Notes under the pieces: model-generated
Told to the model about the DNA's origin: nothing
What the model saw: only the letters and a program-made list of their open reading frames with translations
Database searches by the model: none
Translations under genes and position numbers: made by a program
Shown here: positions 1-64,000 of the stretch, piece by piece
How the letters are laid out: each line of letters begins with the position of its first letter
How positions within the stretch are numbered: the stretch's first letter is position 1
Assembly: GCF_000708265.2 (NCBI RefSeq)
Contig: NZ_JCKI01000002.1
Span: 744,001 to 808,000 of the forward strand
Direction of reading: 5' to 3'
Length of the DNA: 64,000 nucleotides
DNA from: Pedobacter sp. R20-19
Lineage (GTDB): Bacteria; Bacteroidota; Bacteroidia; Sphingobacteriales; Sphingobacteriaceae

Positions 1-510
1 ACTTTTAAGCTGAATGATAAAGTTACCGTATTGCCATCTGGAGCAAGTTCAACAATTGAAAAAATTGAGTTTTTTGATCAGTTACCAGACGCCGCACATG
101 CAGGACAGTCAGTTACAATTCATTTAAAAGACGATGTAGATATCAGTCGTGGAGATACCATCGTAAACGCATCGGCTTTGCCACAGGAATCTAAATTGAT
201 AGAGGCCGATTTATGTTGGATGGATGGTCGTGCATTAGATACTTCTATCATGTATTTAATTCAACATAACAGCAAGGTAACGAAATGTAAAATCAGTGAG
301 ATTTTGCACAAAGTGGATATTAATACTTTAGAAAAACACCCCGCAGATGAATTTAAACTGAATGATATCGGAAGGGTGATCTTAAAAACTGCTGATGCTT
401 TAGCTTTTGATTTATATGATGAGAATCGTGCCAATGGATCAGCAATTTTAGTTGATAGCCGTACAAACTTAACGGTTGGTGCCTTAATGTTTAGAGCAGC
501 AGTAGAATAG
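1..510 (+). CDS. cysN: Sulfate adenylyltransferase subunit 1, C-terminal part (5' end outside window)
   Basis: The open frame enters at base 1 and ends at a TAG. The visible 169 residues match the C-terminal beta-barrel part of CysN, the GTPase subunit of ATP sulfurylase, which with CysD makes adenosine 5'-phosphosulfate in assimilatory sulfate reduction. Recognisable pieces are the DISRGDTIV stretch, the DLCWMDGRALD stretch and the closing NLTVGALMFR. The GTP-binding domain lies upstream of the window. The nearby uroporphyrinogen methyltransferase (1525-2319) fits a sulfate/siroheme neighbourhood. The first in-frame start-like codon, TTG at 31, is internal and not a real start. Identification rests on sequence recognition of the family. 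Confidence 0.9.
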   Translation, partial: TFKLNDKVTVLPSGASSTIEKIEFFDQLPDAAHAGQSVTIHLKDDVDISRGDTIVNASALPQESKLIEADLCWMDGRALDTSIMYLIQHNSKVTKCKISEILHKVDINTLEKHPADEFKLNDIGRVILKTADALAFDLYDENRANGSAILVDSRTNLTVGALMFRAAVE

Positions 511-563
511 TTTTGTTGTGTTTATTAAATTAAAGTGCCATTATATATAAAGAAATACTTTAG

Positions 564-596
564 GCAGGGGATCAGTTTGATTGCCCTGCTTTTTTT
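564..596 (+). terminator. Intrinsic terminator after cysN
   Basis: A GCAGGG/CCCTGC stem (564-569 with 84-89 of the same hundred, i.e. 584-589) is followed directly by a run of seven T. It lies 54 bases past the cysN stop and before the lipoprotein gene, so it should end the sulfate operon transcript. Confidence 0.65.
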
Positions 597-682
597 ATTA
601 AAGTAATTTTTTTGCTTGTGGAAACGTTTAATATTTTTCATCTCATTAGTATATTTTCATCTGAAACTTTAAATTTATAATC

Positions 683-1147
683 ATGAAAAAAAATCTTCTA
701 TACATTGCCTTTGCTGCTGTTCCATTTATTTTTGCCTGTAACCAATCTGAAAAGAAAGCTGATTCAGCAAAAAAGGATTCTGTTATGAGTGAAACCTGTT
801 ATGCATCATCATTTGAAAAGGATAGCGCAGCCATGATTTTGAAAACAATGGCATCTGGGAAAATTACAGGTTCTCTATTAGTAAAATATGCTGATAAGCC
901 CCAAAATAAAGGTGAGATTAATGGTAAGTTTCATGGGGATACGCTTTTAGTTGATTATCGGTTCAATACTGGCAACGATACCACTAGAGCATATACTAAC
1001 CCACTGGCATTTTTGAAAAAAGAAGGAAAACTGGTTATGGGCGTAGCGCAAATTGAAACCACACTTGGCAGGTCATATTTTGTTAAAGGCAAGCCTATTA
1101 ACTATGACGCAGGGAAATTTACTTTTATAGAGGTTCCTTGTAAATAA
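683..1147 (+). CDS. Small predicted lipoprotein, function unknown
   Basis: This gene encodes 154 aa starting MKKNLLYIAFAAVPFIFAC. It has a short basic N-terminus, a hydrophobic core and a lipobox-like FAC with cysteine at residue 19, so the mature protein should be lipid-anchored. A lysine/serine-rich linker (NQSEKKADSAKKDS) follows. The rest looks like a compact beta-rich domain with GKITGSLLVKYA and KGEINGKFHGDTLLVDY, resembling small secreted META/NlpE-like lipoproteins of Bacteroidota, but I do not recognise a specific family. It stands alone between the cysN terminator and a repeat cluster. No Shine-Dalgarno sequence is seen, as for most genes here. Confidence 0.75.
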   Translation: MKKNLLYIAFAAVPFIFACNQSEKKADSAKKDSVMSETCYASSFEKDSAAMILKTMASGKITGSLLVKYADKPQNKGEINGKFHGDTLLVDYRFNTGNDTTRAYTNPLAFLKKEGKLVMGVAQIETTLGRSYFVKGKPINYDAGKFTFIEVPCK

Positions 1148-1156
1148 TACGATGTT

Positions 1157-1398
1157 TAAGGATTAAAAATCCTTAGTAAGATTAGTCTGGATTACAAATC
1201 CAGACCAACGTAATTTTGTTAGTCCGGAAATCTTTTCCGGACTTCTATAACTGTGGATTTCTAATCCACCATGAAGATTCAATAGCTTAATTTTGAAAGT
1301 TTATGAATTTGAATTAACTCGCACCGAATATTAAGTTTGATTTAAGGATTAAACTCCTTAGTAAGATCAGTCATGATTATAAATCCTGACCAACGTAA
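1157..1398. repeat. REP-like cluster of short palindromes with two related 56-57 nt units
   Basis: The gene-free stretch 1148-1524 holds six short hairpins. Perfect ones are TAAGGATT-AAA-AATCCTTA (1157-1175), GTCTGGATT-ACA-AATCCAGAC (1185-1205), AGTCCGGAAA with TTTCCGGACT (1221-1243) and GTGGATT-TCT-AATCCAC (1253-1269). Unit 1 (1157-1213) and unit 2 (1343-1398) share the order hairpin, GTAAGAT, second hairpin, CAACGTAA; the arms in unit 2 have decayed. Paired short hairpins with conserved linkers are the architecture of REP/BIME elements. No transposase lies nearby. Confidence 0.7.
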
Positions 1399-1478
1399 AT
1401 AAAAAACAAATAACGCTTATACAAAATACTAAATAAAAAATATTTTAAAATAAATTACTACAATTTCTATAGACTTTG

Positions 1479-1486
1479 TATATTTG
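1479..1486 (+). promoter_or_regulatory. -7 promoter element TATATTTG upstream of the SUMT gene
   Basis: TATATTTG matches the Bacteroidota -7 consensus TAnnTTTG exactly and lies 38 bases before the ATG at 1525. No convincing -33 TTTG was found at the usual spacing, so this is a moderate call. Confidence 0.45.
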
Positions 1487-1524
1487 ACTAATTAATAAAT
1501 GATCACGAGCTAATCTTTTCTGTC

Positions 1525-2319
1525 ATGATTTTAAATAAAGTTGAAAAAGCGAACATTGAACCAAAAATTACACTATTAGGTGCTGGTCCTGGTGACCCGG
1601 ATTTATTCAGTTTAAAAGGTGTTAAAGCATTAAAAACAGCTGATGTTGTTTTGTACGATGCAAATGTAAACGAAGCTTTATTATGTCATGCACCTGATGA
1701 TATTCCAAAAGTTTATGTAGGTAAGCGCACTGATGATGAAGATTTTTCACAGGATGCTGTAAATAAGCTAATTATAGATTATGCGCTAAACTATGGTCAC
1801 GTGGTGCGGTTGAAAAGTGGTGATCCATTCTTTTTTGCTAAAGGTTATGAAGAAATCGACGTAGCTGAATCATATAGTATTCCAACTGAAATTATCCCTG
1901 GTATTTCGAGTGCTACTGGTGCACCAAGCTTGCAAAAAATCCCTATGATCTATAAAGATTTAAGTGAGAGTTTTTGGGCGGTAACCGGGACCAATTCAAA
2001 GGGAGATATTTCTGAAGACTTATATATTGCGGCAAAAACTAAAGCCACTATCGTAGTTTTAAATGGGATTGAGAAAGTGAAAGAAATAGCCGCAATCTTT
2101 CAAAGTGAGCACAAAGGTTTACTGCCAGTAGCAGTGATTCAGAATGGTTCTTCCAAGGATGAAAAAATTGCTGTCGGAATTGTAGATACTATTGCAGAAG
2201 TGGTAGATGATAAAAAAATTAAAGCACCTGCACTTTTAGTATTTGGTGATGTAGTCTCTTTACATCCGCAATTTCAACCCATTAGAGATTTTTACGAAAT
2301 CATTGCTGAAGAATATTAG
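1525..2319 (+). CDS. cobA: Uroporphyrinogen-III C-methyltransferase (SUMT, siroheme pathway)
   Basis: This gene encodes 264 aa of the tetrapyrrole methylase family. It should transfer two methyl groups from S-adenosylmethionine to uroporphyrinogen III to give precorrin-2, the precursor of siroheme for sulfite reductase. Near residue 20 is the glycine-rich LGAGPGDPDLFS motif. Near residue 90 is RLKSGDPFFFAKG, which departs from the usual RLKGGDP.(V/I)FGRG. Near residue 120 is IPGISSATGAPSLQKIP. The later region carries FWAVTGT where many homologues have a TGH, so the protein is a divergent member. The nearby cysN supports a sulfur-assimilation role. A tetrapyrrole methylase of another specificity is possible but less likely. 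Confidence 0.8.
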   Translation: MILNKVEKANIEPKITLLGAGPGDPDLFSLKGVKALKTADVVLYDANVNEALLCHAPDDIPKVYVGKRTDDEDFSQDAVNKLIIDYALNYGHVVRLKSGDPFFFAKGYEEIDVAESYSIPTEIIPGISSATGAPSLQKIPMIYKDLSESFWAVTGTNSKGDISEDLYIAAKTKATIVVLNGIEKVKEIAAIFQSEHKGLLPVAVIQNGSSKDEKIAVGIVDTIAEVVDDKKIKAPALLVFGDVVSLHPQFQPIRDFYEIIAEEY

Positions 2320-2352
2320 CATCAACTATAACCTATTATTTGTTTTGTTATG

Positions 2353-2384
2353 AACCGCATGCTAAAGCAATGCGGTTTTTTTTT
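2353..2384 (+). terminator. Intrinsic terminator after the SUMT gene
   Basis: AACCGCAT (2353-2360) pairs with ATGCGGTT (2370-2377) around a 9-nt loop and runs into nine or more T. It is a textbook terminator on the + strand. Confidence 0.85.
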
Positions 2385-2431
2385 ATTGTAAGATATTTTT
2401 AAATAAGTTTAATTCATTTAAAATTGGCTGT

Positions 2432-2468
2432 AAAAAACAAAACCAGTATTGGAATATCCGATACTGGT
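2432..2468 (-). terminator. Intrinsic terminator of the glgA-glgC operon
   Basis: ACCAGTAT and ATACTGGT arms (2442-2468) with an inner GGA/TCC pairing form a long stem. On the - strand it is followed by a T-rich tract (A-rich at 2432-2440 on +). It lies 26 bases beyond the glgC stop. Confidence 0.8.
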
Positions 2469-2493
2469 CTTATTATTATAACAAATTTTTATT

Positions 2494-3762
2494 TTAAATA
2501 ATGGTTCCGCTCGGCAATACTGCACCCTTTTTTACCACTACAATACCATCTTTAACGGCATATAATTCATGATCACCATCTTCTAAATGCGCACCGCCAT
2601 TTATTTTTACATCATTGCCAATACGGCAATTTTTATCAATGATTGCATTATTAATGTAACATCTGTCGCCAATACCAATAAGGGAATTTCCCATATCTGT
2701 TTCCATTTGAATTTCTTCCAGTGTTTGATACCTATCGCTACCCATTACATAAGCATTGGTTACAACAGTGTCTTTTCCTATGCGAGCTCTAATACCCAAT
2801 ACAGCATGTTCAATTCTACTGGCTTGTACAATGCAACCTTCTGCAATAATGGCTTTCTCTAACGTGGTACCAGAAATTTTAGAAGGTGGCAACATCCTCG
2901 CTCTGGTAAATATGGTATGGTTGCTATCAAACATATTAAACTTAGGAATTTCATCGGTTAAACCTAAATTCGCCTCAAAGAATGATGAAATATTACCAAT
3001 ATCAGTCCAGTAACCCTCATATTGATAACTTAATACTCTGCTTTCTGTAATTGCCCTAGGCAAAATCTCTTTACCAAAATCTTTCTCCTCTTCGTTTTCA
3101 TTCAGGATATTAATTAAATATTCCCTGTTGAAAACGTAAATTCCCATTGAGGCTAGGAAATTACGGCCTTCGGCCTGCATTTCTGCACCGGTATCTGAAA
3201 CCCACGCATCCAAACCCACTTTAGGTTTTTCAGTAAAGGAAGTAATCATGTTTTCCTCATCTGCTTTTAAGATACCAAAATCTGTAGCATCCTTAGCGGT
3301 TACGGGAATAGTTGCAATTGTAATTTCTGCATTTGCTTCGATATGTTTTTCAATCATATCCTTGAAGTCCATCTGGTATAATTGATCGCCGGAAAGTATC
3401 AGGATATAATCAAATTCATGAGAAACAATATGATGCATACATTGACGTACCGCATCTGCAGTTCCCTGAAACCATCCAGCATTCTGAACAGTTTGCTCCG
3501 CTGCAAGAATATCAACAAAAGCTGTACTAAAGTGACTAAAGTGATAAGTGTTTTTAATGTGTTTATTTAGCGACGCCGAATTAAACTGCGTAAGTACAAA
3601 CATGCGGTGAATTCCAGAATTCAGGCAGTTTGAAATAGGAATGTCTACCAAACGATATTTACCAGCAATTGGAACTGCAGGTTTAGAGCGTGTTTGTGTA
3701 AGTGGCGATAATCTAGAGCCCTGGCCACCGCCAAGGATAACGCCTAAAACTTTGTCAGTCAT
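2494..3762 (-). CDS. glgC: Glucose-1-phosphate adenylyltransferase (ADP-glucose pyrophosphorylase)
   Basis: This gene encodes 422 aa, normal length for GlgC. The enzyme makes ADP-glucose from ATP and glucose-1-phosphate, the committed step of glycogen synthesis. The N-terminal nucleotidyltransferase motif GGGQGSRLSPLTQTRSKPA (residues 11-29) is followed by the KYRLVDIPISNCLNSGI segment. Further motifs include ILSGDQLYQMD (about residue 123) and FTEKPK (about 176). A C-terminal left-handed beta-helix has hexapeptide-like repeats from about residue 295. It begins 2 bases after the glgA stop, so glgA-glgC form one transcription unit with terminator 2432-2468. Confidence 0.95.
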   Translation of the reverse strand: MTDKVLGVILGGGQGSRLSPLTQTRSKPAVPIAGKYRLVDIPISNCLNSGIHRMFVLTQFNSASLNKHIKNTYHFSHFSTAFVDILAAEQTVQNAGWFQGTADAVRQCMHHIVSHEFDYILILSGDQLYQMDFKDMIEKHIEANAEITIATIPVTAKDATDFGILKADEENMITSFTEKPKVGLDAWVSDTGAEMQAEGRNFLASMGIYVFNREYLINILNENEEEKDFGKEILPRAITESRVLSYQYEGYWTDIGNISSFFEANLGLTDEIPKFNMFDSNHTIFTRARMLPPSKISGTTLEKAIIAEGCIVQASRIEHAVLGIRARIGKDTVVTNAYVMGSDRYQTLEEIQMETDMGNSLIGIGDRCYINNAIIDKNCRIGNDVKINGGAHLEDGDHELYAVKDGIVVVKKGAVLPSGTII

Positions 3763-3764
3763 GT

Positions 3765-5183
3765 TTAAGCTTGTTTTAATATTTGGTATAATTCTATATA
3801 ATTGGTTGCTGCCTTATCCCATGAATGATCAATTTTCATCATGGTTTTTCGAACAGCCTTAAAAGCTTTTTTATCATTATACAATTCAACAGCACGATTA
3901 ATGGCATGGGTTACATCCCATACACTGGTTTGATCATGGCAAATTCCAAAACCGCCATCACCAATATCAATTACTGTATCTTTCAATCCACCAACCCTGC
4001 GTACAATAGGAACCGTTCCATATCGTAAGGCATAAAGTTGATTTAAACCGCAGGGTTCCACCCTTGATGGCATTAATAGAAAATCGGCACCTGCGTATAT
4101 TTCGTGTGAAACCTGTTCATTATAACCAATGTACGCGTTGTAATTTCTACTGTGGTAATCTTTAATTTGATTTAACCTTCCTTCTACCCAACTATCTCCA
4201 GAGCCTAAAACTAAGATGTTAATCTTATCACCATGTTGATGTAGAGCGGAATAAAAAACATCCGGAAGTAAATCTGCACCTTTTTCATCCACTAGTCTTC
4301 CAATAAAGGTGAAAAGTGGTTTTGAAGAATCCAGTTGAAAAACATCGCATAGCGCTTTTTTGTTTGCTGCTTTTCCACTTTCTACTGTTTTTAAATTGTA
4401 ACCTTTTCCAAGCATGGGGTCTGTTTCAGGATTCCAGACTTCACTGTCGATCCCATTTAATATACCAACAGATTTCCAGCGCTCCTGTCTTAATAAGCTT
4501 TCTAATCCACGAGCATTACCCATCATTTCTTCCAAATAACTTGGCGAAACTGTAGTTACCCGCCAGGCACATTTAATGGCAGCAGCTAATGGATTGATCG
4601 CATCTTCCCAACCGAGCAATCCGCCTTTCCATAAATCAAAAGCTGGTAAGTAATAAAGTTTGTTCCAACCAAACTGACCTTGATATTGTGCATTGTGAAT
4701 GGTTAAAACAGAGGGTACTTTACTTATGGATTGGTATTTAAGGCAATTTGCCACCATAAACGGAACTAATCCGGTATGGTGATCATGACAATGAATCACA
4801 TCAGGGCGATGTTCCCATTGTGCAATCCAATCCAATGTAGCAATCTGGAAAGCAACAAAACGTTCAGTATCATCTGCATAGCCATAAACATTTGGCCTAT
4901 CAGTTAGACCTTGGATATGAACCAGGTATAAGTCAAAGCCAAGTTTATTGGATTTTTCTTTTAAAATTCTATACTGAAAATGATTGTTACCATAATTAGA
5001 CCAGGCATCATAAGCTACTTCAAATTCACTTTCCCTGATAAATTTTGTGTCGTATGCGGGAACAACCACTTTGGCAATGTGGCCTATTTTATTCTGATAC
5101 TTAGGTAAAGCCCCTACTACATCAGCCAATCCGCCAACTTTAGCAGCAGGGTAACACTCGGCGCTTATATGTATAATTTCCAT
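3765..5183 (-). CDS. glgA: Glycogen synthase (ADP-glucose type, GT5)
   Basis: This gene encodes 472 aa from the ATG at 5183. The TTG one codon upstream (5186) is less likely because homologues start MEIIHISAE. The product elongates alpha-1,4-glucan from ADP-glucose. Diagnostic features are the N-terminal AKVGGLADVVGALPKY (the KxGGL ADP-glucose site), HCHDHHTGLVPF, the GIDSEVWNPETDP segment in the middle, and RVEPCGLNQLYALRYGT near residue 380. It is the first gene of the glgA-glgC unit. About 280 bases separate it from the divergent GH15 gene at 5464, so both may be controlled from that gap, where I found no clean TAnnTTTG box. Confidence 0.95.
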   Translation of the reverse strand: MEIIHISAECYPAAKVGGLADVVGALPKYQNKIGHIAKVVVPAYDTKFIRESEFEVAYDAWSNYGNNHFQYRILKEKSNKLGFDLYLVHIQGLTDRPNVYGYADDTERFVAFQIATLDWIAQWEHRPDVIHCHDHHTGLVPFMVANCLKYQSISKVPSVLTIHNAQYQGQFGWNKLYYLPAFDLWKGGLLGWEDAINPLAAAIKCAWRVTTVSPSYLEEMMGNARGLESLLRQERWKSVGILNGIDSEVWNPETDPMLGKGYNLKTVESGKAANKKALCDVFQLDSSKPLFTFIGRLVDEKGADLLPDVFYSALHQHGDKINILVLGSGDSWVEGRLNQIKDYHSRNYNAYIGYNEQVSHEIYAGADFLLMPSRVEPCGLNQLYALRYGTVPIVRRVGGLKDTVIDIGDGGFGICHDQTSVWDVTHAINRAVELYNDKKAFKAVRKTMMKIDHSWDKAATNYIELYQILKQA

Positions 5184-5463
5184 CAAATATTTGGTGTAGA
5201 TAACTGTGTTAAGTTAGTAATTGTTTTCCGATTTGGAAATATTAGAAAATTTATTTGAACGGAAATTTTACCAGGTAGAATCGACTTTTATTTAACTATT
5301 GTAAGCCAGTTATTTGAAGAAATTTTTTTAAAAACAGAAAGCTTTCATGTGTGAATATTATTTTAATCCAATTGCACGTTATGGTTATTAAAAATAGGTA
5401 TTTCACATTCCTGCCAACATTTTAAGCATAAGCTTGTTTGTTGATAAACACTTAAAATAGCTT

Positions 5464-7248
5464 ATGGCTGAACAGCATCTTTATCAAACCGGAATAATAG
5501 GAAATTGTGCATTTATGGCACATGTAAATAAAAACACTGATATATCTTGGCTGTGCTGGCCTCGTTTTGATAGCCCTTTCGTATTTGGAAGTTTATTAGA
5601 TAAAAACAAAGGCGGGGAATTTTCAATTTTGCCACAGGGGGAGTATAACTCTACACAGTATTATATCGAAAACACAAATGTATTAAGAACAGAAATTACT
5701 GCTGAAGATGGAAAATATCGCATCACAGATTTTGCACCACGCTTTCGCCTGCATGAAAGGTATTTTAAACCGCTCATGTTCATTAGAAAAATTGAGCCAT
5801 TGGAAGGAAATCCAAGGGTGACAATTAAGTGTCAGCCTGTTTGTGATTATGGTAAGGGAAGAATGAGGGCTAGTAGAGGAAGCAATCATATTGATTATTT
5901 GGGTTGTGATGAAAATATCAGGTTAAGTACAAATGTTTCCTTAACTTATATTATTGATGAAAAAGCTTTTGTGCTTAACGAGACCAAATATCTTGTTATG
6001 ACCTACGGCCAAAACCTGGAGGCGCCTATCGTAAGCACTGCAGAAAATTTTCTCAGAGAAACCATTGGCTATTGGAGATTGTGGATCAAACATTCTACCA
6101 TCGCAGGTTTTTATCAGCCATTGGTGATTCGTTCTGCACTGGTTTTGAAAATTCATCAGTATGAAGATACAGGAGCAATAATTGCCGCCAGTACAACCAG
6201 TTTACCTGAGTCTCCGGGTAGTACAAGGAACTGGGATTATCGTTATTGCTGGTTAAGGGATTCTCACTATGTGCTTACTTCTTTAAACCATATCGGTCAT
6301 TTTGAAGAAATGGAGAAGTATTTTAATTACCTATCTGATATTTCTCACAATGAAGATGAACGTTATCAGCCTTTATACGGCATAGCAGGTGAAAGAGAAA
6401 TTATCGAAACCACGTTAGACCACTTAGAAGGCTATAAAGGTGAAAAACCCATCAGGATTGGTAATCAGGCTTATGAACATATTCAGAATGATATTTACGG
6501 ACAGGTTCTAACTTCTATGTTGCCACTTTATACCGATCATCGTTTTGTATTTTCAGAGCGAAGTGATTCTATAAAATGGATTGAAAGTGTGCTTTCCAAA
6601 ATTGAAAGAACGATAGACGAAAAGGATGCCGGAATCTGGGAGTTCAGAAATATAGCTAATGTACATTGTTATAGTAATTTATTTCAGTGGGCTGGTGCGC
6701 AGGCAGCTTTGAAAATGGCGAAAACAATTGGAAATCAGGATTTTGAAGATAGGGCTCAGGTGTTGATCGATAAAGCTTCGGCTCATATAGAGGCTTGTTA
6801 CGATCCTGAACGTAAGGTTTATACCAATGCAGTGGGAAGCCCATATTTAGATGCGAGTACCTTACAGCTTATTATGATGAATTATCTTGATCCTGCTTCT
6901 GACCGGGCCAAAGATCATTTAATTGCCTTAGAAAAGGAGCTCAAAACAGAAGATGGTTTGTTCTACAGGTATTTGCATGCTGATGATTTTGGAAAGCCTA
7001 AAACTACTTTTCTAATTTGCGCTTTTTGGTATGTGGAAGCGCTGGCTTGTGTGGGCAGGGTTGATGAGGCTATTAAGGAATTTGAAAACATCATTAAGTA
7101 TTGTAATCATTTATTACTTTTCAGCGAGGATGTTGATGCCAAGACAGGAAGTCAATGGGGGAATTTTCCACAAGCTTACAGTCATGTTGGCTTAATGAAT
7201 GCCGCACATCGCATTGCAATTAAATTGGATAGACCAATATTTTTGTAA
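5464..7248 (+). CDS. GH15 family glycoside hydrolase (trehalase- or glucoamylase-like)
   Basis: This gene encodes 594 aa with an N-terminal DUF5911-like beta domain (GIIGNCAFMAHVNKNTDISWLCWPRFDSP, as separated pieces) and a C-terminal alpha/alpha-barrel. Barrel signatures are NWDYRYCWLRDSHYVL (about residue 255), GEREIIETTLDHLEGY, IRIGNQAYEHIQNDIYGQ and DAGIWEFR. There is no signal peptide, so it acts in the cytoplasm. This architecture includes bacterial trehalases and glucan glucohydrolases. Its position beside the fused trehalose synthesis gene and divergent to glgA-glgC argues for trehalose or intracellular alpha-glucan turnover. The exact substrate cannot be settled from sequence. A + strand terminator follows at 7255. 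Confidence 0.85.
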   Translation: MAEQHLYQTGIIGNCAFMAHVNKNTDISWLCWPRFDSPFVFGSLLDKNKGGEFSILPQGEYNSTQYYIENTNVLRTEITAEDGKYRITDFAPRFRLHERYFKPLMFIRKIEPLEGNPRVTIKCQPVCDYGKGRMRASRGSNHIDYLGCDENIRLSTNVSLTYIIDEKAFVLNETKYLVMTYGQNLEAPIVSTAENFLRETIGYWRLWIKHSTIAGFYQPLVIRSALVLKIHQYEDTGAIIAASTTSLPESPGSTRNWDYRYCWLRDSHYVLTSLNHIGHFEEMEKYFNYLSDISHNEDERYQPLYGIAGEREIIETTLDHLEGYKGEKPIRIGNQAYEHIQNDIYGQVLTSMLPLYTDHRFVFSERSDSIKWIESVLSKIERTIDEKDAGIWEFRNIANVHCYSNLFQWAGAQAALKMAKTIGNQDFEDRAQVLIDKASAHIEACYDPERKVYTNAVGSPYLDASTLQLIMMNYLDPASDRAKDHLIALEKELKTEDGLFYRYLHADDFGKPKTTFLICAFWYVEALACVGRVDEAIKEFENIIKYCNHLLLFSEDVDAKTGSQWGNFPQAYSHVGLMNAAHRIAIKLDRPIFL

Positions 7249-7254
7249 AAAATT

Positions 7255-7300
7255 AATCCCAACCGTATTCATCATTGGATGAACCACGGTTGGGATTTTT
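7255..7300 (+). terminator. Intrinsic terminator after the GH15 gene
   Basis: AATCCCAACCGT (7255-7266) pairs with ACGGTTGGGATT (7286-7297), a perfect 12-bp stem that ends in T residues. Confidence 0.85.
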
Positions 7301-7374
7301 AAGTAGGTGCTGAACTAAATTTACTGCGTAACTTTCCGCTGCGCTACAGGTCAGCATAACGAATCGGATTAGTG

Positions 7375-7560
7375 CATTCCATTAAAAAATCGTCTTTGCA
7401 AAGATCGTCTTTGCGAAGCAGATCCTTTATCTGCTGAAGCAATCTCAATCGAAGAGACCTATAAAAATAGATTGCTTCCCCGAAAATTCGGGGCGGGCTG
7501 TCGTTTCTCCTCGCAATAACGAATTTGCTAGGGGATCGTCCTCCTGAACTTGCTTCAACA
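7375..7560. repeat. Composite intergenic repeat with nested palindromes
   Basis: The 328-base gap between the convergent GH15 and TPS/TPP genes holds a terminator and then this repeat. It includes GCAGAT-N5-ATCTGC (7418-7434), GAAGCAATCT (7436-7445) inverted as AGATTGCTTC (7469-7478), and the palindrome CCCCGAAAATTCGGGG (7478-7493). The GAAGCAATCT/AGATTGCTTC pair and the words CGTCTTTGC and CCTCGCAAT recur at 46014-46267 and near 39030, so this is a dispersed genomic repeat family. Confidence 0.65.
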
Positions 7561-7576
7561 CGAATCTTAATATAAA

Positions 7577-9766
7577 TTATTGAATTTCTGTAACTTCATC
7601 CTTCACCAAACCCCAAAGTAATTTTCTTACTTCTTTAAAATCATTCAAATAATACTTCGCTTCAGAAATGTTATTTCCAACTTTAATGGTAAATGCATCA
7701 TTTGGAAGAGCTTTGAAAATATCTTCGTCAGTATGGTCATCACCAAGAGCCAAAATAAAATCTGGATTCTTACCGTATAGCCAGTTTAATGCGGCTTTCC
7801 CTTTATTAACTTCCATATTTTTAAATTCGATTACCTTATTACCAGGCATCAGCTGCAGGCCTTTATCTGCTGCAAGAATTTTTAAATGACTTACGATTTC
7901 ATTTGCTCTTAAATCGCCTAATCCTTCTTCTACTTTGCGATAATGCCAAACCAGGGAATAGCTTTTTTCTTCAATGAAAGAACCTGGCGTTCTATCGGTA
8001 TAGGTTTCTAGGATCGATTTCATTTCCTGTTTCCATTGATCAGTTAGCAATGGAAGGCAATTCCATTTATCACCATAAGCTTTTTGCCATGCGCCATGCT
8101 CGGCTATTAAATCTACTTTTAAATGGCCAAACCATTTCTCTAATGTTTCATTTCTCCTTCCACTGATGATAACCACTGTATTGGCAGGATCTGAGGTTAG
8201 CTTGGCGATCAAATTATAAAGTTCTTCATCTGGAGATGCATCATCAATATTTCCGGCAAAATCTACAAGGGTGCCATCATAATCAAGGAATAATACCCGA
8301 TCTGTAGTATGATCATATTTTTCGGCGATTACTTCTTTGATGGAAGTTACTGCATGTTTTGTTAGCAATGAATTTTGAGAATCTTTCACTTCGTCTAGTC
8401 TTAAAATAAAATTATTAACCCAATGTTTCACATTGAATTTTTCTACGATATTCCGCATGGCTTTCATACGGCTTTGTTGTTCTTCTAGGGACATTTTGAG
8501 GCCCAGTACGATGGCCTCCATGATGTCTCCAATATTATTTGGATTTACAATTACTGCATCTGTTAATTCTTTAGATGCACCAGCCATTTCGCTTAAAATA
8601 AGTACACCGTTGTTGTTATTCCTACTGGCTACATATTCCTTACTTACCAAATTCATACCATCACGCATAGGTGTAACCAAACAGATATCTGCAGTAGCGT
8701 AAAGTGCTGATAAAACTTCAATTGGAAAGGAGCGGTAGAAATAGTTAACCGGAATCCAGTTAATGGAGCGGTAACGGGCATTTAAATTACCCACAAACTG
8801 ATCAATTTGTTCCTTTAAGTCACGGTATTGAGGAACCGTATCTCTTGATGGAACAACTATCATGTATAACTCAATTTTTCCAATATATTCCGGATGGGCC
8901 TGGAGCAATAATTCCAAAGCCTTTAAGCGCTCCAAAATGCCTTTACTATAATCCAGCCGATCAATAGAAAGAATCACTTTCATATCTTCTTTCCCTTTAC
9001 GGAAGTATTCTATTTCTTTCTGAACTTCATCGTGAGCAGTTAGATTGGAGAATTTATCAAAATCAATCCCCATAGGAAAAGCTTCAACAACAATTTGCCT
9101 TTCATTACTGTTTAACACATTTGCAGATGAATTAACAGGAAGTAATCGCGTTACCGTACTTAAAAAGTGTCGCACATCATCATAGGTATGAAAACCAATT
9201 AAATCGGCACCCAACATTCCGTTTAATAATTCATCCCGCCAGGGGATTAATCTAAATATTTCGTAAGATGGAAAGGGGATGTGCTGAAAGAAACCGATAG
9301 TAGATTTTGGGAGTTGATCGCGTAGAATTCCTGATAGCAAAAGCAGCTGATAATCCTGAATCCATATTTTATCTTGATCTGAAAGTACTTTTAGCGCTGC
9401 AGAGGCAAATTTTTGATTCACGGATTTATAGCAATCCCAATAGCTTTGCTCGTAATGTGCATAGGTAACGAGGTAATGAAAAACAGGCCATAAAACTTCG
9501 TTAGAAAAGCCTTCGTAATATAAATTTATTTCTTCCTGGGTTAGAAACACAGGATAAAGATTGAGGGCGGCAAGTTTGTCTATAACCTCTTGTTGTCTAT
9601 CTTCTGGGACTTCTATTCCTGGCCATCCAACCCAAATGGAGTTGCCTGTTTTATAAACATCTCCGAGGCCTGTTGCGAGTCCTCCTTCACTTGGAATGAA
9701 GGTGTACTCGTTATTTTCTTCAATGATTTTAACGGGTAGTCTATTCGAAATTATAACTGTTTTCAT
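7577..9766 (-). CDS. Fused trehalose-6-phosphate synthase / phosphatase (OtsA-OtsB)
   Basis: This gene encodes 729 aa from the ATG at 9766, where the protein starts MKTVIISNRLPVK as homologues do. A GTG seven codons upstream (9787) is possible but less likely. Residues about 1-470 are a GT20 trehalose-6-phosphate synthase, with GGLATGLG near the N-terminus, WIQDYQLLLLSGILR, IGFFQHIPFPSYEIFR and LVTPMRDGMNLVSKEYVA. Residues about 490-729 are a HAD phosphatase with LFLDYDGTLVDF and ALGDDHTDEDIF. The fusion converts UDP-glucose and glucose-6-phosphate to trehalose in one polypeptide. It converges on the GH15 gene. No trehalose transporter is visible. Confidence 0.93.
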   Translation of the reverse strand: MKTVIISNRLPVKIIEENNEYTFIPSEGGLATGLGDVYKTGNSIWVGWPGIEVPEDRQQEVIDKLAALNLYPVFLTQEEINLYYEGFSNEVLWPVFHYLVTYAHYEQSYWDCYKSVNQKFASAALKVLSDQDKIWIQDYQLLLLSGILRDQLPKSTIGFFQHIPFPSYEIFRLIPWRDELLNGMLGADLIGFHTYDDVRHFLSTVTRLLPVNSSANVLNSNERQIVVEAFPMGIDFDKFSNLTAHDEVQKEIEYFRKGKEDMKVILSIDRLDYSKGILERLKALELLLQAHPEYIGKIELYMIVVPSRDTVPQYRDLKEQIDQFVGNLNARYRSINWIPVNYFYRSFPIEVLSALYATADICLVTPMRDGMNLVSKEYVASRNNNNGVLILSEMAGASKELTDAVIVNPNNIGDIMEAIVLGLKMSLEEQQSRMKAMRNIVEKFNVKHWVNNFILRLDEVKDSQNSLLTKHAVTSIKEVIAEKYDHTTDRVLFLDYDGTLVDFAGNIDDASPDEELYNLIAKLTSDPANTVVIISGRRNETLEKWFGHLKVDLIAEHGAWQKAYGDKWNCLPLLTDQWKQEMKSILETYTDRTPGSFIEEKSYSLVWHYRKVEEGLGDLRANEIVSHLKILAADKGLQLMPGNKVIEFKNMEVNKGKAALNWLYGKNPDFILALGDDHTDEDIFKALPNDAFTIKVGNNISEAKYYLNDFKEVRKLLWGLVKDEVTEIQ

Positions 9767-9940
9767 GCTTGTATTTGATGTATCCACATAAATAAAAGCC
9801 CTTAATGCCGTTTTTGTTTGAATTTTTGGTCTAAAAAAACATTCAAATGATTTTATAGAAATTATGTATCAATATTTTTTTACAACTTATGTGTGTTTAA
9901 TTTAGTCTTTAAACGGTCTTTTTGAGTTAAATTATTGTTT

Positions 9941-11299
9941 TTAAACATATTTAAATAAAAGTGAAAAAGTGGTTTGTTCGTTAGGGATGGACACCACTTC
10001 GATACTTCCACGGTGCATTTTCATAATATTGCGGCTAATGGTTAAACCAATACCAGAACCATTTTTCCTGGTGGTGTAGAAAGGAACAAAGATCTTTTCT
10101 AAATCAGTAGCGTCAATTCCCTTGCCATTATCGGTAACATCTATATAAAGTTTGGTGTTTTCCAGCCTATGTTTTACTTTGATATGAGGTATGTCTGATC
10201 CCTCGACAGCATAAATACTGTTTGTGATGAGATTAATTAACACTTGTTCTATCAGTTTTAAATCTAGCTGGACGCTAATTTTTGAACTGGTTTGTTCTAC
10301 CTCTAGAACTACATTTTTAACCTTTGCAAATGGCTGCATTAACACCATAATGTGTTTTAATATTTCGCCAATGGTATGCGTTTCGAGGTTTGGCGTTGGC
10401 AGTTCGGCAATAAGGCGATAATCTTTAACAAAATCAAGCAGTCCGGCAGAACGACGCTTAATGGTTTGAAGGGCCATTTTCAAATCTTCCATTTCATCTT
10501 TGTTCAAACTTTCCTTATTGGTTACCATACTGTTAATGGTATCTGAAAGGGAGCTGATTGGGGTAATGGAATTTAAAATTTCGTGAGAAATTACACCAAT
10601 TAACCTATTCCATGCTTCTGTTTCCTTTTGTTCAATTTCATCTTTTATATTTTGAAAACTAATGATGGTGTAATTCTTTCCGTAAAGGTTAAGTGGAATA
10701 ACTTCAGTAGAAAGCTGGATAAATTTCTCTTGTACTTTAAGCTCCAAAAATCGTTTTCCACCATTTTGTATCTGATCAATTTCATGTGCAAAAGCAGGTA
10801 AGTGCTGTTTTACCCGGTGCCAATATTTGTAAGCCGGCACGCCTAAAAGGTTAGATGCTGCCTGGTTAAAAAAGGCAATTTCCTGATGCTGGTTTTCTGT
10901 AGTTGTGTTGTTGATCACAATTACACCAACAGGCACTTGTTCCAAAATGGTTTTAATGAGCTGAAACATGGCTTCCTGCTCTAAGCGAATTTGTTTGTGA
11001 ACCTGAAGAATCTCGCCAAATGATTCATACAATTCAGGGAAACTACCTTTAGTTGTTTTGTTTTTGAAATTTAGTGTGTGATCTCTGGTTTTTACGGCCA
11101 AAATAAACCGTTTAATATCCGAACGGATTTCGTTAATGTAATGATATAATGAAATGATGGTACCTATTAAAATCAAGCCCACTCCAATAATGGTAAACCA
11201 GAGTTGTGTGTTTTTAATGAGGTAAAATAGCAAGTAGGCCAACAGGTTAATGACCAACAGGCGAAATACTAAACGAAAAGTAAAGCGTTTGTAAAACAT
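9941..11299 (-). CDS. NtrY-like membrane sensor histidine kinase
   Basis: This gene encodes 452 aa. Two membrane segments (about 11-28 and 34-54) have almost no periplasmic loop between them. A linker and a PAS-like domain (about 115-220, EQVPVGVIVINN) follow. The dimerisation/phosphoacceptor helix carries GVISHEILNSITPI, with His at residue 239, and the ATPase domain has an N box (LINLITNSIYAV), DNGKGID, FVPFYTTR and GSGIGLTI. The HEI.N.ITPI box is that of NtrY-type kinases that pair with NtrC regulators, and such a regulator lies directly upstream in the same orientation. With no real periplasmic domain it probably senses a membrane or cytoplasmic signal, possibly envelope stress or an exporter state. 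Confidence 0.9.
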   Translation of the reverse strand: MFYKRFTFRLVFRLLVINLLAYLLFYLIKNTQLWFTIIGVGLILIGTIISLYHYINEIRSDIKRFILAVKTRDHTLNFKNKTTKGSFPELYESFGEILQVHKQIRLEQEAMFQLIKTILEQVPVGVIVINNTTTENQHQEIAFFNQAASNLLGVPAYKYWHRVKQHLPAFAHEIDQIQNGGKRFLELKVQEKFIQLSTEVIPLNLYGKNYTIISFQNIKDEIEQKETEAWNRLIGVISHEILNSITPISSLSDTINSMVTNKESLNKDEMEDLKMALQTIKRRSAGLLDFVKDYRLIAELPTPNLETHTIGEILKHIMVLMQPFAKVKNVVLEVEQTSSKISVQLDLKLIEQVLINLITNSIYAVEGSDIPHIKVKHRLENTKLYIDVTDNGKGIDATDLEKIFVPFYTTRKNGSGIGLTISRNIMKMHRGSIEVVSIPNEQTTFSLLFKYV

Positions 11300-11318
11300 G
11301 TTTTTAAAGCTAAATGTT

Positions 11319-11363
11319 CAAAGCTAAAAGATCAAAGCTTTCTGCTTTAGTCTTTCAGCTTTG
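11319..11363. repeat. Near-perfect 20-bp inverted repeat between regulator and kinase genes
   Basis: The left arm (11319-11338) begins CAAAGCTAAAAG and the right arm (11344-11363) ends CTTTCAGCTTTG. They pair along 20 bases with a few mismatches around a 5-nt loop. The sequence belongs to the same family as the spacers behind the permease genes (17807-30382). It may attenuate read-through from the regulator gene into the kinase gene. Confidence 0.6.
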
Positions 11364-11365
11364 AG

Positions 11366-12736
11366 CTATATTCCAAATTTCTCAATTCTCCTGTATAAGG
11401 CTGCCCTGGTTAGGCCCAGTTCTGCGGCTGCTTTTGATATATTTCCTTTGTGCTTATCAATTGCTTTTTGCACCATCATTTTTTCCATATCACCGAGTGC
11501 CATCTCATCTGGAAGGGTATTGGTTTGTGCAAAACGTTGCGGACTAAGCTGTAAATCTTCTTCTGTAATTTCCTTTCCGTCACTCATAATAACTGCACGC
11601 TCTAATACATGCTGAAGCTCCCGTACGTTTCCGGGCCATTTATAATTTAGCAGCATGTCTTCAGCTTTGCTGCTTAAACTTCGATTTTCTTTATGATATT
11701 TCGAACTAAATACCTGCATAAAATGAGCGGCTAAAAGCAGAATATCTGTACCGCGCTGGCGTAAGGGCGGCAAAAATAACTCAACTGTGTTGATCCGGAA
11801 TAGTAAATCTTGTCTGAATGTGTTTTTAGCCACCATTTCATTTAAGGGCATGTTGGTTGCGGTAATTAAACGAACGTTAACTTTACGCTCTTTGCTTTCT
11901 CCTAAACGAGTAACCGTTCTGTTTTGGAGTACACTTAAAAGTTTAGCTTGCAAGGGTAGGGTTAAATTTCCAATCTCATCTAAGAAGATCGTTCCGCCAT
12001 CCGCCAATTCAAAACGCCCTGGTTTATCTTCTTTTGCATCAGTAAAGGCACCCTTAGCGTAGCCGAAAAGTTCACTTTCAAATAAGTTTTCATTGAGTGA
12101 TCCTAAATCTACATGCATAAAAACCTGGTTCTTACGCAGTGAATTTCCATGAATTTCGTACGCAAAAACCTGCTTCCCGGTTCCATTTTCACCTAAAATT
12201 AAAACGTTGGCATCAGTTGGAGCAACTTTTATTAAGGTGTTTTGAAGCTGCTTAATTCCATCTGCCTTACCTACAATATTCTCAAAGCCACGGGTCATGT
12301 CTTTTTGTAATGAGGAATGGATTTTCTCCAGTTTTTTTACTTTTCTGTTCGATTCACGCAATTTTGAAGCTGCTGAAATGGTGGCAAAAAGTTTTTCGTT
12401 TTCCCAGGGTTTGAGGATGAAATCTGTTGCACCTTTTTTGATGGCTTTTACCGCAAGCTCTACATTTCCAAAGGCTGTCATTAAAATGACCACGTAATCT
12501 TTATCAATTGATAAAATGTGTTCAAGCCAATATAACCCTTCTCGCCCATCACTTGCACCTTTTTGATAGTTCATATCCAATAGAATGATGTCAACTTCAT
12601 TTCTACTTAATAGAACATTAATTTCTTTGGGCGACTTGCAAGTAATAACTTGTTTTACCTGCTGCTTAAGAAAGAGGCGGGCACTTAAAAGGATGTCGTC
12701 ATCATCATCAATGATTAAAACTGTGGCGTCTAACAT
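11366..12736 (-). CDS. NtrC-family sigma-54-dependent response regulator
   Basis: This gene encodes 456 aa. The receiver domain (1-120) has an acidic cluster (IIDDDDD), the phosphoacceptor Asp54 in ILLDMNY and a T..G pattern near residue 90 (LMTAFGNVELA). The AAA+ sigma-54 activator domain (about 150-385) has ILGENGTGKQVFA, the sigma-54 contact loop GAFTDA in place of GAFTGA, a Walker B GGTIFLDEIG, and R-finger regions. A Fis-type helix-turn-helix closes the protein (NISKAAAELGLTRAALYRR). It precedes the kinase gene and diverges from the exporter operon, so it is the likely activator of that operon. Confidence 0.92.
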   Translation of the reverse strand: MLDATVLIIDDDDDILLSARLFLKQQVKQVITCKSPKEINVLLSRNEVDIILLDMNYQKGASDGREGLYWLEHILSIDKDYVVILMTAFGNVELAVKAIKKGATDFILKPWENEKLFATISAASKLRESNRKVKKLEKIHSSLQKDMTRGFENIVGKADGIKQLQNTLIKVAPTDANVLILGENGTGKQVFAYEIHGNSLRKNQVFMHVDLGSLNENLFESELFGYAKGAFTDAKEDKPGRFELADGGTIFLDEIGNLTLPLQAKLLSVLQNRTVTRLGESKERKVNVRLITATNMPLNEMVAKNTFRQDLLFRINTVELFLPPLRQRGTDILLLAAHFMQVFSSKYHKENRSLSSKAEDMLLNYKWPGNVRELQHVLERAVIMSDGKEITEEDLQLSPQRFAQTNTLPDEMALGDMEKMMVQKAIDKHKGNISKAAAELGLTRAALYRRIEKFGI

Positions 12737-12753
12737 GGTTTTATTTCATAATA

Positions 12754-12909
12754 CCTCTCCCTGTTAAAGGAATTGGTGGTTGTTTTTTTTGCTGTCCCTC
12801 TCCTTAAAGAGAAGGGAATAAAGGTGGGTAGTTTAAACCCAGAGTTTGAAACTTTGTTTTTTCTGATTCTAGCCCCCCTCTCTTTCAGGAGAGGGGATAA
12901 AGGGAGAGG
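12754..12909. repeat. Nested palindromic repeat element rich in CCTCTCC/GGAGAGG
   Basis: An outer CCTCTCCCT (12754-12762) is inverted as GGGAGAGG (12902-12909). Inside lie a CTCTCCTTAAAGAG-type palindrome near 12797-12816 and CCCCTCTC with GAGAGGGG near 12875-12895. This resembles a C+T-rich intergenic repeat common in Bacteroidota, and a related element lies at 51936-52010. It separates the regulator gene from the activator-site region upstream of the adaptor gene. Confidence 0.55.
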
Positions 12910-12982
12910 TTTTTTTCCCTACTCCTCCTTTTCTAAATGACTATCATAACATCAATTTTTACTACCTAACAAAATTAATTAA

Positions 12983-13025
12983 ACTGTTCGCTCCCGCACA
13001 ATAGCTGTTCGATAATGAACAGCTA
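12983..13025. promoter_or_regulatory. Candidate enhancer (activator) site: CTGTTCG half-site plus dyad
   Basis: TAGCTGTTC (13002-13010) is inverted exactly as GAACAGCTA (13017-13025) around 6 bases. A further CTGTTCG half-site lies at 12984-12990, exactly 21 bases (two helical turns) from the CTGTTCG at 13005-13011. The sites lie 105-150 bases before the adaptor start, where NtrC-type activators bind. A degenerate TTGGCAT...TTGGA (13084-13099) sits between, but its spacing is one base short of a sigma-54 promoter. The link to the adjacent regulator is inference. Confidence 0.45.
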
Positions 13026-13130
13026 AAAATAGCTAAAAAAATTAAATTGCTGTTTAATAGTGTTTTAAGTCTTGTTGTGCTAATTGGCATAAGCTTGGAT
13101 ATTAGGCAAATCAAACAGTGAAACCAAACA

Positions 13131-14375
13131 ATGGACAAAAAAATAGAGAAGAAAAGATTTAGCACTAAAACCTTAATTATAATAGGTGGGGCAGTTGCTT
13201 TTGTAGCGGTTGTAATTTATGGCTATACTCTATCGCTAAAGAAAACTTACAGTGCAGATGCAGATAAATTAACAATTAGCAAAGTTGAATATGGTGATTT
13301 TGAAGATGTTGTTCTCCTCAATGCCAGTGTGGTTCCATTAACGTCTGTTATTGTAAGTTCATCGGAAGGAGGAACCGTAGCAGAAATCTTTACCGAAAAC
13401 GGAGCATCTGTAGTAAAAGGGACGCCATTATTACGCATTGCAAACTCGAATGCGATGTTAGGTTATACTTCACAACAAACTGCTGCAACAGAGCAAATTA
13501 ATCAGTTACGTAAATCAAGGTTGGATCTAGAGCAAAATCAACGCATCTTAAATCAGGATGTTTTAGATGTAGAAAATAACTTACGCACCGCTACACGCCA
13601 GTATAGATTAGACAGTTCCTTATATTTAAAGAAAGTAATTACACTTCAGGAATTCAATAAATCAAGTCAGGATTACGAATACTATCAAGGTAAACTGAAA
13701 ATTGTTAAACAAGCCATTAAACAAGAAAATCAGAGTAGAAAAATGCAACTGGCGCAAATAGACCAGTCGATGGGGCAAATGAATGAGAGTTTGGAAATGA
13801 TCCGTAAGAATATTGAAAACATGACCATCAAAGCGCCCGTTTCCGGAAAATTATCGTCTTATGATCCGGTTACAGGAAAATCTTATAACTCCAATGAAAT
13901 GATTGGAAAAATCGATGTACTCCAGGGATACAAATTGCAGGCTGGTGTTGATGAATATTACATCAATCGGGTTAAAGAGGGGCAAACGGCCAGTTGTGAA
14001 TTTAATGGTAAAAATTATAATTTAACAGTAAGTAAAGTTATTCCAGAGGTTACTGCAGGTCAGTTTCAGGTAGAAATGGTTTTTAAAGGTGCTGCACCAG
14101 AAGGCTTGCGTAGGGGTTTATCGCTTCAAACAAAATTAACCTTATCTGATAACAGTAAATCATTATTGCTCGCACAAGGTCAGTTTTTCCAAAGTACGGG
14201 AGGCTCGTGGGTGTTTGTGGTAAGCAATGGTAAAGCCATTAAGAAAAATGTTAAAATTGGTCGGAAAAATTACCTTTATTATGAAATTTTAGATGGTTTA
14301 GCCAAAGGTGATGAAGTGATTACCTCATCTTACGATCAATTTAACCAGTACGACCAGGTGGAGATTGGGAAATAG
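13131..14375 (+). CDS. HlyD/MacA-type periplasmic adaptor of the ABC export system
   Basis: This gene encodes 414 aa. A basic N-terminus and one membrane segment (about 13-33) anchor it in the inner membrane. A biotinyl/lipoyl-like half-motif follows (GGTVAEIFTENGASVVKGTPLLRI, as pieces near 80-105), then a long coiled-coil hairpin (about 115-230) and the second lipoyl half (TIKAPVSGKLS, near 240). Beta-barrel and membrane-proximal domains close the protein. It should link an inner-membrane MacB-like transporter to an outer-membrane channel, but no TolC gene is present in the window. It is the first gene of the export array and diverges from the NtrC/NtrY pair. Confidence 0.9.
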   Translation: MDKKIEKKRFSTKTLIIIGGAVAFVAVVIYGYTLSLKKTYSADADKLTISKVEYGDFEDVVLLNASVVPLTSVIVSSSEGGTVAEIFTENGASVVKGTPLLRIANSNAMLGYTSQQTAATEQINQLRKSRLDLEQNQRILNQDVLDVENNLRTATRQYRLDSSLYLKKVITLQEFNKSSQDYEYYQGKLKIVKQAIKQENQSRKMQLAQIDQSMGQMNESLEMIRKNIENMTIKAPVSGKLSSYDPVTGKSYNSNEMIGKIDVLQGYKLQAGVDEYYINRVKEGQTASCEFNGKNYNLTVSKVIPEVTAGQFQVEMVFKGAAPEGLRRGLSLQTKLTLSDNSKSLLLAQGQFFQSTGGSWVFVVSNGKAIKKNVKIGRKNYLYYEILDGLAKGDEVITSSYDQFNQYDQVEIGK

Positions 14376-14502
14376 GGAGGTGATAAGTCGGTTAGATGGG
14401 GCAGGTGGTTAGGTGAAGAGTTGGGTAATATGAATAGTAAAAAAATATAAAGATATAATCAGGTCTCGATACTTGATATTACATACTTGATACTTATAAG
14501 CG

Positions 14503-15201
14503 ATGATTAAAATAGAAAATCTGGAAAAAGTTTACAAAACTGAAGAAGTAGAAACTACTGCGCTGAATGGAATTAACCTTCATGTAAAAGAGGGCGAATT
14601 TGTTTCCATCATGGGGCCATCAGGCTGTGGAAAATCCACCCTGTTAAATGTAATGGGGTTATTGGATAAACCTGAAAGCGGAAGTTATAAGTTTATCGAT
14701 ACCGAACTTTTAACTTTAAATGATAGAGAACGTTCCAATTTCCGGAAAAGAAATATGGGCTTTGTTTTTCAGAACTTTAACTTAATAGACGAGTTAACCG
14801 TTTTTGAAAACATCGAACTGCCTTTAATTTACAATAAAATTCCGGCAGGTGAACGGAAGCAATTGGTTAATGAAATCATTGAAAGGATGAACATTGTAAA
14901 CCGAAGTGGCCACTTTCCACAGCAACTTTCGGGTGGACAACAACAGCGGGTTGCTGTAGCCAGGGCATTAGTAACCAAACCTAAATTGGTTTTAGCCGAT
15001 GAGCCTACCGGAAACTTAGATAGCTCTCATGGTAATGAGGTAATGGAGTTGCTTTGCGAACTTAATGAAACCGGAACCACCATTGTAATGGTAACACACT
15101 CCAGTCATGATGCTAGTTTTTCAAACAGAATTATCAATCTGAAGGATGGACATGTGATTTCTGAAAAGATAAACAAGAGCAGAAACGAGGAATTGATATA
15201 A
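14503..15201 (+). CDS. ABC transporter ATPase (MacB/LolD type), first of two
   Basis: This gene encodes 232 aa, a stand-alone nucleotide-binding domain. It has Walker [10 protein letters not shown] (about 38-46), the Q-loop region [10 protein letters not shown], signature [15 protein letters not shown], Walker [14 protein letters not shown] with a normal D-loop, and H-loop MVTHSS. All catalytic elements are canonical. It should energise FtsX/MacB-type permeases in a mechanotransmission-style exporter. It lies between the adaptor gene and six permease genes, 127 bases after the adaptor. The preceding gap carries CTTGATACT-type repeats like those before the permeases. Confidence 0.92.
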
Positions 15202-15346
15202 AAATAAGCTGAAAGCTTAAAGCACAAAGATTAATGTGCTTAGCCTTATGATAATAAGAATTTAGTTTAGTTAATGATAGCCAACCGAAATCTTCCTGGA
15301 TGGGAGGATTCGGGACAGGCGCTGATTATCTTAAACCTAAAAAACC

Positions 15347-15388
15347 AAAGACTGAAGATTAAAACGGTTTGCAGGTGCTTTAGTCTTT
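15347..15388. repeat. Hairpin of the array spacer family, upstream of permease 1
   Basis: The 235-base gap 15202-15436 ends with this hairpin. AAAGACT-type and AGTCTTT arms flank GGTTTGCAGGTGCTT. A single CCTGATACT repeat follows just before permease 1. The earlier part of the gap has AAGCTGAAAGCTTAAAGC and GATGGGAGGATTCGGGAC-like words and no gene. Confidence 0.55.
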
Positions 15389-15436
15389 CTGCTTTTAGCT
15401 CTTAATACCTGATACTAATTAATTGACCCTACAAAC

Positions 15437-17806
15437 ATGTTCAAATTAAACTTAAAAATCGCTTTGCGAAACCTTTGGAAAAATAAAGGATTCTCTTTGA
15501 TCAATATCGGAGGTTTAGCCATCGGCTTAGCCAGTTGTATGGTTTTGCTCATATATGTAGCTTATGAGTGGAGTTATGACAAGCAATTTACCAATAACGA
15601 TAAAACTTATGTGATTTATCAAAATATGGAGGCGAATGGTAAAACTTTTAGTTGGGCATGGACCCCTAATGTAATGGCCAAAGAAGTGCAGGAGAAATTA
15701 CCAGGAGTTAAATATGCATCACATTCTACCTATCCACGAGCTAACCTAATCACCGTTGGTAACAATAAAGTAATTAGCAAGGTTGTATTTGCTGATCCTT
15801 CTTTCCTTAAAATATTTGATTATAAATTTATTAAGGGGAATCCTGTAAAGGTTTTAGAGAATTTAAATTCTATAATCCTAACAAAATCATTTGCAAAGAA
15901 GCTATTTGGAGATGAAGACCCAATTAATAAAACTGTCAAACTGGAAAATCAGGATGTTTTGAAAGTAGAAGCCGTTATAGAAGATAGCCCAGCCAATAGC
16001 AGTATAATTTTCGAATGTATCATGCCATGGGATTTGTTTTTGAAGAGAGAGACGTGGGCAAAGGAGAATAATTGGGGTAATAATATGTGCTTAACAATGG
16101 TTCAGTTGCAGGATAATAAATTTTTTCCGGCGGCAAATGCTTATATACATGATATTTATAAACGCAATCAAAAAGAAAACCTGTCGGTTGCATTATTGCA
16201 TCCTTTATCCAAATGGCACTTATATGGTGACTTTGTAAATGGAAAATCTGTAGGTGGGAAAATAGATCAGCTTAAAATATTTTTGTTGTTGGCGTTTTGC
16301 ATCCTGTTAATTGCCTGTGTAAACTTTATGAATCTATCTACCGCCCGTTCAGAGCGCAGAGCAAAAGAGGTTGGCGTTCGCAAAGCTATTGGATCTTCAA
16401 GGCAATCTTTAATCAACCAGTTTTTTTTAGAATCTATCTTAGTTACAGTTGTGGCTACGGTTATTGCCTTTATTTTAGTTGAGGTTAGCATTCCATATTT
16501 TAACAATTTATTAAATATCAAATTAGAAATTGATTATAGCAATTTCAGATTTTGGGCTGCGCTTTTCATTTTAATGATTTTTACTGGATTTATAGCGGGT
16601 AGTTATCCGGCACTTTATCTATCTTCTTTTGAGCCCATTAAAGTATTAAAAGGTTTAAAACTTAAAACTGATTCTTCCGTATCGGTGAGGAAAGTTTTAG
16701 TGGTAGGACAATTCGTTTTTGCTGCCTGTTTAATTGTGTGTACAGCGGTAATCTATCAGCAACTGAATTACATTAAGAATAAACCGATTGGTTATGATCA
16801 ATCTAACCTCATACAGATTGCCGTGCAAGGTAACATGATGAAATATAAAAATCTGGAGTTGCTCAAAACACAATTACTAAAATCTGGCGCTACGAGTGAT
16901 GTAACATTTTTTAGTTCGGACGTTACAGAAGGCGGAAATAATACAATCGATATAGATTGGCCAGGGAAGAATCCTAACGAAGTCATTTCTTTTAACCATA
17001 GATCGATAGGTTATGATTTTATAGAAACCATGGGGACAAAATTAATAAGCGGAAGGGAATTTTCTAAGCAATTTCCAGTAGATAGTAGCAGTGTAATGTT
17101 AAATGAGGCAGCAGTTAAAATGATGGGTTTGAAGAATCCAATTGGTGCGGTGATCACTTTTTGGGGTACCAGGTTCACAAACGTTGGTGTTGTTAAAGAT
17201 TTTGTTGTAGAAAGTGCCTACCAGAAGGTAGCGCCAATGATTTTTCGATTAAATACCAGTGAGGATATTAGCGTCATTATAGCAAGGCTAAACCCGAATC
17301 AGAATATGAGTTCGTCGCTGGCTACAATTGATGAAGTAGTGAAAAATATGGAGCCAAATTATCCTGTAAACCGAAAATTTGTAAACGAATCTTTCGAGGT
17401 TAAATTTCAGGATGAAAAAGTATTAGGTTCACTTGCTAACTGGTTTGGCGGTTTTGCCATATTTATTTCATGTTTAGGCTTGTTAGGGCTGGCACTTTTT
17501 ATGGCCGAGCAGCGCAAGAAGGAAATCAGTATACGTAAAGTTTTAGGTGCGAGCACGGCCAACATCCTAACACTTTTAAATAAGGATTTTATCAAACTCG
17601 TTGCAATTGCCAATGTGGTTGCCTTTCCACTGGCTTATCTGGTCATTAATAAATGGCTTTCTGCCTTCGAATACCGTGTTGATATATCATTTTTGCCATT
17701 TGCACTTGCCATTACAATATCTGTTTTAATTGCTGTTTTAACCGTAAGCATTCAATCTGTAAAAGTGGCAAAAGCCAATCCTGTTGATGCTTTGAAATAC
17801 GAATAA
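15437..17806 (+). CDS. FtsX/MacB-type ABC permease 1
   Basis: This gene encodes 789 aa. A membrane helix near 20-42 is followed by a periplasmic MacB-PCD domain (about 45-270) and three helices (about 280-400, including the RRAKEVGVRKAIGSS coupling-helix motif). A further helix, a second periplasmic domain (about 430-660) and three more helices follow (with QRKKEISIRKVLGAS). The duplicated FtsX fold without its own ATPase is standard for Bacteroidota permeases. It ends VDALKYE. With permeases 3 and 4 it forms a subtype marked by AEQR before the last coupling motif. The substrate is unknown; macrolides, peptides or lipoproteins are family options. Confidence 0.9.
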   Translation: MFKLNLKIALRNLWKNKGFSLINIGGLAIGLASCMVLLIYVAYEWSYDKQFTNNDKTYVIYQNMEANGKTFSWAWTPNVMAKEVQEKLPGVKYASHSTYPRANLITVGNNKVISKVVFADPSFLKIFDYKFIKGNPVKVLENLNSIILTKSFAKKLFGDEDPINKTVKLENQDVLKVEAVIEDSPANSSIIFECIMPWDLFLKRETWAKENNWGNNMCLTMVQLQDNKFFPAANAYIHDIYKRNQKENLSVALLHPLSKWHLYGDFVNGKSVGGKIDQLKIFLLLAFCILLIACVNFMNLSTARSERRAKEVGVRKAIGSSRQSLINQFFLESILVTVVATVIAFILVEVSIPYFNNLLNIKLEIDYSNFRFWAALFILMIFTGFIAGSYPALYLSSFEPIKVLKGLKLKTDSSVSVRKVLVVGQFVFAACLIVCTAVIYQQLNYIKNKPIGYDQSNLIQIAVQGNMMKYKNLELLKTQLLKSGATSDVTFFSSDVTEGGNNTIDIDWPGKNPNEVISFNHRSIGYDFIETMGTKLISGREFSKQFPVDSSSVMLNEAAVKMMGLKNPIGAVITFWGTRFTNVGVVKDFVVESAYQKVAPMIFRLNTSEDISVIIARLNPNQNMSSSLATIDEVVKNMEPNYPVNRKFVNESFEVKFQDEKVLGSLANWFGGFAIFISCLGLLGLALFMAEQRKKEISIRKVLGASTANILTLLNKDFIKLVAIANVVAFPLAYLVINKWLSAFEYRVDISFLPFALAITISVLIAVLTVSIQSVKVAKANPVDALKYE

Positions 17807-17880
17807 AAGCTAAAAACTTAAAGACTAAAGCTGATGGCTCATGTCTTGATACCTGATAATAATTGCCTGATACTAAGAAC
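17807..17880. repeat. Array spacer 1: hairpin remnant plus CCTGATA repeats
   Basis: This 74-base spacer has AAGCTAAAAACTTAAAGACTAAAGC-like words in two pieces followed by two CCTGATA copies. It is the shortest member of the spacer family that separates the permease genes. Confidence 0.6.
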
Positions 17881-20259
17881 ATGTTCAAATTAAACTTAAA
17901 AATCGCTTTGCGGAACCTTTGGAGGAACCGTGGAATAACTGCCATTAATATTGGCGGTTTGGCTATTGCTTTAGCTGCTTTCATTTTGGTAGCCATGTAT
18001 TTTACTTATGAAACCAGCTTTGATCAGACAAATCCTAACTACAAGAATATTTATGTGGTTGGCAGGATAGAGCCTGATTTCAAAACCAATTATACCTCTC
18101 CGCCGCTAGCAAAAGTGATCAAGCAAAACTTTCCTGAAGTAGAAAATGCAGGGATTACAAAGATTAACCATTCATGGGAACTGGCTATCAAAAATGGCAA
18201 AAATGCAATTTTTACAAAAAATATTTTGCAGGCTGATTACAACGCCGCCAAAATTTTAGACATTAATCCTATAGGTGGCCTGATTAAGCCCTCCGGTGAG
18301 GTAGAAAGATTAACTTATCTAAGTGTGGAGAACATCAAAACGTTGTTTCCAGATAAGAAAGATAATAAACCCGAAATGGTTAGCTTTGGATCTACCAGTT
18401 CAGGAATAACCGGAACCATTGCCGGTGCCATTGTTAATAATGAACATTCAAATTTTAGCTTCGATGGCGTATCTATAGGTAATGAGATTGGAAAAGGAGA
18501 AAGTTATGGGTACAATAATTACAATACTTTTATTCAGGTAAAACCTGGAACGGATGTTGCAAACCTTCAAGAAAAAATAACTCTTTTATACAGGTCTGAA
18601 TTATTAAAGGCTGAAACTGATTTAAAGGCAATTGATGAAATAAAAGCAGTATCTATATTTTTAGATCCTTTGGCAAATCAGCATTTAAAACCAAAAGCCG
18701 GAAATGATACGCCATACAAAATCTTAATTTCGCTTTCTATTTTAGGTTTTTTAATTCTGGTAATAGCTTGCATTAACTTTACTAACCTCAGCATAGCTCA
18801 GGCAACAAAAAGGGCTAAAGAAGTTGGAATTAAAAAAGTGATGGGTGCTTATCGCCTTCAGCTAACGACTCAATTTTTAACTGAAATATTCATTCAGTGT
18901 TTGGTTGCAACTGTTATGGCGATGATTTTTGCCGAATCGGCATTGCCATATTTTAATAATTTGTTTAAAGTAAACTTAACGCTATGGCATGCTGGTAATA
19001 ACTTATTCTGGCAATTGCCTTTGGTTTTATGCCTCATTACCATCATTGCCGGGATTTATCCTGCTTTAGTTCTATCAGGTTTTAAGCCAGCATTGGTTTT
19101 GAAGGGAAATTTTTCCACCAGTAAACAAAGTTCCTGGTTGCGAAATGGATTATTGGTTTTCCAGTTTAGTATCGCAGTAATTTTTATTATTGGTTTGTTT
19201 ATTATTAACTCGCAGCTCAAATACATGCGAAGCGAGGATTTAGGGTTTTCGGCAAATCAGGTCGTGTATATTAAGAACATCAGCATGTTTAATAAACCTG
19301 AAAAATTCGCTCCTGTTAGAGATAAAATCTTAAAAATCCCGGGAATAAAATCAGTAACTGTAGCTACTGGCGTTCCTGATGGTAGCGAAAATGGAGGTAA
19401 TGGTTATACCGTAAATGGTGTGCAGAAAAGCATTGATTTTGTCGATGTGGATTTTGATTACTTTGAAACACTTGATATTAAATTAAAAGATGGTCGCTTT
19501 TTCTCAAATACCTATAAAACGGATACAGCCAATTCAGCCATTATAAATGAAAGTGCCGTTGCGAAATATGGAATCAAAAATCCAATCGGACAAACAATGA
19601 GAGGCTGTAATATAGACTATAAGATTGTAGGGGTAGCAAAAGATTTTAAAGCACAAGGATTTGAAAGTGCCGTTCAGCCTACTATTTATGCCATAAAAAA
19701 TCCTTGCGGAAATTTCAAAACGCAAATCATGGTTAAAATTGAGGAAAATAAAATGGCAGAAGCTTTGGCTGCTTTGAAAGCACAATGGCCGCAAATAAAT
19801 CCTCAGGATGGCGAAGACTTTAGGTATGAATTTTTAGATGAGCTTTATGGCAAACTATTTAATAAGCAGGAGCAGCTACAATCAGTATTCTTCTCTGCAG
19901 CATTGCTTACCATCTTCATTGCTATTTTAGGCTTGTTTGCCTTTGCAAAATACATCACCAACGGGCGCATCAAAGAGATCGCAGTGCGTAAAATTTTGGG
20001 CGCAAGTGATATTCAAATCTTCAAATTAATTAACAGTTCATTCTTTATGATGGTACTTGCGGCTAATGTAATTTCCTGGCCGGTAGCGTATATCCTAACT
20101 AAAAAATGGCTTGAAACATTTGCTTATCGAATTGAATTGTCTGTTTTGCCATTTATAGTCAGTGCGTTAATCACGATTTTATTAACTGTGTTAACGGTGA
20201 GCATTCAGGCTAAAAAAGCAGTGAAAGCCAACCCTGTGAATGCCCTTAAATATGAATAA
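17881..20259 (+). CDS. FtsX/MacB-type ABC permease 2
   Basis: This gene encodes 792 aa from the ATG at 17881. A TTG at 17863 would add six residues but lies inside the spacer repeat. Its first 32 bases are identical to those of permease 1. The duplicated FtsX fold is as for its neighbours, with coupling motifs KRAKEVGIKKVMGAY (mid) and GRIKEIAVRKILGAS (C-terminal). It shares the LRNGLLVFQFSIAVI region with permease 6 rather than with 1, 3 and 4. The periplasmic domain 1 is diverged from the other permeases. The end is VNALKYE. Confidence 0.9.
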   Translation: MFKLNLKIALRNLWRNRGITAINIGGLAIALAAFILVAMYFTYETSFDQTNPNYKNIYVVGRIEPDFKTNYTSPPLAKVIKQNFPEVENAGITKINHSWELAIKNGKNAIFTKNILQADYNAAKILDINPIGGLIKPSGEVERLTYLSVENIKTLFPDKKDNKPEMVSFGSTSSGITGTIAGAIVNNEHSNFSFDGVSIGNEIGKGESYGYNNYNTFIQVKPGTDVANLQEKITLLYRSELLKAETDLKAIDEIKAVSIFLDPLANQHLKPKAGNDTPYKILISLSILGFLILVIACINFTNLSIAQATKRAKEVGIKKVMGAYRLQLTTQFLTEIFIQCLVATVMAMIFAESALPYFNNLFKVNLTLWHAGNNLFWQLPLVLCLITIIAGIYPALVLSGFKPALVLKGNFSTSKQSSWLRNGLLVFQFSIAVIFIIGLFIINSQLKYMRSEDLGFSANQVVYIKNISMFNKPEKFAPVRDKILKIPGIKSVTVATGVPDGSENGGNGYTVNGVQKSIDFVDVDFDYFETLDIKLKDGRFFSNTYKTDTANSAIINESAVAKYGIKNPIGQTMRGCNIDYKIVGVAKDFKAQGFESAVQPTIYAIKNPCGNFKTQIMVKIEENKMAEALAALKAQWPQINPQDGEDFRYEFLDELYGKLFNKQEQLQSVFFSAALLTIFIAILGLFAFAKYITNGRIKEIAVRKILGASDIQIFKLINSSFFMMVLAANVISWPVAYILTKKWLETFAYRIELSVLPFIVSALITILLTVLTVSIQAKKAVKANPVNALKYE

Positions 20260-20396
20260 AGCTAGAAGCTAAAAGACCAAAGCTTAAAGCGATTTGCAAG
20301 GAGCTTTAAGCTTTCACCTTTCAGCTCTTAATACCTGATACTTACTACCTGTACCTGATACTTACTACCTGATAATTAATACTTTATACTATAAAA
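20260..20396. repeat. Array spacer 2: 12-bp perfect stem and TACCTGATACTTAC repeats
   Basis: AAAGCTTAAAGC (20279-20290) is inverted exactly as GCTTTAAGCTTT (20303-20314), and outer arms add further pairing. Repeats of TACCTGATACTTAC type run from about 20331 to 20380, just before permease 3. Confidence 0.65.
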
Positions 20397-22775
20397 ATGT
20401 TCAAACTCAATCTAAAAATAGCCATCAGAAACCTTTGGAAGAATAAAACATCTTCTTTCATTAACGTAATAGGTTTAGCTATTGGACTGGCTGCTTGTAT
20501 CCTGCTGCTCTTGTACGTTTCCTATGAATGGAATTACGATAAGCAGGCCAAAAACTGGGAAAATGTTTATGTGGCCATGACGAATGTTCCCGGAGAAGGT
20601 AATAAAATTGCAGGAACTTTTAATGGTTCTACCACAGCATTAGGCCCACTCTTAAAACAAAATTTACCGGAGGCGAAATATATTGCCCGTATGAATTATG
20701 GCACAAAAAGCCTCATTGCAAACGGAGAAAAAAGCTTTAAAAAAGATTCAAAATTTGCAGAATCCGATATCCTGAAAATGTATGATTATCAGTTTATTTA
20801 CGGCGATTCCAAAACGGCTTTAATTCATCCACTTTCGGTTATTTTAACGGCGAGCACGGCAAAATTATTATTCGGAACAACAGATGTTTTGAACAAATCT
20901 GTTCGCTTTCAGGATAAAGAAAACTTAATTGTTACAGGCGTAATTAAAGACTTACCAGAAAATAGTTCTAACAGATTTGATTTTTTAATGCCATGGTCTT
21001 TTTATGAAATTGTTGATGCTAGTGCGAAAGATTTGAATTGGACCAATTACAGTTTTGTAACCATGGTGATGCTAAATCCAGATGCAAATATCGATTTGGT
21101 AAATCGTAAGATTGAGGCTATGGTTAAAGCGAACACCCCACAAAATTCCCAATCCCAACCACATTTTTTGTATCAAGCCAGCAAAATGCACTTATTTGGC
21201 AAATTTGAAAATGGTAAAGCAATTGGTGGCGATATTGAGCAAATCTGGCTTTTTATGGGTTTAGCATTTGGAATTTTATTAATTGCCTGTATCAATTTCA
21301 TGAATATGGCAACGGCCAAATCAGAAAAGCGAGCAAAGGAAGTTGGGATCAAAAAAACAATTGGCGCAAATCGTACTTCATTAATTTTCCAGTTTTTAAC
21401 AGAATCGATGGTGCTCACCTTAGTTGCCGTTGTCATGGCAATTGTATTACTCGAAATTTGCCTGCCAGCATTCAACAGACTTTTGAATATTAATTTGGGT
21501 ATTTCGTATTTTAATACCACAAGTTGGATGGGTATATTGAGCATTGTAATGGCAACAGGTTTAATTGCAGGTAGTTATCCGGCATTTTATTTATCATCCT
21601 TCAACCCGATTCAAACGTTAAAAAGAAAAATTAGCTCAAAAGGATTTTTAAATGTAAGCTTAAGGCAAGTGTTGGTAATCGGTCAGTTTTGTTTTGCCAT
21701 CATCCTTATTATTTCTACTTTGGTAATCTATCGCCAAATTCAATACATTAAAAATAAACCAGTTGGTTTTGATGTAAATGCTTTGGTCGAGATTCCTCAG
21801 GAGGGTGAATTGAAAACGAAATTCGATTTGTTCAAAACTGAAATATTAAAATCTGGTGTGGTTACTTCAATGTATCAGTCGTCAGTTAGCCTGTCTCACC
21901 ATGGCCGTAATTTTATGGATATCACATGGGATGGAATGACCAAGCCCGAAAATACAGTAATGTTTAATCAGGTGGCAACATCTTACGATTTTATCAAAAC
22001 CAATGGGATTAAATTATTACAAGGAAGAGATTTCTCGAAGGATTTTGCTTCTGATACCAGTGCGATTATGGTTAGTGCTTCGGCTGTTAAAGTATTTGGA
22101 TACAAAAATCCAATAGGTAAGAAAGTAAACTTGTATGGTACAAACGCACACATCATAGGCGTTTTTAATGATTATGTTTGGGATTCTCCATACAAATCTA
22201 ATAATCCACAGGTTATTTTTTTAAGTTCCGGGCAAACAGGTACCATCACAATGCGGCTTAATCATGTAAATAATTTCCAAACTAGCATCGAAACCATTAA
22301 CAGGATTACAAAGACTTTCAATCCCTCATATCCAACGGAAATAACTTTCATAAATTCTTTATACCAAGAGAAATATAAATCTGAAAAAACACTGGGCATT
22401 CTTTCTAACCTTTTTGGCGGACTAGCAATTTTTGTGTCGTGTTTGGGGTTATTTGGTTTGGTGGCATATAGTGCCGAACAAAGAACTAAAGAATTTGGTG
22501 TGCGAAAAGTGCTTGGTGCATCCATTGCGAATTTGATGCAGTTGCTTTCTCTTTCATTTATTAAAATGATCGCAGTAGCTATAGTTATCTCAATTCCTAT
22601 AAGTTATTATGCTATGGGAAGATGGCTAAACAATTTTGAATTCCATACGCACATCAGCTGGTGGATCATTCCGGTTGCTACACTAGGCACACTTTCAATG
22701 GCCATAATTACAGTGAGTTTTCAGGCCTATAAAACGGCAAAAGCCAACCCTGTTGATGCCCTTAAATATGAATAA
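20397..22775 (+). CDS. FtsX/MacB-type ABC permease 3
   Basis: This gene encodes 792 aa with the duplicated FtsX/MacB-PCD fold. The mid coupling motif is KRAKEVGIKKTIGAN and the C-terminal one is AEQRTKEFGVRKVLGAS. The periplasmic parts carry the family words NPIGKKV and GRDFSKDF. It begins MFKLNLKIAIRNLWKN like the others and ends VDALKYE. It belongs with permeases 1 and 4 by the VSLRQVLVIGQF and AEQR features. The reading frame is intact. Confidence 0.9.
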   Translation: MFKLNLKIAIRNLWKNKTSSFINVIGLAIGLAACILLLLYVSYEWNYDKQAKNWENVYVAMTNVPGEGNKIAGTFNGSTTALGPLLKQNLPEAKYIARMNYGTKSLIANGEKSFKKDSKFAESDILKMYDYQFIYGDSKTALIHPLSVILTASTAKLLFGTTDVLNKSVRFQDKENLIVTGVIKDLPENSSNRFDFLMPWSFYEIVDASAKDLNWTNYSFVTMVMLNPDANIDLVNRKIEAMVKANTPQNSQSQPHFLYQASKMHLFGKFENGKAIGGDIEQIWLFMGLAFGILLIACINFMNMATAKSEKRAKEVGIKKTIGANRTSLIFQFLTESMVLTLVAVVMAIVLLEICLPAFNRLLNINLGISYFNTTSWMGILSIVMATGLIAGSYPAFYLSSFNPIQTLKRKISSKGFLNVSLRQVLVIGQFCFAIILIISTLVIYRQIQYIKNKPVGFDVNALVEIPQEGELKTKFDLFKTEILKSGVVTSMYQSSVSLSHHGRNFMDITWDGMTKPENTVMFNQVATSYDFIKTNGIKLLQGRDFSKDFASDTSAIMVSASAVKVFGYKNPIGKKVNLYGTNAHIIGVFNDYVWDSPYKSNNPQVIFLSSGQTGTITMRLNHVNNFQTSIETINRITKTFNPSYPTEITFINSLYQEKYKSEKTLGILSNLFGGLAIFVSCLGLFGLVAYSAEQRTKEFGVRKVLGASIANLMQLLSLSFIKMIAVAIVISIPISYYAMGRWLNNFEFHTHISWWIIPVATLGTLSMAIITVSFQAYKTAKANPVDALKYE

Positions 22776-22907
22776 AAGCTGAAAGCTAAAAGACCAAAGC
22801 TTAAAGCGATTTTGAAAGAGCTTTAAGCTTTTACCTTTCTGCTCTTAATGCCTGATACTCACTACTTGATACTTACTACCTGATACTTACTACTTGATAC
22901 TATAAAA
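22776..22907. repeat. Array spacer 3: hairpin plus four tandem 14-bp repeats
   Basis: A hairpin with AAAGCTTAAAGC and GCTTTAAGCTTT arms is followed by four head-to-tail 14-mers: 22851-22864, 22865-22878, 22879-22892 and 22893-22906. Each is a version of C(C/T)TGATACTTACTA, and the last ends one base before the permease 4 ATG. Confidence 0.75.
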
Positions 22908-25289
22908 ATGTTCAAACTTAATCTAAAAATAGCCATTAGAAACCTTTGGAAGAATAAGGGATTCACTTTAATAAATATCGGTGGACTTGCTATTGGTATG
23001 GCTTGCTGTTTGATGTTGCTGCTTTATGTAAACTACGAATGGAGTTATGACAAGCAGTTTAAAAACATTGATAAAATCTTCATCACAGGGTTAAATCTAA
23101 AGATTAACGGCAAACTGGCTACTACTATGGCCATACCAAATAAGCTTTCGAAAGCTGCGATGGAAGAATTACCAGGCTTTAAACGAAGTGCAAGGGCATC
23201 AAATGAAAATAATGTAAAACTGTACAGCCATGGTCGAGATAATTTCAAGCTGACCTCATTATATGTTGATCCTGATTTTATTAAAATTTTTGATTATCAT
23301 TTTATTTATGGCGATGTCAATACGGCATTAAATGAACCCAGCTCATTAATCATTAATGAAAGCACAGCTAAAAAACTATTCGGCAATCAAAATCCTATCG
23401 GACAGAGAATCACATATGATGGTAAAAAAGAGCTTGAAGTCAGTGCTGTTATTGAAGATTTACCAAAAAATCAAAGCATGCAATTTGATGTCTTACATCC
23501 ATGGTCATTTTTAGATCAGCTAAATCCCGGTGATAAAGAAAATCCCTGGGGCACAATTACATGTTTTACCTATTTCGAGTTAAAGGATAATGTATCGGTG
23601 GAAGCAACGAATAAATTGTTGCAGCATTTCATCGTTAATAAGGAGCCTGACTTAAAAAAAATGACGTATGAGCCATTCCTTTTTCCATTTGCTAAAATGC
23701 ACTTGTATGATGACTTTGAGAATGGGAAATCTGTAGGTGGCCGTATGGACCAGGTTCGGCTATTTGTATTTCTCGCTTTTTGCGTGCTTTTAATAGCTTG
23801 TATAAACTACATGAACCTTTCTACGGCACGCTCAGAGAAACGGGCCCGTGAAGTTGGGGTTCGTAAAGCTTTGGGTTCTTCAAGAAAAACAATAATGGGT
23901 CAGTTTATGATTGAATCGTTAATTCTTTCATCTATTGCCATGCTCATCGCATTTACCTTGTTGGAAGTATCGTTGCCCTACTTCAATAATTTACTGGATA
24001 TCAAAATTATCATAAAATATAGCTCAGCCCCTTTTTGGATAACGCTTTTCACAATGGTTTTCATCACTGGTTTATTGGCAGGGAGTTACCCGGCATTTTA
24101 TCTTTCTTCTTTCATTCCGGTAAAGGTTTTAAAGGGTTTTAAAGGTTCCATAGGATCACTATCTATCCGTAAAACTTTAGTAGTACTACAATTTAGTCTA
24201 TCAATTTGTATGATTATTTCTGCCATTGTGATTTACAATCAGATTCAATATATGCGAGATAAACCTTTAGGATTTGATGTTGCAGCTTTAGCTCAAATTG
24301 ACTTGGAAGGGGAGTTGGCTAAACCTGGTAAACTTGAGATTTTTAAGAACGAACTTAAACGAGCCGGGGCGATAGAATCAGCAAGTGAATACGCAGGTGC
24401 TTTTACCAGGGGTGGAAATATAACTGGGGATATTTCATGGCCCGGAAAAGCAAAAAATGATGTTTCCATAGTGAGTTATAGAAGTACGGGATTTGATTTT
24501 GCCCATACCGCCGGCGTAAAAATTATTGCCGGACGAGACTTCTCTCCACAATTTCCTGCTGATACCTCTACTTCACTAATACTTAACCAGCAAGCTGTTA
24601 AGTTGATGGAATTGAAAAATCCAATCGGTACAGTACTTCACTGGGGAGACAATCCACCAGTTAAAGTTGTTGGCGTGATTCAAGATTTTTTCAATGAATC
24701 GTTAGGTGCTAAGGTATCACCAACTATCTACTATTATAATCTTGAAGATAGCAAGTCTTTATTGTTAAAATTAAATGCAAAGCAGTCTATTACTTCATCA
24801 ATAGATATCATTAAACAAGTAAGTCAGCATATAAATCCTGCTTATCCGACAGAAATCAAATTGGTAAGCGAGGGAATGGCTGAAAAATTAAGGAGTGAAA
24901 AATTGCTGAGCGTACTTTCCAATATTTTTGGTGGTTTTGCCATCTTCATTTCTTGTCTTGGCCTCCTTGGATTAGCACTTTACATGGCCGAGCAGCGAAG
25001 TAAAGAAATCAGTATTCGTAAGGTTTTGGGTGCTCAATTATCGGATATTTTAGTATTGCTGAATAAGGATTTTATAAAGCTGGTTCTCATTTCGAACATT
25101 ATCGCAATTCCGGCAGCTTATATTTTAGTAAGTAAATGGTTAGAAAAATATGATTATAAAATCACGATCAATTCATGGCCTTTTGTAATTGCACTCATAA
25201 CATCTATCATTATTGCTGTTTTAACCGTGAGCCTGCAAACTTTTAAAGTGGCCAAAGCCAATGCTGTTGACGCACTTAAATATGAATAA
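22908..25289 (+). CDS. FtsX/MacB-type ABC permease 4
   Basis: This gene encodes 793 aa. It shares SYDKQF with permease 1 near residue 47 and AEQRSKEISIRKVLGAQ near the C-terminus, so these two are the closest pair by eye. It has the same eight-helix plan, with KRAREVGVRKALGSS mid-protein, GRDFSPQF in the second periplasmic domain and VDALKYE at the end. No ATPase domain is present. It must use one of the two ATPases encoded at the array ends. Confidence 0.9.
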   Translation: MFKLNLKIAIRNLWKNKGFTLINIGGLAIGMACCLMLLLYVNYEWSYDKQFKNIDKIFITGLNLKINGKLATTMAIPNKLSKAAMEELPGFKRSARASNENNVKLYSHGRDNFKLTSLYVDPDFIKIFDYHFIYGDVNTALNEPSSLIINESTAKKLFGNQNPIGQRITYDGKKELEVSAVIEDLPKNQSMQFDVLHPWSFLDQLNPGDKENPWGTITCFTYFELKDNVSVEATNKLLQHFIVNKEPDLKKMTYEPFLFPFAKMHLYDDFENGKSVGGRMDQVRLFVFLAFCVLLIACINYMNLSTARSEKRAREVGVRKALGSSRKTIMGQFMIESLILSSIAMLIAFTLLEVSLPYFNNLLDIKIIIKYSSAPFWITLFTMVFITGLLAGSYPAFYLSSFIPVKVLKGFKGSIGSLSIRKTLVVLQFSLSICMIISAIVIYNQIQYMRDKPLGFDVAALAQIDLEGELAKPGKLEIFKNELKRAGAIESASEYAGAFTRGGNITGDISWPGKAKNDVSIVSYRSTGFDFAHTAGVKIIAGRDFSPQFPADTSTSLILNQQAVKLMELKNPIGTVLHWGDNPPVKVVGVIQDFFNESLGAKVSPTIYYYNLEDSKSLLLKLNAKQSITSSIDIIKQVSQHINPAYPTEIKLVSEGMAEKLRSEKLLSVLSNIFGGFAIFISCLGLLGLALYMAEQRSKEISIRKVLGAQLSDILVLLNKDFIKLVLISNIIAIPAAYILVSKWLEKYDYKITINSWPFVIALITSIIIAVLTVSLQTFKVAKANAVDALKYE

Positions 25290-25379
25290 AAGCTGAAAGC
25301 TAAAAGACCAAAGATTAAAGCGGTTTTGAAGGAGCTTTAAGCTTTTAATACCTGATACTTACCACATGATACTATAAAA
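25290..25379. repeat. Array spacer 4: hairpin plus CCTGATACTTACC repeat
   Basis: AAAGCTGAAAGCTAAAAG and an AAAGATTAAAGC/GAGCTTTAAGCTTTT pairing are followed by CCTGATACTTACCACATGATACT, a two-copy version of the tandem repeat, before the permease 5 ATG. Confidence 0.6.
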
Positions 25380-27779
25380 ATGTTAAAACTTAACTTAAAA
25401 ATAGCCTGGAGAAACCTTTGGAAAAACAAGGGTTATACATTCATTAATGTTCTTGGTTTATCCATCGGGATGGCGAGCTGCATTCTGATTTTCATTTTTA
25501 TCCGTTATCAAATGAGCTTTGATGAGGGTTTTAAAAATGAAGATAGAATTTATCGTATAACCACTAATTGGACTACGGCTGATGGATTTGAAGAATCGCA
25601 GGGTGTACCTAAACCAGCACCTGCTGCATTGCGTAACGATTTTAAAAAACAAATCGAAAAAGTTGGTTCTATCCGTCAGGATGGTGGAATTATAAAAGTA
25701 AAAGACGATGCCGGAAAAGAACGGGTCAAAGTTTTAGAAGACGTGTTTTATGCCGAACCAGAGTTCTTCCAAATTATGAATTTTGATTGGCTGCAAGGAA
25801 ATCCGATACAATCGTTAAGCCAACCCAACACGGTGGTTTTATCAAAAGATATGGCAACTAAACTATTCGGAGACTGGAATAAAGCTGTGGGTAAAACCAT
25901 TAATTATCAAAATAGAGAAGATTTTACGGTTACTGGAATTTTGCAGGAAATACCCGAAAACAGTTCTTTTCCACTTGGTATTGTAGTTTCATATCAAACA
26001 TTTAAAAATTACAACGACCCAAGTTTTAAAGAGTGGGGCAATACTTCTTCAAATGATGAATGTTATTTTCTATTAAAAAAAGGCACTTCAATTGATGAAG
26101 TTCGTGGTGCTTTACCAAAGTTTTCTGAAAAATATTTCCAAAAAGATTTAATATCAAAAGAACAAATTAGTACACAAGCATTAAGCGATATTCATTACAA
26201 CGAAAATTTAGGGAATTTTGCCAACAAAACTATGCCTGTAAAAGAACTTTATGGCTTAGCAATTATTGGTGCATTTCTATTGTTAACAGCTTGTATTAAT
26301 TTTATAAATCTGGCTACGGCGCAAGCCGTAAGTAGAAGTAAAGAAGTTGGTGTACGTAAAGTAATGGGCAGTTTAAGAAAGCAATTGGTTTTTCAATTTC
26401 TTACCGAAACATTAACGATTAGTGTATTTGCCTTGCTTGTGGCCTGCGTATTAACTGAAGTTGCATTACCCGGCATGAAAAGTTTATTCCAGGATAATAT
26501 TTCGTTCAGCATCATCAGCCATCCAATTATACTGGTTTTTATGGTTGGATTAGTATTGATCGTAAGTTTTTTAGCGGGTTTTTATCCTGCAATGGTGATG
26601 TCGGGCTTTAGTCCTGCCTTGGCCATTAAAAACAAAGTTAAGGCAAATGCAGGTGGTTTAAGTTTGCGTAAGGTTTTGGTGGTTGTTCAATTTTCTATTA
26701 CCGTAATTTTAATTATTGGTACGCTTGTCGTATTAAAACAAATGAACTACATGAGGGAAAAACCATTAGGTTTTAATCCATCGGCCATAGCAATGGTAAG
26801 TGTTAGAAACGATAGTTTAAGCGTATTGAAGTATCAAATTTTAAACGATAGAATTTCAAAAATACCAGGTGTTTTAACAACAAGCTTTTGCCGGAATCCA
26901 CCATCGTCAGAAAATAATAATGAAAGCATTTTTAGATATAATGGTGCTGAAAAGGCAAAGTTTCAAGCAAATACTAAACTTGCGGACGAGAATTATTTTA
27001 AAACGTTTGGATTAAGCCTCGTGGCTGGAAAGGGGTTTGCTAAAAGTGATACTTTAAGAGAAATAGTAGTGAATGAAACATTATTAAAAAAACTCAATGT
27101 TGTAGACTTTAATGATGCTTTAGGAAAAAAAATTACCATTTGGGGTAAAACCGGGACTGTTGTCGGGGTAGTTAAAGATTTTAATAATTTGAGCTTACAC
27201 GAGCCAATTTCCCCTATAATTATTACTTCAATAAAAGAAAATTATAAAAATTTGGCTGTTAAAATGGATAGCAAACAAATTTTATCAATCATGCCACAGA
27301 TTGAAAAAATCTGGAACGATACCTTTCCAGAGAACTTTTACTCAGCCTCATTTGTGGACGATGATATTAGTAAATATTACGAAACAGAACGAGTAATGGG
27401 CGTTTTATTTAAGGTTTTTGCAGGTGTAATTATTTTTATATCATTTATTGGTTTATTTGGCTTAATATCGTTCGTAGCAACACAGAGAACTAAAGAAGTT
27501 GCCATTAGAAAAGTATTGGGCGCATCTACCTTAGAATTAGTGAAAATGCTAAATGGTTCATTTTTATTAATGGTTTTTATCGCAAATCTGGTGGCCTGGC
27601 CTTTAGCCTATTTATTCGTTTCGAAATGGCTTTCTACATTTACCTATCGGATAGATTTAAGTATTTGGCCTTTTGTTTTGGCTATGGTAATTTCTATGCT
27701 GATCACTTTAATAACCGTTAGTTTTCGCTCATTTAAAGCTGCTAAAGCAAATACCATTGATGCACTGAAATATGAATAA
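25380..27779 (+). CDS. FtsX/MacB-type ABC permease 5
   Basis: This gene encodes 799 aa starting MLKLNLKIAWRNLWKN. The mid coupling motif is SRSKEVGVRKVMGSL and the C-terminal one TQRTKEVAIRKVLGAS, so it groups with permeases 2 and 6 rather than with the AEQR subtype. The first periplasmic domain carries NWTTADGFEESQGVPKPAP-like sequence typical of a common Bacteroidota permease subfamily. It ends IDALKYE. The reading frame is intact and the length is normal. Confidence 0.9.
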   Translation: MLKLNLKIAWRNLWKNKGYTFINVLGLSIGMASCILIFIFIRYQMSFDEGFKNEDRIYRITTNWTTADGFEESQGVPKPAPAALRNDFKKQIEKVGSIRQDGGIIKVKDDAGKERVKVLEDVFYAEPEFFQIMNFDWLQGNPIQSLSQPNTVVLSKDMATKLFGDWNKAVGKTINYQNREDFTVTGILQEIPENSSFPLGIVVSYQTFKNYNDPSFKEWGNTSSNDECYFLLKKGTSIDEVRGALPKFSEKYFQKDLISKEQISTQALSDIHYNENLGNFANKTMPVKELYGLAIIGAFLLLTACINFINLATAQAVSRSKEVGVRKVMGSLRKQLVFQFLTETLTISVFALLVACVLTEVALPGMKSLFQDNISFSIISHPIILVFMVGLVLIVSFLAGFYPAMVMSGFSPALAIKNKVKANAGGLSLRKVLVVVQFSITVILIIGTLVVLKQMNYMREKPLGFNPSAIAMVSVRNDSLSVLKYQILNDRISKIPGVLTTSFCRNPPSSENNNESIFRYNGAEKAKFQANTKLADENYFKTFGLSLVAGKGFAKSDTLREIVVNETLLKKLNVVDFNDALGKKITIWGKTGTVVGVVKDFNNLSLHEPISPIIITSIKENYKNLAVKMDSKQILSIMPQIEKIWNDTFPENFYSASFVDDDISKYYETERVMGVLFKVFAGVIIFISFIGLFGLISFVATQRTKEVAIRKVLGASTLELVKMLNGSFLLMVFIANLVAWPLAYLFVSKWLSTFTYRIDLSIWPFVLAMVISMLITLITVSFRSFKAAKANTIDALKYE

Positions 27780-27865
27780 AGCTAAAAGACTAAAGCTTGA
27801 AGCGATTTGCGGGTGCTTTAGTCTTTATGCTTTTCGCTCTTGAATACTAAATACTAAATACTCGT
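27780..27865. repeat. Array spacer 5: AAAGACTAAAGC/GCTTTAGTCTTT hairpin
   Basis: AAAGACTAAAGC is inverted exactly as GCTTTAGTCTTT around a loop rich in GCGATTTGCGGGT. Three AATACTAA/ATACTC words then lead to the permease 6 ATG. Confidence 0.65.
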
Positions 27866-30271
27866 ATGTTCAAACTCAATCTAAAAATAGCCTGGCGAAA
27901 CCTTTGGAAGAATAAGTTTTATGCCTCCATTAATATTACTGGTTTAGCAATAGGATTAACTGCTTTTGTGCTGTTATTACTATATGTTAATTACGAGGAG
28001 AGCTATGACACATGGTCGCCAGAGTTAAAAAATGTTTATCAGGTTAGGGCATTTCATTCTTATAACGCCCCGGACAACAAGCAATATTGGCAGACTTCAA
28101 ATGAAAGTAGAATTGCTGCATTGCTGAAACAAAATATTCCTCAAATCAATGCCATCACAAAAGTTGAAAACGATTGGTATCAAAATTATGCCCTAACCGT
28201 TAAGAATCGCAAGTCATTAATGATCAAAGGGATACGTAATGCAGATTCAGCCTTTTTTAAAGTGATGCCACATAGCTTTTTAAAAGGCAATGAGGCAACA
28301 GCATTGAGCAAACCGAATAGCATTGTGCTGAAAAAGGACTTGGCATTAAAGCTTTTTGGTAATGAAGAAATTATTGGTAAAACCATTAGCATAGTAAGGT
28401 GGGAAGGGGATGCCGTTACAGATTTTACAGTTACAGGCATTGTTTCGGAGCCCAATACGCCGCAAAGTGTTAATTTTTCAGGTATAATTCATACAGGCGA
28501 GTTTGATAAAGATAATCAAAACCCAACAATGCATAGATATATGGAAATTTATGCCAGGCTATTTAATCATGAGAATTTAAATCAAATAAATGAAAATGTA
28601 AAGAAAGTATACATCAATAATTTGAAAAGTACATTTACGGACAGTCAGTACTCTTATGCAGAATTTTTAAAATCAGGCAATCTACCAAATTGTAAACTAT
28701 TTCCTATAGACGAAGCTCATCAAAATCCTCCTTTTATAGCTAGTTGGATAGAAAAGATTAAGCCTGTTTCTTTAATCGTTACCTTTTTACTTTTAATATC
28801 CATTATTAACTTTATTAATTTAGCTACTGCACAGTCATTTCAAAGAGCTAAAGAAGTTGGTGTTAAGAAGGTGCTTGGCTCAAATAAAGGTTTACTCGTG
28901 TGGCAATTTTTAATGGAAACAGGATTGCAAAGTTTGTTTGCCTTATTAATTTGCGGTGTGCTTATAGAATTATTTTTACCAGCATTTAATCAGCAATTGG
29001 GTTTGAATATTAGCTTTTGGTCAAATCAAAAATTGTTTTTTATACTCCTACAGCTATTTGGGTTATTCTTAATCATTACCCTGCTGGCTGGCTTTTATCC
29101 GGCAACAGTGTTATCAAACTACAAACCCGCCGCTGTATTAAAGGGAAGTTTTTCTAATAGTCATAAAGGCCTTGTATTGCGTAATTCATTAATTGTATTA
29201 CAATTCGTGATTTCAGTTACACTGATCATTGCAATAGGAACAATGCAAAAGCAGGTGAGCTTTATGAATCAAAAAGACTTGGGGTTCGATAAGAGTCGTG
29301 TGATTAATATCAGCGCTAACTATAATAAAAAAATCGCAAATGATATTAGAAAAGTTTCAGGGGTGCAATATGTTGGTGCTACCACACAGGTAATTGGAAA
29401 CACGTATGCTTATGCAGATAAGATTAATTTTCAAGGTAAAAAGTTGAATCTAAACATGGTAACAGTAACCATGGAAGCGTTTCCTGCCTTAGGTATAAAA
29501 CCATTACAGGGGCGGCTTTTTTCATCAATTTATAGACAGGATACTATAAATACCGTAGTGCTGAATGAATCTGCAGCAAAGCAGTTAGGAGGTGTAGTCG
29601 TAGGTAAACAATTCAGATCCTATGAAAATGTTTTTCAAATCATTGGTGTAATTAAAGATTATCATGCAGAATCATTTGATAAATCTATCATTCCAACTAT
29701 ATATAAGGTAACCTATTTAGGAGGCATGAGTGCAAATGGAAATTTGCTTGTTAGGTTTAACTCCAGTCATTATCAGATTATTATTAGAAAAATTGAGGAG
29801 GTTTGGAAAAAATATTATCCTAATTACCCTATGAACTATCAATCTTTGAATGATGCATTCATTCATAGTTTGGAAGATAATAGCCGTTTCATGAACATGA
29901 TCGTCATATTTAGTATAATTTCTGTTTCACTGTCTTTATCAGGCTTATTTGCCTTATCCACTTTTGTGGCCAAACGAAGAACAAAAGAAGTAGCGGTAAG
30001 AAAGGTGTTAGGCGCATCAAATATGCAAATCATTAATCTGCTCAATAAATCTTTTTTACATTTAGTTATTGCGGCTAACATAATCAGCTGGCCTATTGCT
30101 TACATCCTGATCAAAAAATGGCTTGATGGATTTGTTTATCGGATAGATATGCCCGTTTTACCCTTTATCATGGCAACAATTACTTCTGTGATTATAGCCA
30201 TTTTAACGGTAAGCATTCAAGCTAGAAAGGCTGCTATCGGTGATCCTGTTAAGGCACTTAAATATGAATAA
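27866..30271 (+). CDS. FtsX/MacB-type ABC permease 6
   Basis: This gene encodes 801 aa starting MFKLNLKIAWRNLWKN. It has the duplicated FtsX fold, QRAKEVGVKKVLGSN mid-protein and KRRTKEVAVRKVLGAS near the C-terminus. The YKPAAVLKGSFSNS region resembles that of permease 2. The end reads VKALKYE, but the preceding residues (AAIGDP) differ from the usual AKANP of the other five. It is the last permease before the second ATPase. Confidence 0.9.
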   Translation: MFKLNLKIAWRNLWKNKFYASINITGLAIGLTAFVLLLLYVNYEESYDTWSPELKNVYQVRAFHSYNAPDNKQYWQTSNESRIAALLKQNIPQINAITKVENDWYQNYALTVKNRKSLMIKGIRNADSAFFKVMPHSFLKGNEATALSKPNSIVLKKDLALKLFGNEEIIGKTISIVRWEGDAVTDFTVTGIVSEPNTPQSVNFSGIIHTGEFDKDNQNPTMHRYMEIYARLFNHENLNQINENVKKVYINNLKSTFTDSQYSYAEFLKSGNLPNCKLFPIDEAHQNPPFIASWIEKIKPVSLIVTFLLLISIINFINLATAQSFQRAKEVGVKKVLGSNKGLLVWQFLMETGLQSLFALLICGVLIELFLPAFNQQLGLNISFWSNQKLFFILLQLFGLFLIITLLAGFYPATVLSNYKPAAVLKGSFSNSHKGLVLRNSLIVLQFVISVTLIIAIGTMQKQVSFMNQKDLGFDKSRVINISANYNKKIANDIRKVSGVQYVGATTQVIGNTYAYADKINFQGKKLNLNMVTVTMEAFPALGIKPLQGRLFSSIYRQDTINTVVLNESAAKQLGGVVVGKQFRSYENVFQIIGVIKDYHAESFDKSIIPTIYKVTYLGGMSANGNLLVRFNSSHYQIIIRKIEEVWKKYYPNYPMNYQSLNDAFIHSLEDNSRFMNMIVIFSIISVSLSLSGLFALSTFVAKRRTKEVAVRKVLGASNMQIINLLNKSFLHLVIAANIISWPIAYILIKKWLDGFVYRIDMPVLPFIMATITSVIIAILTVSIQARKAAIGDPVKALKYE

Positions 30272-30382
30272 AGCTTAAAGCTTAAAGCTAAAGCTTAAAG
30301 CGATTTGCGGGTGCTTTAGTCTTTCTGCTTTTCGCTTTAAGCTCCAAATACCTTATACTAAATTACTTGATACTAAAATAAA
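30272..30382. repeat. Array spacer 6: AAGCTTAAAGC repeats, hairpin and CTTGATACT
   Basis: Three overlapping GCTTAAAGC words and a hairpin whose right arm reads GGTGCTTTAGTCTTT are followed by TTACTTGATACTAAAATAAA just before the second ATPase start. The spacer family therefore extends past the permeases to the terminal ATPase. Confidence 0.6.
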
Positions 30383-31069
30383 ATGATAGAACTTAAAAAT
30401 ATCGAAAAATACTATTCCAGTAAAGGCATTAAACACTATGTTTTGCGCCATGTAACCACCACCATTAAGCAAGGTGAATTTGTTTCCATTATGGGGCCGT
30501 CAGGTGCGGGGAAGTCCACCTTATTAAATATTCTGGGGATGTTGGAAGAACCCACCTACGGAACATACGAGTTTATGGAAGAAGATGTAACCCGTTTAAA
30601 TGAACGGAAACGCATTGAACTTTACCGTAACCACATCGGTTTTGTGTTTCAGGCTTACCACTTGATTGACGAAATGACGGTTTATGAAAATATTGAAGCG
30701 CCTTTGCTTTATAAAAAGGTTGGTGGTGCAGAAAGAGCCAGTAGAATTGCCGATTTATTAGATCGTTTTAATATGGTAGCTAAAAAAGATTTGTTTCCCA
30801 ATCAGCTTTCAGGAGGTCAGCAGCAATTGGTAGGCATTGCCAGGGCATTGGCTGCGCAACCTTCTATTATTCTTGCTGATGAACCAACCGGGAATCTTCA
30901 ATCTACACAAGCAGAAGAAATTATGCAACTCTTTCAAAAACTAAACAAGGAAGATGGCATCACGATAATTCAGGTTACACACGCTGAAAAAAATGCACAG
31001 TATGGAAACAGAATCCTAAACATTGCAGATGGTGTAATTAAAGACGACTTTTTAGTAACAACTACTTAG
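30383..31069 (+). CDS. ABC transporter ATPase, second of two, with atypical signature and D-loop
   Basis: This gene encodes 228 aa. Walker A is GPSGAGKST (about 39-47), the Q-loop region is FVFQAYHLID, Walker B IILADEPTG and H-loop VTHAEK. Two positions depart from the MacB/LolD norm. The signature reads LSGGQQQLVGIARAL (Leu where Arg is usual), and the D-loop reads GNLQS instead of GNLDS. The catalytic Glu and His are kept. It may pair with the first ATPase as a heterodimer or serve a subset of permeases. It ends inside the convergent downstream gene (8-base overlap, 31062-31069). Confidence 0.9.
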   Translation: MIELKNIEKYYSSKGIKHYVLRHVTTTIKQGEFVSIMGPSGAGKSTLLNILGMLEEPTYGTYEFMEEDVTRLNERKRIELYRNHIGFVFQAYHLIDEMTVYENIEAPLLYKKVGGAERASRIADLLDRFNMVAKKDLFPNQLSGGQQQLVGIARALAAQPSIILADEPTGNLQSTQAEEIMQLFQKLNKEDGITIIQVTHAEKNAQYGNRILNIADGVIKDDFLVTTT

Positions 31070-32165
31070 GTAGTTTTACTTTATAAATTCGGTAAGGATA
31101 GTCTGTTCTGTCCTTATCATTATTGTATTTCGCTTGCCTGTTTATTTGTGAGCAGCTAAGGTATAAGTAACCATCATTCCCTATGCCAAAAGAATCTGGC
31201 CAGCTCAACCGCTGGTCGGTTACTAAATTATGCAGCTTTCCATCCGGACTTACATATTTAATTGAATAATCTGGTGATGAACTGAGGTAAACGTTTCCTT
31301 TGTTATCCGCTATCATGCCATGGCAAACTCCAGTCTCGGCAACCATTTCTACAGCTTGCGAAATTTCTGCTTCACTTAATTTGTTATTCGCTAAAAACTG
31401 AGTTTTAATTCGATACAATTTAGTCTGATTAATTGCCCTGAAATAAAAATATTGATTATCATGCGTTAAAGCTATTCCATTTACATTTGAATTAAACGGT
31501 TTACCTGCATCGTCTACCACATCATGGTTATCTAAATGAAGGATGAAACCTGGATCTGCCAATGTGGCTTTATCTCTTTGAAGCACTATTCTCGATTTTC
31601 CAGATTTTAGATCCAACACTATAATGGCACTCAAACCCGGGTCTGATAAATAAGCAAGCTGTTTGTCATGATCGATCACCATGTCATTAAGTGCACTTTT
31701 ATCTTTTGGCAAATCATCAAAATGATAAATATTGACCACCTTGTTGGTAGCCAGATTTATTTGTAACAGCTTAAAGTAACCTTCTTTCTTCTGCTTTTGG
31801 TCACCCCCAAAAATCGAAGCGCCACCAGCAGGTTTAGAATCCAGCACCCATAGAAAGCCCTTTTCATCTGCATATAAGTCCTGTACGTTCACAAAATGAC
31901 TATCGGTATTGGTGCTATCTACTTCATTCCATTCTTTATCAGGATAAGACTTTCTTTTACCATTAATAATTTCTGTTAACCCATATACATAAGGTTCGCG
32001 CTTCGGAAATGATACAAATAGTCTATTGGTTTTAGAAGAAACACTTACGCCGATTGGTTGATTTTTTCCAAATGAAGCTACTTCAATAATTTTAGATTCC
32101 TGAGCCCTTATTTTATTGATAAGTAAAATGCTGATAACGAGTGCGCATGTAATAACCTTTTTCAT
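31062..32165 (-). CDS. Secreted major-royal-jelly/Yellow-family protein
   Basis: This gene encodes 367 aa. An N-terminal signal peptide (MKKVITCALVISILLINKIRAQ) predicts export. The rest is a six-bladed beta-propeller-like sequence typical of the MRJP/Yellow family: FGKNQPIGVSVSSKTNRLFVSFP in the first blade, DLYADEKGFLWVLDS, LNDMVIDHDKQLAYLSD, GIALTHDNQYFYFRAI and SWPDSFGIGNDGYLYLS. Bacterial members are mostly uncharacterised; insect relatives include dopachrome-converting enzymes. Its stop overlaps the convergent ATPase gene by 8 bases. A small hairpin (31060-31075) covers both stops. No promoter box was recognised. Confidence 0.85.
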   Translation of the reverse strand: MKKVITCALVISILLINKIRAQESKIIEVASFGKNQPIGVSVSSKTNRLFVSFPKREPYVYGLTEIINGKRKSYPDKEWNEVDSTNTDSHFVNVQDLYADEKGFLWVLDSKPAGGASIFGGDQKQKKEGYFKLLQINLATNKVVNIYHFDDLPKDKSALNDMVIDHDKQLAYLSDPGLSAIIVLDLKSGKSRIVLQRDKATLADPGFILHLDNHDVVDDAGKPFNSNVNGIALTHDNQYFYFRAINQTKLYRIKTQFLANNKLSEAEISQAVEMVAETGVCHGMIADNKGNVYLSSSPDYSIKYVSPDGKLHNLVTDQRLSWPDSFGIGNDGYLYLSCSQINRQAKYNNDKDRTDYPYRIYKVKLPK

Positions 32166-32233
32166 ATATGGTGTGGTGAGTAACTTAAATAATAACTCTA
32201 AATGGAAGCTTAATGTTTTTCACCTGCTTAAGT

Positions 32234-32241
32234 TACCTTTG
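32234..32241 (+). promoter_or_regulatory. -7 element TACCTTTG placed 4 nt before an ATG (leaderless)
   Basis: TACCTTTG is a perfect TAnnTTTG box and ends 4 bases before the ATG at 32246. It also lies inside the longer open frame that begins at 32213, which rules out that upstream start. Confidence 0.55.
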
Positions 32242-32245
32242 CATT

Positions 32246-33043
32246 ATGCAAAAATCTTTTAAAGACCAGATGGGGAAGGAGATCACCATTAATTTTCCAC
32301 CTAAAAGAATTATTTCTATTGTACCCTCGCAAACAGAACTTCTTTTTGATTTAGGTTTAGATCAAGAAATAATCGGTTTGACGAAGTTTTGCATTTATCC
32401 GATAGAAAAATTTGCTGAATGCATTAAAGTTGGCGGAACCAAAAAACTCAATATAGATTTAATTAAGGATTTGAAGCCTGATTTAATTATCGGCAATAAA
32501 GAAGAGAATACGCAAAGTGATATTGAAGAACTTTCTGAGTTTTTTCCGGTTTGGATGAGTAATATCTTCACGCTGGATGATGCCATGAAAACCATTACGC
32601 AGATAGGAGAATTGGTTGATCGAGAACCTGAAGCGAGTTATTTGAATCACCTGATTGCTGCAGGTTTCAGAGATTTGCAAACACTTGCATTGCAACATCA
32701 TATTCATAAAAAAGCAGCCTATCTGATTTGGCGGAAGCCTTTTATGGCTGCGGGCAAGAATACATTTATTAACCACATTATGTCTATGAATGGGATTACA
32801 AATGTAATTGAACAGGAGCGTTATCCTGAAATTACGCTTGATGAGTTGAAAACTTTAAACTGTGACATGGTCTTACTTTCCTCAGAGCCTTATCCTTTTG
32901 GTTTAAAGCATATTGAAGAAATTCAATCTGCTCTTCCAGATACAAAAGTTATGCTGGTTGACGGTGAAATGTTCAGTTGGTATGGCAGTAAATTGGTTAA
33001 GGCAGTGCAATATTTTTTTGAATTTCAGAAATTACTTTACTAA
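32246..33043 (+). CDS. BtuF-like helical-backbone metal/cobalamin receptor without signal peptide
   Basis: This gene encodes 265 aa from the ATG at 32246. It is a periplasmic-binding-protein fold of the TroA/BtuF class: KRIISIVPSQTELLFDLGL at the N-terminus, then KVGGTKKLNIDLIKDLKPDLII, a long helical backbone, ITLDELKTLNCDMVLLSSEP and the C-terminal DGEMFSWYGSKL. Relatives bind cobalamin or metal chelates. No signal peptide remains with this start. The upstream ATG at 32213 would add a hydrophobic MFFTCLSYLCI, but that segment overlaps the promoter box. The protein is probably cytoplasmic, and no btuCD genes are near. Confidence 0.8.
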   Translation: MQKSFKDQMGKEITINFPPKRIISIVPSQTELLFDLGLDQEIIGLTKFCIYPIEKFAECIKVGGTKKLNIDLIKDLKPDLIIGNKEENTQSDIEELSEFFPVWMSNIFTLDDAMKTITQIGELVDREPEASYLNHLIAAGFRDLQTLALQHHIHKKAAYLIWRKPFMAAGKNTFINHIMSMNGITNVIEQERYPEITLDELKTLNCDMVLLSSEPYPFGLKHIEEIQSALPDTKVMLVDGEMFSWYGSKLVKAVQYFFEFQKLLY

Positions 33044-33106
33044 TCATTTATCCATAGCATTTTCCTAAATTGTAGCAATATTTAACCTTACACCGTTATA
33101 TCACAT

Positions 33107-33409
33107 ATGAAAAAATTACTTGTATTATCGCTATTTGTAGCCATTTTTTCCGGCTGTACTTCATTTAAAGATTCGAACACTGCAAATCGAGCAACAGCAA
33201 CCGGTACCATTCAAAAAATTGGAATGACAACCTTTCAATATGGTACACACCTTTTAACAACTGATACTAAAACCTATGCTTTAAAAAGCGATGCAATCGA
33301 TCTGAATCAGTATGTAGATAAAAAGGTTACCGTAAAAGGCACGAAAGTTAAGGGTTATCCTGTTGATGGTGGTCCAGAGCTACTGGATGTAACCCTAATT
33401 AAGTTATAG
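33107..33409 (+). CDS. Small lipoprotein, OB-fold-like
   Basis: This gene encodes 100 aa. A lipoprotein signal (MKKLLVLSLFVAIFSGC, Cys17) is followed by ATATGTIQKIGMTTFQYGTH, a TKTYALKSDAIDLNQYV stretch and KKVTVKGTKVKGYPVDGGPEL. The VDKKVTVKG pattern is that of small OB-fold proteins found widely in Bacteroidota lipoproteins, where it may bind ions or small ligands. The function is unknown. It stands 63 bases after the BtuF-like gene on the same strand and may be co-transcribed. Confidence 0.75.
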   Translation: MKKLLVLSLFVAIFSGCTSFKDSNTANRATATGTIQKIGMTTFQYGTHLLTTDTKTYALKSDAIDLNQYVDKKVTVKGTKVKGYPVDGGPELLDVTLIKL

Positions 33410-33500
33410 AATACCATTCAAGTTAATGTTGTAAATGTTTTGTAGGATGTAAACCTTTCCAACCAGCAACATCTTGTTAATTAAACCCGATTAATGCGAA

Positions 33501-33525
33501 AAGCCCCGGTTTTTGTACCGGGCTT
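33501..33525 (+). terminator. Weak hairpin in the gap before tRNA-Leu
   Basis: AAGCCC and GGGCTT arms with CCGG pairing form a strong hairpin, but no T-run follows; CAGC-AAAAA-GCTG comes next instead. The 308-base gap 33410-33717 holds this hairpin and the tRNA promoter, and no gene. Confidence 0.35.
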
Positions 33526-33664
33526 GCAGCAAAAAGCTGGACTGTTTAAACCGATTATCACTGAAACTGCTTTTTTAATTAATTTTTAAATAAAGTTTTT
33601 CTCGCTCTAAATTAAATACTTAGCGTTTTTGCCTAAAAATAAATTAAGATTTTTGTAGGATACC

Positions 33665-33695
33665 TTTTGATTATTCAATCTTGTTTCTATCTTTG
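33665..33695 (+). promoter_or_regulatory. Full Bacteroidota promoter of tRNA-Leu
   Basis: TTTTG (33665-33669) as the -33 box and TATCTTTG (33688-33695) as the -7 box are separated by 18 bases, a consensus Bacteroidota primary-sigma promoter. The tRNA begins 23 bases downstream. Confidence 0.8.
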
Positions 33696-33717
33696 CAGTC
33701 CTTACAACATCCTAACT

Positions 33718-33799
33718 GCGGAAGTGGCGTAATTGGTAGCCGCACCAGACTTAGGATCTGGCGCTTCACGGCGTGGGGGTTCGAGTCCCTTCTTCCGCA
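33718..33799 (+). tRNA. tRNA-Leu (anticodon UAG)
   Basis: This is an 82-nt cloverleaf. Acceptor arms GCGGAAG and CTTCCGC pair and are followed by discriminator A. The D-arm region is GTGGCGTAATTGGTAGCCGC. The anticodon stem CCAGA/TCTGG carries the loop CTTAGGA, so the anticodon TAG is at 33752-33754. The variable arm is long (CGCTTCACGGCG), as in class II tRNAs, and the T arm has GGTTCGAGTCC. The 3' CCA is not encoded. A terminator follows at 33814. Confidence 0.97.
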
Positions 33800-33813
33800 C
33801 AACAAGATAAAGG

Positions 33814-33850
33814 CCGTTCCGATTTAAACATCGGAACGGTTTTGTTTTTT
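33814..33850 (+). terminator. Intrinsic terminator after tRNA-Leu
   Basis: CCGTTCCGAT (33814-33823) pairs exactly with ATCGGAACGG (33830-33839), followed by TTTTGTTTTTT. Confidence 0.9.
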
Positions 33851-33973
33851 AAAACATTGTTTAATAAAAAGTGATGCGCTGTTAAATTTGAAAGATATGT
33901 ACCATTTGTCTCAAATCTCATATCTTGATAATCAGATTTAATCGCACATCTCAATACTCATATCTTTAAAAAA

Positions 33974-35323
33974 ATGAATATTACACAGGAAAAAACCGGC
34001 AACTTAAATGCTGTTGTAAAAATCAAAATCGCACCTGCTGATTATAGTGCTAAAGTAGAAAAGGCTATTAAAGACCAAGCTAAAAAAGCACAATTACCTG
34101 GTTTTCGTAAAGGAATGGTTCCTCCCGCTCATATTAAAAAAATGTATGGCAAGAGTATTCTGGTAGAAGAAGTTAATAACCTGTTAAATGATACCTTATC
34201 TAACTATATTGCTGAACAAAAATTAGAAATTTTAGGCCAGCCATTGCCACAGTTAGAAAATGAGCGTGAATTTAAATGGGACAATACGGATGAATTTGAG
34301 TTCGATTATGAGTTGGGTTTAGCACCTGGCTTTGATGTAAATGTTTCCTCAAAAGATAAATACACAGAATATGTGATTAAAGCTGATGAGAAAACTTTAG
34401 AAGAACGTGTTAAAAATATCCGTCGCAGTTATGGCAAAATGACAAATCCTGAAGTATCTGCTGAAGGTGATGTGTTGTATGCTGAACTGGTTCAATTAGG
34501 AGCAGACGGTTCTGTTTTCGAAGGTGGAATCTCAAACAGTGCTACACTTCGATTAGATTTAATCAAAGATGAGGCAATTTTGAAAACCTTAGTTGGTTTG
34601 AAAAAAGATGATGTAGTTACTATCAACTTAACTAAAGCACTTGATGATGTTGCTGCTGTTGCAAAAGCACTTAATATTTCAGAAGAAGATGCGGCAGATT
34701 TGAAATCAGATTTCCAGTTAACCGTAAAAAATGTTAACCGTTTAGAAGAATCTGATTTAAATCAGGAATTTTACGATAAAATTTTCCCGGATGGTTCTGT
34801 AAAAGACGAGGCTGCTTTTAGGGCAAAAATTGCAGAAGAAGTAGAGGGCATGTTTAAACAAGATGCAGAACGTAAATTATCAAACGATATTTATGAAGAC
34901 CTGTTAAAAAAACATACTTTCGAATTACCTGATGAGTTTTTACGTCGCTGGTTAAAAGCTACTAATGAAAAATTAACGGATGAAGAATTAGCAGAAGGTT
35001 ATGATGATTTTGCTAAAAACCTTAAATGGACTTTAATCGAAAATAAAATCATTAAAGATAACAACATCGATATTAAATATGAAGATGTTGTTCAGGCCGC
35101 TAAAGCAAAATTAGATGCGCAATTCAGAATGTACAGCCCAGCGCCGCTTCCTGAAGATCAATTGGCACAATATGCTGTTCAATTCTTACAAGAGAAAGAA
35201 AATGCAAACCGTGTTTTCGAAGAAGTAAAAGCATTAAAAACTTTCGAACAAATCAAATCTATTGTTACACTTGAACAAAAAGACATAGATTACGATAAGT
35301 TTGTGGAGTTAGATAAGAAGTAA
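33974..35323 (+). CDS. tig: Trigger factor (ribosome-associated chaperone)
   Basis: This gene encodes 449 aa, within the usual range. The N-terminal ribosome-binding domain carries GFRKGMVPPAHIKKMYGK (residues 41-58), which includes the FRK docking signature. The middle FKBP-type region is divergent, as in other Bacteroidota, and lacks obvious prolyl-isomerase residues. The C-terminal half is helical and acidic (LTDEELAEGYDDF). It leads the tig - S23 - clpP - clpX block, the common tig-clpP-clpX order interrupted by one small gene. A degenerate box TATCTTTA (33961-33968) lies 5 bases before the ATG. Confidence 0.93.
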   Translation: MNITQEKTGNLNAVVKIKIAPADYSAKVEKAIKDQAKKAQLPGFRKGMVPPAHIKKMYGKSILVEEVNNLLNDTLSNYIAEQKLEILGQPLPQLENEREFKWDNTDEFEFDYELGLAPGFDVNVSSKDKYTEYVIKADEKTLEERVKNIRRSYGKMTNPEVSAEGDVLYAELVQLGADGSVFEGGISNSATLRLDLIKDEAILKTLVGLKKDDVVTINLTKALDDVAAVAKALNISEEDAADLKSDFQLTVKNVNRLEESDLNQEFYDKIFPDGSVKDEAAFRAKIAEEVEGMFKQDAERKLSNDIYEDLLKKHTFELPDEFLRRWLKATNEKLTDEELAEGYDDFAKNLKWTLIENKIIKDNNIDIKYEDVVQAAKAKLDAQFRMYSPAPLPEDQLAQYAVQFLQEKENANRVFEEVKALKTFEQIKSIVTLEQKDIDYDKFVELDKK

Positions 35324-35382
35324 ACCGCCTTGAGTAGGGCGTAAGGCGTTTAAAATGATTGTTCAATTGCCTATATTTAGCA

Positions 35383-35742
35383 ATGGCTCAATTTAAATTT
35401 CAATCGCTCGAAGTTTGGCAGTTATCAATAGCGCTAACCGATAAACTTCTTGATATAGCTGACCGATTGTCAGTTGATAAAAAATACAGATTTGCAGAGC
35501 AGCTCAATGGAGCTGCTCTTAGCATATCTAACAACATCGCAGAAGGTTCAGGATCTGTTTCCAATAAGGAATTTGCTCATTATCTGAATATTGCACATCG
35601 ATCTGCTTTTGAAAATGCAAATATTTTGGTAGTATTGGAAAGAAGAAAATATATTTCTGACACAGAACTGCTTTATTATCTGGAAGAATTAGATAAATTG
35701 GCACGGAAATTAACCAACTTCAGGAAATATTTATTAAAATAA
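35383..35742 (+). CDS. Four-helix-bundle protein (S23 / 23S rRNA intervening-sequence protein family)
   Basis: This gene encodes 119 aa from the ATG at 35383. The TTG at 35359 is upstream of sequence conserved in homologues, which start near MAQFKFQSLEVWQ. Family marks are F.SLEVWQLSIALTDKLLDIA, YRFAEQLNGAALSISNNIAEGSG and FAHYLNIAHRSAFENANIL. Four amphipathic helices should form a bundle. The family was first seen in intervening sequences of 23S rRNA genes but is mostly found as stand-alone genes; its role is unclear. Here it is inserted between tig and clpP, flanked by short inverted repeats (near 35327-35350 and 35749-35787). Confidence 0.88.
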   Translation: MAQFKFQSLEVWQLSIALTDKLLDIADRLSVDKKYRFAEQLNGAALSISNNIAEGSGSVSNKEFAHYLNIAHRSAFENANILVVLERRKYISDTELLYYLEELDKLARKLTNFRKYLLK

Positions 35743-35748
35743 TAATCC

Positions 35749-35787
35749 AGTTTGGCTTCTCGTTATTCAAACGCTTAACGCCAAACT
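35749..35787. repeat. Inverted repeat between the S23 gene and clpP
   Basis: AGTTTGGC (35749-35756) is inverted exactly as GCCAAACT (35780-35787), with CGCTTAACG-like words in the loop that echo the GGCGTAAGGCG on the other side of the S23 gene. It has no T-run, so it is probably a repeat and not a terminator. Confidence 0.45.
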
Positions 35788-35805
35788 CCAAACGCAATAC
35801 AGATT

Positions 35806-36513
35806 ATGAACATAGATTCACAAGAATTCAGAAAATTTGCCGTTAAACATCAGGGGATTGGTGGTTTACACGTAGATAAATTTATTGCTCAGGCTAATCT
35901 GAACCCACAGAATATGACGCCGTACATTATTGAAGAACGTCAGTTAAACGTGGCTCAGATGGATGTATTCTCCAGGTTAATGATGGATCGTATTATCTTT
36001 TTAGGTGATGTCATTCATGATCATAATGCGAATATCATCCAGGCGCAACTGTTGTTTTTACAATCTACAGATGCAGAAAGAGATATTCAGATTTATATTA
36101 ATTCTCCAGGCGGTTCAGTTTATGCTGGTTTAGGTATTTATGATACCATGCAGTACATTCAGCCAGATGTGGCTACTATCTGTACAGGTATGGCAGCATC
36201 AATGGGCGCTGTGTTATTGGTGGCAGGTGCTAAAGGAAAGCGTGCCGCTTTACCACACTCAAGAGTAATGATTCACCAGCCTTCAGGTGGCGCACAAGGC
36301 GTAGCATCTGATATGGAAATCAACTTGAGAGAAATGTTGAAATTGAAAAAAGAATTATACGATATTATTTCAGAGCACTCTGGTCAAACTTACGATTGGG
36401 TAGAGAAAGCTTCAGATCGTGATTACTGGATGACAGCTGACGAGGCAAAAGGATTTGGTATGGTTGATGAAGTGTTATCGAGAAACTCGAAAAAAGATGG
36501 CGAAACAAAATAA
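35806..36513 (+). CDS. clpP: ATP-dependent Clp protease proteolytic subunit
   Basis: This gene encodes 235 aa. It is a serine protease of the ClpP fold with the catalytic serine in [15 protein letters not shown] and histidine in [29 protein letters not shown] precedes them. The N-terminal extension of about 40 residues before [10 protein letters not shown] is longer than in E. coli. With ClpX it forms the ClpXP protease. Its last 17 bases overlap the clpX start, which predicts translational coupling. Confidence 0.95.
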
Positions 36514-37738
36514 AGAATCCCGTTGCTCATTCTGCCATTCTGGCAAGCATGAAACATTAATGTTGATTGAAGGCATGGATGCATTTATATGTGATAAATG
36601 TGTTACCCAGGCCAATCAATTGCTTGCGCAAGAATTAGGAACCAAAGGGACAAAAAATATTCAGGAGGCTATTAATTTATTAAAGCCTCTTGAAATTAAA
36701 CAACACCTTGATCAATATGTAATTGGTCAGGATGATGCTAAGAAGGTATTATCTGTTGCAGTTTATAATCACTACAAGCGTTTAAATCAGAAAATTGATC
36801 AAGAAGACGAGATTGAGATTGAAAAATCTAATATCATGTTGGTTGGTGAAACAGGAACTGGTAAAACACTTTTAGCTAAAACCATTGCTAAAATTTTACA
36901 TGTACCTTTCTGTATTTGTGATGCAACCGTTTTAACTGAGGCTGGTTACGTTGGTGAAGATGTTGAAAGTATCTTAACCCGTTTATTGCAGGCTGCTGAT
37001 TATGATGTTGCTGCAGCAGAACGTGGTATTGTTTACATTGATGAGGTGGATAAAGTTGCCCGTAAAAGTGATAATCCATCCATCACTCGTGACGTATCAG
37101 GTGAAGGTGTACAACAGGCTTTATTAAAGATTTTAGAGGGTACCGTAGTGAATGTTCCACCTCAGGGCGGGCGTAAACACCCGGATCAAAAAATGATTCC
37201 TGTTAACACGAATAATATATTATTTATTTGTGGTGGAGCATTTGATGGCATTGAAAGAAAAATTGCCAATCGTTTGCGCACGCAGGCTGTAGGTTACAAA
37301 GTAAAGAAAGATGAGACTGTTTTAGATCTTAAAAATCTTTATAAGTATATTACACCACAGGATTTGAAATCATTTGGTTTAATTCCGGAATTAATTGGGC
37401 GTATCCCGGTTCTTTCTCACCTCAATCCTTTGGATAAAGAATCATTGCGCAATATTTTAACTGCACCAAAAAATTCATTAATTAAGCAGTATGTAAAGCT
37501 ATTTGCTTATGAAGAAGTAAATCTCGAATTTGAAGATGATGTGCTGGATTTTATCGTAGATAAAGCAATGGAGTATAAATTGGGTGCCCGTGGGTTAAGA
37601 TCAATTTGTGAGGCCATTATGTTAGATGCAATGTTTGATACACCGACACAAACGGATGTCAAGGAGTTGCATATTAATCTCGATTATGCGATAGAAAAAT
37701 TTGAAAAGGCTGACTTTAAAAAGTTACAAGCCGCATAA
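36497..37738 (+). CDS. clpX: ATP-dependent Clp protease ATP-binding subunit ClpX
   Basis: This gene encodes 413 aa from the ATG at 36497, which lies inside the end of clpP. The longer frame from 36455 lacks similarity before [13 protein letters not shown]. An N-terminal C4 zinc finger (CSFC at about 9-12 and CDKC near 31-34) recruits substrates. The AAA+ domain has GETGTGKT, the pore loop GYVGED, Walker [10 protein letters not shown] and sensor GARGLR. It unfolds substrates for ClpP. A terminator follows at 37745. Confidence 0.95.
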
Positions 37739-37744
37739 AAATCA

Positions 37745-37774
37745 AATCCTCTCGCGAAATCGGGGGGATTTTTT
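37745..37774 (+). terminator. Intrinsic terminator after clpX
   Basis: AATCC and GGATT arms with inner C/G pairs form a hairpin followed by TTTTTT, 7 bases after the clpX stop. Confidence 0.75.
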
Positions 37775-37784
37775 GTAAATACGC

Positions 37785-37808
37785 TTAGCGCCATGCGCTC
37801 GGCGCTAA
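37785..37808. repeat. Perfect 8-bp inverted repeat before the AMP nucleosidase gene
   Basis: TTAGCGCC (37785-37792) and GGCGCTAA (37801-37808) flank ATGCGCTC. The GGCGTAAGGCG word near 35335 and CGCTTAACGCC near 35772 look like relatives, so this is likely a dispersed short repeat. Confidence 0.5.
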
Positions 37809-37818
37809 ATTTAGGATT

Positions 37819-38682
37819 ATGAATGAAGAAAAAGACGTAAAAAAAGACGAGGCTATTGGAGAGAAATCAAAAAAAGTAAAAGAAGTAGAAAGCCCGGTAA
37901 AATCCGGACTGAAATCTAAAGAAGAAATTGTTAAAAACTGGTTGCCACGTTATACGGGTCGGCCTTTAGATCAGTTTGGTGATTATATCTTACTAACCAA
38001 TTTTAGTAAGTATGTAAGTATGTTTTCTGAATGGAATGACAATGCTCCGATTATGGGTTTAGATAAGCCTATGCAGAGTGTTACAGCAAACGGAATTACG
38101 ATTATCAATTTTGGAATGGGAAGTCCGTTGGCCGCAACCATGATGGACCTATTAACTGCAATTATGCCGAAAGCTGTGTTGTTTCTGGGTAAGTGTGGCG
38201 GCTTGAAAAAGAAAAATCAATTAGGTGATTTAATTCTGCCAATTGCCGCAATTAGGGGTGAAGGAACTTCTAATGATTATCTTCCTGCTGAAGTGCCGGC
38301 ATTACCAGCCTTCGCCTTGCAAAAAGCGATTTCTACCACGATTCGTGATCATGGAAGGGATTATTGGACAGGAACCTGTTATACCACTAACCGCAGGGTT
38401 TGGGAACATGATAAAGAATTTAAAAAATATTTAAAAACCTTAAGGGCTATGGCGGTTGATATGGAAACAGCTACGGTTTTTACCACTGCTTTTGCCAATA
38501 AAATTCCAGCTGGCGCATTGTTATTGGTTTCAGATCAACCTATGATTCCTGAGGGTGTTAAAACAGCTGAAAGCGATAGTAGTGTTACGGAAAAATATGT
38601 GGAGACGCACTTACGAATTGGAATTGATTCTTTGAAACAATTAATCAATAACGGTTTAACAGTTAAACATTTGTTGTTTTAA
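37819..38682 (+). CDS. amn: AMP nucleosidase (Bacteroidota short form)
   Basis: This gene encodes 287 aa of the purine nucleoside phosphorylase superfamily, predicted to hydrolyse AMP to adenine and ribose-5-phosphate. Marks are ITIINFGMGSPLAATMMDLL (about 94-113), FLGKCGGLKKKNQLGDLILP, MAVDMETATVF (the base/ribose-site MET) and SDQPMIPEGVKT. It lacks the N-terminal regulatory domain of the E. coli enzyme. The first 35 residues are very lysine- and glutamate-rich and look disordered. A degenerate box TAAATTTA lies 5 bases before the ATG. A terminator follows at 38745. Confidence 0.88.
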   Translation: MNEEKDVKKDEAIGEKSKKVKEVESPVKSGLKSKEEIVKNWLPRYTGRPLDQFGDYILLTNFSKYVSMFSEWNDNAPIMGLDKPMQSVTANGITIINFGMGSPLAATMMDLLTAIMPKAVLFLGKCGGLKKKNQLGDLILPIAAIRGEGTSNDYLPAEVPALPAFALQKAISTTIRDHGRDYWTGTCYTTNRRVWEHDKEFKKYLKTLRAMAVDMETATVFTTAFANKIPAGALLLVSDQPMIPEGVKTAESDSSVTEKYVETHLRIGIDSLKQLINNGLTVKHLLF

Positions 38683-38744
38683 TACTCATCGTTATTTCGA
38701 GGAAAAAGGCAATCTCAATGCTATAGAAAGTTATACCTGTTCAC

Positions 38745-38770
38745 AGATCAGCAAATGCTGGTCTTTTTTT
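38745..38770 (+). terminator. Intrinsic terminator after the AMP nucleosidase gene
   Basis: AGATCAGCA (38745-38753) pairs with TGCTGGTCT (38756-38764) with one wobble, followed by a run of seven or more T. Confidence 0.75.
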
Positions 38771-38855
38771 ATGCTCATATTAGATGCTAAATTTAGAGCA
38801 GATGTATTTGTACTCATTCGGTGCGACATCGACCAATGTCCAATCTATCGGTTTT

Positions 38856-38943
38856 GGTGTCTCACCAGCCGAAAAACATTTTGACTTTAAATTAATAATA
38901 TTTAAAATTATTTATGTTTAAGAATATACAGGTAGTGAGACAT
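38856..38943. mobile_element. Small inverted-repeat (MITE-like) element, copy 1
   Basis: This 88-base unit begins GGTGTCTCACCAGCC and ends GGTAGTGAGACAT, which is close to the reverse complement of its start. The AT-rich interior has no coding capacity and shares TTTTGACTTTAAATTA with copy 2. Both copies are preceded by ATCTATCGGTTT. The 638-base gene-free stretch 38683-39320 holds a terminator, two copies of this element, GAAGCAATCT-type repeat fragments near 38700 and 39030, and the rpoD terminator. Confidence 0.55.
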
Positions 38944-39061
38944 TAAACAGTAGGGGGGCAGTAGCAATTTACTAAAAACTTTTTCCTGCTTAAACATAAT
39001 AAATGAATGGCTATTCTTGCGAGGATAAACGACGAAGCAATCTTATTCCATCTATCGGTTT

Positions 39062-39152
39062 GGTGTCTCACCAACCTAAAAAGATTTTGACTTTAAATTA
39101 CTAATATTGAATATTATTCATTGTTAAAGAATATGCTGGTTAGTGAGACATC
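39062..39152. mobile_element. Small inverted-repeat (MITE-like) element, copy 2
   Basis: This 91-base unit begins GGTGTCTCACCAACC (39062-39076) and ends GGTTAGTGAGACATC (39138-39152). The ends are inverted copies with 13 of 15 positions matching. The interior aligns with copy 1 along its length (TTTTGACTTTAAATTA, TAATATT, GTTAAAGAATAT). Same orientation as copy 1, about 206 bases apart. Confidence 0.55.
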
Positions 39153-39266
39153 ACCCAGTGGGGAAAATGTTCTACATTACGATTAGTCTATAAACTATCA
39201 AAGATTTTTTAAAGAGCTTAATTGACATATTTAAATATATAGAAAAAACTTAAAATGCTGGTAAAC

Positions 39267-39297
39267 AAAAACGGACCGACAATTGCCGATCCGTTTT
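39267..39297 (-). terminator. Intrinsic terminator after rpoD
   Basis: AAAACGGA and TCCGTTTT arms with inner CCGACAATTGCCGA pairing form a long stem. On the - strand it reads into T-rich sequence. Confidence 0.8.
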
Positions 39298-39320
39298 CAA
39301 TTCAATTAGGATAATTAGTG

Positions 39321-40181
39321 TTACCCTAAATATGATTTTAGTATTTTACTTCTTGAAGTATGACGAAGGCGCTGAAGCGCTTTATCTTTAATCTGACGAA
39401 CACGCTCACGTGTTAGATTAAATTTCTCACCGATTTCCTCTAAAGATAATGGATGATTAGAACCAAGTCCGAAGAACAATACAATGATTTCTCTTTCTCT
39501 TTCTGTTAAAGTAGACAGTGAACGTTTAATTTCTTCAGAAAGTGATTCATTAATTAATGAACTATCTGTATTTGGCTCATGGTTTTCCAATACATCTAAC
39601 AATGTGTTTTCTTCACCCTGAACAAAAGGAGCATCCATCGAAACGTGACGGCCAGAATTACTTAAAGTATCTGAAATCTTATCAACAGTGGTTTCTAAAA
39701 TATCTGCTAATTCTTCAGGAGATGGCTCACGTTCATATTCCTGCTCTAATTTAGAGAAAGCTTTACTGATTTTACTAAGTGAACCCACCTGATTTAAAGG
39801 TAAACGCACAATACGACTTTGCTCAGCAATGGCTTGCAAAATGGATTGACGAATCCACCAAACGGCGTATGAGATAAACTTAAAACCTTTGGTTTCATCA
39901 AAACGCTTTGCAGCTTTAATTAAACCTAAATTTCCTTCGTTAATTAAATCGCCCAAAGTTAAACCCTGGTTTTGATATTGTTTTGCAACAGATACCACGA
40001 AACGTAAATTGGTCTTAGTTAATCGCTCTAATGCAGCCTGATCGCCTTCACGAATCTTTCTTGCTAAAATTACCTCTTCCTCTGCTGTTATTAAATCTAC
40101 TTTACCAATTTCATGTAAGTATTTATCAAGTGATTGACTTTCACGGTTGGTAATTGACTGCGTTATCTTGAGTTGTCTCAT
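39321..40181 (-). CDS. rpoD: Primary RNA polymerase sigma factor (Bacteroidota sigma-70, short form)
   Basis: This gene encodes 286 aa with regions 1.2 to 4 and no long region 1.1 or non-conserved insert, as known for the Bacteroidota primary sigma. Region 2 carries [20 protein letters not shown] and [16 protein letters not shown]; region 3 follows with [10 protein letters not shown]; region 4 has [15 protein letters not shown] and the helix-turn-helix [21 protein letters not shown]. This factor recognises TTTG/TAnnTTTG promoters, many of which occur in the window, including one upstream of this gene (40219-40226). Confidence 0.95.
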
Positions 40182-40218
40182 TTATACGTTTTGTGTGCTC
40201 TTTAAATATTGAAGTGTG

Positions 40219-40226
40219 CAAAGTTA
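40219..40226 (-). promoter_or_regulatory. -7 element TAACTTTG of the rpoD promoter
   Basis: On the - strand the sequence reads TAACTTTG, a perfect TAnnTTTG box, 37 bases before the rpoD ATG. No -33 TTTG occurs at standard spacing. Confidence 0.6.
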
Positions 40227-40365
40227 CGAAATTGTACGGCAATCCGAAAGGATAAAATACTGAAAGTGTTGCTGTTTGCACATGTTTTTTATACTATTAC
40301 TTCTAACAAAAATCATTCCAATAAAGTTTTTACCTTTCTTTTAATCCATCAGCATCATATATCCG

Positions 40366-40412
40366 TTAATCAAAATATATTTATCGAATTACAATAAATA
40401 TATTTTGATTAA
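40366..40412. repeat. Perfect 19-bp AT-rich inverted repeat
   Basis: TTAATCAAAATATATTTAT (40366-40384) is inverted without mismatch at 40394-40412 around a 9-nt loop. It lies in the 401-base divergent gap between rpoD and the DUF2975/XRE pair. The gap otherwise holds the rpoD promoter box and no gene. It could be a regulator site or a structured RNA/terminator. Confidence 0.75.
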
Positions 40413-40582
40413 TGATAATTTATTTTTTAGGTTTGCATGAAAATTGGGATAAAAGATGACGTTTATTTAATGTCTTATCATTTAACTAAAACTTTGATTG
40501 ATACTACCTGTCAGTTTTAGAAGCATGTTATTTATAAGACTTTACTATTCAGTTTGAAACATCTAAAAAAAATAAAATAAAT

Positions 40583-41071
40583 ATGAAAACTCAATATCAA
40601 ATCAAATTAACTAAAATAATATACGTAGTCGTATTGGTAATTGGTTTTTTAATCTCTATGATTAATGGGGGAATAGCAGGATTTAGAGATGGGTGGAATC
40701 ATGTAAACACTTCATCAGGTTCTGGAAATAATGATTTATCATTTTCTCAGGGCTTTTTAATACTTATCATTTCTTTCTTTGCATTAAGAATCTTTGTGTA
40801 TCTCTATCTATTCATCAATTCAATTGAATTGGGCGAAGTTTTTAGTGTGGAAAATATTCAACGGTTATACTTGGCTGGATGGTACTGCGTTTCAGTCCCC
40901 TTTTTGTTATTTATCTTTAACTGCTTAAATCTAGATAAATTAAGTATTAATAACGTACTAAATGTTGATTTTGAATTTTGGCTTTTAATTCTTGGAATTA
41001 CACTTTTGACCATCGCATTTGTTTTCAAAAAAGGACTTGAATTAAAGCAAGAAAACGACTTTACCATTTAA
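40583..41071 (+). CDS. DUF2975 family membrane protein
   Basis: This gene encodes 162 aa with four predicted membrane helices (about 10-30, 55-75, 95-113 and 127-147), the plan of DUF2975 proteins. Typical marks are the N-terminal KIIYVVVLVIGFLISMI, the GEVFSVENIQRLYLAGW segment between helices 2 and 3, and a final FKKGLELKQENDFTI. It is followed 14 bases later by a small XRE-type regulator, the usual partner of DUF2975 in many bacteria (YoaS/YozG-like pairs). The function of the pair is not known; membrane-linked regulation is inferred. Confidence 0.85.
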   Translation: MKTQYQIKLTKIIYVVVLVIGFLISMINGGIAGFRDGWNHVNTSSGSGNNDLSFSQGFLILIISFFALRIFVYLYLFINSIELGEVFSVENIQRLYLAGWYCVSVPFLLFIFNCLNLDKLSINNVLNVDFEFWLLILGITLLTIAFVFKKGLELKQENDFTI

Positions 41072-41085
41072 TTAATACTTCGGAC

Positions 41086-41292
41086 ATGCCAATTATTATA
41101 AATCTAGATGTGATGCTTGCCCGTCGTAAAATGTCGCTTACGCAGTTAAGCGACCGCGTAGGAATTACCATGTCAAATTTATCGATTCTCAAAACCGGAA
41201 AGGCAAAAGCTATTCGTTTGGAAACTCTTGAGGCTATTTGCGAAATATTAGATTGCCAGCCTGGAGATATACTGGAGTTTAGGCTTAAATAG
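41086..41292 (+). CDS. Small XRE-family regulator (YozG-like)
   Basis: This gene encodes 68 aa, a bare Cro/C1-type helix-turn-helix. It has MLARRKMSLTQLSDRVGITMSNLSILKTGKAKAIRLETLEAICEILDCQPGDILEF in overall layout, with the recognition helix around TMSNLSILKTG. This subfamily accompanies DUF2975 membrane proteins. It may autoregulate the pair, and the perfect 19-bp inverted repeat upstream (40366-40412) is one candidate site, though it lies 170 bases before the first gene. Confidence 0.9.
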   Translation: MPIIINLDVMLARRKMSLTQLSDRVGITMSNLSILKTGKAKAIRLETLEAICEILDCQPGDILEFRLK

Positions 41293-41375
41293 ATTCTAAT
41301 TTTTTGATGGGAAGAATCAGCAATTAAGCTAATATCAATAGCTGATAAGCTTAATAAAAAAATCAATAATGTAAA

Positions 41376-41408
41376 AAAGGGTCTGTCCACATCATGAACA
41401 GACCCTTT
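41376..41408 (-). terminator. Terminator after clpB, possibly bidirectional
   Basis: AAAGGGTCTGT (41376-41386) pairs exactly with ACAGACCCTTT (41398-41408). On the - strand a T-run follows (A-run at 41373-41378 on +). It lies 11 bases past the clpB stop and between convergent genes. Confidence 0.85.
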
Positions 41409-41419
41409 GAATAATGTAA

Positions 41420-44023
41420 TTATGAATCTTGTTTTTGGTTCAAAAACACAAAGTTATGGTCAAACATATCTAATTTAATTTTGCTGTCTTTATCCACTTT
41501 ACCTGCCAATATCTCTTTTGACAACTCATTTAAGATTCTTTTTTGAATAACTCGTTTAAGTGGTCTTGCACCAAATTGAGGATCGTAACCCAGCTGTGCC
41601 AGCCAATCCAATGCTTCATCACTGGCTTCCATCTCAATTCCCATCTCGGCCAGTGTTTGTTTTACCTGCCTAAATTGCAAGGCAACAATATTTCTGATTT
41701 CACTACGGTTCAGCGGTGTGAACATAATCAATTCATCAATACGGTTTAGAAACTCTGGACGAATGGTTTGTTTCAATACCTCAAATAACTCATTTTTGGT
41801 TTTGGCAATTACCTCATCACGGTTTTCATCACTTAAATCTTTAAAATTATCCTGAATCAAATGTGCACCAATATTGGAAGTCATGATGATGATCGTGTTT
41901 TTGAAATTGACAGTTCTGCCTTTATTATCTGTTAGGCGACCATCATCCAAAACCTGCAACAAGATGTTAAATACATCAGGATGTGCTTTTTCAATCTCAT
42001 CCAATAGTACTACCGAATAAGGTTTACGTCTTACTGCTTCCGTAAGCTGCCCACCTTCATCATAACCCACATATCCTGGAGGCGCTCCAATTAGTCTGGA
42101 AACGGCGTGGCGTTCCTGGTATTCGCTCATATCAATCCGGGTGAGTGCATTTTCATCATTAAATAAAAATTCTGCTAATGCTTTAGCCAGCTCGGTTTTA
42201 CCTACACCGGTAGTTCCTAAAAAAATGAATGAGCCAATTGGCTTACGCTTATCCTGTAGGCCTGCGCGTGAGCGACGGATCGCATCAGAAATCGCTTCAA
42301 TGGCTTCATCCTGACCTGCAACACGCTGGTGTAGTTCTGATTCGAGATTTAAAAGTTTTTCTCTCTCGCTGGCAATCAGTTTGGTAACAGGTATACCGGT
42401 CCAACGACCAACTACACCTGCAATATCATCAGCAGTAACTTCCTCTTTAAGCATTCTGCTGTCTGTTTGCTGGCTTTCGAGATCGGCCTTTAATTTCTCT
42501 ACCTGATCCTGAGCTTCTTTAATTTTTCCATAACGGATCTCAGCAACCTTGCCATAATCTCCGGCACGTTCGGCCTGCTCGGCTTCTAATTTATAATGCT
42601 CAATTTGTTCAAGCTGATTATTTACCGCATCAACCAGATCTTTTTCACCTTGCCATTTTGCTTTAAATTCATCACGCTCTGCTGATAGATTGGCAATCTC
42701 TTCAGATAACTCCTGTATTTTACGATCATCTTTTTCCCTTTTGATGGCTTCACGCTCAATTTCCAGGCGCATGATTTCCCGATCTAATGCATCTACATTT
42801 TCCGGAACACTATCCATTTCCATTCGAAGTTTAGAGGCTGCCTCGTCCATTAAATCAATAGCCTTATCAGGTAGAAAACGATCTGCGATATATCGCTGAC
42901 TCATTTCTACCGCTGCAATAATGGCTTCGTCTTTAATGCGTACTTTATGATGTGTTTCATAACGCTCCTTCAATCCACGAAGGATAGAAATAGCATTCTG
43001 GGTATCAGGTTCTTCTACCATCACCTTTTGGAAACGGCGTTCAAGCGCTTTGTCTTTTTCTAAATATTTTTGATACTCATCTAAAGTGGTCGCGCCAATG
43101 GCCCTTAATTCGCCCCTTGCTAAAGCCGGTTTTAAGATATTGGCGGCATCCATTGCACCCTCACCACCACCAGCACCAACCAAGGTGTGGATCTCATCAA
43201 TAAAGAGTACAATATCTCCATCGCTTTGCGAAACTTCTTTAACAACAGCTTTCAAACGTTCTTCAAACTCGCCTTTATATTTTGCACCAGCAATTAAAGC
43301 ACCCATGTCCAAGGAGAAAACAGTTTTACTTTTCAAATTTTCAGGTACGTCTCCTTTAATAATTCTAAATGCAATACCTTCGGCTATGGCAGTTTTACCT
43401 ACACCTGGTTCTCCAATTAAAATAGGGTTGTTCTTGGTTCTGCGGGATAAAATCTGAATGACCCGACGAATTTCTTCATCTCGGCCAATAACCGGATCGA
43501 GCTTTCCGCTTTCTGCGTATTCATTTAAGTTGCGGGCATATTTGCTGAGCGCCTGATAAGTGGCTTCAGCATTTTGATCGGTTACCCGGTTATCACCACG
43601 CAATGATACAATTGCTTTTTTAAGGTCTTTTTCGTTTACACCTTGTTCTTTCAAAAGTTTTGCAGTGCTATCATTTACGGCTAAAATTCCTAATAACAAA
43701 TGTTCTACCGATACAAATTCATCTTTAAATTCTTTTAAAAATGTTTGCGCCTTTTGTAAAACGCTATTGGTGTTAGATGAAAGGTAAACATTACTTCCGC
43801 TTACTTTTGGAAACCTTGTGATCTCAGCATCTAAATTCTGATTGAGGGAATTCAGATTTACGTTTAATTTCTTTAATACATAAGAAACTACATTTTCATC
43901 AACAGTAAGCAGACCTTTAAGTAAGTGTGCTGTTTCAATAGCTTGTTGCTGATTGCCTTGGGCTATTTCAGAAGCCTGTTGAATCGCTTCCTGGGCTTTT
44001 ATAGTGAAATTGTTGAAGTTCAT
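41420..44023 (-). CDS. clpB: ATP-dependent disaggregase ClpB
   Basis: This gene encodes 867 aa from the ATG at 44023. The open frame extends upstream to 44212, but homologues start [16 protein letters not shown] Clp-N domain (about 1-145) is followed by AAA+ domain 1 ([26 protein letters not shown]), the long coiled-coil M domain (about 400-530) and AAA+ domain 2 ([30 protein letters not shown]). It reactivates aggregated proteins with DnaK. No heat-shock-type promoter was recognised in the 281-base upstream gap, which contains the terminator of the next gene. Confidence 0.95.
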
Positions 44024-44234
44024 ATTTTCCTTTGGATCAAAACAGATGCCATGTCTATTTTGATTTCTAAATCGGAAATTTTGTCGCTTTATTATTTGTT
44101 TGTATGAATAAAATTCTGATTTATAGTGTGTTGTGCTGAAATTTTGTCTTGTCTGTTTTACTAATTTAATGGTGAAACTGGTAATATTATAAATACTGAT
44201 CTGATTAAGCAACGTGAATTGGAATTTTTAAGCA

Positions 44235-44260
44235 TAAAAAAAGCGAAGAATAATCCTCGC
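44235..44260 (-). terminator. Terminator after the SRPBCC gene
   Basis: GCGAGGA and TTCTTCGC arms (44243-44260) pair with one wobble. A run of seven T follows on the - strand. Confidence 0.75.
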
Positions 44261-44304
44261 TATATGTTAAAAGCAATTGGCTGAACAAATCAGCGGATAA
44301 ATAA

Positions 44305-44703
44305 TTATCCTAAAAGATCTTTTAATCGTTCTGTTTGGTGATCAACTAACTTTTGCAATGGACCAGATGCCAGCATTTTCATCATCATATTTAAATCTGC
44401 AGTAACGATGTGTTTTGCAGTTGTTGTTCCGTTACCATTATCTGCTACTGTCCATTTTAACTCCACTTCAAACGGTGCTTTTTCTGTTGGGATGGCAGTT
44501 AGTTCTTGGTTTTCAACACGATTGGAGATTTTAATAGCCAGTTTAGCCATATTCTGAATGGTAAAACGTGCCTCATCTTCAGTTGATTCCCAGTTATATA
44601 TATTTTCGGGCATCAATCTTTGGTGGTTATTCATATTAGAGAGAAAAGCATAAACCTCGGCAACAGGTTTGTTTACATCTACAGTGCTTTCAATAATTGT
44701 CAT
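44305..44703 (-). CDS. SRPBCC/START-like domain protein
   Basis: This gene encodes 132 aa of the polyketide cyclase/dehydrase-like SRPBCC fold. The N-terminal strand-helix (MTIIESTVDVNKPVAEVYAFLSNMNNHQRLMP in layout), the central beta strands and the long C-terminal helix (MMMKMLASGPLQKLVDHQTERLKDLL in layout) are clear. Such proteins bind hydrophobic ligands in a deep cavity. The ligand is unknown. It follows pyrE by 48 bases on the same strand and may share its transcript. Confidence 0.8.
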   Translation of the reverse strand: MTIIESTVDVNKPVAEVYAFLSNMNNHQRLMPENIYNWESTEDEARFTIQNMAKLAIKISNRVENQELTAIPTEKAPFEVELKWTVADNGNGTTTAKHIVTADLNMMMKMLASGPLQKLVDHQTERLKDLLG

Positions 44704-44751
44704 TGTGTTTTTTTAAGGTTATTTTATATTTGGTTGGTGGAAATTCTTAAC

Positions 44752-45396
44752 TTAATGTTGACCCCACTCAGAAGGATTTAAACGCCACTTGCTTAACAAT
44801 TCCATGTCACTTTTTGCAATGATGCTGTGCTCTGCAGCATAATCAATTAGTGCGGCATAGTTAGATAGGGTAAGATAACGACATTTTGCGGCAGCGAAGT
44901 TTTCATCTGCTTTCTCAAATCCATAGGTAAAGATTGCAGCTAAGCCAGCAACTGATAAACCTGCAGATCTTAGGGCTTCAACAGCTTGTAAACTGCTTTT
45001 TCCGGTAGAGATTAAATCTTCAATAACTACTACGCGTTGTCCATCTATTACTTCTCCTTCTATTAAACTTCCGGTTCCGTGCTCTTTTGCTTTCGATCTA
45101 ACATAAATAAAAGGCAAACCAAGTTCCTGCGCAACGAGTACGCCTTGTGGAATGCCAGCTGTAGCAACGCCTGCAATAACATCAACTGAACCAAACTCTT
45201 CCTGAATAGCTTGTGCAAGCTTCTGACGGATGTATGTTCTAACCTGAGGATGGGAAAGGGTAATGCGGTTATCGCAATAAATCGGCGACTTCCAACCAGA
45301 TGCCCAGGTAAAAGGATTATTAGGTTGTAATTTAATTGCCTTTATTTGTAATAAAAATTCCGCTACCTTTAATTCAATATCACTTTTATTATACAT
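44752..45396 (-). CDS. pyrE: Orotate phosphoribosyltransferase
   Basis: This gene encodes 214 aa. It carries out pyrimidine synthesis, orotate plus PRPP to OMP. The PRPP-binding loop RVVVIEDLISTGKSSLQAVEAL is present near residue 125, with KSPIYCDNR and YVRSKAKEHGTGSLIEG as the other family marks. The start at 45396 agrees with homologues (MYNKSDIELKVAEFLLQIKAIKLQP-type N-terminus). It overlaps the divergent Nudix start by two bases (CATG at 45394-45397). A perfect -7 box (45401-45408) lies only 4 bases before the ATG. Confidence 0.95.
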   Translation of the reverse strand: MYNKSDIELKVAEFLLQIKAIKLQPNNPFTWASGWKSPIYCDNRITLSHPQVRTYIRQKLAQAIQEEFGSVDVIAGVATAGIPQGVLVAQELGLPFIYVRSKAKEHGTGSLIEGEVIDGQRVVVIEDLISTGKSSLQAVEALRSAGLSVAGLAAIFTYGFEKADENFAAAKCRYLTLSNYAALIDYAAEHSIIAKSDMELLSKWRLNPSEWGQH

Positions 45397-46006
45397 GGCC
45401 CAAAATTACAGAATTTATATTAACGATAACACTTTGTTTATATCAGATGTTTTACCAGAGCAGAAGGAAAAGATTCAACAACTTGAATTTCAAGATTTTG
45501 ATTTACAAACATTTTATAAAAAATTAAAGAATGGCTCAAAGAAAAGTTATTTGTTTTTAGCTAAAAATCCGGAGGAAACATTTAAAAGGCTCAAAAAGAA
45601 TTGTGAGATCATTAAGGCCGCTGGCGGTTTGGTAGAGAGTGCTAACGGAAATTTCTTATTTATTTTCAGAAATAAAAAGTGGGATTTACCAAAAGGTAAA
45701 CTTGAACTGGGCGAAAGTATGAAGGAAGCAGCTGTTAGAGAAGTAGAAGAGGAATGTGGGATTAAAATATTAAAACGCGAAGAAAAGCTTTGTAAAACGT
45801 ACCATGTTTATCCAAATGGATCTAAAATGGTCATTAAAAAAACAAACTGGTACAAGATGAAGGTTAAGGGCGAGCCAAAATTAATTCCACAAAAAGAGGA
45901 GGGGATTGAGGAAGCTGTTTGGCTGGATAAAAATCATCTTGCTCCTGTGGTTAAAAACACTTTTCCGTCGATTATGGATGTAATGAGGGCCGGAGGAATA
46001 TTGTAA
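45395..46006 (+). CDS. Nudix hydrolase
   Basis: This gene encodes 203 aa. An N-terminal domain of about 70 residues (YRIYINDNTLFISDVLP) is followed by a Nudix domain with an exact Nudix box, GKLELGESMKEAAVREVEEECGI (GX5EX7REUXEEXGU pattern), near residues 102-124. Ahead of it is the common KWDLPKGK strand. Substrates of such enzymes are nucleoside diphosphates linked to another group; the specific one is unknown. It starts back-to-back with pyrE, the two ATGs sharing the AT of CATG, so its promoter must lie inside pyrE (a degenerate TACCTTTA is at 45364). Confidence 0.9.
   Translation: MAQNYRIYINDNTLFISDVLPEQKEKIQQLEFQDFDLQTFYKKLKNGSKKSYLFLAKNPEETFKRLKKNCEIIKAAGGLVESANGNFLFIFRNKKWDLPKGKLELGESMKEAAVREVEEECGIKILKREEKLCKTYHVYPNGSKMVIKKTNWYKMKVKGEPKLIPQKEEGIEEAVWLDKNHLAPVVKNTFPSIMDVMRAGGIL
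45401..45408 (-). promoter_or_regulatory. -7 element TAATTTTG 4 nt before the pyrE ATG
   Basis: On the - strand TAATTTTG matches TAnnTTTG exactly and ends 4 bases before the pyrE ATG. It lies inside the Nudix coding region. The predicted transcript begins at or next to the start codon. Confidence 0.5.
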
Positions 46007-46013
46007 ATTTACA

Positions 46014-46267
46014 ATTGCGAGGAGGTACGACGAAGCAATCTTTTTGGCTGAGATTTTTCAATGGAGATTGCTTCAGCAAATGAAAAATTTGCTTCGCAAT
46101 GACGATTTTTTTCTTGGGAACGCACCAGTCGAATCGTCCTGCTGAATTGAGTTCAGCATCTTTTAGATAAGATCCTGAAATGAATTGAGGAAGACGATTT
46201 TTAAATTAGAATCTTCATTGCTGAGGAGTTACGACAGCCTGGCCTGACTTTTCGGGGAAGCAATCTC
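46014..46267. repeat. Composite dispersed repeat (GCGAGGAGGTACGACGAAGC family)
   Basis: The 264-base gap between convergent genes is made of repeats. GAAGCAATCT (46032-46041) is inverted as AGATTGCTTC (46065-46074). TGCTGAA-TTGAG-TTCAGCA lies at 46140-46158, and a further GAAGCAATCTC at 46257-46267. Related words occur at 7375-7560, 38697, 39016-39045 and 54551-54569. No gene is visible. Confidence 0.65.
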
Positions 46268-46270
46268 ATG

Positions 46271-46888
46271 TTAATTTTCAAAATCCAATTCATCAACAAC
46301 TTTCTTAACCTGTTTCAAGTACTTTCCATAATAATACCAGGCCCATAATTCAGTAATTACGCCAATAATCAAGATGGAAAAAAAACAGTTCAACAATATA
46401 TAAACCGGAGATAGCTTATTAATAATTTTAACGGTCATGGAGGCACTTTCGGTTAAGAAATAAATAGCAAAAAAGGCTAAACCAATGAAAACGATTATAT
46501 AGGTTAATGCCTTATAAAGTTCAATGTTTAGTTTCATTTCGTAAAAAAACCAGAGGATATTTTTACGGCTATCTAAGCTCATATCGTAAGAGTTTTTATA
46601 AAATCTGTAAAATTTTAAAAAATAATAAGTGGTGAAACCACAAATAATGACATAAAATATCATATAAACCAGTTTCATCTCGGTACTGAAACCAATAATA
46701 TATGGAAACATAGACATTATAATTAAAGCGACCAGTTGATAGAAAAACTCATGTTTCATCTTTTTTCTGATGATATCAATAGGTGTGTGTGCTTGTTTTA
46801 TTTTAAGCATATCTCCGGTAATACGGTTGTTCTCCTCCGAATGATCAGCATTCCATTCATTTTTAAGCTTATCAAAATTCATAGCCAT
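46271..46888 (-). CDS. Four-TM membrane protein coupled to the ECF sigma factor
   Basis: This gene encodes 205 aa. A charged cytoplasmic N-terminus of about 45 residues (FDKLKNEWNADHSEE) precedes four hydrophobic segments (about 49-68, 72-94, 122-143 and 160-182) and a basic tail. Its start overlaps the end of the ECF sigma gene by 17 bases, so it is translated with it. That position suits an anti-sigma factor or sensor, but no HxxxCxxC zinc motif is present. Similar N-termini occur in Bacteroidota proteins of unknown function behind ECF sigma genes. An inner ATG two codons downstream (46882) is also possible. Confidence 0.8.
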   Translation of the reverse strand: MAMNFDKLKNEWNADHSEENNRITGDMLKIKQAHTPIDIIRKKMKHEFFYQLVALIIMSMFPYIIGFSTEMKLVYMIFYVIICGFTTYYFLKFYRFYKNSYDMSLDSRKNILWFFYEMKLNIELYKALTYIIVFIGLAFFAIYFLTESASMTVKIINKLSPVYILLNCFFSILIIGVITELWAWYYYGKYLKQVKKVVDELDFEN

Positions 46889-47375
46889 TTTTCTTTATGA
46901 TAATTTGTAATTTTTCTTTAGTTCTATTTAACTTGACTCTCGCATTTATCTCACTGATGCCTAGGTTTTCGGCAATTTCTCTGTGCGATTGGTTTTCCAG
47001 AAACAAAAATATTAATGCTTTTTCTACAGCATTTAACTCTTGGACAGCCTTATATAGGTAATCAAGTTTCTCTTCTTCAGATTCCCCATCATTTACATCG
47101 GCTATATTAAGATTGTCATCCAATAGCGCCTGATCAACCTTTCGATTTTCCTTTTTAAAATATACTAGCGCTGTATTTAAAGCTACCCTATACATCCAGG
47201 TTGAGAAATTACTTTTTCCTTTAAATGTTGGATAGGCTTTCCATAATTGTACAATGATTTCCTGAAACAGGTCTCGCTGGTTTTCCACCTCTTTCATATA
47301 CATTTTGGAAATCTTATGTATAATCCCCTGGTGCTGATTAATCAGGGATAGAAATATCGTTTCGGTTTCTTTCAT
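46872..47375 (-). CDS. ECF-type RNA polymerase sigma factor
   Basis: This gene encodes 167 aa. Region 2 carries QRDLFQEIIVQLWKAYPTFKGKSNFSTWMYRVALNTAL in layout, with the FSTWMYRVA -10 recognition part. Region 4 has LNAVEKALIFLFLENQSHREIAENLGISEINARVKLNR, where SHREIAENLGISEINARV is the helix-turn-helix. No C-terminal extension is present. It overlaps the four-TM gene downstream. Upstream, on the - strand, TGTAAC (47506-47511) and CGATTA (47488-47493) lie in an order expected for an autoregulated ECF promoter, but the spacing of 12 is short, so I do not call it. Confidence 0.92.
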   Translation of the reverse strand: MKETETIFLSLINQHQGIIHKISKMYMKEVENQRDLFQEIIVQLWKAYPTFKGKSNFSTWMYRVALNTALVYFKKENRKVDQALLDDNLNIADVNDGESEEEKLDYLYKAVQELNAVEKALIFLFLENQSHREIAENLGISEINARVKLNRTKEKLQIIIKKNGYEF

Positions 47376-47534
47376 TTAAAACCCAATTGATTGACTAAAT
47401 AAGTACTGGCGTTGTAACGGAAATGCAGATTGAACTTTAAAATCTTTACTAATTGAGTACGCATTAATTTGTTATTTACGCTATTAGTAATCGAATTGTG
47501 AAAACGTTACATAGGGAATGAAAAATGTTAGAAG

Positions 47535-48377
47535 TTATTTTTCGATTTTTACTTTAAGGTAATTAATAAATGCTGAACATGAAACAAGCATAAACTTAGC
47601 ATCTTCAAAAGTTACTGGAGTATCGTTTTCTGATAATGCATGGCGAATCCCACCAGAATCTGAAGTATAACCATACAATAAAGTAAAAGCACTTTTTAAA
47701 GTTTGATGAAGGTTATGCATTTTTTCAATTTTTGCTAATGCTTTACCTAATGTAGCTTTGTTATCATTTGTGATTATAGCGCATAAAGATTCAACAGAAG
47801 AAATAGATTCTTTAATAGAATTCCTATAGTCAGGATTTTCTCTATTTGCTAAAATATTTATGGCGGTCTCAAGATGAATATTTACTGAGTTCCATTTTTC
47901 GGAATTTGATAAAGCATTTTCTATAGACAAAATTTCTTGCTCCGATGTTATTTGAACTATTTTATGATTAATTATTCTATAAGCAGACATTTCTGTAGTT
48001 AACGCTTCATTGCACATTTTTGTAAAACCAAAATCTTGCTTTTCGATTTCAGATAGAAATTCAATTAAATCATATTTCTCAAACCATTTAGCTTTAAGAT
48101 AATATTTTTTTACATATCCAATAACCGATTCCGAATAAGTGGAATTATAACTTGGGGAGGGAGCTTCATCGGTTCTATTTCCAAAATATTCTTTCCATAT
48201 ATATATACAAATCTTCTCTCTTGGAGAAACGCTGTTATATTCACCATATTGAGAAAATGAATTGAAAAAATATTCAATTATTATATTCCAAATTCGATTT
48301 GTTAATTTTTCATCAATTGATTCGACTTGTATTAATTCTCTGATAGATGTCTTGCCTATTCTTTGCGAAAATCTCAT
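47535..48377 (-). CDS. AbiJ-like protein (AbiJ N-terminal domain plus HEPN-like C-terminus)
   Basis: This gene encodes 280 aa. The N-terminus (RFSQRIGKTSIRELIQ, SIDEKLTNRIWNIII) matches the AbiJ-NTD4 type found in abortive-infection and other defence proteins. The C-terminal half carries the pattern IKESISSVESLC, NKATLGKALAKIE and LLYGYTSDSGGIRHAL, which resembles the HEPN-like part of AbiJ relatives. AbiJ itself was described in Lactococcus phage exclusion; this homologue is untested. It begins 2 bases after the coaD stop. Its DNA is poorer in G+C: 15 and 12 of 60 in lines 47941 and 48061, against 22 of 60 in the coaD line 48481. This hints at acquisition. Confidence 0.7.
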   Translation of the reverse strand: MRFSQRIGKTSIRELIQVESIDEKLTNRIWNIIIEYFFNSFSQYGEYNSVSPREKICIYIWKEYFGNRTDEAPSPSYNSTYSESVIGYVKKYYLKAKWFEKYDLIEFLSEIEKQDFGFTKMCNEALTTEMSAYRIINHKIVQITSEQEILSIENALSNSEKWNSVNIHLETAINILANRENPDYRNSIKESISSVESLCAIITNDNKATLGKALAKIEKMHNLHQTLKSAFTLLYGYTSDSGGIRHALSENDTPVTFEDAKFMLVSCSAFINYLKVKIEK

Positions 48378-48379
48378 AT

Positions 48380-48841
48380 CTACAAAAACCCTAAAGCTTC
48401 TTTCGGTACAAAAGGACTTACATCGCCATGGTTTCTTAGAATATCACGAACAATGGTTGAGCTAATGGCAGAGTATTCCGGTTTGCTCAAAAGTAAAATA
48501 GTTTCTACCTCTGGCATCATGGTTTGGTTAATCTGAGCAATGGCTCTTTCATATTCAAAATCTGATGCGGAACGAATACCACGAACCATATAAGTGGCAT
48601 TTATCTTCCTGCAAAAATCTACAGTTAAGCCCTGATAGGTTTGTATTTCGATATTTTTGTAATCAGCGAAAACCGTTTCCAGGATATGAAGCCTTTGTTC
48701 TGCTGTTAGAAAATTTTGCTTGGAACTATTCAGTCCGATTCCGATTACTATTTTATCAAAAAGGGGAGTGGCACGTTGCAGAATGTTTACGTGTGCGATG
48801 GTAATAGGATCAAATGAACCTGGAAATAGCGCTATTTTCAT
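48380..48841 (-). CDS. coaD: Phosphopantetheine adenylyltransferase
   Basis: This gene encodes 153 aa from the ATG at 48841. The ATG at 48844 is adjacent, but the -7 box ends one base before it, so the second is the likely first codon of the transcript. The enzyme makes dephospho-CoA from phosphopantetheine and ATP. It has the nucleotidyltransferase T/HxGH-type motif SFDPITIAHVNILQRA (His in IAHV), YMVRGIRSASDFEYE and SAISSTIVRDIL. A putative defence gene follows within 2 bases. Confidence 0.93.
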   Translation of the reverse strand: MKIALFPGSFDPITIAHVNILQRATPLFDKIVIGIGLNSSKQNFLTAEQRLHILETVFADYKNIEIQTYQGLTVDFCRKINATYMVRGIRSASDFEYERAIAQINQTMMPEVETILLLSKPEYSAISSTIVRDILRNHGDVSPFVPKEALGFL

Positions 48842-48845
48842 CATT

Positions 48846-48853
48846 CAAATATA
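48846..48853 (-). promoter_or_regulatory. -7 element TATATTTG 4 nt before the coaD ATG
   Basis: On the - strand TATATTTG matches TAnnTTTG and ends 4 bases before the ATG at 48841. This predicts a leaderless coaD-abiJ-like transcript. Confidence 0.5.
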
Positions 48854-48879
48854 AATTTTTAAGCCGAAAGGTGAAAGGC

Positions 48880-49135
48880 TTAACGAAGTTAATCGTTATT
48901 TCAATTGAAACAAGGTAGAATGGAGAAACCCCAAAGGGATTCAGCGAAGCGAAATCTTTTTAAGCGCTATTATATATTAATTATAAAGATCTCTCGGCTT
49001 TGCTCGAAATGAAGACGAGGTGTGGATTTATTAGAATGATTTATGAAGCAAAGCGGAATGGAGAAATCTTTTAAGCTTAATTAAGTGCTAATTACAAATA
49101 TTTCTCCACTCCCGAATATTCGGGACAGGTTACGG
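48880..49135. repeat. Dispersed repeat block in the coaD-rsmD gap
   Basis: The 364-base gap 48842-49205 holds two diverged copies of a GCGAAGCGAAATCTTTTTAAG-like unit (in pieces near 48947-49000 and 49050-49115) with AATGGAGAAA words, and CCCGAATATTCGGG (49112-49125). It ends with GGAAATGACGACTG, a typical Bacteroidota repeat end. No gene or promoter for the rsmD end is visible. Confidence 0.55.
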
Positions 49136-49205
49136 AAATGACGACTGTATATTTATAATTTAAGATTTATTGCGCTCTGCGAAAAACCTGAGTGGCCTTT
49201 AGCGG

Positions 49206-49742
49206 TTAAACATATTCAAAAAAGCTAAACGATGAGTTTCCGTATTTACGGGTTTCAGTATAGCCAGGTTGATTGCTCAATCTCATATTGCTTTGGTGCT
49301 CCACAATAAGCAATCCGTTTGGCTTAAGCAATTGCTGTTCCTGAACTATAACAGGCAGCTGTGGGATATTGGGCATGTGATATGGCGGATCGGCAAAAAT
49401 TAAATCATATGCGCCGGTCATCTGTTTCAATAGTTTAAAAACATCTGCCTTACGCACTTCCACCTGCTTAAATTCATATTTCTGTGCAGCGCTCTTTACC
49501 CAGTTTACACAGCCATAATCCATATCTACAGCTAAAATCTTTTCTGCGTTGCGGGAAGCAAATTCAAAAGTCAGGTTTCCCGTCCCGCAGAATAAATCGA
49601 GTACGGCACAAGTTTCAAAATCAAATTTATTGTTTAAAATGTTAAAAAGAGCCTCTTTGGCCATATCAGTAGTCGGGCGTACAGGAAGATTTGCAGGTGG
49701 CTGCAAACGGATGCCTTTTAGTTTACCTCCAATTATTCGCAT
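49206..49742 (-). CDS. rsmD: 16S rRNA (guanine966-N2)-methyltransferase
   Basis: This gene encodes 178 aa. The class I methyltransferase marks are MRIIGGKLKGIRL at the start, RPTTDMAKEALFNIL, the SAM site LDLFCGTGNLTFEFASR and the catalytic LIFADPPYHM. It should methylate G966 of 16S rRNA in the small subunit. It overlaps the end of the DUF3822 gene by 10 bases and is transcribed from that gene's promoter. The downstream four-gene order with coaD matches a common rsmD-coaD neighbourhood. Confidence 0.93.
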   Translation of the reverse strand: MRIIGGKLKGIRLQPPANLPVRPTTDMAKEALFNILNNKFDFETCAVLDLFCGTGNLTFEFASRNAEKILAVDMDYGCVNWVKSAAQKYEFKQVEVRKADVFKLLKQMTGAYDLIFADPPYHMPNIPQLPVIVQEQQLLKPNGLLIVEHQSNMRLSNQPGYTETRKYGNSSFSFFEYV

Positions 49743-50539
49743 AAACTTAAGGCTAGCAAACTGCTAAAATAGTGTTTAGGCATATCAGCCAGTAATTCAG
49801 AATGTTGTTTTTCAGCAGGAAGAAAGAAGTATAGGTTATTAAAATATTTTAGTAATGTATTATAATAGTCGTCATCTTCATTAATAATTCCCTGAAGATA
49901 AACTGGTACAGATTCTGTAAGCCCAAGCTGCTCCATAATTAATAACAGGAAATAATTAAACTCTTCGGCAGTTTCCGCTGAATAATGATTCTGGAAATTG
50001 ATCTTCTTATCCTTTGCAAATAAAACATTAAACGAAGATGCTGTAAAATCAATTAATAAGGCATCACTAGTTAGTTGATTAAACAAAGCAAGTAAAGGTG
50101 ATGCATGCGGATAAACAACTGCATTTTCCGGAAGTTTTTGTTGTATAGTTTCTTCTATAGAGAAAACAGTATTAAAACCAAGATGTTGATGGTGTTTGCT
50201 GTAAATCTTACCCTCAGAGCCCAAAAAATTAGCATAAACGGATAAATCATCAGCATTAAACCACTCATTCGGAATAAAGACAAAATTTGAGGTATGGATA
50301 GCTGCTTTTACTGAGCTATATGATTGTGATAGATAACGATCTGATGCGAATGCAGCCTGTAAAACAAGCGGCAAATCTTCACAGCCTTGCTGATCAAAAA
50401 TTACTTTAACTTGTTCTGAGTCCTGATCAACTACCGCATAAGAAAAACTATCGTTCGTTATTTTTAATAATAACTGATAGTTTACTGATGCATCAGCTTT
50501 AAAATCCGGGTCTACCAATAAAAGGCTGTTATTACTCAT
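49733..50539 (-). CDS. DUF3822 family protein
   Basis: This gene encodes 268 aa of a family found in Bacteroidota next to rsmD. The sequence suggests an actin-like ATPase-derived fold: SFSYAVVDQDSEQVKVI near the N-terminus, HTSNFVFIPNEWF, ALLIDFTASSFNVLFAKDKKI (a phosphate-loop-like strand turn) and a C-terminal helix-rich part ending PKHYFSSLLALSLCE. No catalytic motif is evident. The partnership with rsmD suggests a role near ribosome methylation, which is inference from order only. A full promoter lies directly upstream. Confidence 0.85.
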   Translation of the reverse strand: MSNNSLLLVDPDFKADASVNYQLLLKITNDSFSYAVVDQDSEQVKVIFDQQGCEDLPLVLQAAFASDRYLSQSYSSVKAAIHTSNFVFIPNEWFNADDLSVYANFLGSEGKIYSKHHQHLGFNTVFSIEETIQQKLPENAVVYPHASPLLALFNQLTSDALLIDFTASSFNVLFAKDKKINFQNHYSAETAEEFNYFLLLIMEQLGLTESVPVYLQGIINEDDDYYNTLLKYFNNLYFFLPAEKQHSELLADMPKHYFSSLLALSLCE

Positions 50540-50544
50540 TATCG

Positions 50545-50577
50545 CAAAAATAGAGTTTTTTAGAGATTAACCGCAAA
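50545..50577 (-). promoter_or_regulatory. Full Bacteroidota promoter of the DUF3822-rsmD unit, 5 nt before the ATG
   Basis: On the - strand TTTG (50574-50577) and TATTTTTG (50545-50552) are 21 bases apart, within the Bacteroidota range. The -7 box ends 5 bases before the ATG at 50539. Confidence 0.65.
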
Positions 50578-50706
50578 GGGCACAAAGTTTTTTCGTAAAG
50601 TGTGCTAAGTTGGGCGCAGATCTGGTCATAATCCAAGCAAATCTTTTGACCAAAATCAAACCTTTCATCTATTAAAAATTTGAAATATTCGGCTTAAATT
50701 CGGAAC

Positions 50707-51846
50707 ATGAGTTATACGCCTACTTATAAAGCCGCAAACACAGTTGCTGGTAAAATTGAGCAACATTTTATTCGCTTGCATCAAAATGCCGCATCGCAGG
50801 GAGAAGTTGATCTGGCTACACAGCCTGACAGGAAAACAATAGAGGCATTGATAGACGTAGCTTTTTGGAGTAGCCTGCGGAAAGAAGAGGGACATTCACC
50901 TCGTATATCCGTTGCTTTTTTGCCACCATCTCAAACTTCAAAACCTTTAAAATTTGCAAAACCATTACCACTAAATGCAAACACACTTACTAAAATAGCA
51001 CCTGGTATAGAGCGTTCTGGTATTCATTTGGGTGTGTGGGAAGAGCATGGCGAATTATACATCTGGGGTACAACTTTAAATATTCCTAACTTTTGTTTTG
51101 TAGTGGATGTTTCTGAACCTGGATTAATTGTGATCAAACACAGGCGGATTTATGGTATTGGCAAATACACTAACGTTGCGGTTTTAAAAGGAGAACAGAT
51201 TAGAATTGTGGATGATACTTCCTGTACTAATCGTGATTGTCCGCCGATTTTAAAGGCTTTATTGGATTTAACGGTATTGGCCAGTTGGAATGATCCGATT
51301 AACATCCTTATTCAGTTCTCGGTTTCCATGCGTGGGCATGGGCGTGGCGGTGCTTTGTTGATCGTGCCAAAGGAAAATACCAAATGGAAAGATTCCATTA
51401 TTCAACCCATTCAATACTTAATTGAGCCTCCGTTCTGTGGCTTGTCAAATTTGGCTAAGCAAAGTGGTAACCAGACTGAAATTTTCTCGCAGGGTGCGCT
51501 AAGGCGTGAGGTAGAACACTTAGCTGGATTAACTGCTGTTGACGGCGCTACTATTATTAACGACCAATTTGATTTGATTGCTTTTGGTGCAAAGATTGGT
51601 CGTGCAAAAGGTAAACCAACGGTAGAGCAAATTGCCTTTTCTGAGCCGATTGTTGGTGGAGAAGATAAACTGTTATATCCCGGACAGCTAGGTGGTACGA
51701 GGCATTTTTCAGTAGCACAGTTTGTGAATGACCAACCCGATGCCATTGGATTGGTTGCGTCGCAAGATGGTCATTTTACGATTTTTAGCTGGAGTAAACA
51801 GCAGAAAATGGTAATGGCACATCGGATTGAAACATTATTATTGTAA
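50707..51846 (+). CDS. DisA_N-like (DACNV-type) putative nucleotide sensor
   Basis: This gene encodes 379 aa. The N-terminal half (about 1-215) resembles proteins annotated as DACNV sensor-domain proteins, with DVAFWSSLRKEEGHSPRISVAFLPP and GIERSGIHLGVWEEHGELYIWG in layout. The C-terminal half has two motifs of the diadenylate cyclase (DisA_N) fold: TAVDGATII (the DGA motif, about residue 277) and GGTRHFSVAQF (about residue 327), where active cyclases have RHR. The changed RHF suggests ligand sensing and not di-adenylate synthesis. It stands alone. A degenerate box TAAATTCG lies 4 bases before its ATG. Confidence 0.75.
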   Translation: MSYTPTYKAANTVAGKIEQHFIRLHQNAASQGEVDLATQPDRKTIEALIDVAFWSSLRKEEGHSPRISVAFLPPSQTSKPLKFAKPLPLNANTLTKIAPGIERSGIHLGVWEEHGELYIWGTTLNIPNFCFVVDVSEPGLIVIKHRRIYGIGKYTNVAVLKGEQIRIVDDTSCTNRDCPPILKALLDLTVLASWNDPINILIQFSVSMRGHGRGGALLIVPKENTKWKDSIIQPIQYLIEPPFCGLSNLAKQSGNQTEIFSQGALRREVEHLAGLTAVDGATIINDQFDLIAFGAKIGRAKGKPTVEQIAFSEPIVGGEDKLLYPGQLGGTRHFSVAQFVNDQPDAIGLVASQDGHFTIFSWSKQQKMVMAHRIETLLL

Positions 51847-51935
51847 AATTGCTTGATTGCTGTTATTCTTAATAAACTGGGTTCGACTAATCATGTGTTT
51901 TACAATACTATTTGATGAGGTTATTTGTGTTTTTA

Positions 51936-52010
51936 ACCACCCCGCCCTTTGGGCACCCCTCCAATGGAGGGGAATTACGATTGCTATTCCCTCCGATGTA
52001 TCGGAGGTGG
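51936..52010. repeat. C+G-rich nested palindromes
   Basis: CCCCTCC-AAT-type palindrome (51956-51972) and CCTCCGAT-GT-ATCGGAGG (51990-52007) lie inside a broader ACCACCCC...GGTGGT inverted frame. The repeat resembles 12754-12909. The rest of the 361-base gap 51847-52207 shows no gene. Confidence 0.55.
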
Positions 52011-52207
52011 TCGTAAACCGGAATGGTAAAATCAGCCAATAATTATTGAATCCAGGTTATATACTTCAGTTTGTTTAAGTTAGTATCCTTAGCAACTTGT
52101 CGATGATTTAGAATAATTTGTAAATGCTGATGGCTGCACAATTGCTTTCCAAATCAATAAAGCAAGCACTTTTCAAAACAATTTAATAATAAAACGATTC
52201 AATAATA

Positions 52208-53641
52208 ATGTACCTAAATAAAAGTCAATTAATTGCACAAGCTTATGAACACATACCCACTAAAGAGCAATTGCTTTTTTGCGAACGGATGTCAAAGTTT
52301 TTGCAGGAAGAAGATGAATACCGCTGCTTCGTTTTAAAAGGCTATGCGGGTACAGGTAAAACTACATCCGTTGCGGCTTTGGTAAAAGTGTTGGCTAAAT
52401 TTAATTTAAAAAGTGAATTGCTGGCACCAACAGGGCGTGCGGCAAAGGTAATGAGTCAGTATTCTTCACGGAAGGCCTTAACCATTCATAAACGAATTTA
52501 CAGAAAACGCTCGGCTGCATCGCCGGAAATGCAGTTTCAAATTGCTCCAAACCTATCCGAAAATACCCTCTTTATTATAGATGAAGCATCTATGATTGCC
52601 GATGAATTTAACGATACAGGATCTTCTATTTTGAGGGATTTGTTAGAGTTTGTCTATAACACTAAAAATTGTTTTTTGCTTTTTGTTGGCGATACTGCAC
52701 AATTGCCACCGGTAGGAAGTTTAGAAAGTCCAGCCTTAAATGAACAATATTTAAAGGATAAATTTGCACTAACCATTACTGCTGTGGAATTGAAGGAAGT
52801 AGTGAGACAGGGAAAGAAATCGGGTATTTTAGCCAATGCGACCATGCTGCGGAACCAGATTTCAAAAAATCCTGAGAATCCATTGCCAAAATTTCTAACT
52901 AAGAATTATACAGATATTTACAATATGGCGGGTGCCAGGCTGGTAGAAGGATTAGAATATGCCTACCGCAAGTTTGGAATGGAGAATACACTGGTGGTTT
53001 GCCGATCTAACAAATCTGCTAATATTTACAACCAGCAAATCCGGGCAAGGTTGTTATACCGTGAAGAGGAGCTAACAGGTGGCGATCAGATTATGGTGGT
53101 TCGCAATAACTATTTTTGGCTCCCAGAAAACGAAGAAACAGCTTTTATCGCCAATGGAGATATGGCTAAAGTGATCCGTGTGAGGGGAGAGGAAGAACGT
53201 TATGGTTTTCGATTTGCTGATACCACCTTAGAATTTATGGATTTTCAGTCAGCAGGACAAATTAGCTGTAAAGTGATGCTGGATACCTTAAATCTCGAAT
53301 CAGCAAATCTGCCATATGAGCAAAATAAAAAGCTTTTTGATGGATTAAATGAAGATTATGCACACATTGCAAATAAACGTCAGCGGATGCTGGCCATTAA
53401 GGCAGATCCTTTTTACAATGCCCTTCAAATTAAATTTGCCTATGCAGTAACTTGTCATAAGGCACAAGGCGGTCAGTGGGATGCTATTTTTGCTGACCAA
53501 GGCTATCTGACTGAAGATATGATTGACCTTGATTTTCTGCGTTGGTTGTATACAGCTGTAACCCGCGCAAAGAAGGAGTTATATCTAGTTAATTTTGCGC
53601 CTCAACTCTTTGCAAAAACTGCGCAGGAGGATTATTTTTAA
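52208..53641 (+). CDS. RecD-like DNA helicase (superfamily 1, UvrD/RecD C-terminal)
   Basis: This gene encodes 477 aa, an AAA-type superfamily 1B helicase. Walker A FVLKGYAGTGKTTSV (about 48-62), motif Ia LLAPTGRAAKVM, motif II LFIIDEASMI and motif III FVGDTAQLPPVGS are followed by the C-terminal motifs FAYAVTCHKAQGGQWD and WLYTAVTRAKKELYLVNF. It lacks the long N-terminus of RecD2 and no recB/recC gene is near. The likely role is DNA repair or replication-fork processing. The start at 52208 gives a short lead before the Walker A motif. Confidence 0.88.
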   Translation: MYLNKSQLIAQAYEHIPTKEQLLFCERMSKFLQEEDEYRCFVLKGYAGTGKTTSVAALVKVLAKFNLKSELLAPTGRAAKVMSQYSSRKALTIHKRIYRKRSAASPEMQFQIAPNLSENTLFIIDEASMIADEFNDTGSSILRDLLEFVYNTKNCFLLFVGDTAQLPPVGSLESPALNEQYLKDKFALTITAVELKEVVRQGKKSGILANATMLRNQISKNPENPLPKFLTKNYTDIYNMAGARLVEGLEYAYRKFGMENTLVVCRSNKSANIYNQQIRARLLYREEELTGGDQIMVVRNNYFWLPENEETAFIANGDMAKVIRVRGEEERYGFRFADTTLEFMDFQSAGQISCKVMLDTLNLESANLPYEQNKKLFDGLNEDYAHIANKRQRMLAIKADPFYNALQIKFAYAVTCHKAQGGQWDAIFADQGYLTEDMIDLDFLRWLYTAVTRAKKELYLVNFAPQLFAKTAQEDYF

Positions 53642-53856
53642 GGATAAACTTTGCCACGGAAACATGAATTTTATTTAGTGATAGAACCTAAATTAAGTTT
53701 AGCCCCAGATTCGCAAATTAAAATTTACTCTATAAAGAATGGTAAGTAGACAAGCTAAAATGTTCTGATATGTTTTAGATAATTCAAAAATTACAACAAT
53801 ATCTGCGGTCAAGCCATCCTAAATTCTTACCTTGAATCAGCTAACCAAAGTATAAT

Positions 53857-54522
53857 ATGAAATTCGCTTTTAGCCTCAAAAATAAGTTAAAAATTGCTTT
53901 CCTGCTCTTTTGTATTATGTGTTGCATGCTGTTAATCCGATTTTTGGAAGATAAAAGCGTAGCAACAATTAATGAATCATTTATCTCCATGTACAATGAT
54001 CGGCTGGTTCCGGCGACTGATTTATATTTCATTGCCGAAAATCTCTATCAAAAAAATATGATTTTTAATGATGCGTTGATCAACGATTCTTTGCCATTAA
54101 CTGGTAAGGCAAAAATTGATCAGTATAACTTCAAAATTGATTCTGTTATTAAGAAATACGAACTGACATTATTGGTTAAGCAGGAAGAAGTGTTTTTGAA
54201 TGATCTAAAAAGTGCCTTAGGTAATCAAAAGCAGCTTGAATTAATGGTATTGAAAATGACTGAAGAAGATGGACTTAGAATTTATCAGTCTGAAGGAAAA
54301 AAAATGTCTAACCAAACACTTGTAAAACTTTCTGCGCTGATTAAAATTCAATCAAATGTTGGCAATGACCTAATTAAGGATTCCAAAATCTTCGTTTCAG
54401 GAACTAAAATATATTCTTCTTTGCAAGGAATTTTAGCTGTTTTGATTGGCGTAATGGTTGTCTCAATAATTTCTGCTTCAAATATGGTCAAAATCCAGAA
54501 TGAGAAATTTAATTTAAATTAA
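53857..54522 (+). CDS. Orphan MCP-type four-helix-bundle sensor membrane protein
   Basis: This gene encodes 221 aa. Membrane helices at about 10-28 and 190-210 flank a helical periplasmic domain with the 4HB_MCP pattern (TINESFISMYNDRLVPATDLYFIAENLYQ in layout). Chemoreceptors would continue with HAMP and signalling domains, but this protein ends 12 residues after the second membrane helix. It may be a stand-alone ligand-binding membrane protein, perhaps working with another sensor. The 215-base upstream gap has no promoter I recognise. Convergent with cvfB. Confidence 0.8.
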   Translation: MKFAFSLKNKLKIAFLLFCIMCCMLLIRFLEDKSVATINESFISMYNDRLVPATDLYFIAENLYQKNMIFNDALINDSLPLTGKAKIDQYNFKIDSVIKKYELTLLVKQEEVFLNDLKSALGNQKQLELMVLKMTEEDGLRIYQSEGKKMSNQTLVKLSALIKIQSNVGNDLIKDSKIFVSGTKIYSSLQGILAVLIGVMVVSIISASNMVKIQNEKFNLN

Positions 54523-54528
54523 GGTTAT

Positions 54529-54594
54529 CCGCAGATTATTTCATTCGTCATGCTGAATTTATTTCAGCATCTATCTAATATTCGTAATCTGCGG
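54529..54594. repeat. Nested hairpin between convergent genes
   Basis: Outer arms CCGCAGATTA (54529-54538) and TAATCTGCGG (54585-54594) are exact inverses. Inside is TGCTGAA-TTTAT-TTCAGCA (54551-54569), a repeat also present at 46140-46158. It may terminate transcripts from both sides, but lacks T-runs. Confidence 0.6.
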
Positions 54595-54608
54595 CCAAAA
54601 ATGGCTAA

Positions 54609-55454
54609 TTATTCTGCTTCTTCATCAGTTAACAACCGAATCGAATCATCAGAAAGTACGATTAAACGTTCTTTATAAAGGGAACCGATGGTTTTTTTAA
54701 ATGCACTTTTGCTGATTTGGAACTGATGGTAAATTTCTTCCGGAGAACTTTTATCACCAAGTTCGATCACACCACCATTCTTTTTCAATGCATTTAAGAT
54801 CACCTCTTTTGAGTCTAAAATATGACCGTAACCGCTAGGTTGTAAAGTCAGATCAATTTTGCCTTCTACACGTATTTTTTTGATCCAGCCTTTACGATGG
54901 TCTCCAATCTGAATGTTATCAAAAACCTCATTGTGATAAAGCAAACCAATATAAGTATTGTTGATAATGGCATTAAAGCCCAAATCGGTTTCCTCCGTAA
55001 TTAATAAACTCACTTCGTCGCCCTCTTCAAAGTCGAAGTTTTCTTCCTCAACAAAATCATAAAGTTTAGATGAGGCTAGCAAGCGATCGCTATTTTCATC
55101 CAGATACAGATACACTACATATTTATAGCCTTTTTGCATTGGCCTTTTCTGCTCTTTAGTAGGTACGTAAACATCTTTATCAATGCCTAGATCCATAAAA
55201 ATACCATCTTCTCCATCTGAAACAACTTTTAAGAACGCAAAATCACCCACTTCAGCATAGGCTTTTTGAGTGGTTCCGGTTAAGCGACCGTCTTTTTGGA
55301 TGTAAACAAAAACGTTAGCATTATCTCCAATTTCCAATCCTTTTGGCACATATTGATAAGGTAAAATAACCAGCTTATCACCATCAGTTAAGTTTAAACC
55401 AGCTTCAGTTTTGCTTAAAACTCTTAATTCGTTATATTTTCCTATTTCAATCAT
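54609..55454 (-). CDS. cvfB: CvfB-type S1-like RNA-binding protein
   Basis: This gene encodes 281 aa. Tandem S1-like OB folds (GKYNELRVLSKTEAGLNLTDGDKLVILP in the first, then GDFAFLKVVSDGEDGIFMDLGIDKDVYVP and a third near 140-215) precede a C-terminal winged-helix domain (SKSAFKKTIGSLYKERLI). The family is CvfB/YitL, RNA-binding regulators of virulence and ribosome-linked functions. Promoter box TATCTTTG lies at 55489-55496. Confidence 0.9.
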   Translation of the reverse strand: MIEIGKYNELRVLSKTEAGLNLTDGDKLVILPYQYVPKGLEIGDNANVFVYIQKDGRLTGTTQKAYAEVGDFAFLKVVSDGEDGIFMDLGIDKDVYVPTKEQKRPMQKGYKYVVYLYLDENSDRLLASSKLYDFVEEENFDFEEGDEVSLLITEETDLGFNAIINNTYIGLLYHNEVFDNIQIGDHRKGWIKKIRVEGKIDLTLQPSGYGHILDSKEVILNALKKNGGVIELGDKSSPEEIYHQFQISKSAFKKTIGSLYKERLIVLSDDSIRLLTDEEAE

Positions 55455-55488
55455 GGTATTGGTTAACCATTTTCTTCAATGGTTTGCG

Positions 55489-55496
55489 CAAAGATA
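55489..55496 (-). promoter_or_regulatory. -7 element TATCTTTG of cvfB
   Basis: On the - strand TATCTTTG matches the consensus exactly, 34 bases before the ATG at 55454. A TTG sits 14 bases further upstream, closer than typical. Confidence 0.55.
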
Positions 55497-55568
55497 GTAA
55501 TCTTTAAAAGCAACAGCCGATTTTAATTTTTTTATATAATTTAGCCGATTATCTAAAATAGCTACCAT

Positions 55569-56168
55569 ATGAATAAGCAGATTCCTACATTTTTTTTAAG
55601 TGACGAATATTTTATTGATGAAAAAGTAAACTTCCTGAAGTTTGCGAATGAGTATAAGGTTTATAATAATCAGGGCAACCAGATCGGTATCATTAAGCAA
55701 CGCATCAGCGGTTGGCAAAAGGCATTAAGTTTATTGGTTGATAAAAGAATGATGCCTTTTAAATTGGAGATTACTGATGCGAACGATCAATTGCAGGCCA
55801 CCATCAGTAGGGGCTGGACTTTCTGGATGTCTAAAATTATCGTAACCGATCCGATGGGTGTTGAAGTGGGCATTATCAAGCAGAAATTTAAATTATTTAA
55901 ACCAACTTTTACGATATCAAATCCTGTTTCGGGAGAGGAGATTGCCAAAATAACTGGCGATTGGAAGGCTTGGAATTTTAATATCACTAATAAAACAGGC
56001 GCTGAAATAGGTAAAATCAGTAAGAAATGGGCAGGCGCATTAAAAGAGGTGTTTACCACAGCTGATAAATACAATGTTTCGATAGACCCTAGCTATGCAG
56101 AAAGCGACCAGAAGGTAGCGATTGTAGCCACAGCAATTACCATTGATATGGTTTTAAAAGAAAGTTAA
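55569..56168 (+). CDS. LURP-one/phospholipid scramblase-like protein
   Basis: This gene encodes 199 aa with a tubby C-terminal-like fold of the LURP-one-related/scramblase superfamily. It repeats short beta-hairpin units: FANEYKVYNNQGNQIGIIKQ, PFKLEITDANDQLQATISR, SKIIVTDPMGVEVGIIKQ and FNITNKTGAEIGKISKK. A hydrophobic C-terminus (VAIVATAITIDMVLKES) may insert in a membrane. Scramblase function has not been shown for bacterial members, so the role is unknown. It is divergent from cvfB. Confidence 0.85.
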   Translation: MNKQIPTFFLSDEYFIDEKVNFLKFANEYKVYNNQGNQIGIIKQRISGWQKALSLLVDKRMMPFKLEITDANDQLQATISRGWTFWMSKIIVTDPMGVEVGIIKQKFKLFKPTFTISNPVSGEEIAKITGDWKAWNFNITNKTGAEIGKISKKWAGALKEVFTTADKYNVSIDPSYAESDQKVAIVATAITIDMVLKES

Positions 56169-56259
56169 TAATTTTTAAAAAGTGAATGATTAATTGATGA
56201 ATTAAAATTTTTTTAAGCATTTCATTAATCATTCACTTATCTTTATTTTAATATTTTTA

Positions 56260-56293
56260 TTGCCAGCACTATCAAATAAATGGGTTAAATTTG
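56260..56293 (+). promoter_or_regulatory. Promoter of the two-gene ABC exporter
   Basis: TTG (56260-56262) and TAAATTTG (56286-56293) are 23 bases apart. The box lies 26 bases before the ATG at 56320 and therefore excludes the longer frame that starts at 56260. Confidence 0.55.
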
Positions 56294-56319
56294 ATCTATC
56301 CACAATATTAATTTACCAC

Positions 56320-58056
56320 ATGGCAAAACCCAAAGAAGCTAAAAAACCAAGCGTTTTTAGTTTACTGGCATCATATAAAGGCTTAATTTTTCTACTCATC
56401 TTATTTGCCCTACTAAGTAATGGCATTAACTTATTGCTGCCAAAAATTATTGCGCATGGTATTGATTCATATACCAACAAAACGTTTAATCTTGATTCGG
56501 TTTTGCTTCAGTTTGCCATTGCCATTGTACTGGTTTTTATCTTTACCTATTTGCAGAGTATTGTTCAAACCTATGCATCAGAACGGGTAGCAAGGGATTT
56601 AAGGTCAAAACTTTCTGATCAGATTTCTCGTCAGAGCCATGCTTATATCATCGAAGCTAATCCTTCCAAGTTACTCACCAACCTAACTTCTGATGCCGAT
56701 TCCATAAAAATGTTTGTGTCTCAGGCGATCGTTTCACTTGCATCATCCATCTTTTTAATTGTAGGAGCAAGCATTTTGCTCCTCATGATCAATTGGAAAC
56801 TTGCGCTTTGCGTAATTGCCATTGTGCCTATCATAGGCATTGCCTTTTACCTGGTGTTGAAAAAAGTAAGGGTGCTCTTTATTAAAAGCCGCGAAGTAAT
56901 TGATTGGTTAAATAAAGTGATTAGCGAAAGTATTTTAGGTTCAGCCTTGATCAGGGTAATCAATTCTCAACAACTCGAATACCAGAAATTTCTAGATGCT
57001 AATTCCAAAGCTCGTGATCTTGGTCTATCTATTCTCCGTTTATTTGCGGGACTAATTCCCATCATTGTTTTTGTCTCGAATCTTTCCGGCCTTACCATTT
57101 TGGTGCTGGGAGGTCATTTTGTGATCACAGATACGATGACGCTGGGTGAGTTTGCAGCATTTAACAGTTATCTGGCGCTTATTATATTTCCAATTCTGGT
57201 GATCGGATTTATGAGTAATGTCATTGCTCAGGCTACTGCATCCTACCAAAGAATTGAAAGTGTATTAAATGCACCTGAAGTTAAGCACCAGGGCACCTTA
57301 ACCGATGCACTAACTGGTGATGTTGAAGCCAGAAATATTGAACTAAATTTCGGGCAGAAACCCATTTTAAAGAAAGTTTCTTTTGCTGCAAAGGCAGGTT
57401 CGAAAACAGCTATTATTGGTCCTACAGTAGCAGGAAAGACACAATTGCTTTATATTTTAACCGGATTAATTGAACCTCAGGCTGGTAAAGTTCTTTTCGA
57501 TGAACAAGAAATTAAAAGCTATAAACAGGAGAATTTTCACCAGCAAGTTGGCTTTGTTTTTCAGGACAGTATTATTTTTAATATGAGTATCCGCGAAAAT
57601 ATCGCATTCAGTAATACCGTAACGGATGAATCTTTAGCGAAAGCCATTCAAACAGCAGAATTGAAAGATTTTATTGAGGCCTTACCCGCAAAACTGGATA
57701 CCATTGTTTCTGAACGGGGAAACAGCCTTTCGGGTGGGCAGAAGCAACGCATTATGCTGGCCAGGGCATTGGCCGTAAACCCTAAAATTTTATTGCTGGA
57801 TGATTTTACCGCACGGGTAGATTCCAATACCGAAAAGCGGATTCTTGAAAATATTCAACTTCATTATCCGGGTATAACCTTAATCTCTGTGACGCAGAAA
57901 ATTGCTGCCGTCGAAAATTATGATCAGGTCATTCTACTGATGCAGGGTGAGGTGATTGCTACCGGAACACACCGGGAATTGATTCAGCATAGCCCTGAAT
58001 ATGTTCAAATTTACAATTCACAACAGAGCACAAGCAATTATGAATTACAATCTTAA
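56320..58056 (+). CDS. ABC exporter half-transporter A, degenerate nucleotide site
   Basis: This gene encodes 578 aa from the ATG at 56320. Six membrane helices (about 20-290) precede a nucleotide-binding domain with Walker A GPTVAGKTQ, signature LSGGQKQRIMLARAL and Walker B LLLDDFTARVD. The catalytic Glu is replaced by Asp, and the H-loop reads VTQK with Gln for His. These losses are those of the inactive site of heterodimeric exporters (TM287/288, BmrC/D type), so this is a working half and not a decayed gene. It overlaps the partner gene by 17 bases. Confidence 0.9.
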   Translation: MAKPKEAKKPSVFSLLASYKGLIFLLILFALLSNGINLLLPKIIAHGIDSYTNKTFNLDSVLLQFAIAIVLVFIFTYLQSIVQTYASERVARDLRSKLSDQISRQSHAYIIEANPSKLLTNLTSDADSIKMFVSQAIVSLASSIFLIVGASILLLMINWKLALCVIAIVPIIGIAFYLVLKKVRVLFIKSREVIDWLNKVISESILGSALIRVINSQQLEYQKFLDANSKARDLGLSILRLFAGLIPIIVFVSNLSGLTILVLGGHFVITDTMTLGEFAAFNSYLALIIFPILVIGFMSNVIAQATASYQRIESVLNAPEVKHQGTLTDALTGDVEARNIELNFGQKPILKKVSFAAKAGSKTAIIGPTVAGKTQLLYILTGLIEPQAGKVLFDEQEIKSYKQENFHQQVGFVFQDSIIFNMSIRENIAFSNTVTDESLAKAIQTAELKDFIEALPAKLDTIVSERGNSLSGGQKQRIMLARALAVNPKILLLDDFTARVDSNTEKRILENIQLHYPGITLISVTQKIAAVENYDQVILLMQGEVIATGTHRELIQHSPEYVQIYNSQQSTSNYELQS

Positions 58057-59800
58057 CCAGCTCAATGAAGAGCAGGAAAAGCAATCTACCTACCAGGCGC
58101 TTAAAAGATTGCTGAAATTCATTTCTGCCGAGCGGAAAAATCTTATACTGGCGTTAATCGCTATTCTTGTTAATTCAGGCTTACTTTTATTAGGGCCACT
58201 TTTGGTTGGGCATACTATTGATACTTATATCAGAACCAAGCAGTTTCATGGTGTGTTGGTTTTTGGTGGAATTCTTTTAGGCATGTACCTGATTGCGATG
58301 GTTACGGGATATATCCAAACCAAACTGATGGGAGGTGTGGGCCAGAGAATGTTATACACCCTTAGAAATGCCATTTTTAATAAGTTGCAGGAATTACCGG
58401 TTTCCTTTTTCAATCAGAATAAAGCAGGTGATTTAATTTCAAGGGTAAATAGTGATACAGACAAGTTAAATCAGTTTTTCTCTCAATCGCTCATGCAATT
58501 TATCGGAAGTATTGTAACCATGATTGGTGCTGGTATATTCTTGTTATCCATTAATATAGAACTTGGGGCAGCTGCTCTTTCACCAGCAGTTGCCATTGTT
58601 GTTTTTACCATTGCGTTATCGCCCTGGATAAAAGGTAAAAATGCTAAAAACCTGAAAAGTGTAGGCGGCCTAAGTGCTGAGGTTCAGGAAAGCCTGAACA
58701 ATTTTAAGGTGATTATAGCTTTCAACCGTCGCGATTATTTTAGAAAACGTTTTGATGAGGCAAACAAAGAAAATTATAGGACAGCCATTGGTGCAGGCTT
58801 GGCCAATAATATTTTTGTTCCGGTTTATGGTCTGCTTTCCAGTATTGCACAATTAATCGTTTTGCTTTTTGGTATACACCTCATTTCTATAGGCCAATTT
58901 TCTTTAGGTTTTCTGGTGAGTTATCTATCTTATTGCACTAATTTTTATAATCCGCTGAGGCAACTGGCTGCATTATGGACCAGTTTTCAGGTAGCAATGG
59001 CCAGTTGGGATCGTATTTCTAAAATTTTATTATTGGAAACCAATCTTCAGGTAATCAAAAATGATGAAACCATTACCTCAGATGCACTTATTGAATTTAA
59101 AGACGTTCACTTTTCTTATGATGATTCAAAAGAAATTCTGCATCACATTAACCTGAAGTTCGAAAAGGGAAAAACTTATGCACTCATTGGGCCTACTGGT
59201 GGAGGAAAAACAACTACGGCATCATTGATTTCGCGTTTATATGATGCTACAAAAGGCACTGTTTTATTAAATAGAAAGGATATCCGGTCTTTCAGTGCAG
59301 AAGAGCGTACACAGAAAATTGGCTTTATTTTGCAGGAACCATTTTTGTTTACCGGGACCGTTAAAGATAATATCCTTTATGGAAACAACCAGTATAAAGA
59401 TGTAAGCGACGATGAACTCACTAAGATTATCGAGAAAGCAAATTTGAATGCGTTATTGGCAATTTTCGATGAAGGTATCAGTACTAAAATTACTTCAGGA
59501 GCAGATAGTATTAGTTTAGGTCAGAAGCAGTTGATTGCATTTATGCGGGCTGTGCTCCGAAATCCTGAATTACTAATTTTAGATGAGGCAACTGCAAATA
59601 TTGATACCATCACAGAACAATTACTAAGCAGTATCTTAAATAAATTATCGAAAGAAACAACCTTAGTTATCATTGCACACCGATTGAATACCATTGAAAA
59701 TGCAGATGAAATTTACTTTGTAAATGAAGGGGAGGTACAGCAGGCCGGAACTTTAAATGATGCATTAAACATGCTGTCGAAAGGTAAGAGGGTAAGCTAA
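58040..59800 (+). CDS. ABC exporter half-transporter B, catalytic nucleotide site
   Basis: This gene encodes 586 aa from the ATG at 58040, inside the end of partner A; the frame upstream to 58001 lacks similarity. Six membrane helices are followed by Walker A GPTGGGKTT, a Q-loop FILQEPFLF, Walker B LLILDEATANID with catalytic Glu and H-loop IIAHRL. The signature is changed to ISLGQKQ. Paired with half A this gives one intact and one degenerate ATP site. Drugs or lipids are the usual substrates of such exporters; none can be assigned here. A terminator follows at 59833. Confidence 0.9.
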   Translation: MNYNLNQLNEEQEKQSTYQALKRLLKFISAERKNLILALIAILVNSGLLLLGPLLVGHTIDTYIRTKQFHGVLVFGGILLGMYLIAMVTGYIQTKLMGGVGQRMLYTLRNAIFNKLQELPVSFFNQNKAGDLISRVNSDTDKLNQFFSQSLMQFIGSIVTMIGAGIFLLSINIELGAAALSPAVAIVVFTIALSPWIKGKNAKNLKSVGGLSAEVQESLNNFKVIIAFNRRDYFRKRFDEANKENYRTAIGAGLANNIFVPVYGLLSSIAQLIVLLFGIHLISIGQFSLGFLVSYLSYCTNFYNPLRQLAALWTSFQVAMASWDRISKILLLETNLQVIKNDETITSDALIEFKDVHFSYDDSKEILHHINLKFEKGKTYALIGPTGGGKTTTASLISRLYDATKGTVLLNRKDIRSFSAEERTQKIGFILQEPFLFTGTVKDNILYGNNQYKDVSDDELTKIIEKANLNALLAIFDEGISTKITSGADSISLGQKQLIAFMRAVLRNPELLILDEATANIDTITEQLLSSILNKLSKETTLVIIAHRLNTIENADEIYFVNEGEVQQAGTLNDALNMLSKGKRVS

Positions 59801-59832
59801 GTAAGAAATCTTGCTTCTCCATGCGTTGGGAA

Positions 59833-59872
59833 TTAATACACTGGTTGATTATTTCACCAACCAGTGTATTAA
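59833..59872. terminator. Bidirectional terminator between the ABC exporter and sppA
   Basis: TTAATACACTGGTTG (59833-59847) is inverted exactly at 59858-59872 around a 10-nt loop. It sits between the two stops of convergent genes and overlaps the region just before the sppA stop. Confidence 0.75.
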
Positions 59873-59876
59873 ACAA

Positions 59877-61643
59877 TTATTTTATAACTGCTTCAAAAGG
59901 CATTCTGGCTTGTATACCAGAACTTGCCATTACTTTTTTCATTTGCTGGTAAAGCATGTAATGATCACCCAGCTCTTGTTTGGTATAGTATGTTTTGATT
60001 TTATCCGTGCTTTCGTCCATTAAAGATTTTAGTGGATCAATTACATCAGGATATTCTACCACCTTAAAATCTTTTATTTTGGCTTTCTTTGCAGCAGCAT
60101 TAATGGCATCATTAAAGCTTCCAATACGATCTGCTAAACCAATTTGAACGGCATCTGTACCAATCCAAACATGGCCACCGCCAATGCTATCGATATAAGC
60201 TTTGCTTTTCTTTCTTCCATCGGCCACACGGCTTACAAAGCCGTTGTAAACCCGGTTTAATTCATTCTGTATAATAAATCTTTCACCAGCAGTCATCGGC
60301 CTGTTGGTTGCCATGATATCAGCGTATTGCCCGGTTTTTACGCCATCAAAAGTTATCCCCAGTTTATTGGTCATCAGGTTTTGAAAATTTGGAATGATCC
60401 CAAAAACACCAATGGAACCTGTGATGGTATTGGGCTGAACAAAGATACTGTCTGCCGCACAACCGATATAATATCCGCCAGAAGCAGCCACATCACCAAA
60501 AGAGGCAATTACAGGTTTTTCTTTTTTAGTCAGTACAATTTCTCTCCAGATGACATCAGAAGCCAAAGCACTTCCACCGGGAGAATTTACACGAATCACC
60601 ACAGCTTTGATATCATCATCTAAACGTGCCTTTCTAATGGCTCTGGAAATACGTTCAGAACCAATTTGATTATCATTTCCTTCACCACCGCTAATTTCTC
60701 CATTGGCATAAATTACCGCAACCTTATTTTTGCTACTGTTTGCTTCGCTGCTGTTTTTTGCATAATCATTGATTTCAACCGAGCGGATATTTTCGCCTTT
60801 GGTTCTTCCAGAAATACCTTTCAGTTCTTCCAATATCTGATCTTTATATTTCAGTCCATCAACCATCTTATAATTTAAGGCGTCTTGAGGTTGCTGAATT
60901 TTGTATTGATCAGCGATGGAAAACAAAGTATCCCGTTCAATATTTCTACTTTTGGCAATATCAGTTAAAAAAGTATTGTATAATCCGCCCACATAAGCCG
61001 TAACCTGCTTGCGGTTATAATCACTCATTTTATCTAAGATGAAAGGTTCAACAGCACTCTTATAGTTACCTACTCTAATTACCTGCATCTCTACGCCAAC
61101 CTTTTCCAAAGTGCCTTTAAAAAAGGTAAGTTCAGAACTAAAACCTTTAAATTCTAATGCACCTTCAGGGTTTAAATAAATTTTATCTGCCACTGATGCC
61201 AGGTAATAAGCACCTTGTGTATATACCTCACTATATGATATAATTTTTTTATGCGATTTTTTAAAATCAATTAATGCATTCCTCACCTCACGCATGGTGG
61301 CAAAACCAGCATTTGGGCTACTCACATTCAGGTAAATACATTTAATGTTATCATCTGTTTTAGCCTTCTTTATTGATTTCAACAGGTCATTTAATCCAAT
61401 TCCATCTTTCTCATTACTACCCACTATTGGGAGATTACCAAAAGGATTTTTAGGTGTCCGTTCAGTGATGGGCTGATCTAAATTTAAAAACAGAATGGAG
61501 TTATTAGATACCGCAACGGATTTATCATCATCAAATGATGAAATGGCACCGAAAATAATCACAATTACGATAATGAATATAATTACCACAGAAAGGAAAA
61601 AACCCAGCATGGAGGCAAAGAGATACTTGAAAAAATCTTTCAT
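59877..61643 (-). CDS. sppA: Signal peptide peptidase SppA (long form)
   Basis: This gene encodes 588 aa. One N-terminal membrane helix (about 8-32) anchors it. Two tandem S49 domains follow. The first gives the catalytic Lys in VGNYKSAVEPF (about residue 195) and the second the catalytic Ser in GDVAASGGYYIG (about residue 385), with NSPGGSALASDVIW ahead of it. This is the E. coli-like long form that works as a membrane-bound tetramer on cleaved signal peptides. It is divergent from folK, with a degenerate TATCTTTA at 61665 on its strand. Confidence 0.93.
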   Translation of the reverse strand: MKDFFKYLFASMLGFFLSVVIIFIIVIVIIFGAISSFDDDKSVAVSNNSILFLNLDQPITERTPKNPFGNLPIVGSNEKDGIGLNDLLKSIKKAKTDDNIKCIYLNVSSPNAGFATMREVRNALIDFKKSHKKIISYSEVYTQGAYYLASVADKIYLNPEGALEFKGFSSELTFFKGTLEKVGVEMQVIRVGNYKSAVEPFILDKMSDYNRKQVTAYVGGLYNTFLTDIAKSRNIERDTLFSIADQYKIQQPQDALNYKMVDGLKYKDQILEELKGISGRTKGENIRSVEINDYAKNSSEANSSKNKVAVIYANGEISGGEGNDNQIGSERISRAIRKARLDDDIKAVVIRVNSPGGSALASDVIWREIVLTKKEKPVIASFGDVAASGGYYIGCAADSIFVQPNTITGSIGVFGIIPNFQNLMTNKLGITFDGVKTGQYADIMATNRPMTAGERFIIQNELNRVYNGFVSRVADGRKKSKAYIDSIGGGHVWIGTDAVQIGLADRIGSFNDAINAAAKKAKIKDFKVVEYPDVIDPLKSLMDESTDKIKTYYTKQELGDHYMLYQQMKKVMASSGIQARMPFEAVIK

Positions 61644-61659
61644 TTAAATGTTAGTTTTG
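61627..61659 (+). promoter_or_regulatory. Promoter of folK
   Basis: TTG (61627-61629) and TAGTTTTG (61652-61659) are 22 bases apart, within the Bacteroidota range, and the -7 box lies 22 bases before the folK ATG. The -33 part overlaps the sppA N-terminus. Confidence 0.5.
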
Positions 61660-61681
61660 TGGCGTAAAGATATAAAAATAG

Positions 61682-62188
61682 ATGATGCTTAATAAGGCTT
61701 TAGAGTATACGACTGCTTATTTGTTACTCGGTGGAAATTTAGGAAATCGGGAAGATAATTTAAGTCAGGCCATTTCCTTAATTGCAGTTCAAATTGGAGA
61801 AATAGAAGCAGTTTCTTCTATTTATGAAACGGCAGCATGGGGTAAAGAAGATCAGCCAGCTTTTCTAAATCAGGCCATTTCGGTTAAGACTCATTTTACA
61901 GCATTGGAAGTATTGAGAAAAGCTTTAAACATTGAACAATCTCTTGGAAGGGTACGTAAGGAAAAATGGGGAGAGCGATTAATTGATATCGACCTGATTC
62001 TTTTCGGTGATGAAGTCATTAACATAGAAAATCTGCTTCAAGTACCCCATCCGCACATGCAGGTGCGCAAGTTTGTAATGGCACCACTGGCAGAAATTGC
62101 ACCTCACGTTATTCATCCTGTTTTAGGGCAAACGGTTCAGAGTATCTATGAAAATATTACGGATGTTTTAGAAATTAGGAAATTGTAA
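61682..62188 (+). CDS. folK: 2-amino-4-hydroxy-6-hydroxymethyldihydropteridine pyrophosphokinase
   Basis: This gene encodes 168 aa and acts in folate synthesis. Marks are YLLLGGNLGNRED, SSIYETAAWGKEDQPAFLNQ and ERLIDIDLILFGDE, with VPHPHMQVRKFVMAPLAEIAP near the end. The ATG at 61682 is followed by a second at 61685. The Hpt gene starts 16 bases downstream. Confidence 0.94.
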   Translation: MMLNKALEYTTAYLLLGGNLGNREDNLSQAISLIAVQIGEIEAVSSIYETAAWGKEDQPAFLNQAISVKTHFTALEVLRKALNIEQSLGRVRKEKWGERLIDIDLILFGDEVINIENLLQVPHPHMQVRKFVMAPLAEIAPHVIHPVLGQTVQSIYENITDVLEIRKL

Positions 62189-62192
62189 TGAT

Positions 62193-62200
62193 TAGTTTTG
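62193..62200 (+). promoter_or_regulatory. -7 element TAGTTTTG 4 nt before the Hpt ATG
   Basis: TAGTTTTG matches TAnnTTTG exactly and ends 4 bases before the ATG at 62205. It gives the Hpt gene its own leaderless start in addition to read-through from folK. Confidence 0.5.
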
Positions 62201-62204
62201 TTTT

Positions 62205-62576
62205 ATGCAAAATATTGATGATCAGTGTCCTTTAGATTTATCATACCTCATTGGAATGGTTGGCCATAACCCAGGTTTTATAATCGAGGTTTTAGATACG
62301 TTCATCGAGCACACACCTATTTATCTTGATGAAATGGATGAGGCTTTAGCACTTAAAAACTGGGAAGGTGTTAGCAACTGTGCGCATAAGCTCAAACCAA
62401 CCTTTAGTTATATTGGCCGTAATGATGTAACGAAACTGGTGACGGATATAGAAATGAAAGCGCGTAATCTTATTGTTGATCAGATACCGGAAGATATTGC
62501 ACGTCTTAAAGTTATCATACAGCAAATTTACATTCAACTGGATCTTGCTAAAAAAGATATTCAGTTCCCATCCTGA
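62205..62576 (+). CDS. Stand-alone Hpt phosphotransfer protein
   Basis: This gene encodes 123 aa, a four-helix Hpt domain with the phosphorylated His in NCAHKLKPTFSYIG (about residue 64). It should relay phosphate between a hybrid kinase and a response regulator, but no partner lies in the window. The spacing of the helices is normal and no output domain is attached. Confidence 0.88.
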   Translation: MQNIDDQCPLDLSYLIGMVGHNPGFIIEVLDTFIEHTPIYLDEMDEALALKNWEGVSNCAHKLKPTFSYIGRNDVTKLVTDIEMKARNLIVDQIPEDIARLKVIIQQIYIQLDLAKKDIQFPS

Positions 62577-62613
62577 TCGGTTATCGGGTCACTTAAGTTT
62601 ATTATTTCTTTCA

Positions 62614-62627
62614 GTGAGACACCAACC
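62614..62627 (-). repeat. Fragment of the GGTGTCTCAC element
   Basis: On the - strand the sequence reads GGTTGGTGTCTCAC, sharing TTGGTGTCTCAC exactly with the starts of the two elements near 39 kb. The interior of those elements does not follow, so this is a solo end or a decayed copy. Confidence 0.45.
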
Positions 62628-62638
62628 TATAGTACAAA

Positions 62639-63349
62639 TTAATCTAAGCTGTTTAAATCTGATGATGTATGACTTGCACTCTGTTTGAAATGCAAGAAAG
62701 ATAAAGCAATATAGAGAACCAGTACAAACGGTATAGCCACAAATTGTAAAACTGCTATTAAAGCCGCCGACAAAATCAAGAAGATAAATTTGATTTTATT
62801 TTTTGCCCAACTTAAATCGTTAAATTTTAGAGAAAAAATTTTAATCTCACTAATTAATAAGAAACTGGTGATTGCTGTAATGGCTATAAGTAAAATTGTT
62901 GATCCGATTACAGCTGGGTAATCATTGTAAATATATGGTAATGAGCAAATGAATAATGTGTTCATCGGTGTGTTAAGTCCGATAAAATCTTCTGTTTGTC
63001 TTTCATCGTTGTTGAATTTTGCTAATCTTAAAGCAGAAAAAATGGTAATTAGAAAGCCTAAATAAGGGAGGTATGCTGAAGTATAGTCACTCACTTTTAA
63101 CAGGCTGAACATAATTACACCCGGTAAAAAGCCAAAGCTTACCATATCTGCTAAAGAATCTAAATCTTTACCAATGGCTGATTTCACATGAAGTAAACGG
63201 GCAACCATTCCATCAAAAAAATCAAAAATTCCAGAGAGGATAACAAAATAAGCGGCAATTTGTAGATCACCTTTAAATGCAAAAACGATTCCGATACAAC
63301 CCGAAAAAAGGTTTGCACAGGTAATCGCATTAGGGATATGCCTTTTCAT
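62639..63349 (-). CDS. pssA: CDP-diacylglycerol-serine O-phosphatidyltransferase
   Basis: This gene encodes 236 aa with several membrane helices. The CDP-alcohol phosphotransferase motif is complete: DFFDGMVARLLHVKSAIGKD followed by DSLAD (DxxDGxxAR-x8-GxxxDxxxD), near residues 43-68. It makes phosphatidylserine, the precursor of phosphatidylethanolamine. Family type II (Bacillus-like) is suggested by length and N-terminus MKRHIPNAITCANLFSG. Promoter box TACATTTG is at 63388-63395. Confidence 0.93.
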   Translation of the reverse strand: MKRHIPNAITCANLFSGCIGIVFAFKGDLQIAAYFVILSGIFDFFDGMVARLLHVKSAIGKDLDSLADMVSFGFLPGVIMFSLLKVSDYTSAYLPYLGFLITIFSALRLAKFNNDERQTEDFIGLNTPMNTLFICSLPYIYNDYPAVIGSTILLIAITAITSFLLISEIKIFSLKFNDLSWAKNKIKFIFLILSAALIAVLQFVAIPFVLVLYIALSFLHFKQSASHTSSDLNSLD

Positions 63350-63387
63350 GAGGTTTAAGGTATAGGATTTAAGGTGTAAGATTTATA

Positions 63388-63395
63388 CAAATGTA
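63388..63395 (-). promoter_or_regulatory. -7 element TACATTTG of pssA
   Basis: On the - strand TACATTTG matches the consensus, 38 bases before the pssA ATG. No -33 box is seen at standard spacing. Confidence 0.45.
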
Positions 63396-63412
63396 GTTGT
63401 AAAACCTATAAA

Positions 63413-63460
63413 GGTGTAAGGCTTAAAGCAACCAAGCAGGAAACCTTAAGCCATACACCT
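63413..63460 (-). terminator. Hairpin after rho
   Basis: GGTGTAAGGCTTAA (63413-63426) pairs with TTAAGCCATACACC (63446-63459) with one mismatch. On the - strand it follows the rho stop and leads to a moderately T-rich tract. It also resembles the AAAGCTTAAAGC hairpin family. Confidence 0.55.
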
Positions 63461-63478
63461 TTTGCCTTTCAGCCTTAT

Positions 63479-64000
63479 CTAGCTGTTCATCGAAATTAAA
63501 AATTCTTCGTTGCTTTTTGTGCCTTTTATTTGTGCCTGTACAAATTCCATCGCTTCCTGGCTATTCATATCTGCAAGGTGGTTACGTAAAATCCAAACAC
63601 GTTGTAGAATATCTCTATCCAATAATAAATCATCACGGCGGGTACTTGATGCGGTGATATCAATTGCAGGGAAGATTCTTTTGTTAGATAATTTACGGTC
63701 TAATTGTAACTCCATGTTACCGGTTCCTTTAAATTCTTCAAAGATTACTTCATCCATTTTAGAACCAGTATCAGTTAATGCCGTTGCTAATATCGTTAAT
63801 GAACCACCATTTTCTATATTACGTGCAGCACCAAAGAAACGTTTAGGTTTATGCAATGCGTTGGCATCTACACCACCAGATAAAATTTTACCAGAAGCAG
63901 GAGCGGTAGTATTATAAGCCCTTGCCAAACGGGTAATCGAATCTAATAAAATTACCACATCATGTCCGCTTTCTACCAAACGCTTAGATTTCTCTAAAAC
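63479..64000 (-). CDS. rho: Transcription termination factor Rho, C-terminal part (5' end outside window)
   Basis: The - strand frame is open to the window edge and holds 173 residues. It matches the C-terminal RecA-like part of Rho: [19 protein letters not shown] (Walker B region), [21 protein letters not shown] (Q-loop/secondary RNA-binding region), [27 protein letters not shown] in layout, and [17 protein letters not shown]. The N-terminal RNA-binding domain and Walker A lie beyond 64000. The closing [12 protein letters not shown] is typical of Bacteroidota Rho. Confidence 0.95.

Follow-up and report, generated by a model that had tools for sequence, protein, structure and literature searches.

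The acidobacterial duplicated orphan permeases (ADOP, TIGR03434) are defined by the lack of an ATPase gene nearby, the darobactin exporter DarBCD has one permease, and the group II ECF transporters use one heterodimeric ATPase module that is common to many membrane components encoded in trans. PMC11573002 reports two Dyadobacter species with 28 and 33 copies under the RAST label ADOP. In the relevant part of PMC5985334, MacB is described as a homodimer with a fused ATPase, and the two-unit fused permeases of the MacB-like superfamily as having their ATPase on a separate protein. A single copy of the E. coli permease YbbP works with two ATPases; it has 10 TM helices, with two linker helices, and its complex consists of two YbbA, one YbbP and one TesA, as described in sections of PMC12646458.

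The window analysed here, a stretch of 64,000 nucleotides of Pedobacter sp. R20-19, contains at 13131-31069 on the + strand a head-to-tail array of an adaptor (A), an ATPase (D1), six permeases of about 790 residues (P1 to P6) and a second ATPase (D2), flanked by a divergently oriented pair of histidine kinase (HK) and sigma54 regulator (RR) genes. Like ADOP, the permeases match most or all of the TIGR03434 profile, are internally duplicated, have about 800 residues and many paralogues, and are in some cases without an ATPase; however, they score 237-330 bits, far under the cut-off of 622.3, and those of the array are framed by a cognate adaptor, two ATPases and a regulator. An ATPase gene is lacking nearby in the orphan relatives only, as D1 and D2 enclose the permeases of the array. 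The array shares with YbbAP (Type VII ABC; 9GE6) a separate ATPase and a duplicated permease that has two periplasmic domains, and differs from it in its permeases of 8 TM helices, its adaptor and its two different ATPases. It shares with MacAB-TolC an adaptor in the operon, the MacB_PCD/FtsX fold and, in other genera, a TolC gene, whereas its permeases carry no fused ATPase.

The NCBIfam adaptor and ATPase models of DarBCD are the best matches of A, D1 and D2 (DarD in the case of D2), and its permease model is the second match of the array permeases, yet all scores lie below the curated cut-offs (A 234.5 against 450, D1 287 against 375, D2 249.9 against 375, permeases 65-156 against 700 bits). 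The likeness to group II ECF transporters, which are importers of another fold, concerns the manner of working, and no homology is claimed. The literature search found no description of such an array. It is rather likely that the locus encodes a tripartite Type VII ABC exporter, modular in build and inducible, in which one shared chassis serves interchangeable permeases encoded in the array and in trans.

Constant frame of the array and its two ATPases

HK (9941-11299, - strand; Pfam HATPase_c, PAS_8) is a sensor histidine kinase, and RR (11366-12736, - strand; Pfam Response_reg, Sigma54_activat, HTH_8) is an NtrC-type sigma54-activating response regulator. The periplasmic adaptor (membrane fusion protein) A (13131-14375, + strand; Pfam HlyD_3, HlyD_D23) scores above the cut-off of RND_mfp and below that of the DarC-like model. 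D1 (14503-15201) and D2 (30383-31069), both on the + strand and with Pfam ABC_tran, are stand-alone ATPases, and each of P1 to P6 displays MacB_PCD and two FtsX stretches. The ORFs and Pfam matches at these places bear out the array described by the initial annotation (one adaptor, six permeases, two ATPases) and support its reading as an ATPase-driven, adaptor-linked exporter family. There is no TolC gene in the array of the window; one Pfam OEP gene, adjoining an adaptor of its own, was read elsewhere in this genome. An Rfam scan gave tRNA as its sole match.

When 56 Pedobacter arrays were read from D1 to D2, a constant frame was found around 2-9 permeases, mainly of six lineages, in 44 layouts; the count of 9, in P. 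sp. V48, includes one split permease counted twice. An array was taken as complete when D1 and D2 were both in view, so that the presence of both ATPases in all 56 follows from selection. Seven loci (L022, L034, L036, L038, L039, L043 and L066; off the contig or not completed) were left out of the counts, as was L056, which belongs to the same genome as L042. The median identity to the window is 98% for D1, 94% for A, 88% for D2 and 93% for RR (the latter over 26 Pedobacter loci), and 86-98% for the frame genes overall, while permeases of one lineage are down to 50-63% identical to those of the window. The adaptor precedes D1 wherever the flank was read, and an HK homologue more than 60% identical adjoins 25 relatives. 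Arrays of a single lineage (C-C, B-B) still keep both ATPases; as those genomes hold further permeases elsewhere, this is no proof that a lone lineage requires the two.

In other genera of the family, A-D1-permeases-D2 is contiguous in 10 of 15 stretches and TolC lies immediately 3' of D2 in 9 of the 15 (Pfam OEP confirmed for two reference genes); since these stretches were chosen mostly where D2 had adjoining permeases, they overstate the frequency of the tight array. A permease lies within two ORFs of D2 in 14 of 20 stretches and none does in the other 6; the tight array is accordingly no universal feature. Fixed pump parts around a row of permeases that varies with the species suggest that many interchangeable exporters probably run on a single engine.

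D1 and D2 are 46% identical. D1 has canonical motifs with the D-loop NLDS, and D2 has the D-loop NLQS and the signature LSGGQQQLVG. The D-loop Asp is absent from D2 in 57/57 readable Pedobacter sequences and 21/21 others, and D2 is, as judged from its sequences, a distinct ATPase lineage with conserved substitutions. It keeps Walker A, the Walker B Glu, the Q loop and the H loop and therefore may hydrolyse ATP alone. Both D1 and D2 were found on one contig in all 35 array-bearing genomes searched, a count independent of the selection of complete arrays. Among the 19 g1 genomes, 14 have both and 5 have neither (E 1e-60); these 5, and 3 more with no D2 match at 1e-75, have no full-length duplicated permease. 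Class-wide, duplicated permeases occur in 29/29 genomes with D2 as compared to 26/267 without it, counts that are not phylogenetically independent and that rest on the scoring of 9 candidates per genome for D2 and 3 for permeases. The 26 genomes, some of which belong to one family and have many candidates, indicate that D2 either is not universally needed or was missed at the threshold.

Gene counts, co-occurrence and common promoters thus suggest the sharing of D1 and D2 among permeases, presumably as a D1:D2 heterodimer. Alternatively, two neighbouring exporters may have merged by chance, one set of permeases being served by D1 homodimers and the other by D2 homodimers. Such half-systems would agree with the location of one ATPase at each end of the array, with the motifs retained by D2, and with the separation of D2 from A-D1 or from permeases that is seen in one genome belonging to another family and in some of the other genera; they are nevertheless unlikely, as genomes retain or lose D1 and D2 as a pair while the permease lineages and their orders change, and as every readable D2 sequence examined is without the D-loop Asp.

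Fold, lineages and spacers of the permeases

The N and C halves of the permease align with each other (hhalign, 99.3%, E 5e-20). The structural model of P5 displays 8 TM helices, two coupling helices and two MacB-type units, each half matching MacB or LolC/E chains, and each unit has the build of a Type VII ABC unit (4 TM helices, TM1 being followed by a large periplasmic domain and TM2 by a coupling helix). Its best structural match is E. coli YbbP (9GE6; Z 24.7, rmsd 9.7, 676 residues). D1 and D2 are encoded by their own genes, in line with the Type VII rule of a separate ATPase for a two-unit fused permease. On the evidence of this alignment and the predicted model, each array permease is a tandem duplication with two MacB-type units in one chain.

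The fold neighbours of the model include YbbP, LolC/E, BceB and FtsX. These neighbours, together with the kinase adjoining the array, would also suit Lol- or YbbP-like extractors of lipids or lipoproteins, or Bce-like mechanosignalling modules feeding HK, rather than exporters of foreign compounds. We consider this reading doubtful, since the adaptor before D1 wherever the flank was read and TolC after D2 in 9/15 stretches fit efflux across the envelope, and the rapid turnover of permeases would suit variable substrates more than a housekeeping function.

The initial annotation had assumed that two permeases of about 790 residues must pair, and had proposed mixed dimers. The premise does not apply to two-unit chains, as evident from the hhalign halves, the P5 model and the YbbP match; the pairing of two permeases is not required because each polypeptide already comprises two MacB-type units. 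Several lineages do occur in most complete arrays (54/56 layouts listed), yet the pairing of AEQR-type with other permeases into combinatorial exporters is rejected on the duplicated architecture and is most improbable, given 8-TM chains that match over 676 residues a protein working as one permease with two ATPases, and given C-C-only and B-B-only arrays, though the genomes of both kinds of array hold more permeases elsewhere. The combinatorial variety is real and is located in which permeases are present, and perhaps also in the ATPase pair.

All on the + strand, P1 (15437-17806) belongs to lineage A, P2 (17881-20259) to D, P3 (20397-22775) to B, P4 (22908-25289) to E, P5 (25380-27779) to C and P6 (27866-30271) to F; the ORF of P2 opens at 17863 with TTG, and its probable start is the conserved ATG at 17881. 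The motif that had been used to divide the permeases into two subtypes does read AEQR in P1, P3 and P4, and TNGR, ATQR and AKRR in P2, P5 and P6, respectively. P1, P3 and P4 share 42-51% identity and form one clade (support 1.0), whereas P2, P5 and P6 are 32-33% identical to each other and 31-33% to the former three. Across 326 relatives, AEQR marks lineages A, B and E in 177 of 179 cases. The tree (74 of 326 Pedobacter permeases after thinning, midpoint-rooted, with permeases outside 740-880 residues excluded and with L008 and L010, which have no D1 in view, used for the tree only) places lineages A, B and E with three small lineages and the orphan permeases in one clade, and C, D and F in separate clades. 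The AEQR split holds in part, as a motif and a clade; the identities, the tree and the 326 relatives reject the division into two subtypes, because the non-AEQR proteins comprise several lineages. Stepwise duplication, also suggested earlier, holds for some permeases, namely P1, P3 and P4. Neutral tandem duplication without functional meaning would account for recent duplicates within a lineage, such as A-A or B-B-B, but is highly unlikely for old lineages kept genus-wide (B, represented by P3, is present in 53/56 complete arrays) under a conserved promoter and within the conserved frame.

The permeases are separated by quasi-palindromic spacer repeats, with a reference copy of 94 nt at 20258-20351 (+ strand) and further copies near 15332, 22775, 25289, 27771 and 30270; of six spacers that were folded, five are hairpins, in which they resemble an integron cassette array, a resemblance only. 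A search with the 94-nt spacer places its six best matches inside the array, and matches elsewhere are weaker and mostly short (40 of 67 candidates scored). Spacers score 66 within the array as compared to an average of 20 (best 71) for 27 other intergenic regions of the window. A genome-wide repeat is thereby rejected as the whole explanation. Spacer comparisons covered 44 of the 56 arrays, and 42 for the comparison with orthologues. Pairs beside different lineages score 40 within arrays and 20 between arrays (532 pairs), which rejects likeness through descent with the permeases alone. Paralogous spacers are more alike than those of the closest orthologues in only 22/42 arrays, in 16 of which the closest orthologues are ≤87% identical; homogenisation is thus real but slow. 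Species-specific, co-homogenised spacers suggest a recombination-driven turnover of permeases.

Regulation, orphan permeases and proposed working of the system

Two enhancer-like dyads, TGTTCGCTCCCGCACA (12985-13000) and TGTTCGATAATGAACA (13006-13021), lie 21 bp apart before the adaptor, followed by a conserved sigma54-like promoter, TTGGCATAAGCTTGG (13084-13098, + strand), whose -12 element departs from the usual GC. Two dyads with this 21-bp spacing occur in 25 of the 27 upstream regions compared, and the promoter begins 77-79 bp past the start of dyad 2; its pattern is missing in 5 of the 27, whose rows in the alignment stop short because their ORF starts had been set at too upstream a position. 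No second exact copy of the dyads or the promoter occurs within the window. With an NtrC-type activator, one rpoN gene in the genome, a predicted -24/-12 promoter and upstream dyads, the locus has the parts of a sigma54/NtrC-type operon, and the common regulation proposed earlier is likely on these sequence features, with internal promoters of other kinds possible; sigma70 promoter and terminator scans remained at chance level and are uninformative on these. A link of sigma54 to COG0577 permeases in Bacteroidia has been described in a portion of PMC12316311. The dyad pattern occurs at two further places in the 5 Mb genome, one inside an ORF and one intergenic, adjoining an aconitase-like ORF (by reading); a reversed control pattern gives equal matches (5 and 5), so these places are taken as chance and a regulon elsewhere in this genome is rejected.

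Twelve full-length lineage-B permeases in 11 Pedobacter loci are without an adjacent stand-alone ATPase and have the enhancer dyads and sigma54-like promoter of the array, the dyad being carried by 11 of the 12. Over 236 kb of orphan loci, 16 of 16 dyads lie upstream of a permease (15 intact, 1 split). In a genome of another family, with one A-D1 locus and one D2 locus, 24 of the 26 duplicated permeases with frames of about 800 residues were read, in 20 regions; none lies beside a LolD-type ATPase, and just 3 of the 24 carry the same dyad pattern. Another chromosomal ATPase could serve the orphan permeases.

In the proposed mechanism, the HK/RR pair would sense an envelope or chemical cue, and RR would switch on the operon A-D1-P1 to P6-D2 through the two dyads and the sigma54 promoter. 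Each permease would act as a single-chain pseudo-dimer whose own periplasmic domains confer specificity, and a D1:D2 pair would dock on its two coupling helices for a mechanotransmission stroke. The substrate, possibly an envelope-active compound, would be pushed out of the periplasm by way of A and then of a TolC-type channel whose gene lies at another place in this genome. D1, D2 and A would be common to the array permeases and, in related genomes, to the ATPase-less permeases under the same promoter. A wider reading, put forward tentatively, is a trans-acting platform in which one regulator, one adaptor and one D1:D2 heterodimer with one degenerate D-loop energise every duplicated permease that the cell has, whether inside the array or scattered, in the manner of group II ECF transporters. 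The array would then be a cassette store, whose permeases are gained, lost and reordered through recombination at the spacers and at the conserved ends of genes; each species would thereby have an export repertoire of its own.

Some Bacteroidota have large numbers of duplicated 'orphan' permeases, which are labelled 'of unknown function'; the absence of a neighbouring ATPase is, in our view, one reason why they are hard to study. The locus points to A, D1, D2 and TolC as the probable partners of these permeases and to HK/RR with sigma54 as the probable switch, so that the question of the orphan permeases becomes directly testable. If true, an exporter with a shared motor would be new for the MacB fold within the literature searched and would widen the view of how ABC exporters evolve specificity; it may also bear on the intrinsic drug tolerance of soil Bacteroidota.

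Gene array and genomic setting

The array (window 13131-31069, forward strand) encodes a periplasmic adaptor (A), two stand-alone ABC ATPases (D1 and D2) and six permeases of ~790 residues (P1-P6) in the order A-D1-P1 to P6-D2. All nine genes are intact at these positions; the initial annotation was right in its observation of the array and wrong in the mechanism that it derived from it. Genes for a histidine kinase and an NtrC-type sigma54 activator adjoin the array in divergent orientation. The source genome is Pedobacter-like, with one RpoN gene, and its closest named arrays by P3 identity are those of P. rhodius and P. frigidisoli (89%). It holds 19 MacB_PCD matches, 12 inside the six array permeases and the remaining 7 in frames of 409-434 residues and one frame of 852. 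A search with the duplicated-permease profile ADOP (TIGR03434) placed 8 of 14 matches inside the array, and none of the remaining matches in this genome covered a full-length duplicated permease.

The end of D2 overlaps a convergent MRJP-family gene (31062-32165, reverse strand) by 8 bases (31062-31069), and a terminator-like hairpin lies past it at 31091-31118. A glycogen/trehalose gene group also adjoins the array (2494-9787; GlgC-like, starch-synthase-like, GH15 and a trehalose-6-phosphate synthase/phosphatase fusion). Elsewhere in the genome, a TolC-type gene (Pfam OEP; L201:6153-8931) followed by its own adaptor-like ORF is a candidate channel for the array, with nothing linking the two.

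Permease architecture and the two ATPases

The ADOP profile spans most or all of each of the six permeases, at scores below its cut-off, and comparison of the N half with the C half shows homology (hhalign 99.3%, E 5e-20). P5, modelled with AlphaFold2 (pLDDT 83.6, pTM 0.77), has eight TM helices, and its coupling helices span residues 320-328 and 704-712, all as assigned by us. The model is structurally closest to YbbP (Z 24.7, rmsd 9.7, 676 aligned); taken separately, the N half resembles chains of MacB, LolC and FtsX, and the C half resembles chains of LolC/E as well as the periplasmic domain of MacB. YbbP is described (PMC12646458) as one chain binding two ATPases. Each array permease is predicted to be a whole pseudo-dimer in one chain. 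Mixed dimers among the six permeases, as proposed earlier, are unnecessary and improbable, because each chain is itself duplicated and resembles YbbP, which takes two ATPases as one chain.

The motif NLDS of D1 is kept in 57 of 57 sequences. D2 carries NLQS in 57 of 58 readable sequences (59 in total) and NLHS in one, from another family; across the 21 D2 sequences of other genera and families, among them this one, the D position is occupied by N, H or S and never by D. The residue after the signature is L in D2 (I in a few other genera) as against R in D1, and the Walker A, Walker B Glu, Q loop and H loop of D2 are intact. At E 1e-60, both ATPases occur in 14 of 19 g1 genomes and neither in the other 5. 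The simplest reading of these sequences is that D1 and D2 would form an obligate pair with one altered site.

Permease content and spacers of Pedobacter arrays

Seventy-three named loci were fetched and the arrays completed from their genomes; the 56 in which both ATPase genes were visible were counted. They comprise 44 distinct permease layouts, with two (2 arrays), three (3), four (8), five (12), six (12), seven (12), eight (5) or nine (2) permeases. Both ATPases lie on one contig in 35 of 35 genomes reached via array loci or via orphans (full-length duplicated permeases without an adjacent stand-alone ATPase), a count independent of the selection for visible D1 and D2. The 326 permeases were assigned to six main lineages and some rare ones; P1 to P6 of the window represent the main lineages A, D, B, E, C and F, respectively. 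Lineages A (not the adaptor), C, D, E and F are each monophyletic (support 1.0), 12 orphans are nested in lineage B (0.993), and A, B and E with three small lineages form one clade (1.0). Jointly, the array permeases form no single clade in the midpoint-rooted tree, those of other genera being interspersed.

D1 is the most conserved array gene (median identity 98%). Identity to the window by lineage slot (A, D, B, E, C, F) is 76, 83, 89, 90, 65 and 58% for P. rhodius and 67, 89, 86, 69, 57 and 85% for strain AJM; such jumps of single slots between close species could be explained by hidden paralogues or horizontal replacement. By mean within-lineage identity, the periplasmic domains are the most variable part (50-72%), and the N-terminal 20 residues (86-92%) and the C-terminal FtsX unit (77-89%) the least. 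The array is a constant frame with variable permease content.

The smallest arrays, of P. cryoconitis (L137) and strain JY14-1 (L139), each hold two permeases of one lineage. Genome-wide, the duplicated-permease profile has 10 and 7 matches there, respectively, most of them outside the array; one of the seven is a single-unit protein of 405 residues.

Repeated quasi-palindromic spacers lie at 15202-15436, 20260-20396, 22776-22907, 25290-25379, 27780-27865 and 30272-30382. Spacers are similar inside one array and differ between species, despite old, divergent flanking permeases. One module accounts for six of the seven spacers in the D1-D2 interval, and these are its six best matches in the genome (among 40 of 67 candidates scored). 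Of six spacers folded as single-stranded DNA, five formed hairpins that beat shuffles (z -2.3 to -3.9) and one did not (z -1.1). In 41 of 44 arrays, spacers are more similar to one another than to spacers of other species, the orthologue test being weaker (22 of 42). This suggests that recombination or conversion acts on the spacers, which may be a cause of permease turnover.

Putative shared regulation, and distribution

Two enhancer-like dyads (TGTYCG-N4-YGNACA-like), exactly 21 bp apart, lie upstream of A in 25 of 27 Pedobacter regions, and a TTGGCAC-type/CTTGG promoter starts 77-79 bp after the start of the second dyad in 22; the window has no second exact copy of dyad or promoter. Of the 12 lineage-B orphans elsewhere in Pedobacter genomes, 11 have the dyad and 10 match the search expression for the promoter. 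In 236 kb of orphan loci, 15 of 16 dyads lie ≤400 nt upstream of ATPase-less permeases and the sixteenth 157 nt before a duplicated permease split into two ORFs (Pedobacter sp. V48, L071:5968-8416); these loci are related to one another, and the dyad counts are therefore non-independent. The shared elements place orphans and array in one putative regulon, the best evidence for common parts.

At E 1e-75, D2 has matches in 63 of the 121 genomes of the family, spanning 15 of its 25 genera; across the class, 29 of 296 genomes have a match. Among 20 stretches of other genera, 14 have a permease ≤2 ORFs from D2. In 15 such stretches, mostly picked for a permease near D2, A-D1-permeases-D2 is contiguous in 10 and a TolC gene (Pfam OEP) directly follows D2 in 9. 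A genome of another family has A-D1 and D2 at separate places, with no permease in the stretches read around them; its duplicated permeases are scattered, and the dyad occurs at only 3 of 24. No stand-alone LolD-type ATPase was found beside these 24 permeases in 20 regions. The two ABC proteins that do occur, three genes away, were identified as UvrA and an ABC-F protein. Some of the scattered permeases (L184, L189, L196) adjoin their own kinase and NtrC-type regulator, 48-53% identical to that of the window.

Class-wide, duplicated permeases at E 1e-60 occur in 29 of 29 genomes with D2 as against 26 of 267 without (Fisher p 3e-25, uncorrected for kinship among genomes). One family lacking D2 holds genomes rich in duplicated-permease candidates; therefore, partners other than D2 must exist. 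Efflux of envelope-active compounds is our guess at the function, because of the adaptor, TolC and sigma54 control. As far as sharing can be inferred from sequence, the system would be a shared-chassis exporter with interchangeable permeases, a real finding larger than the one initially annotated.
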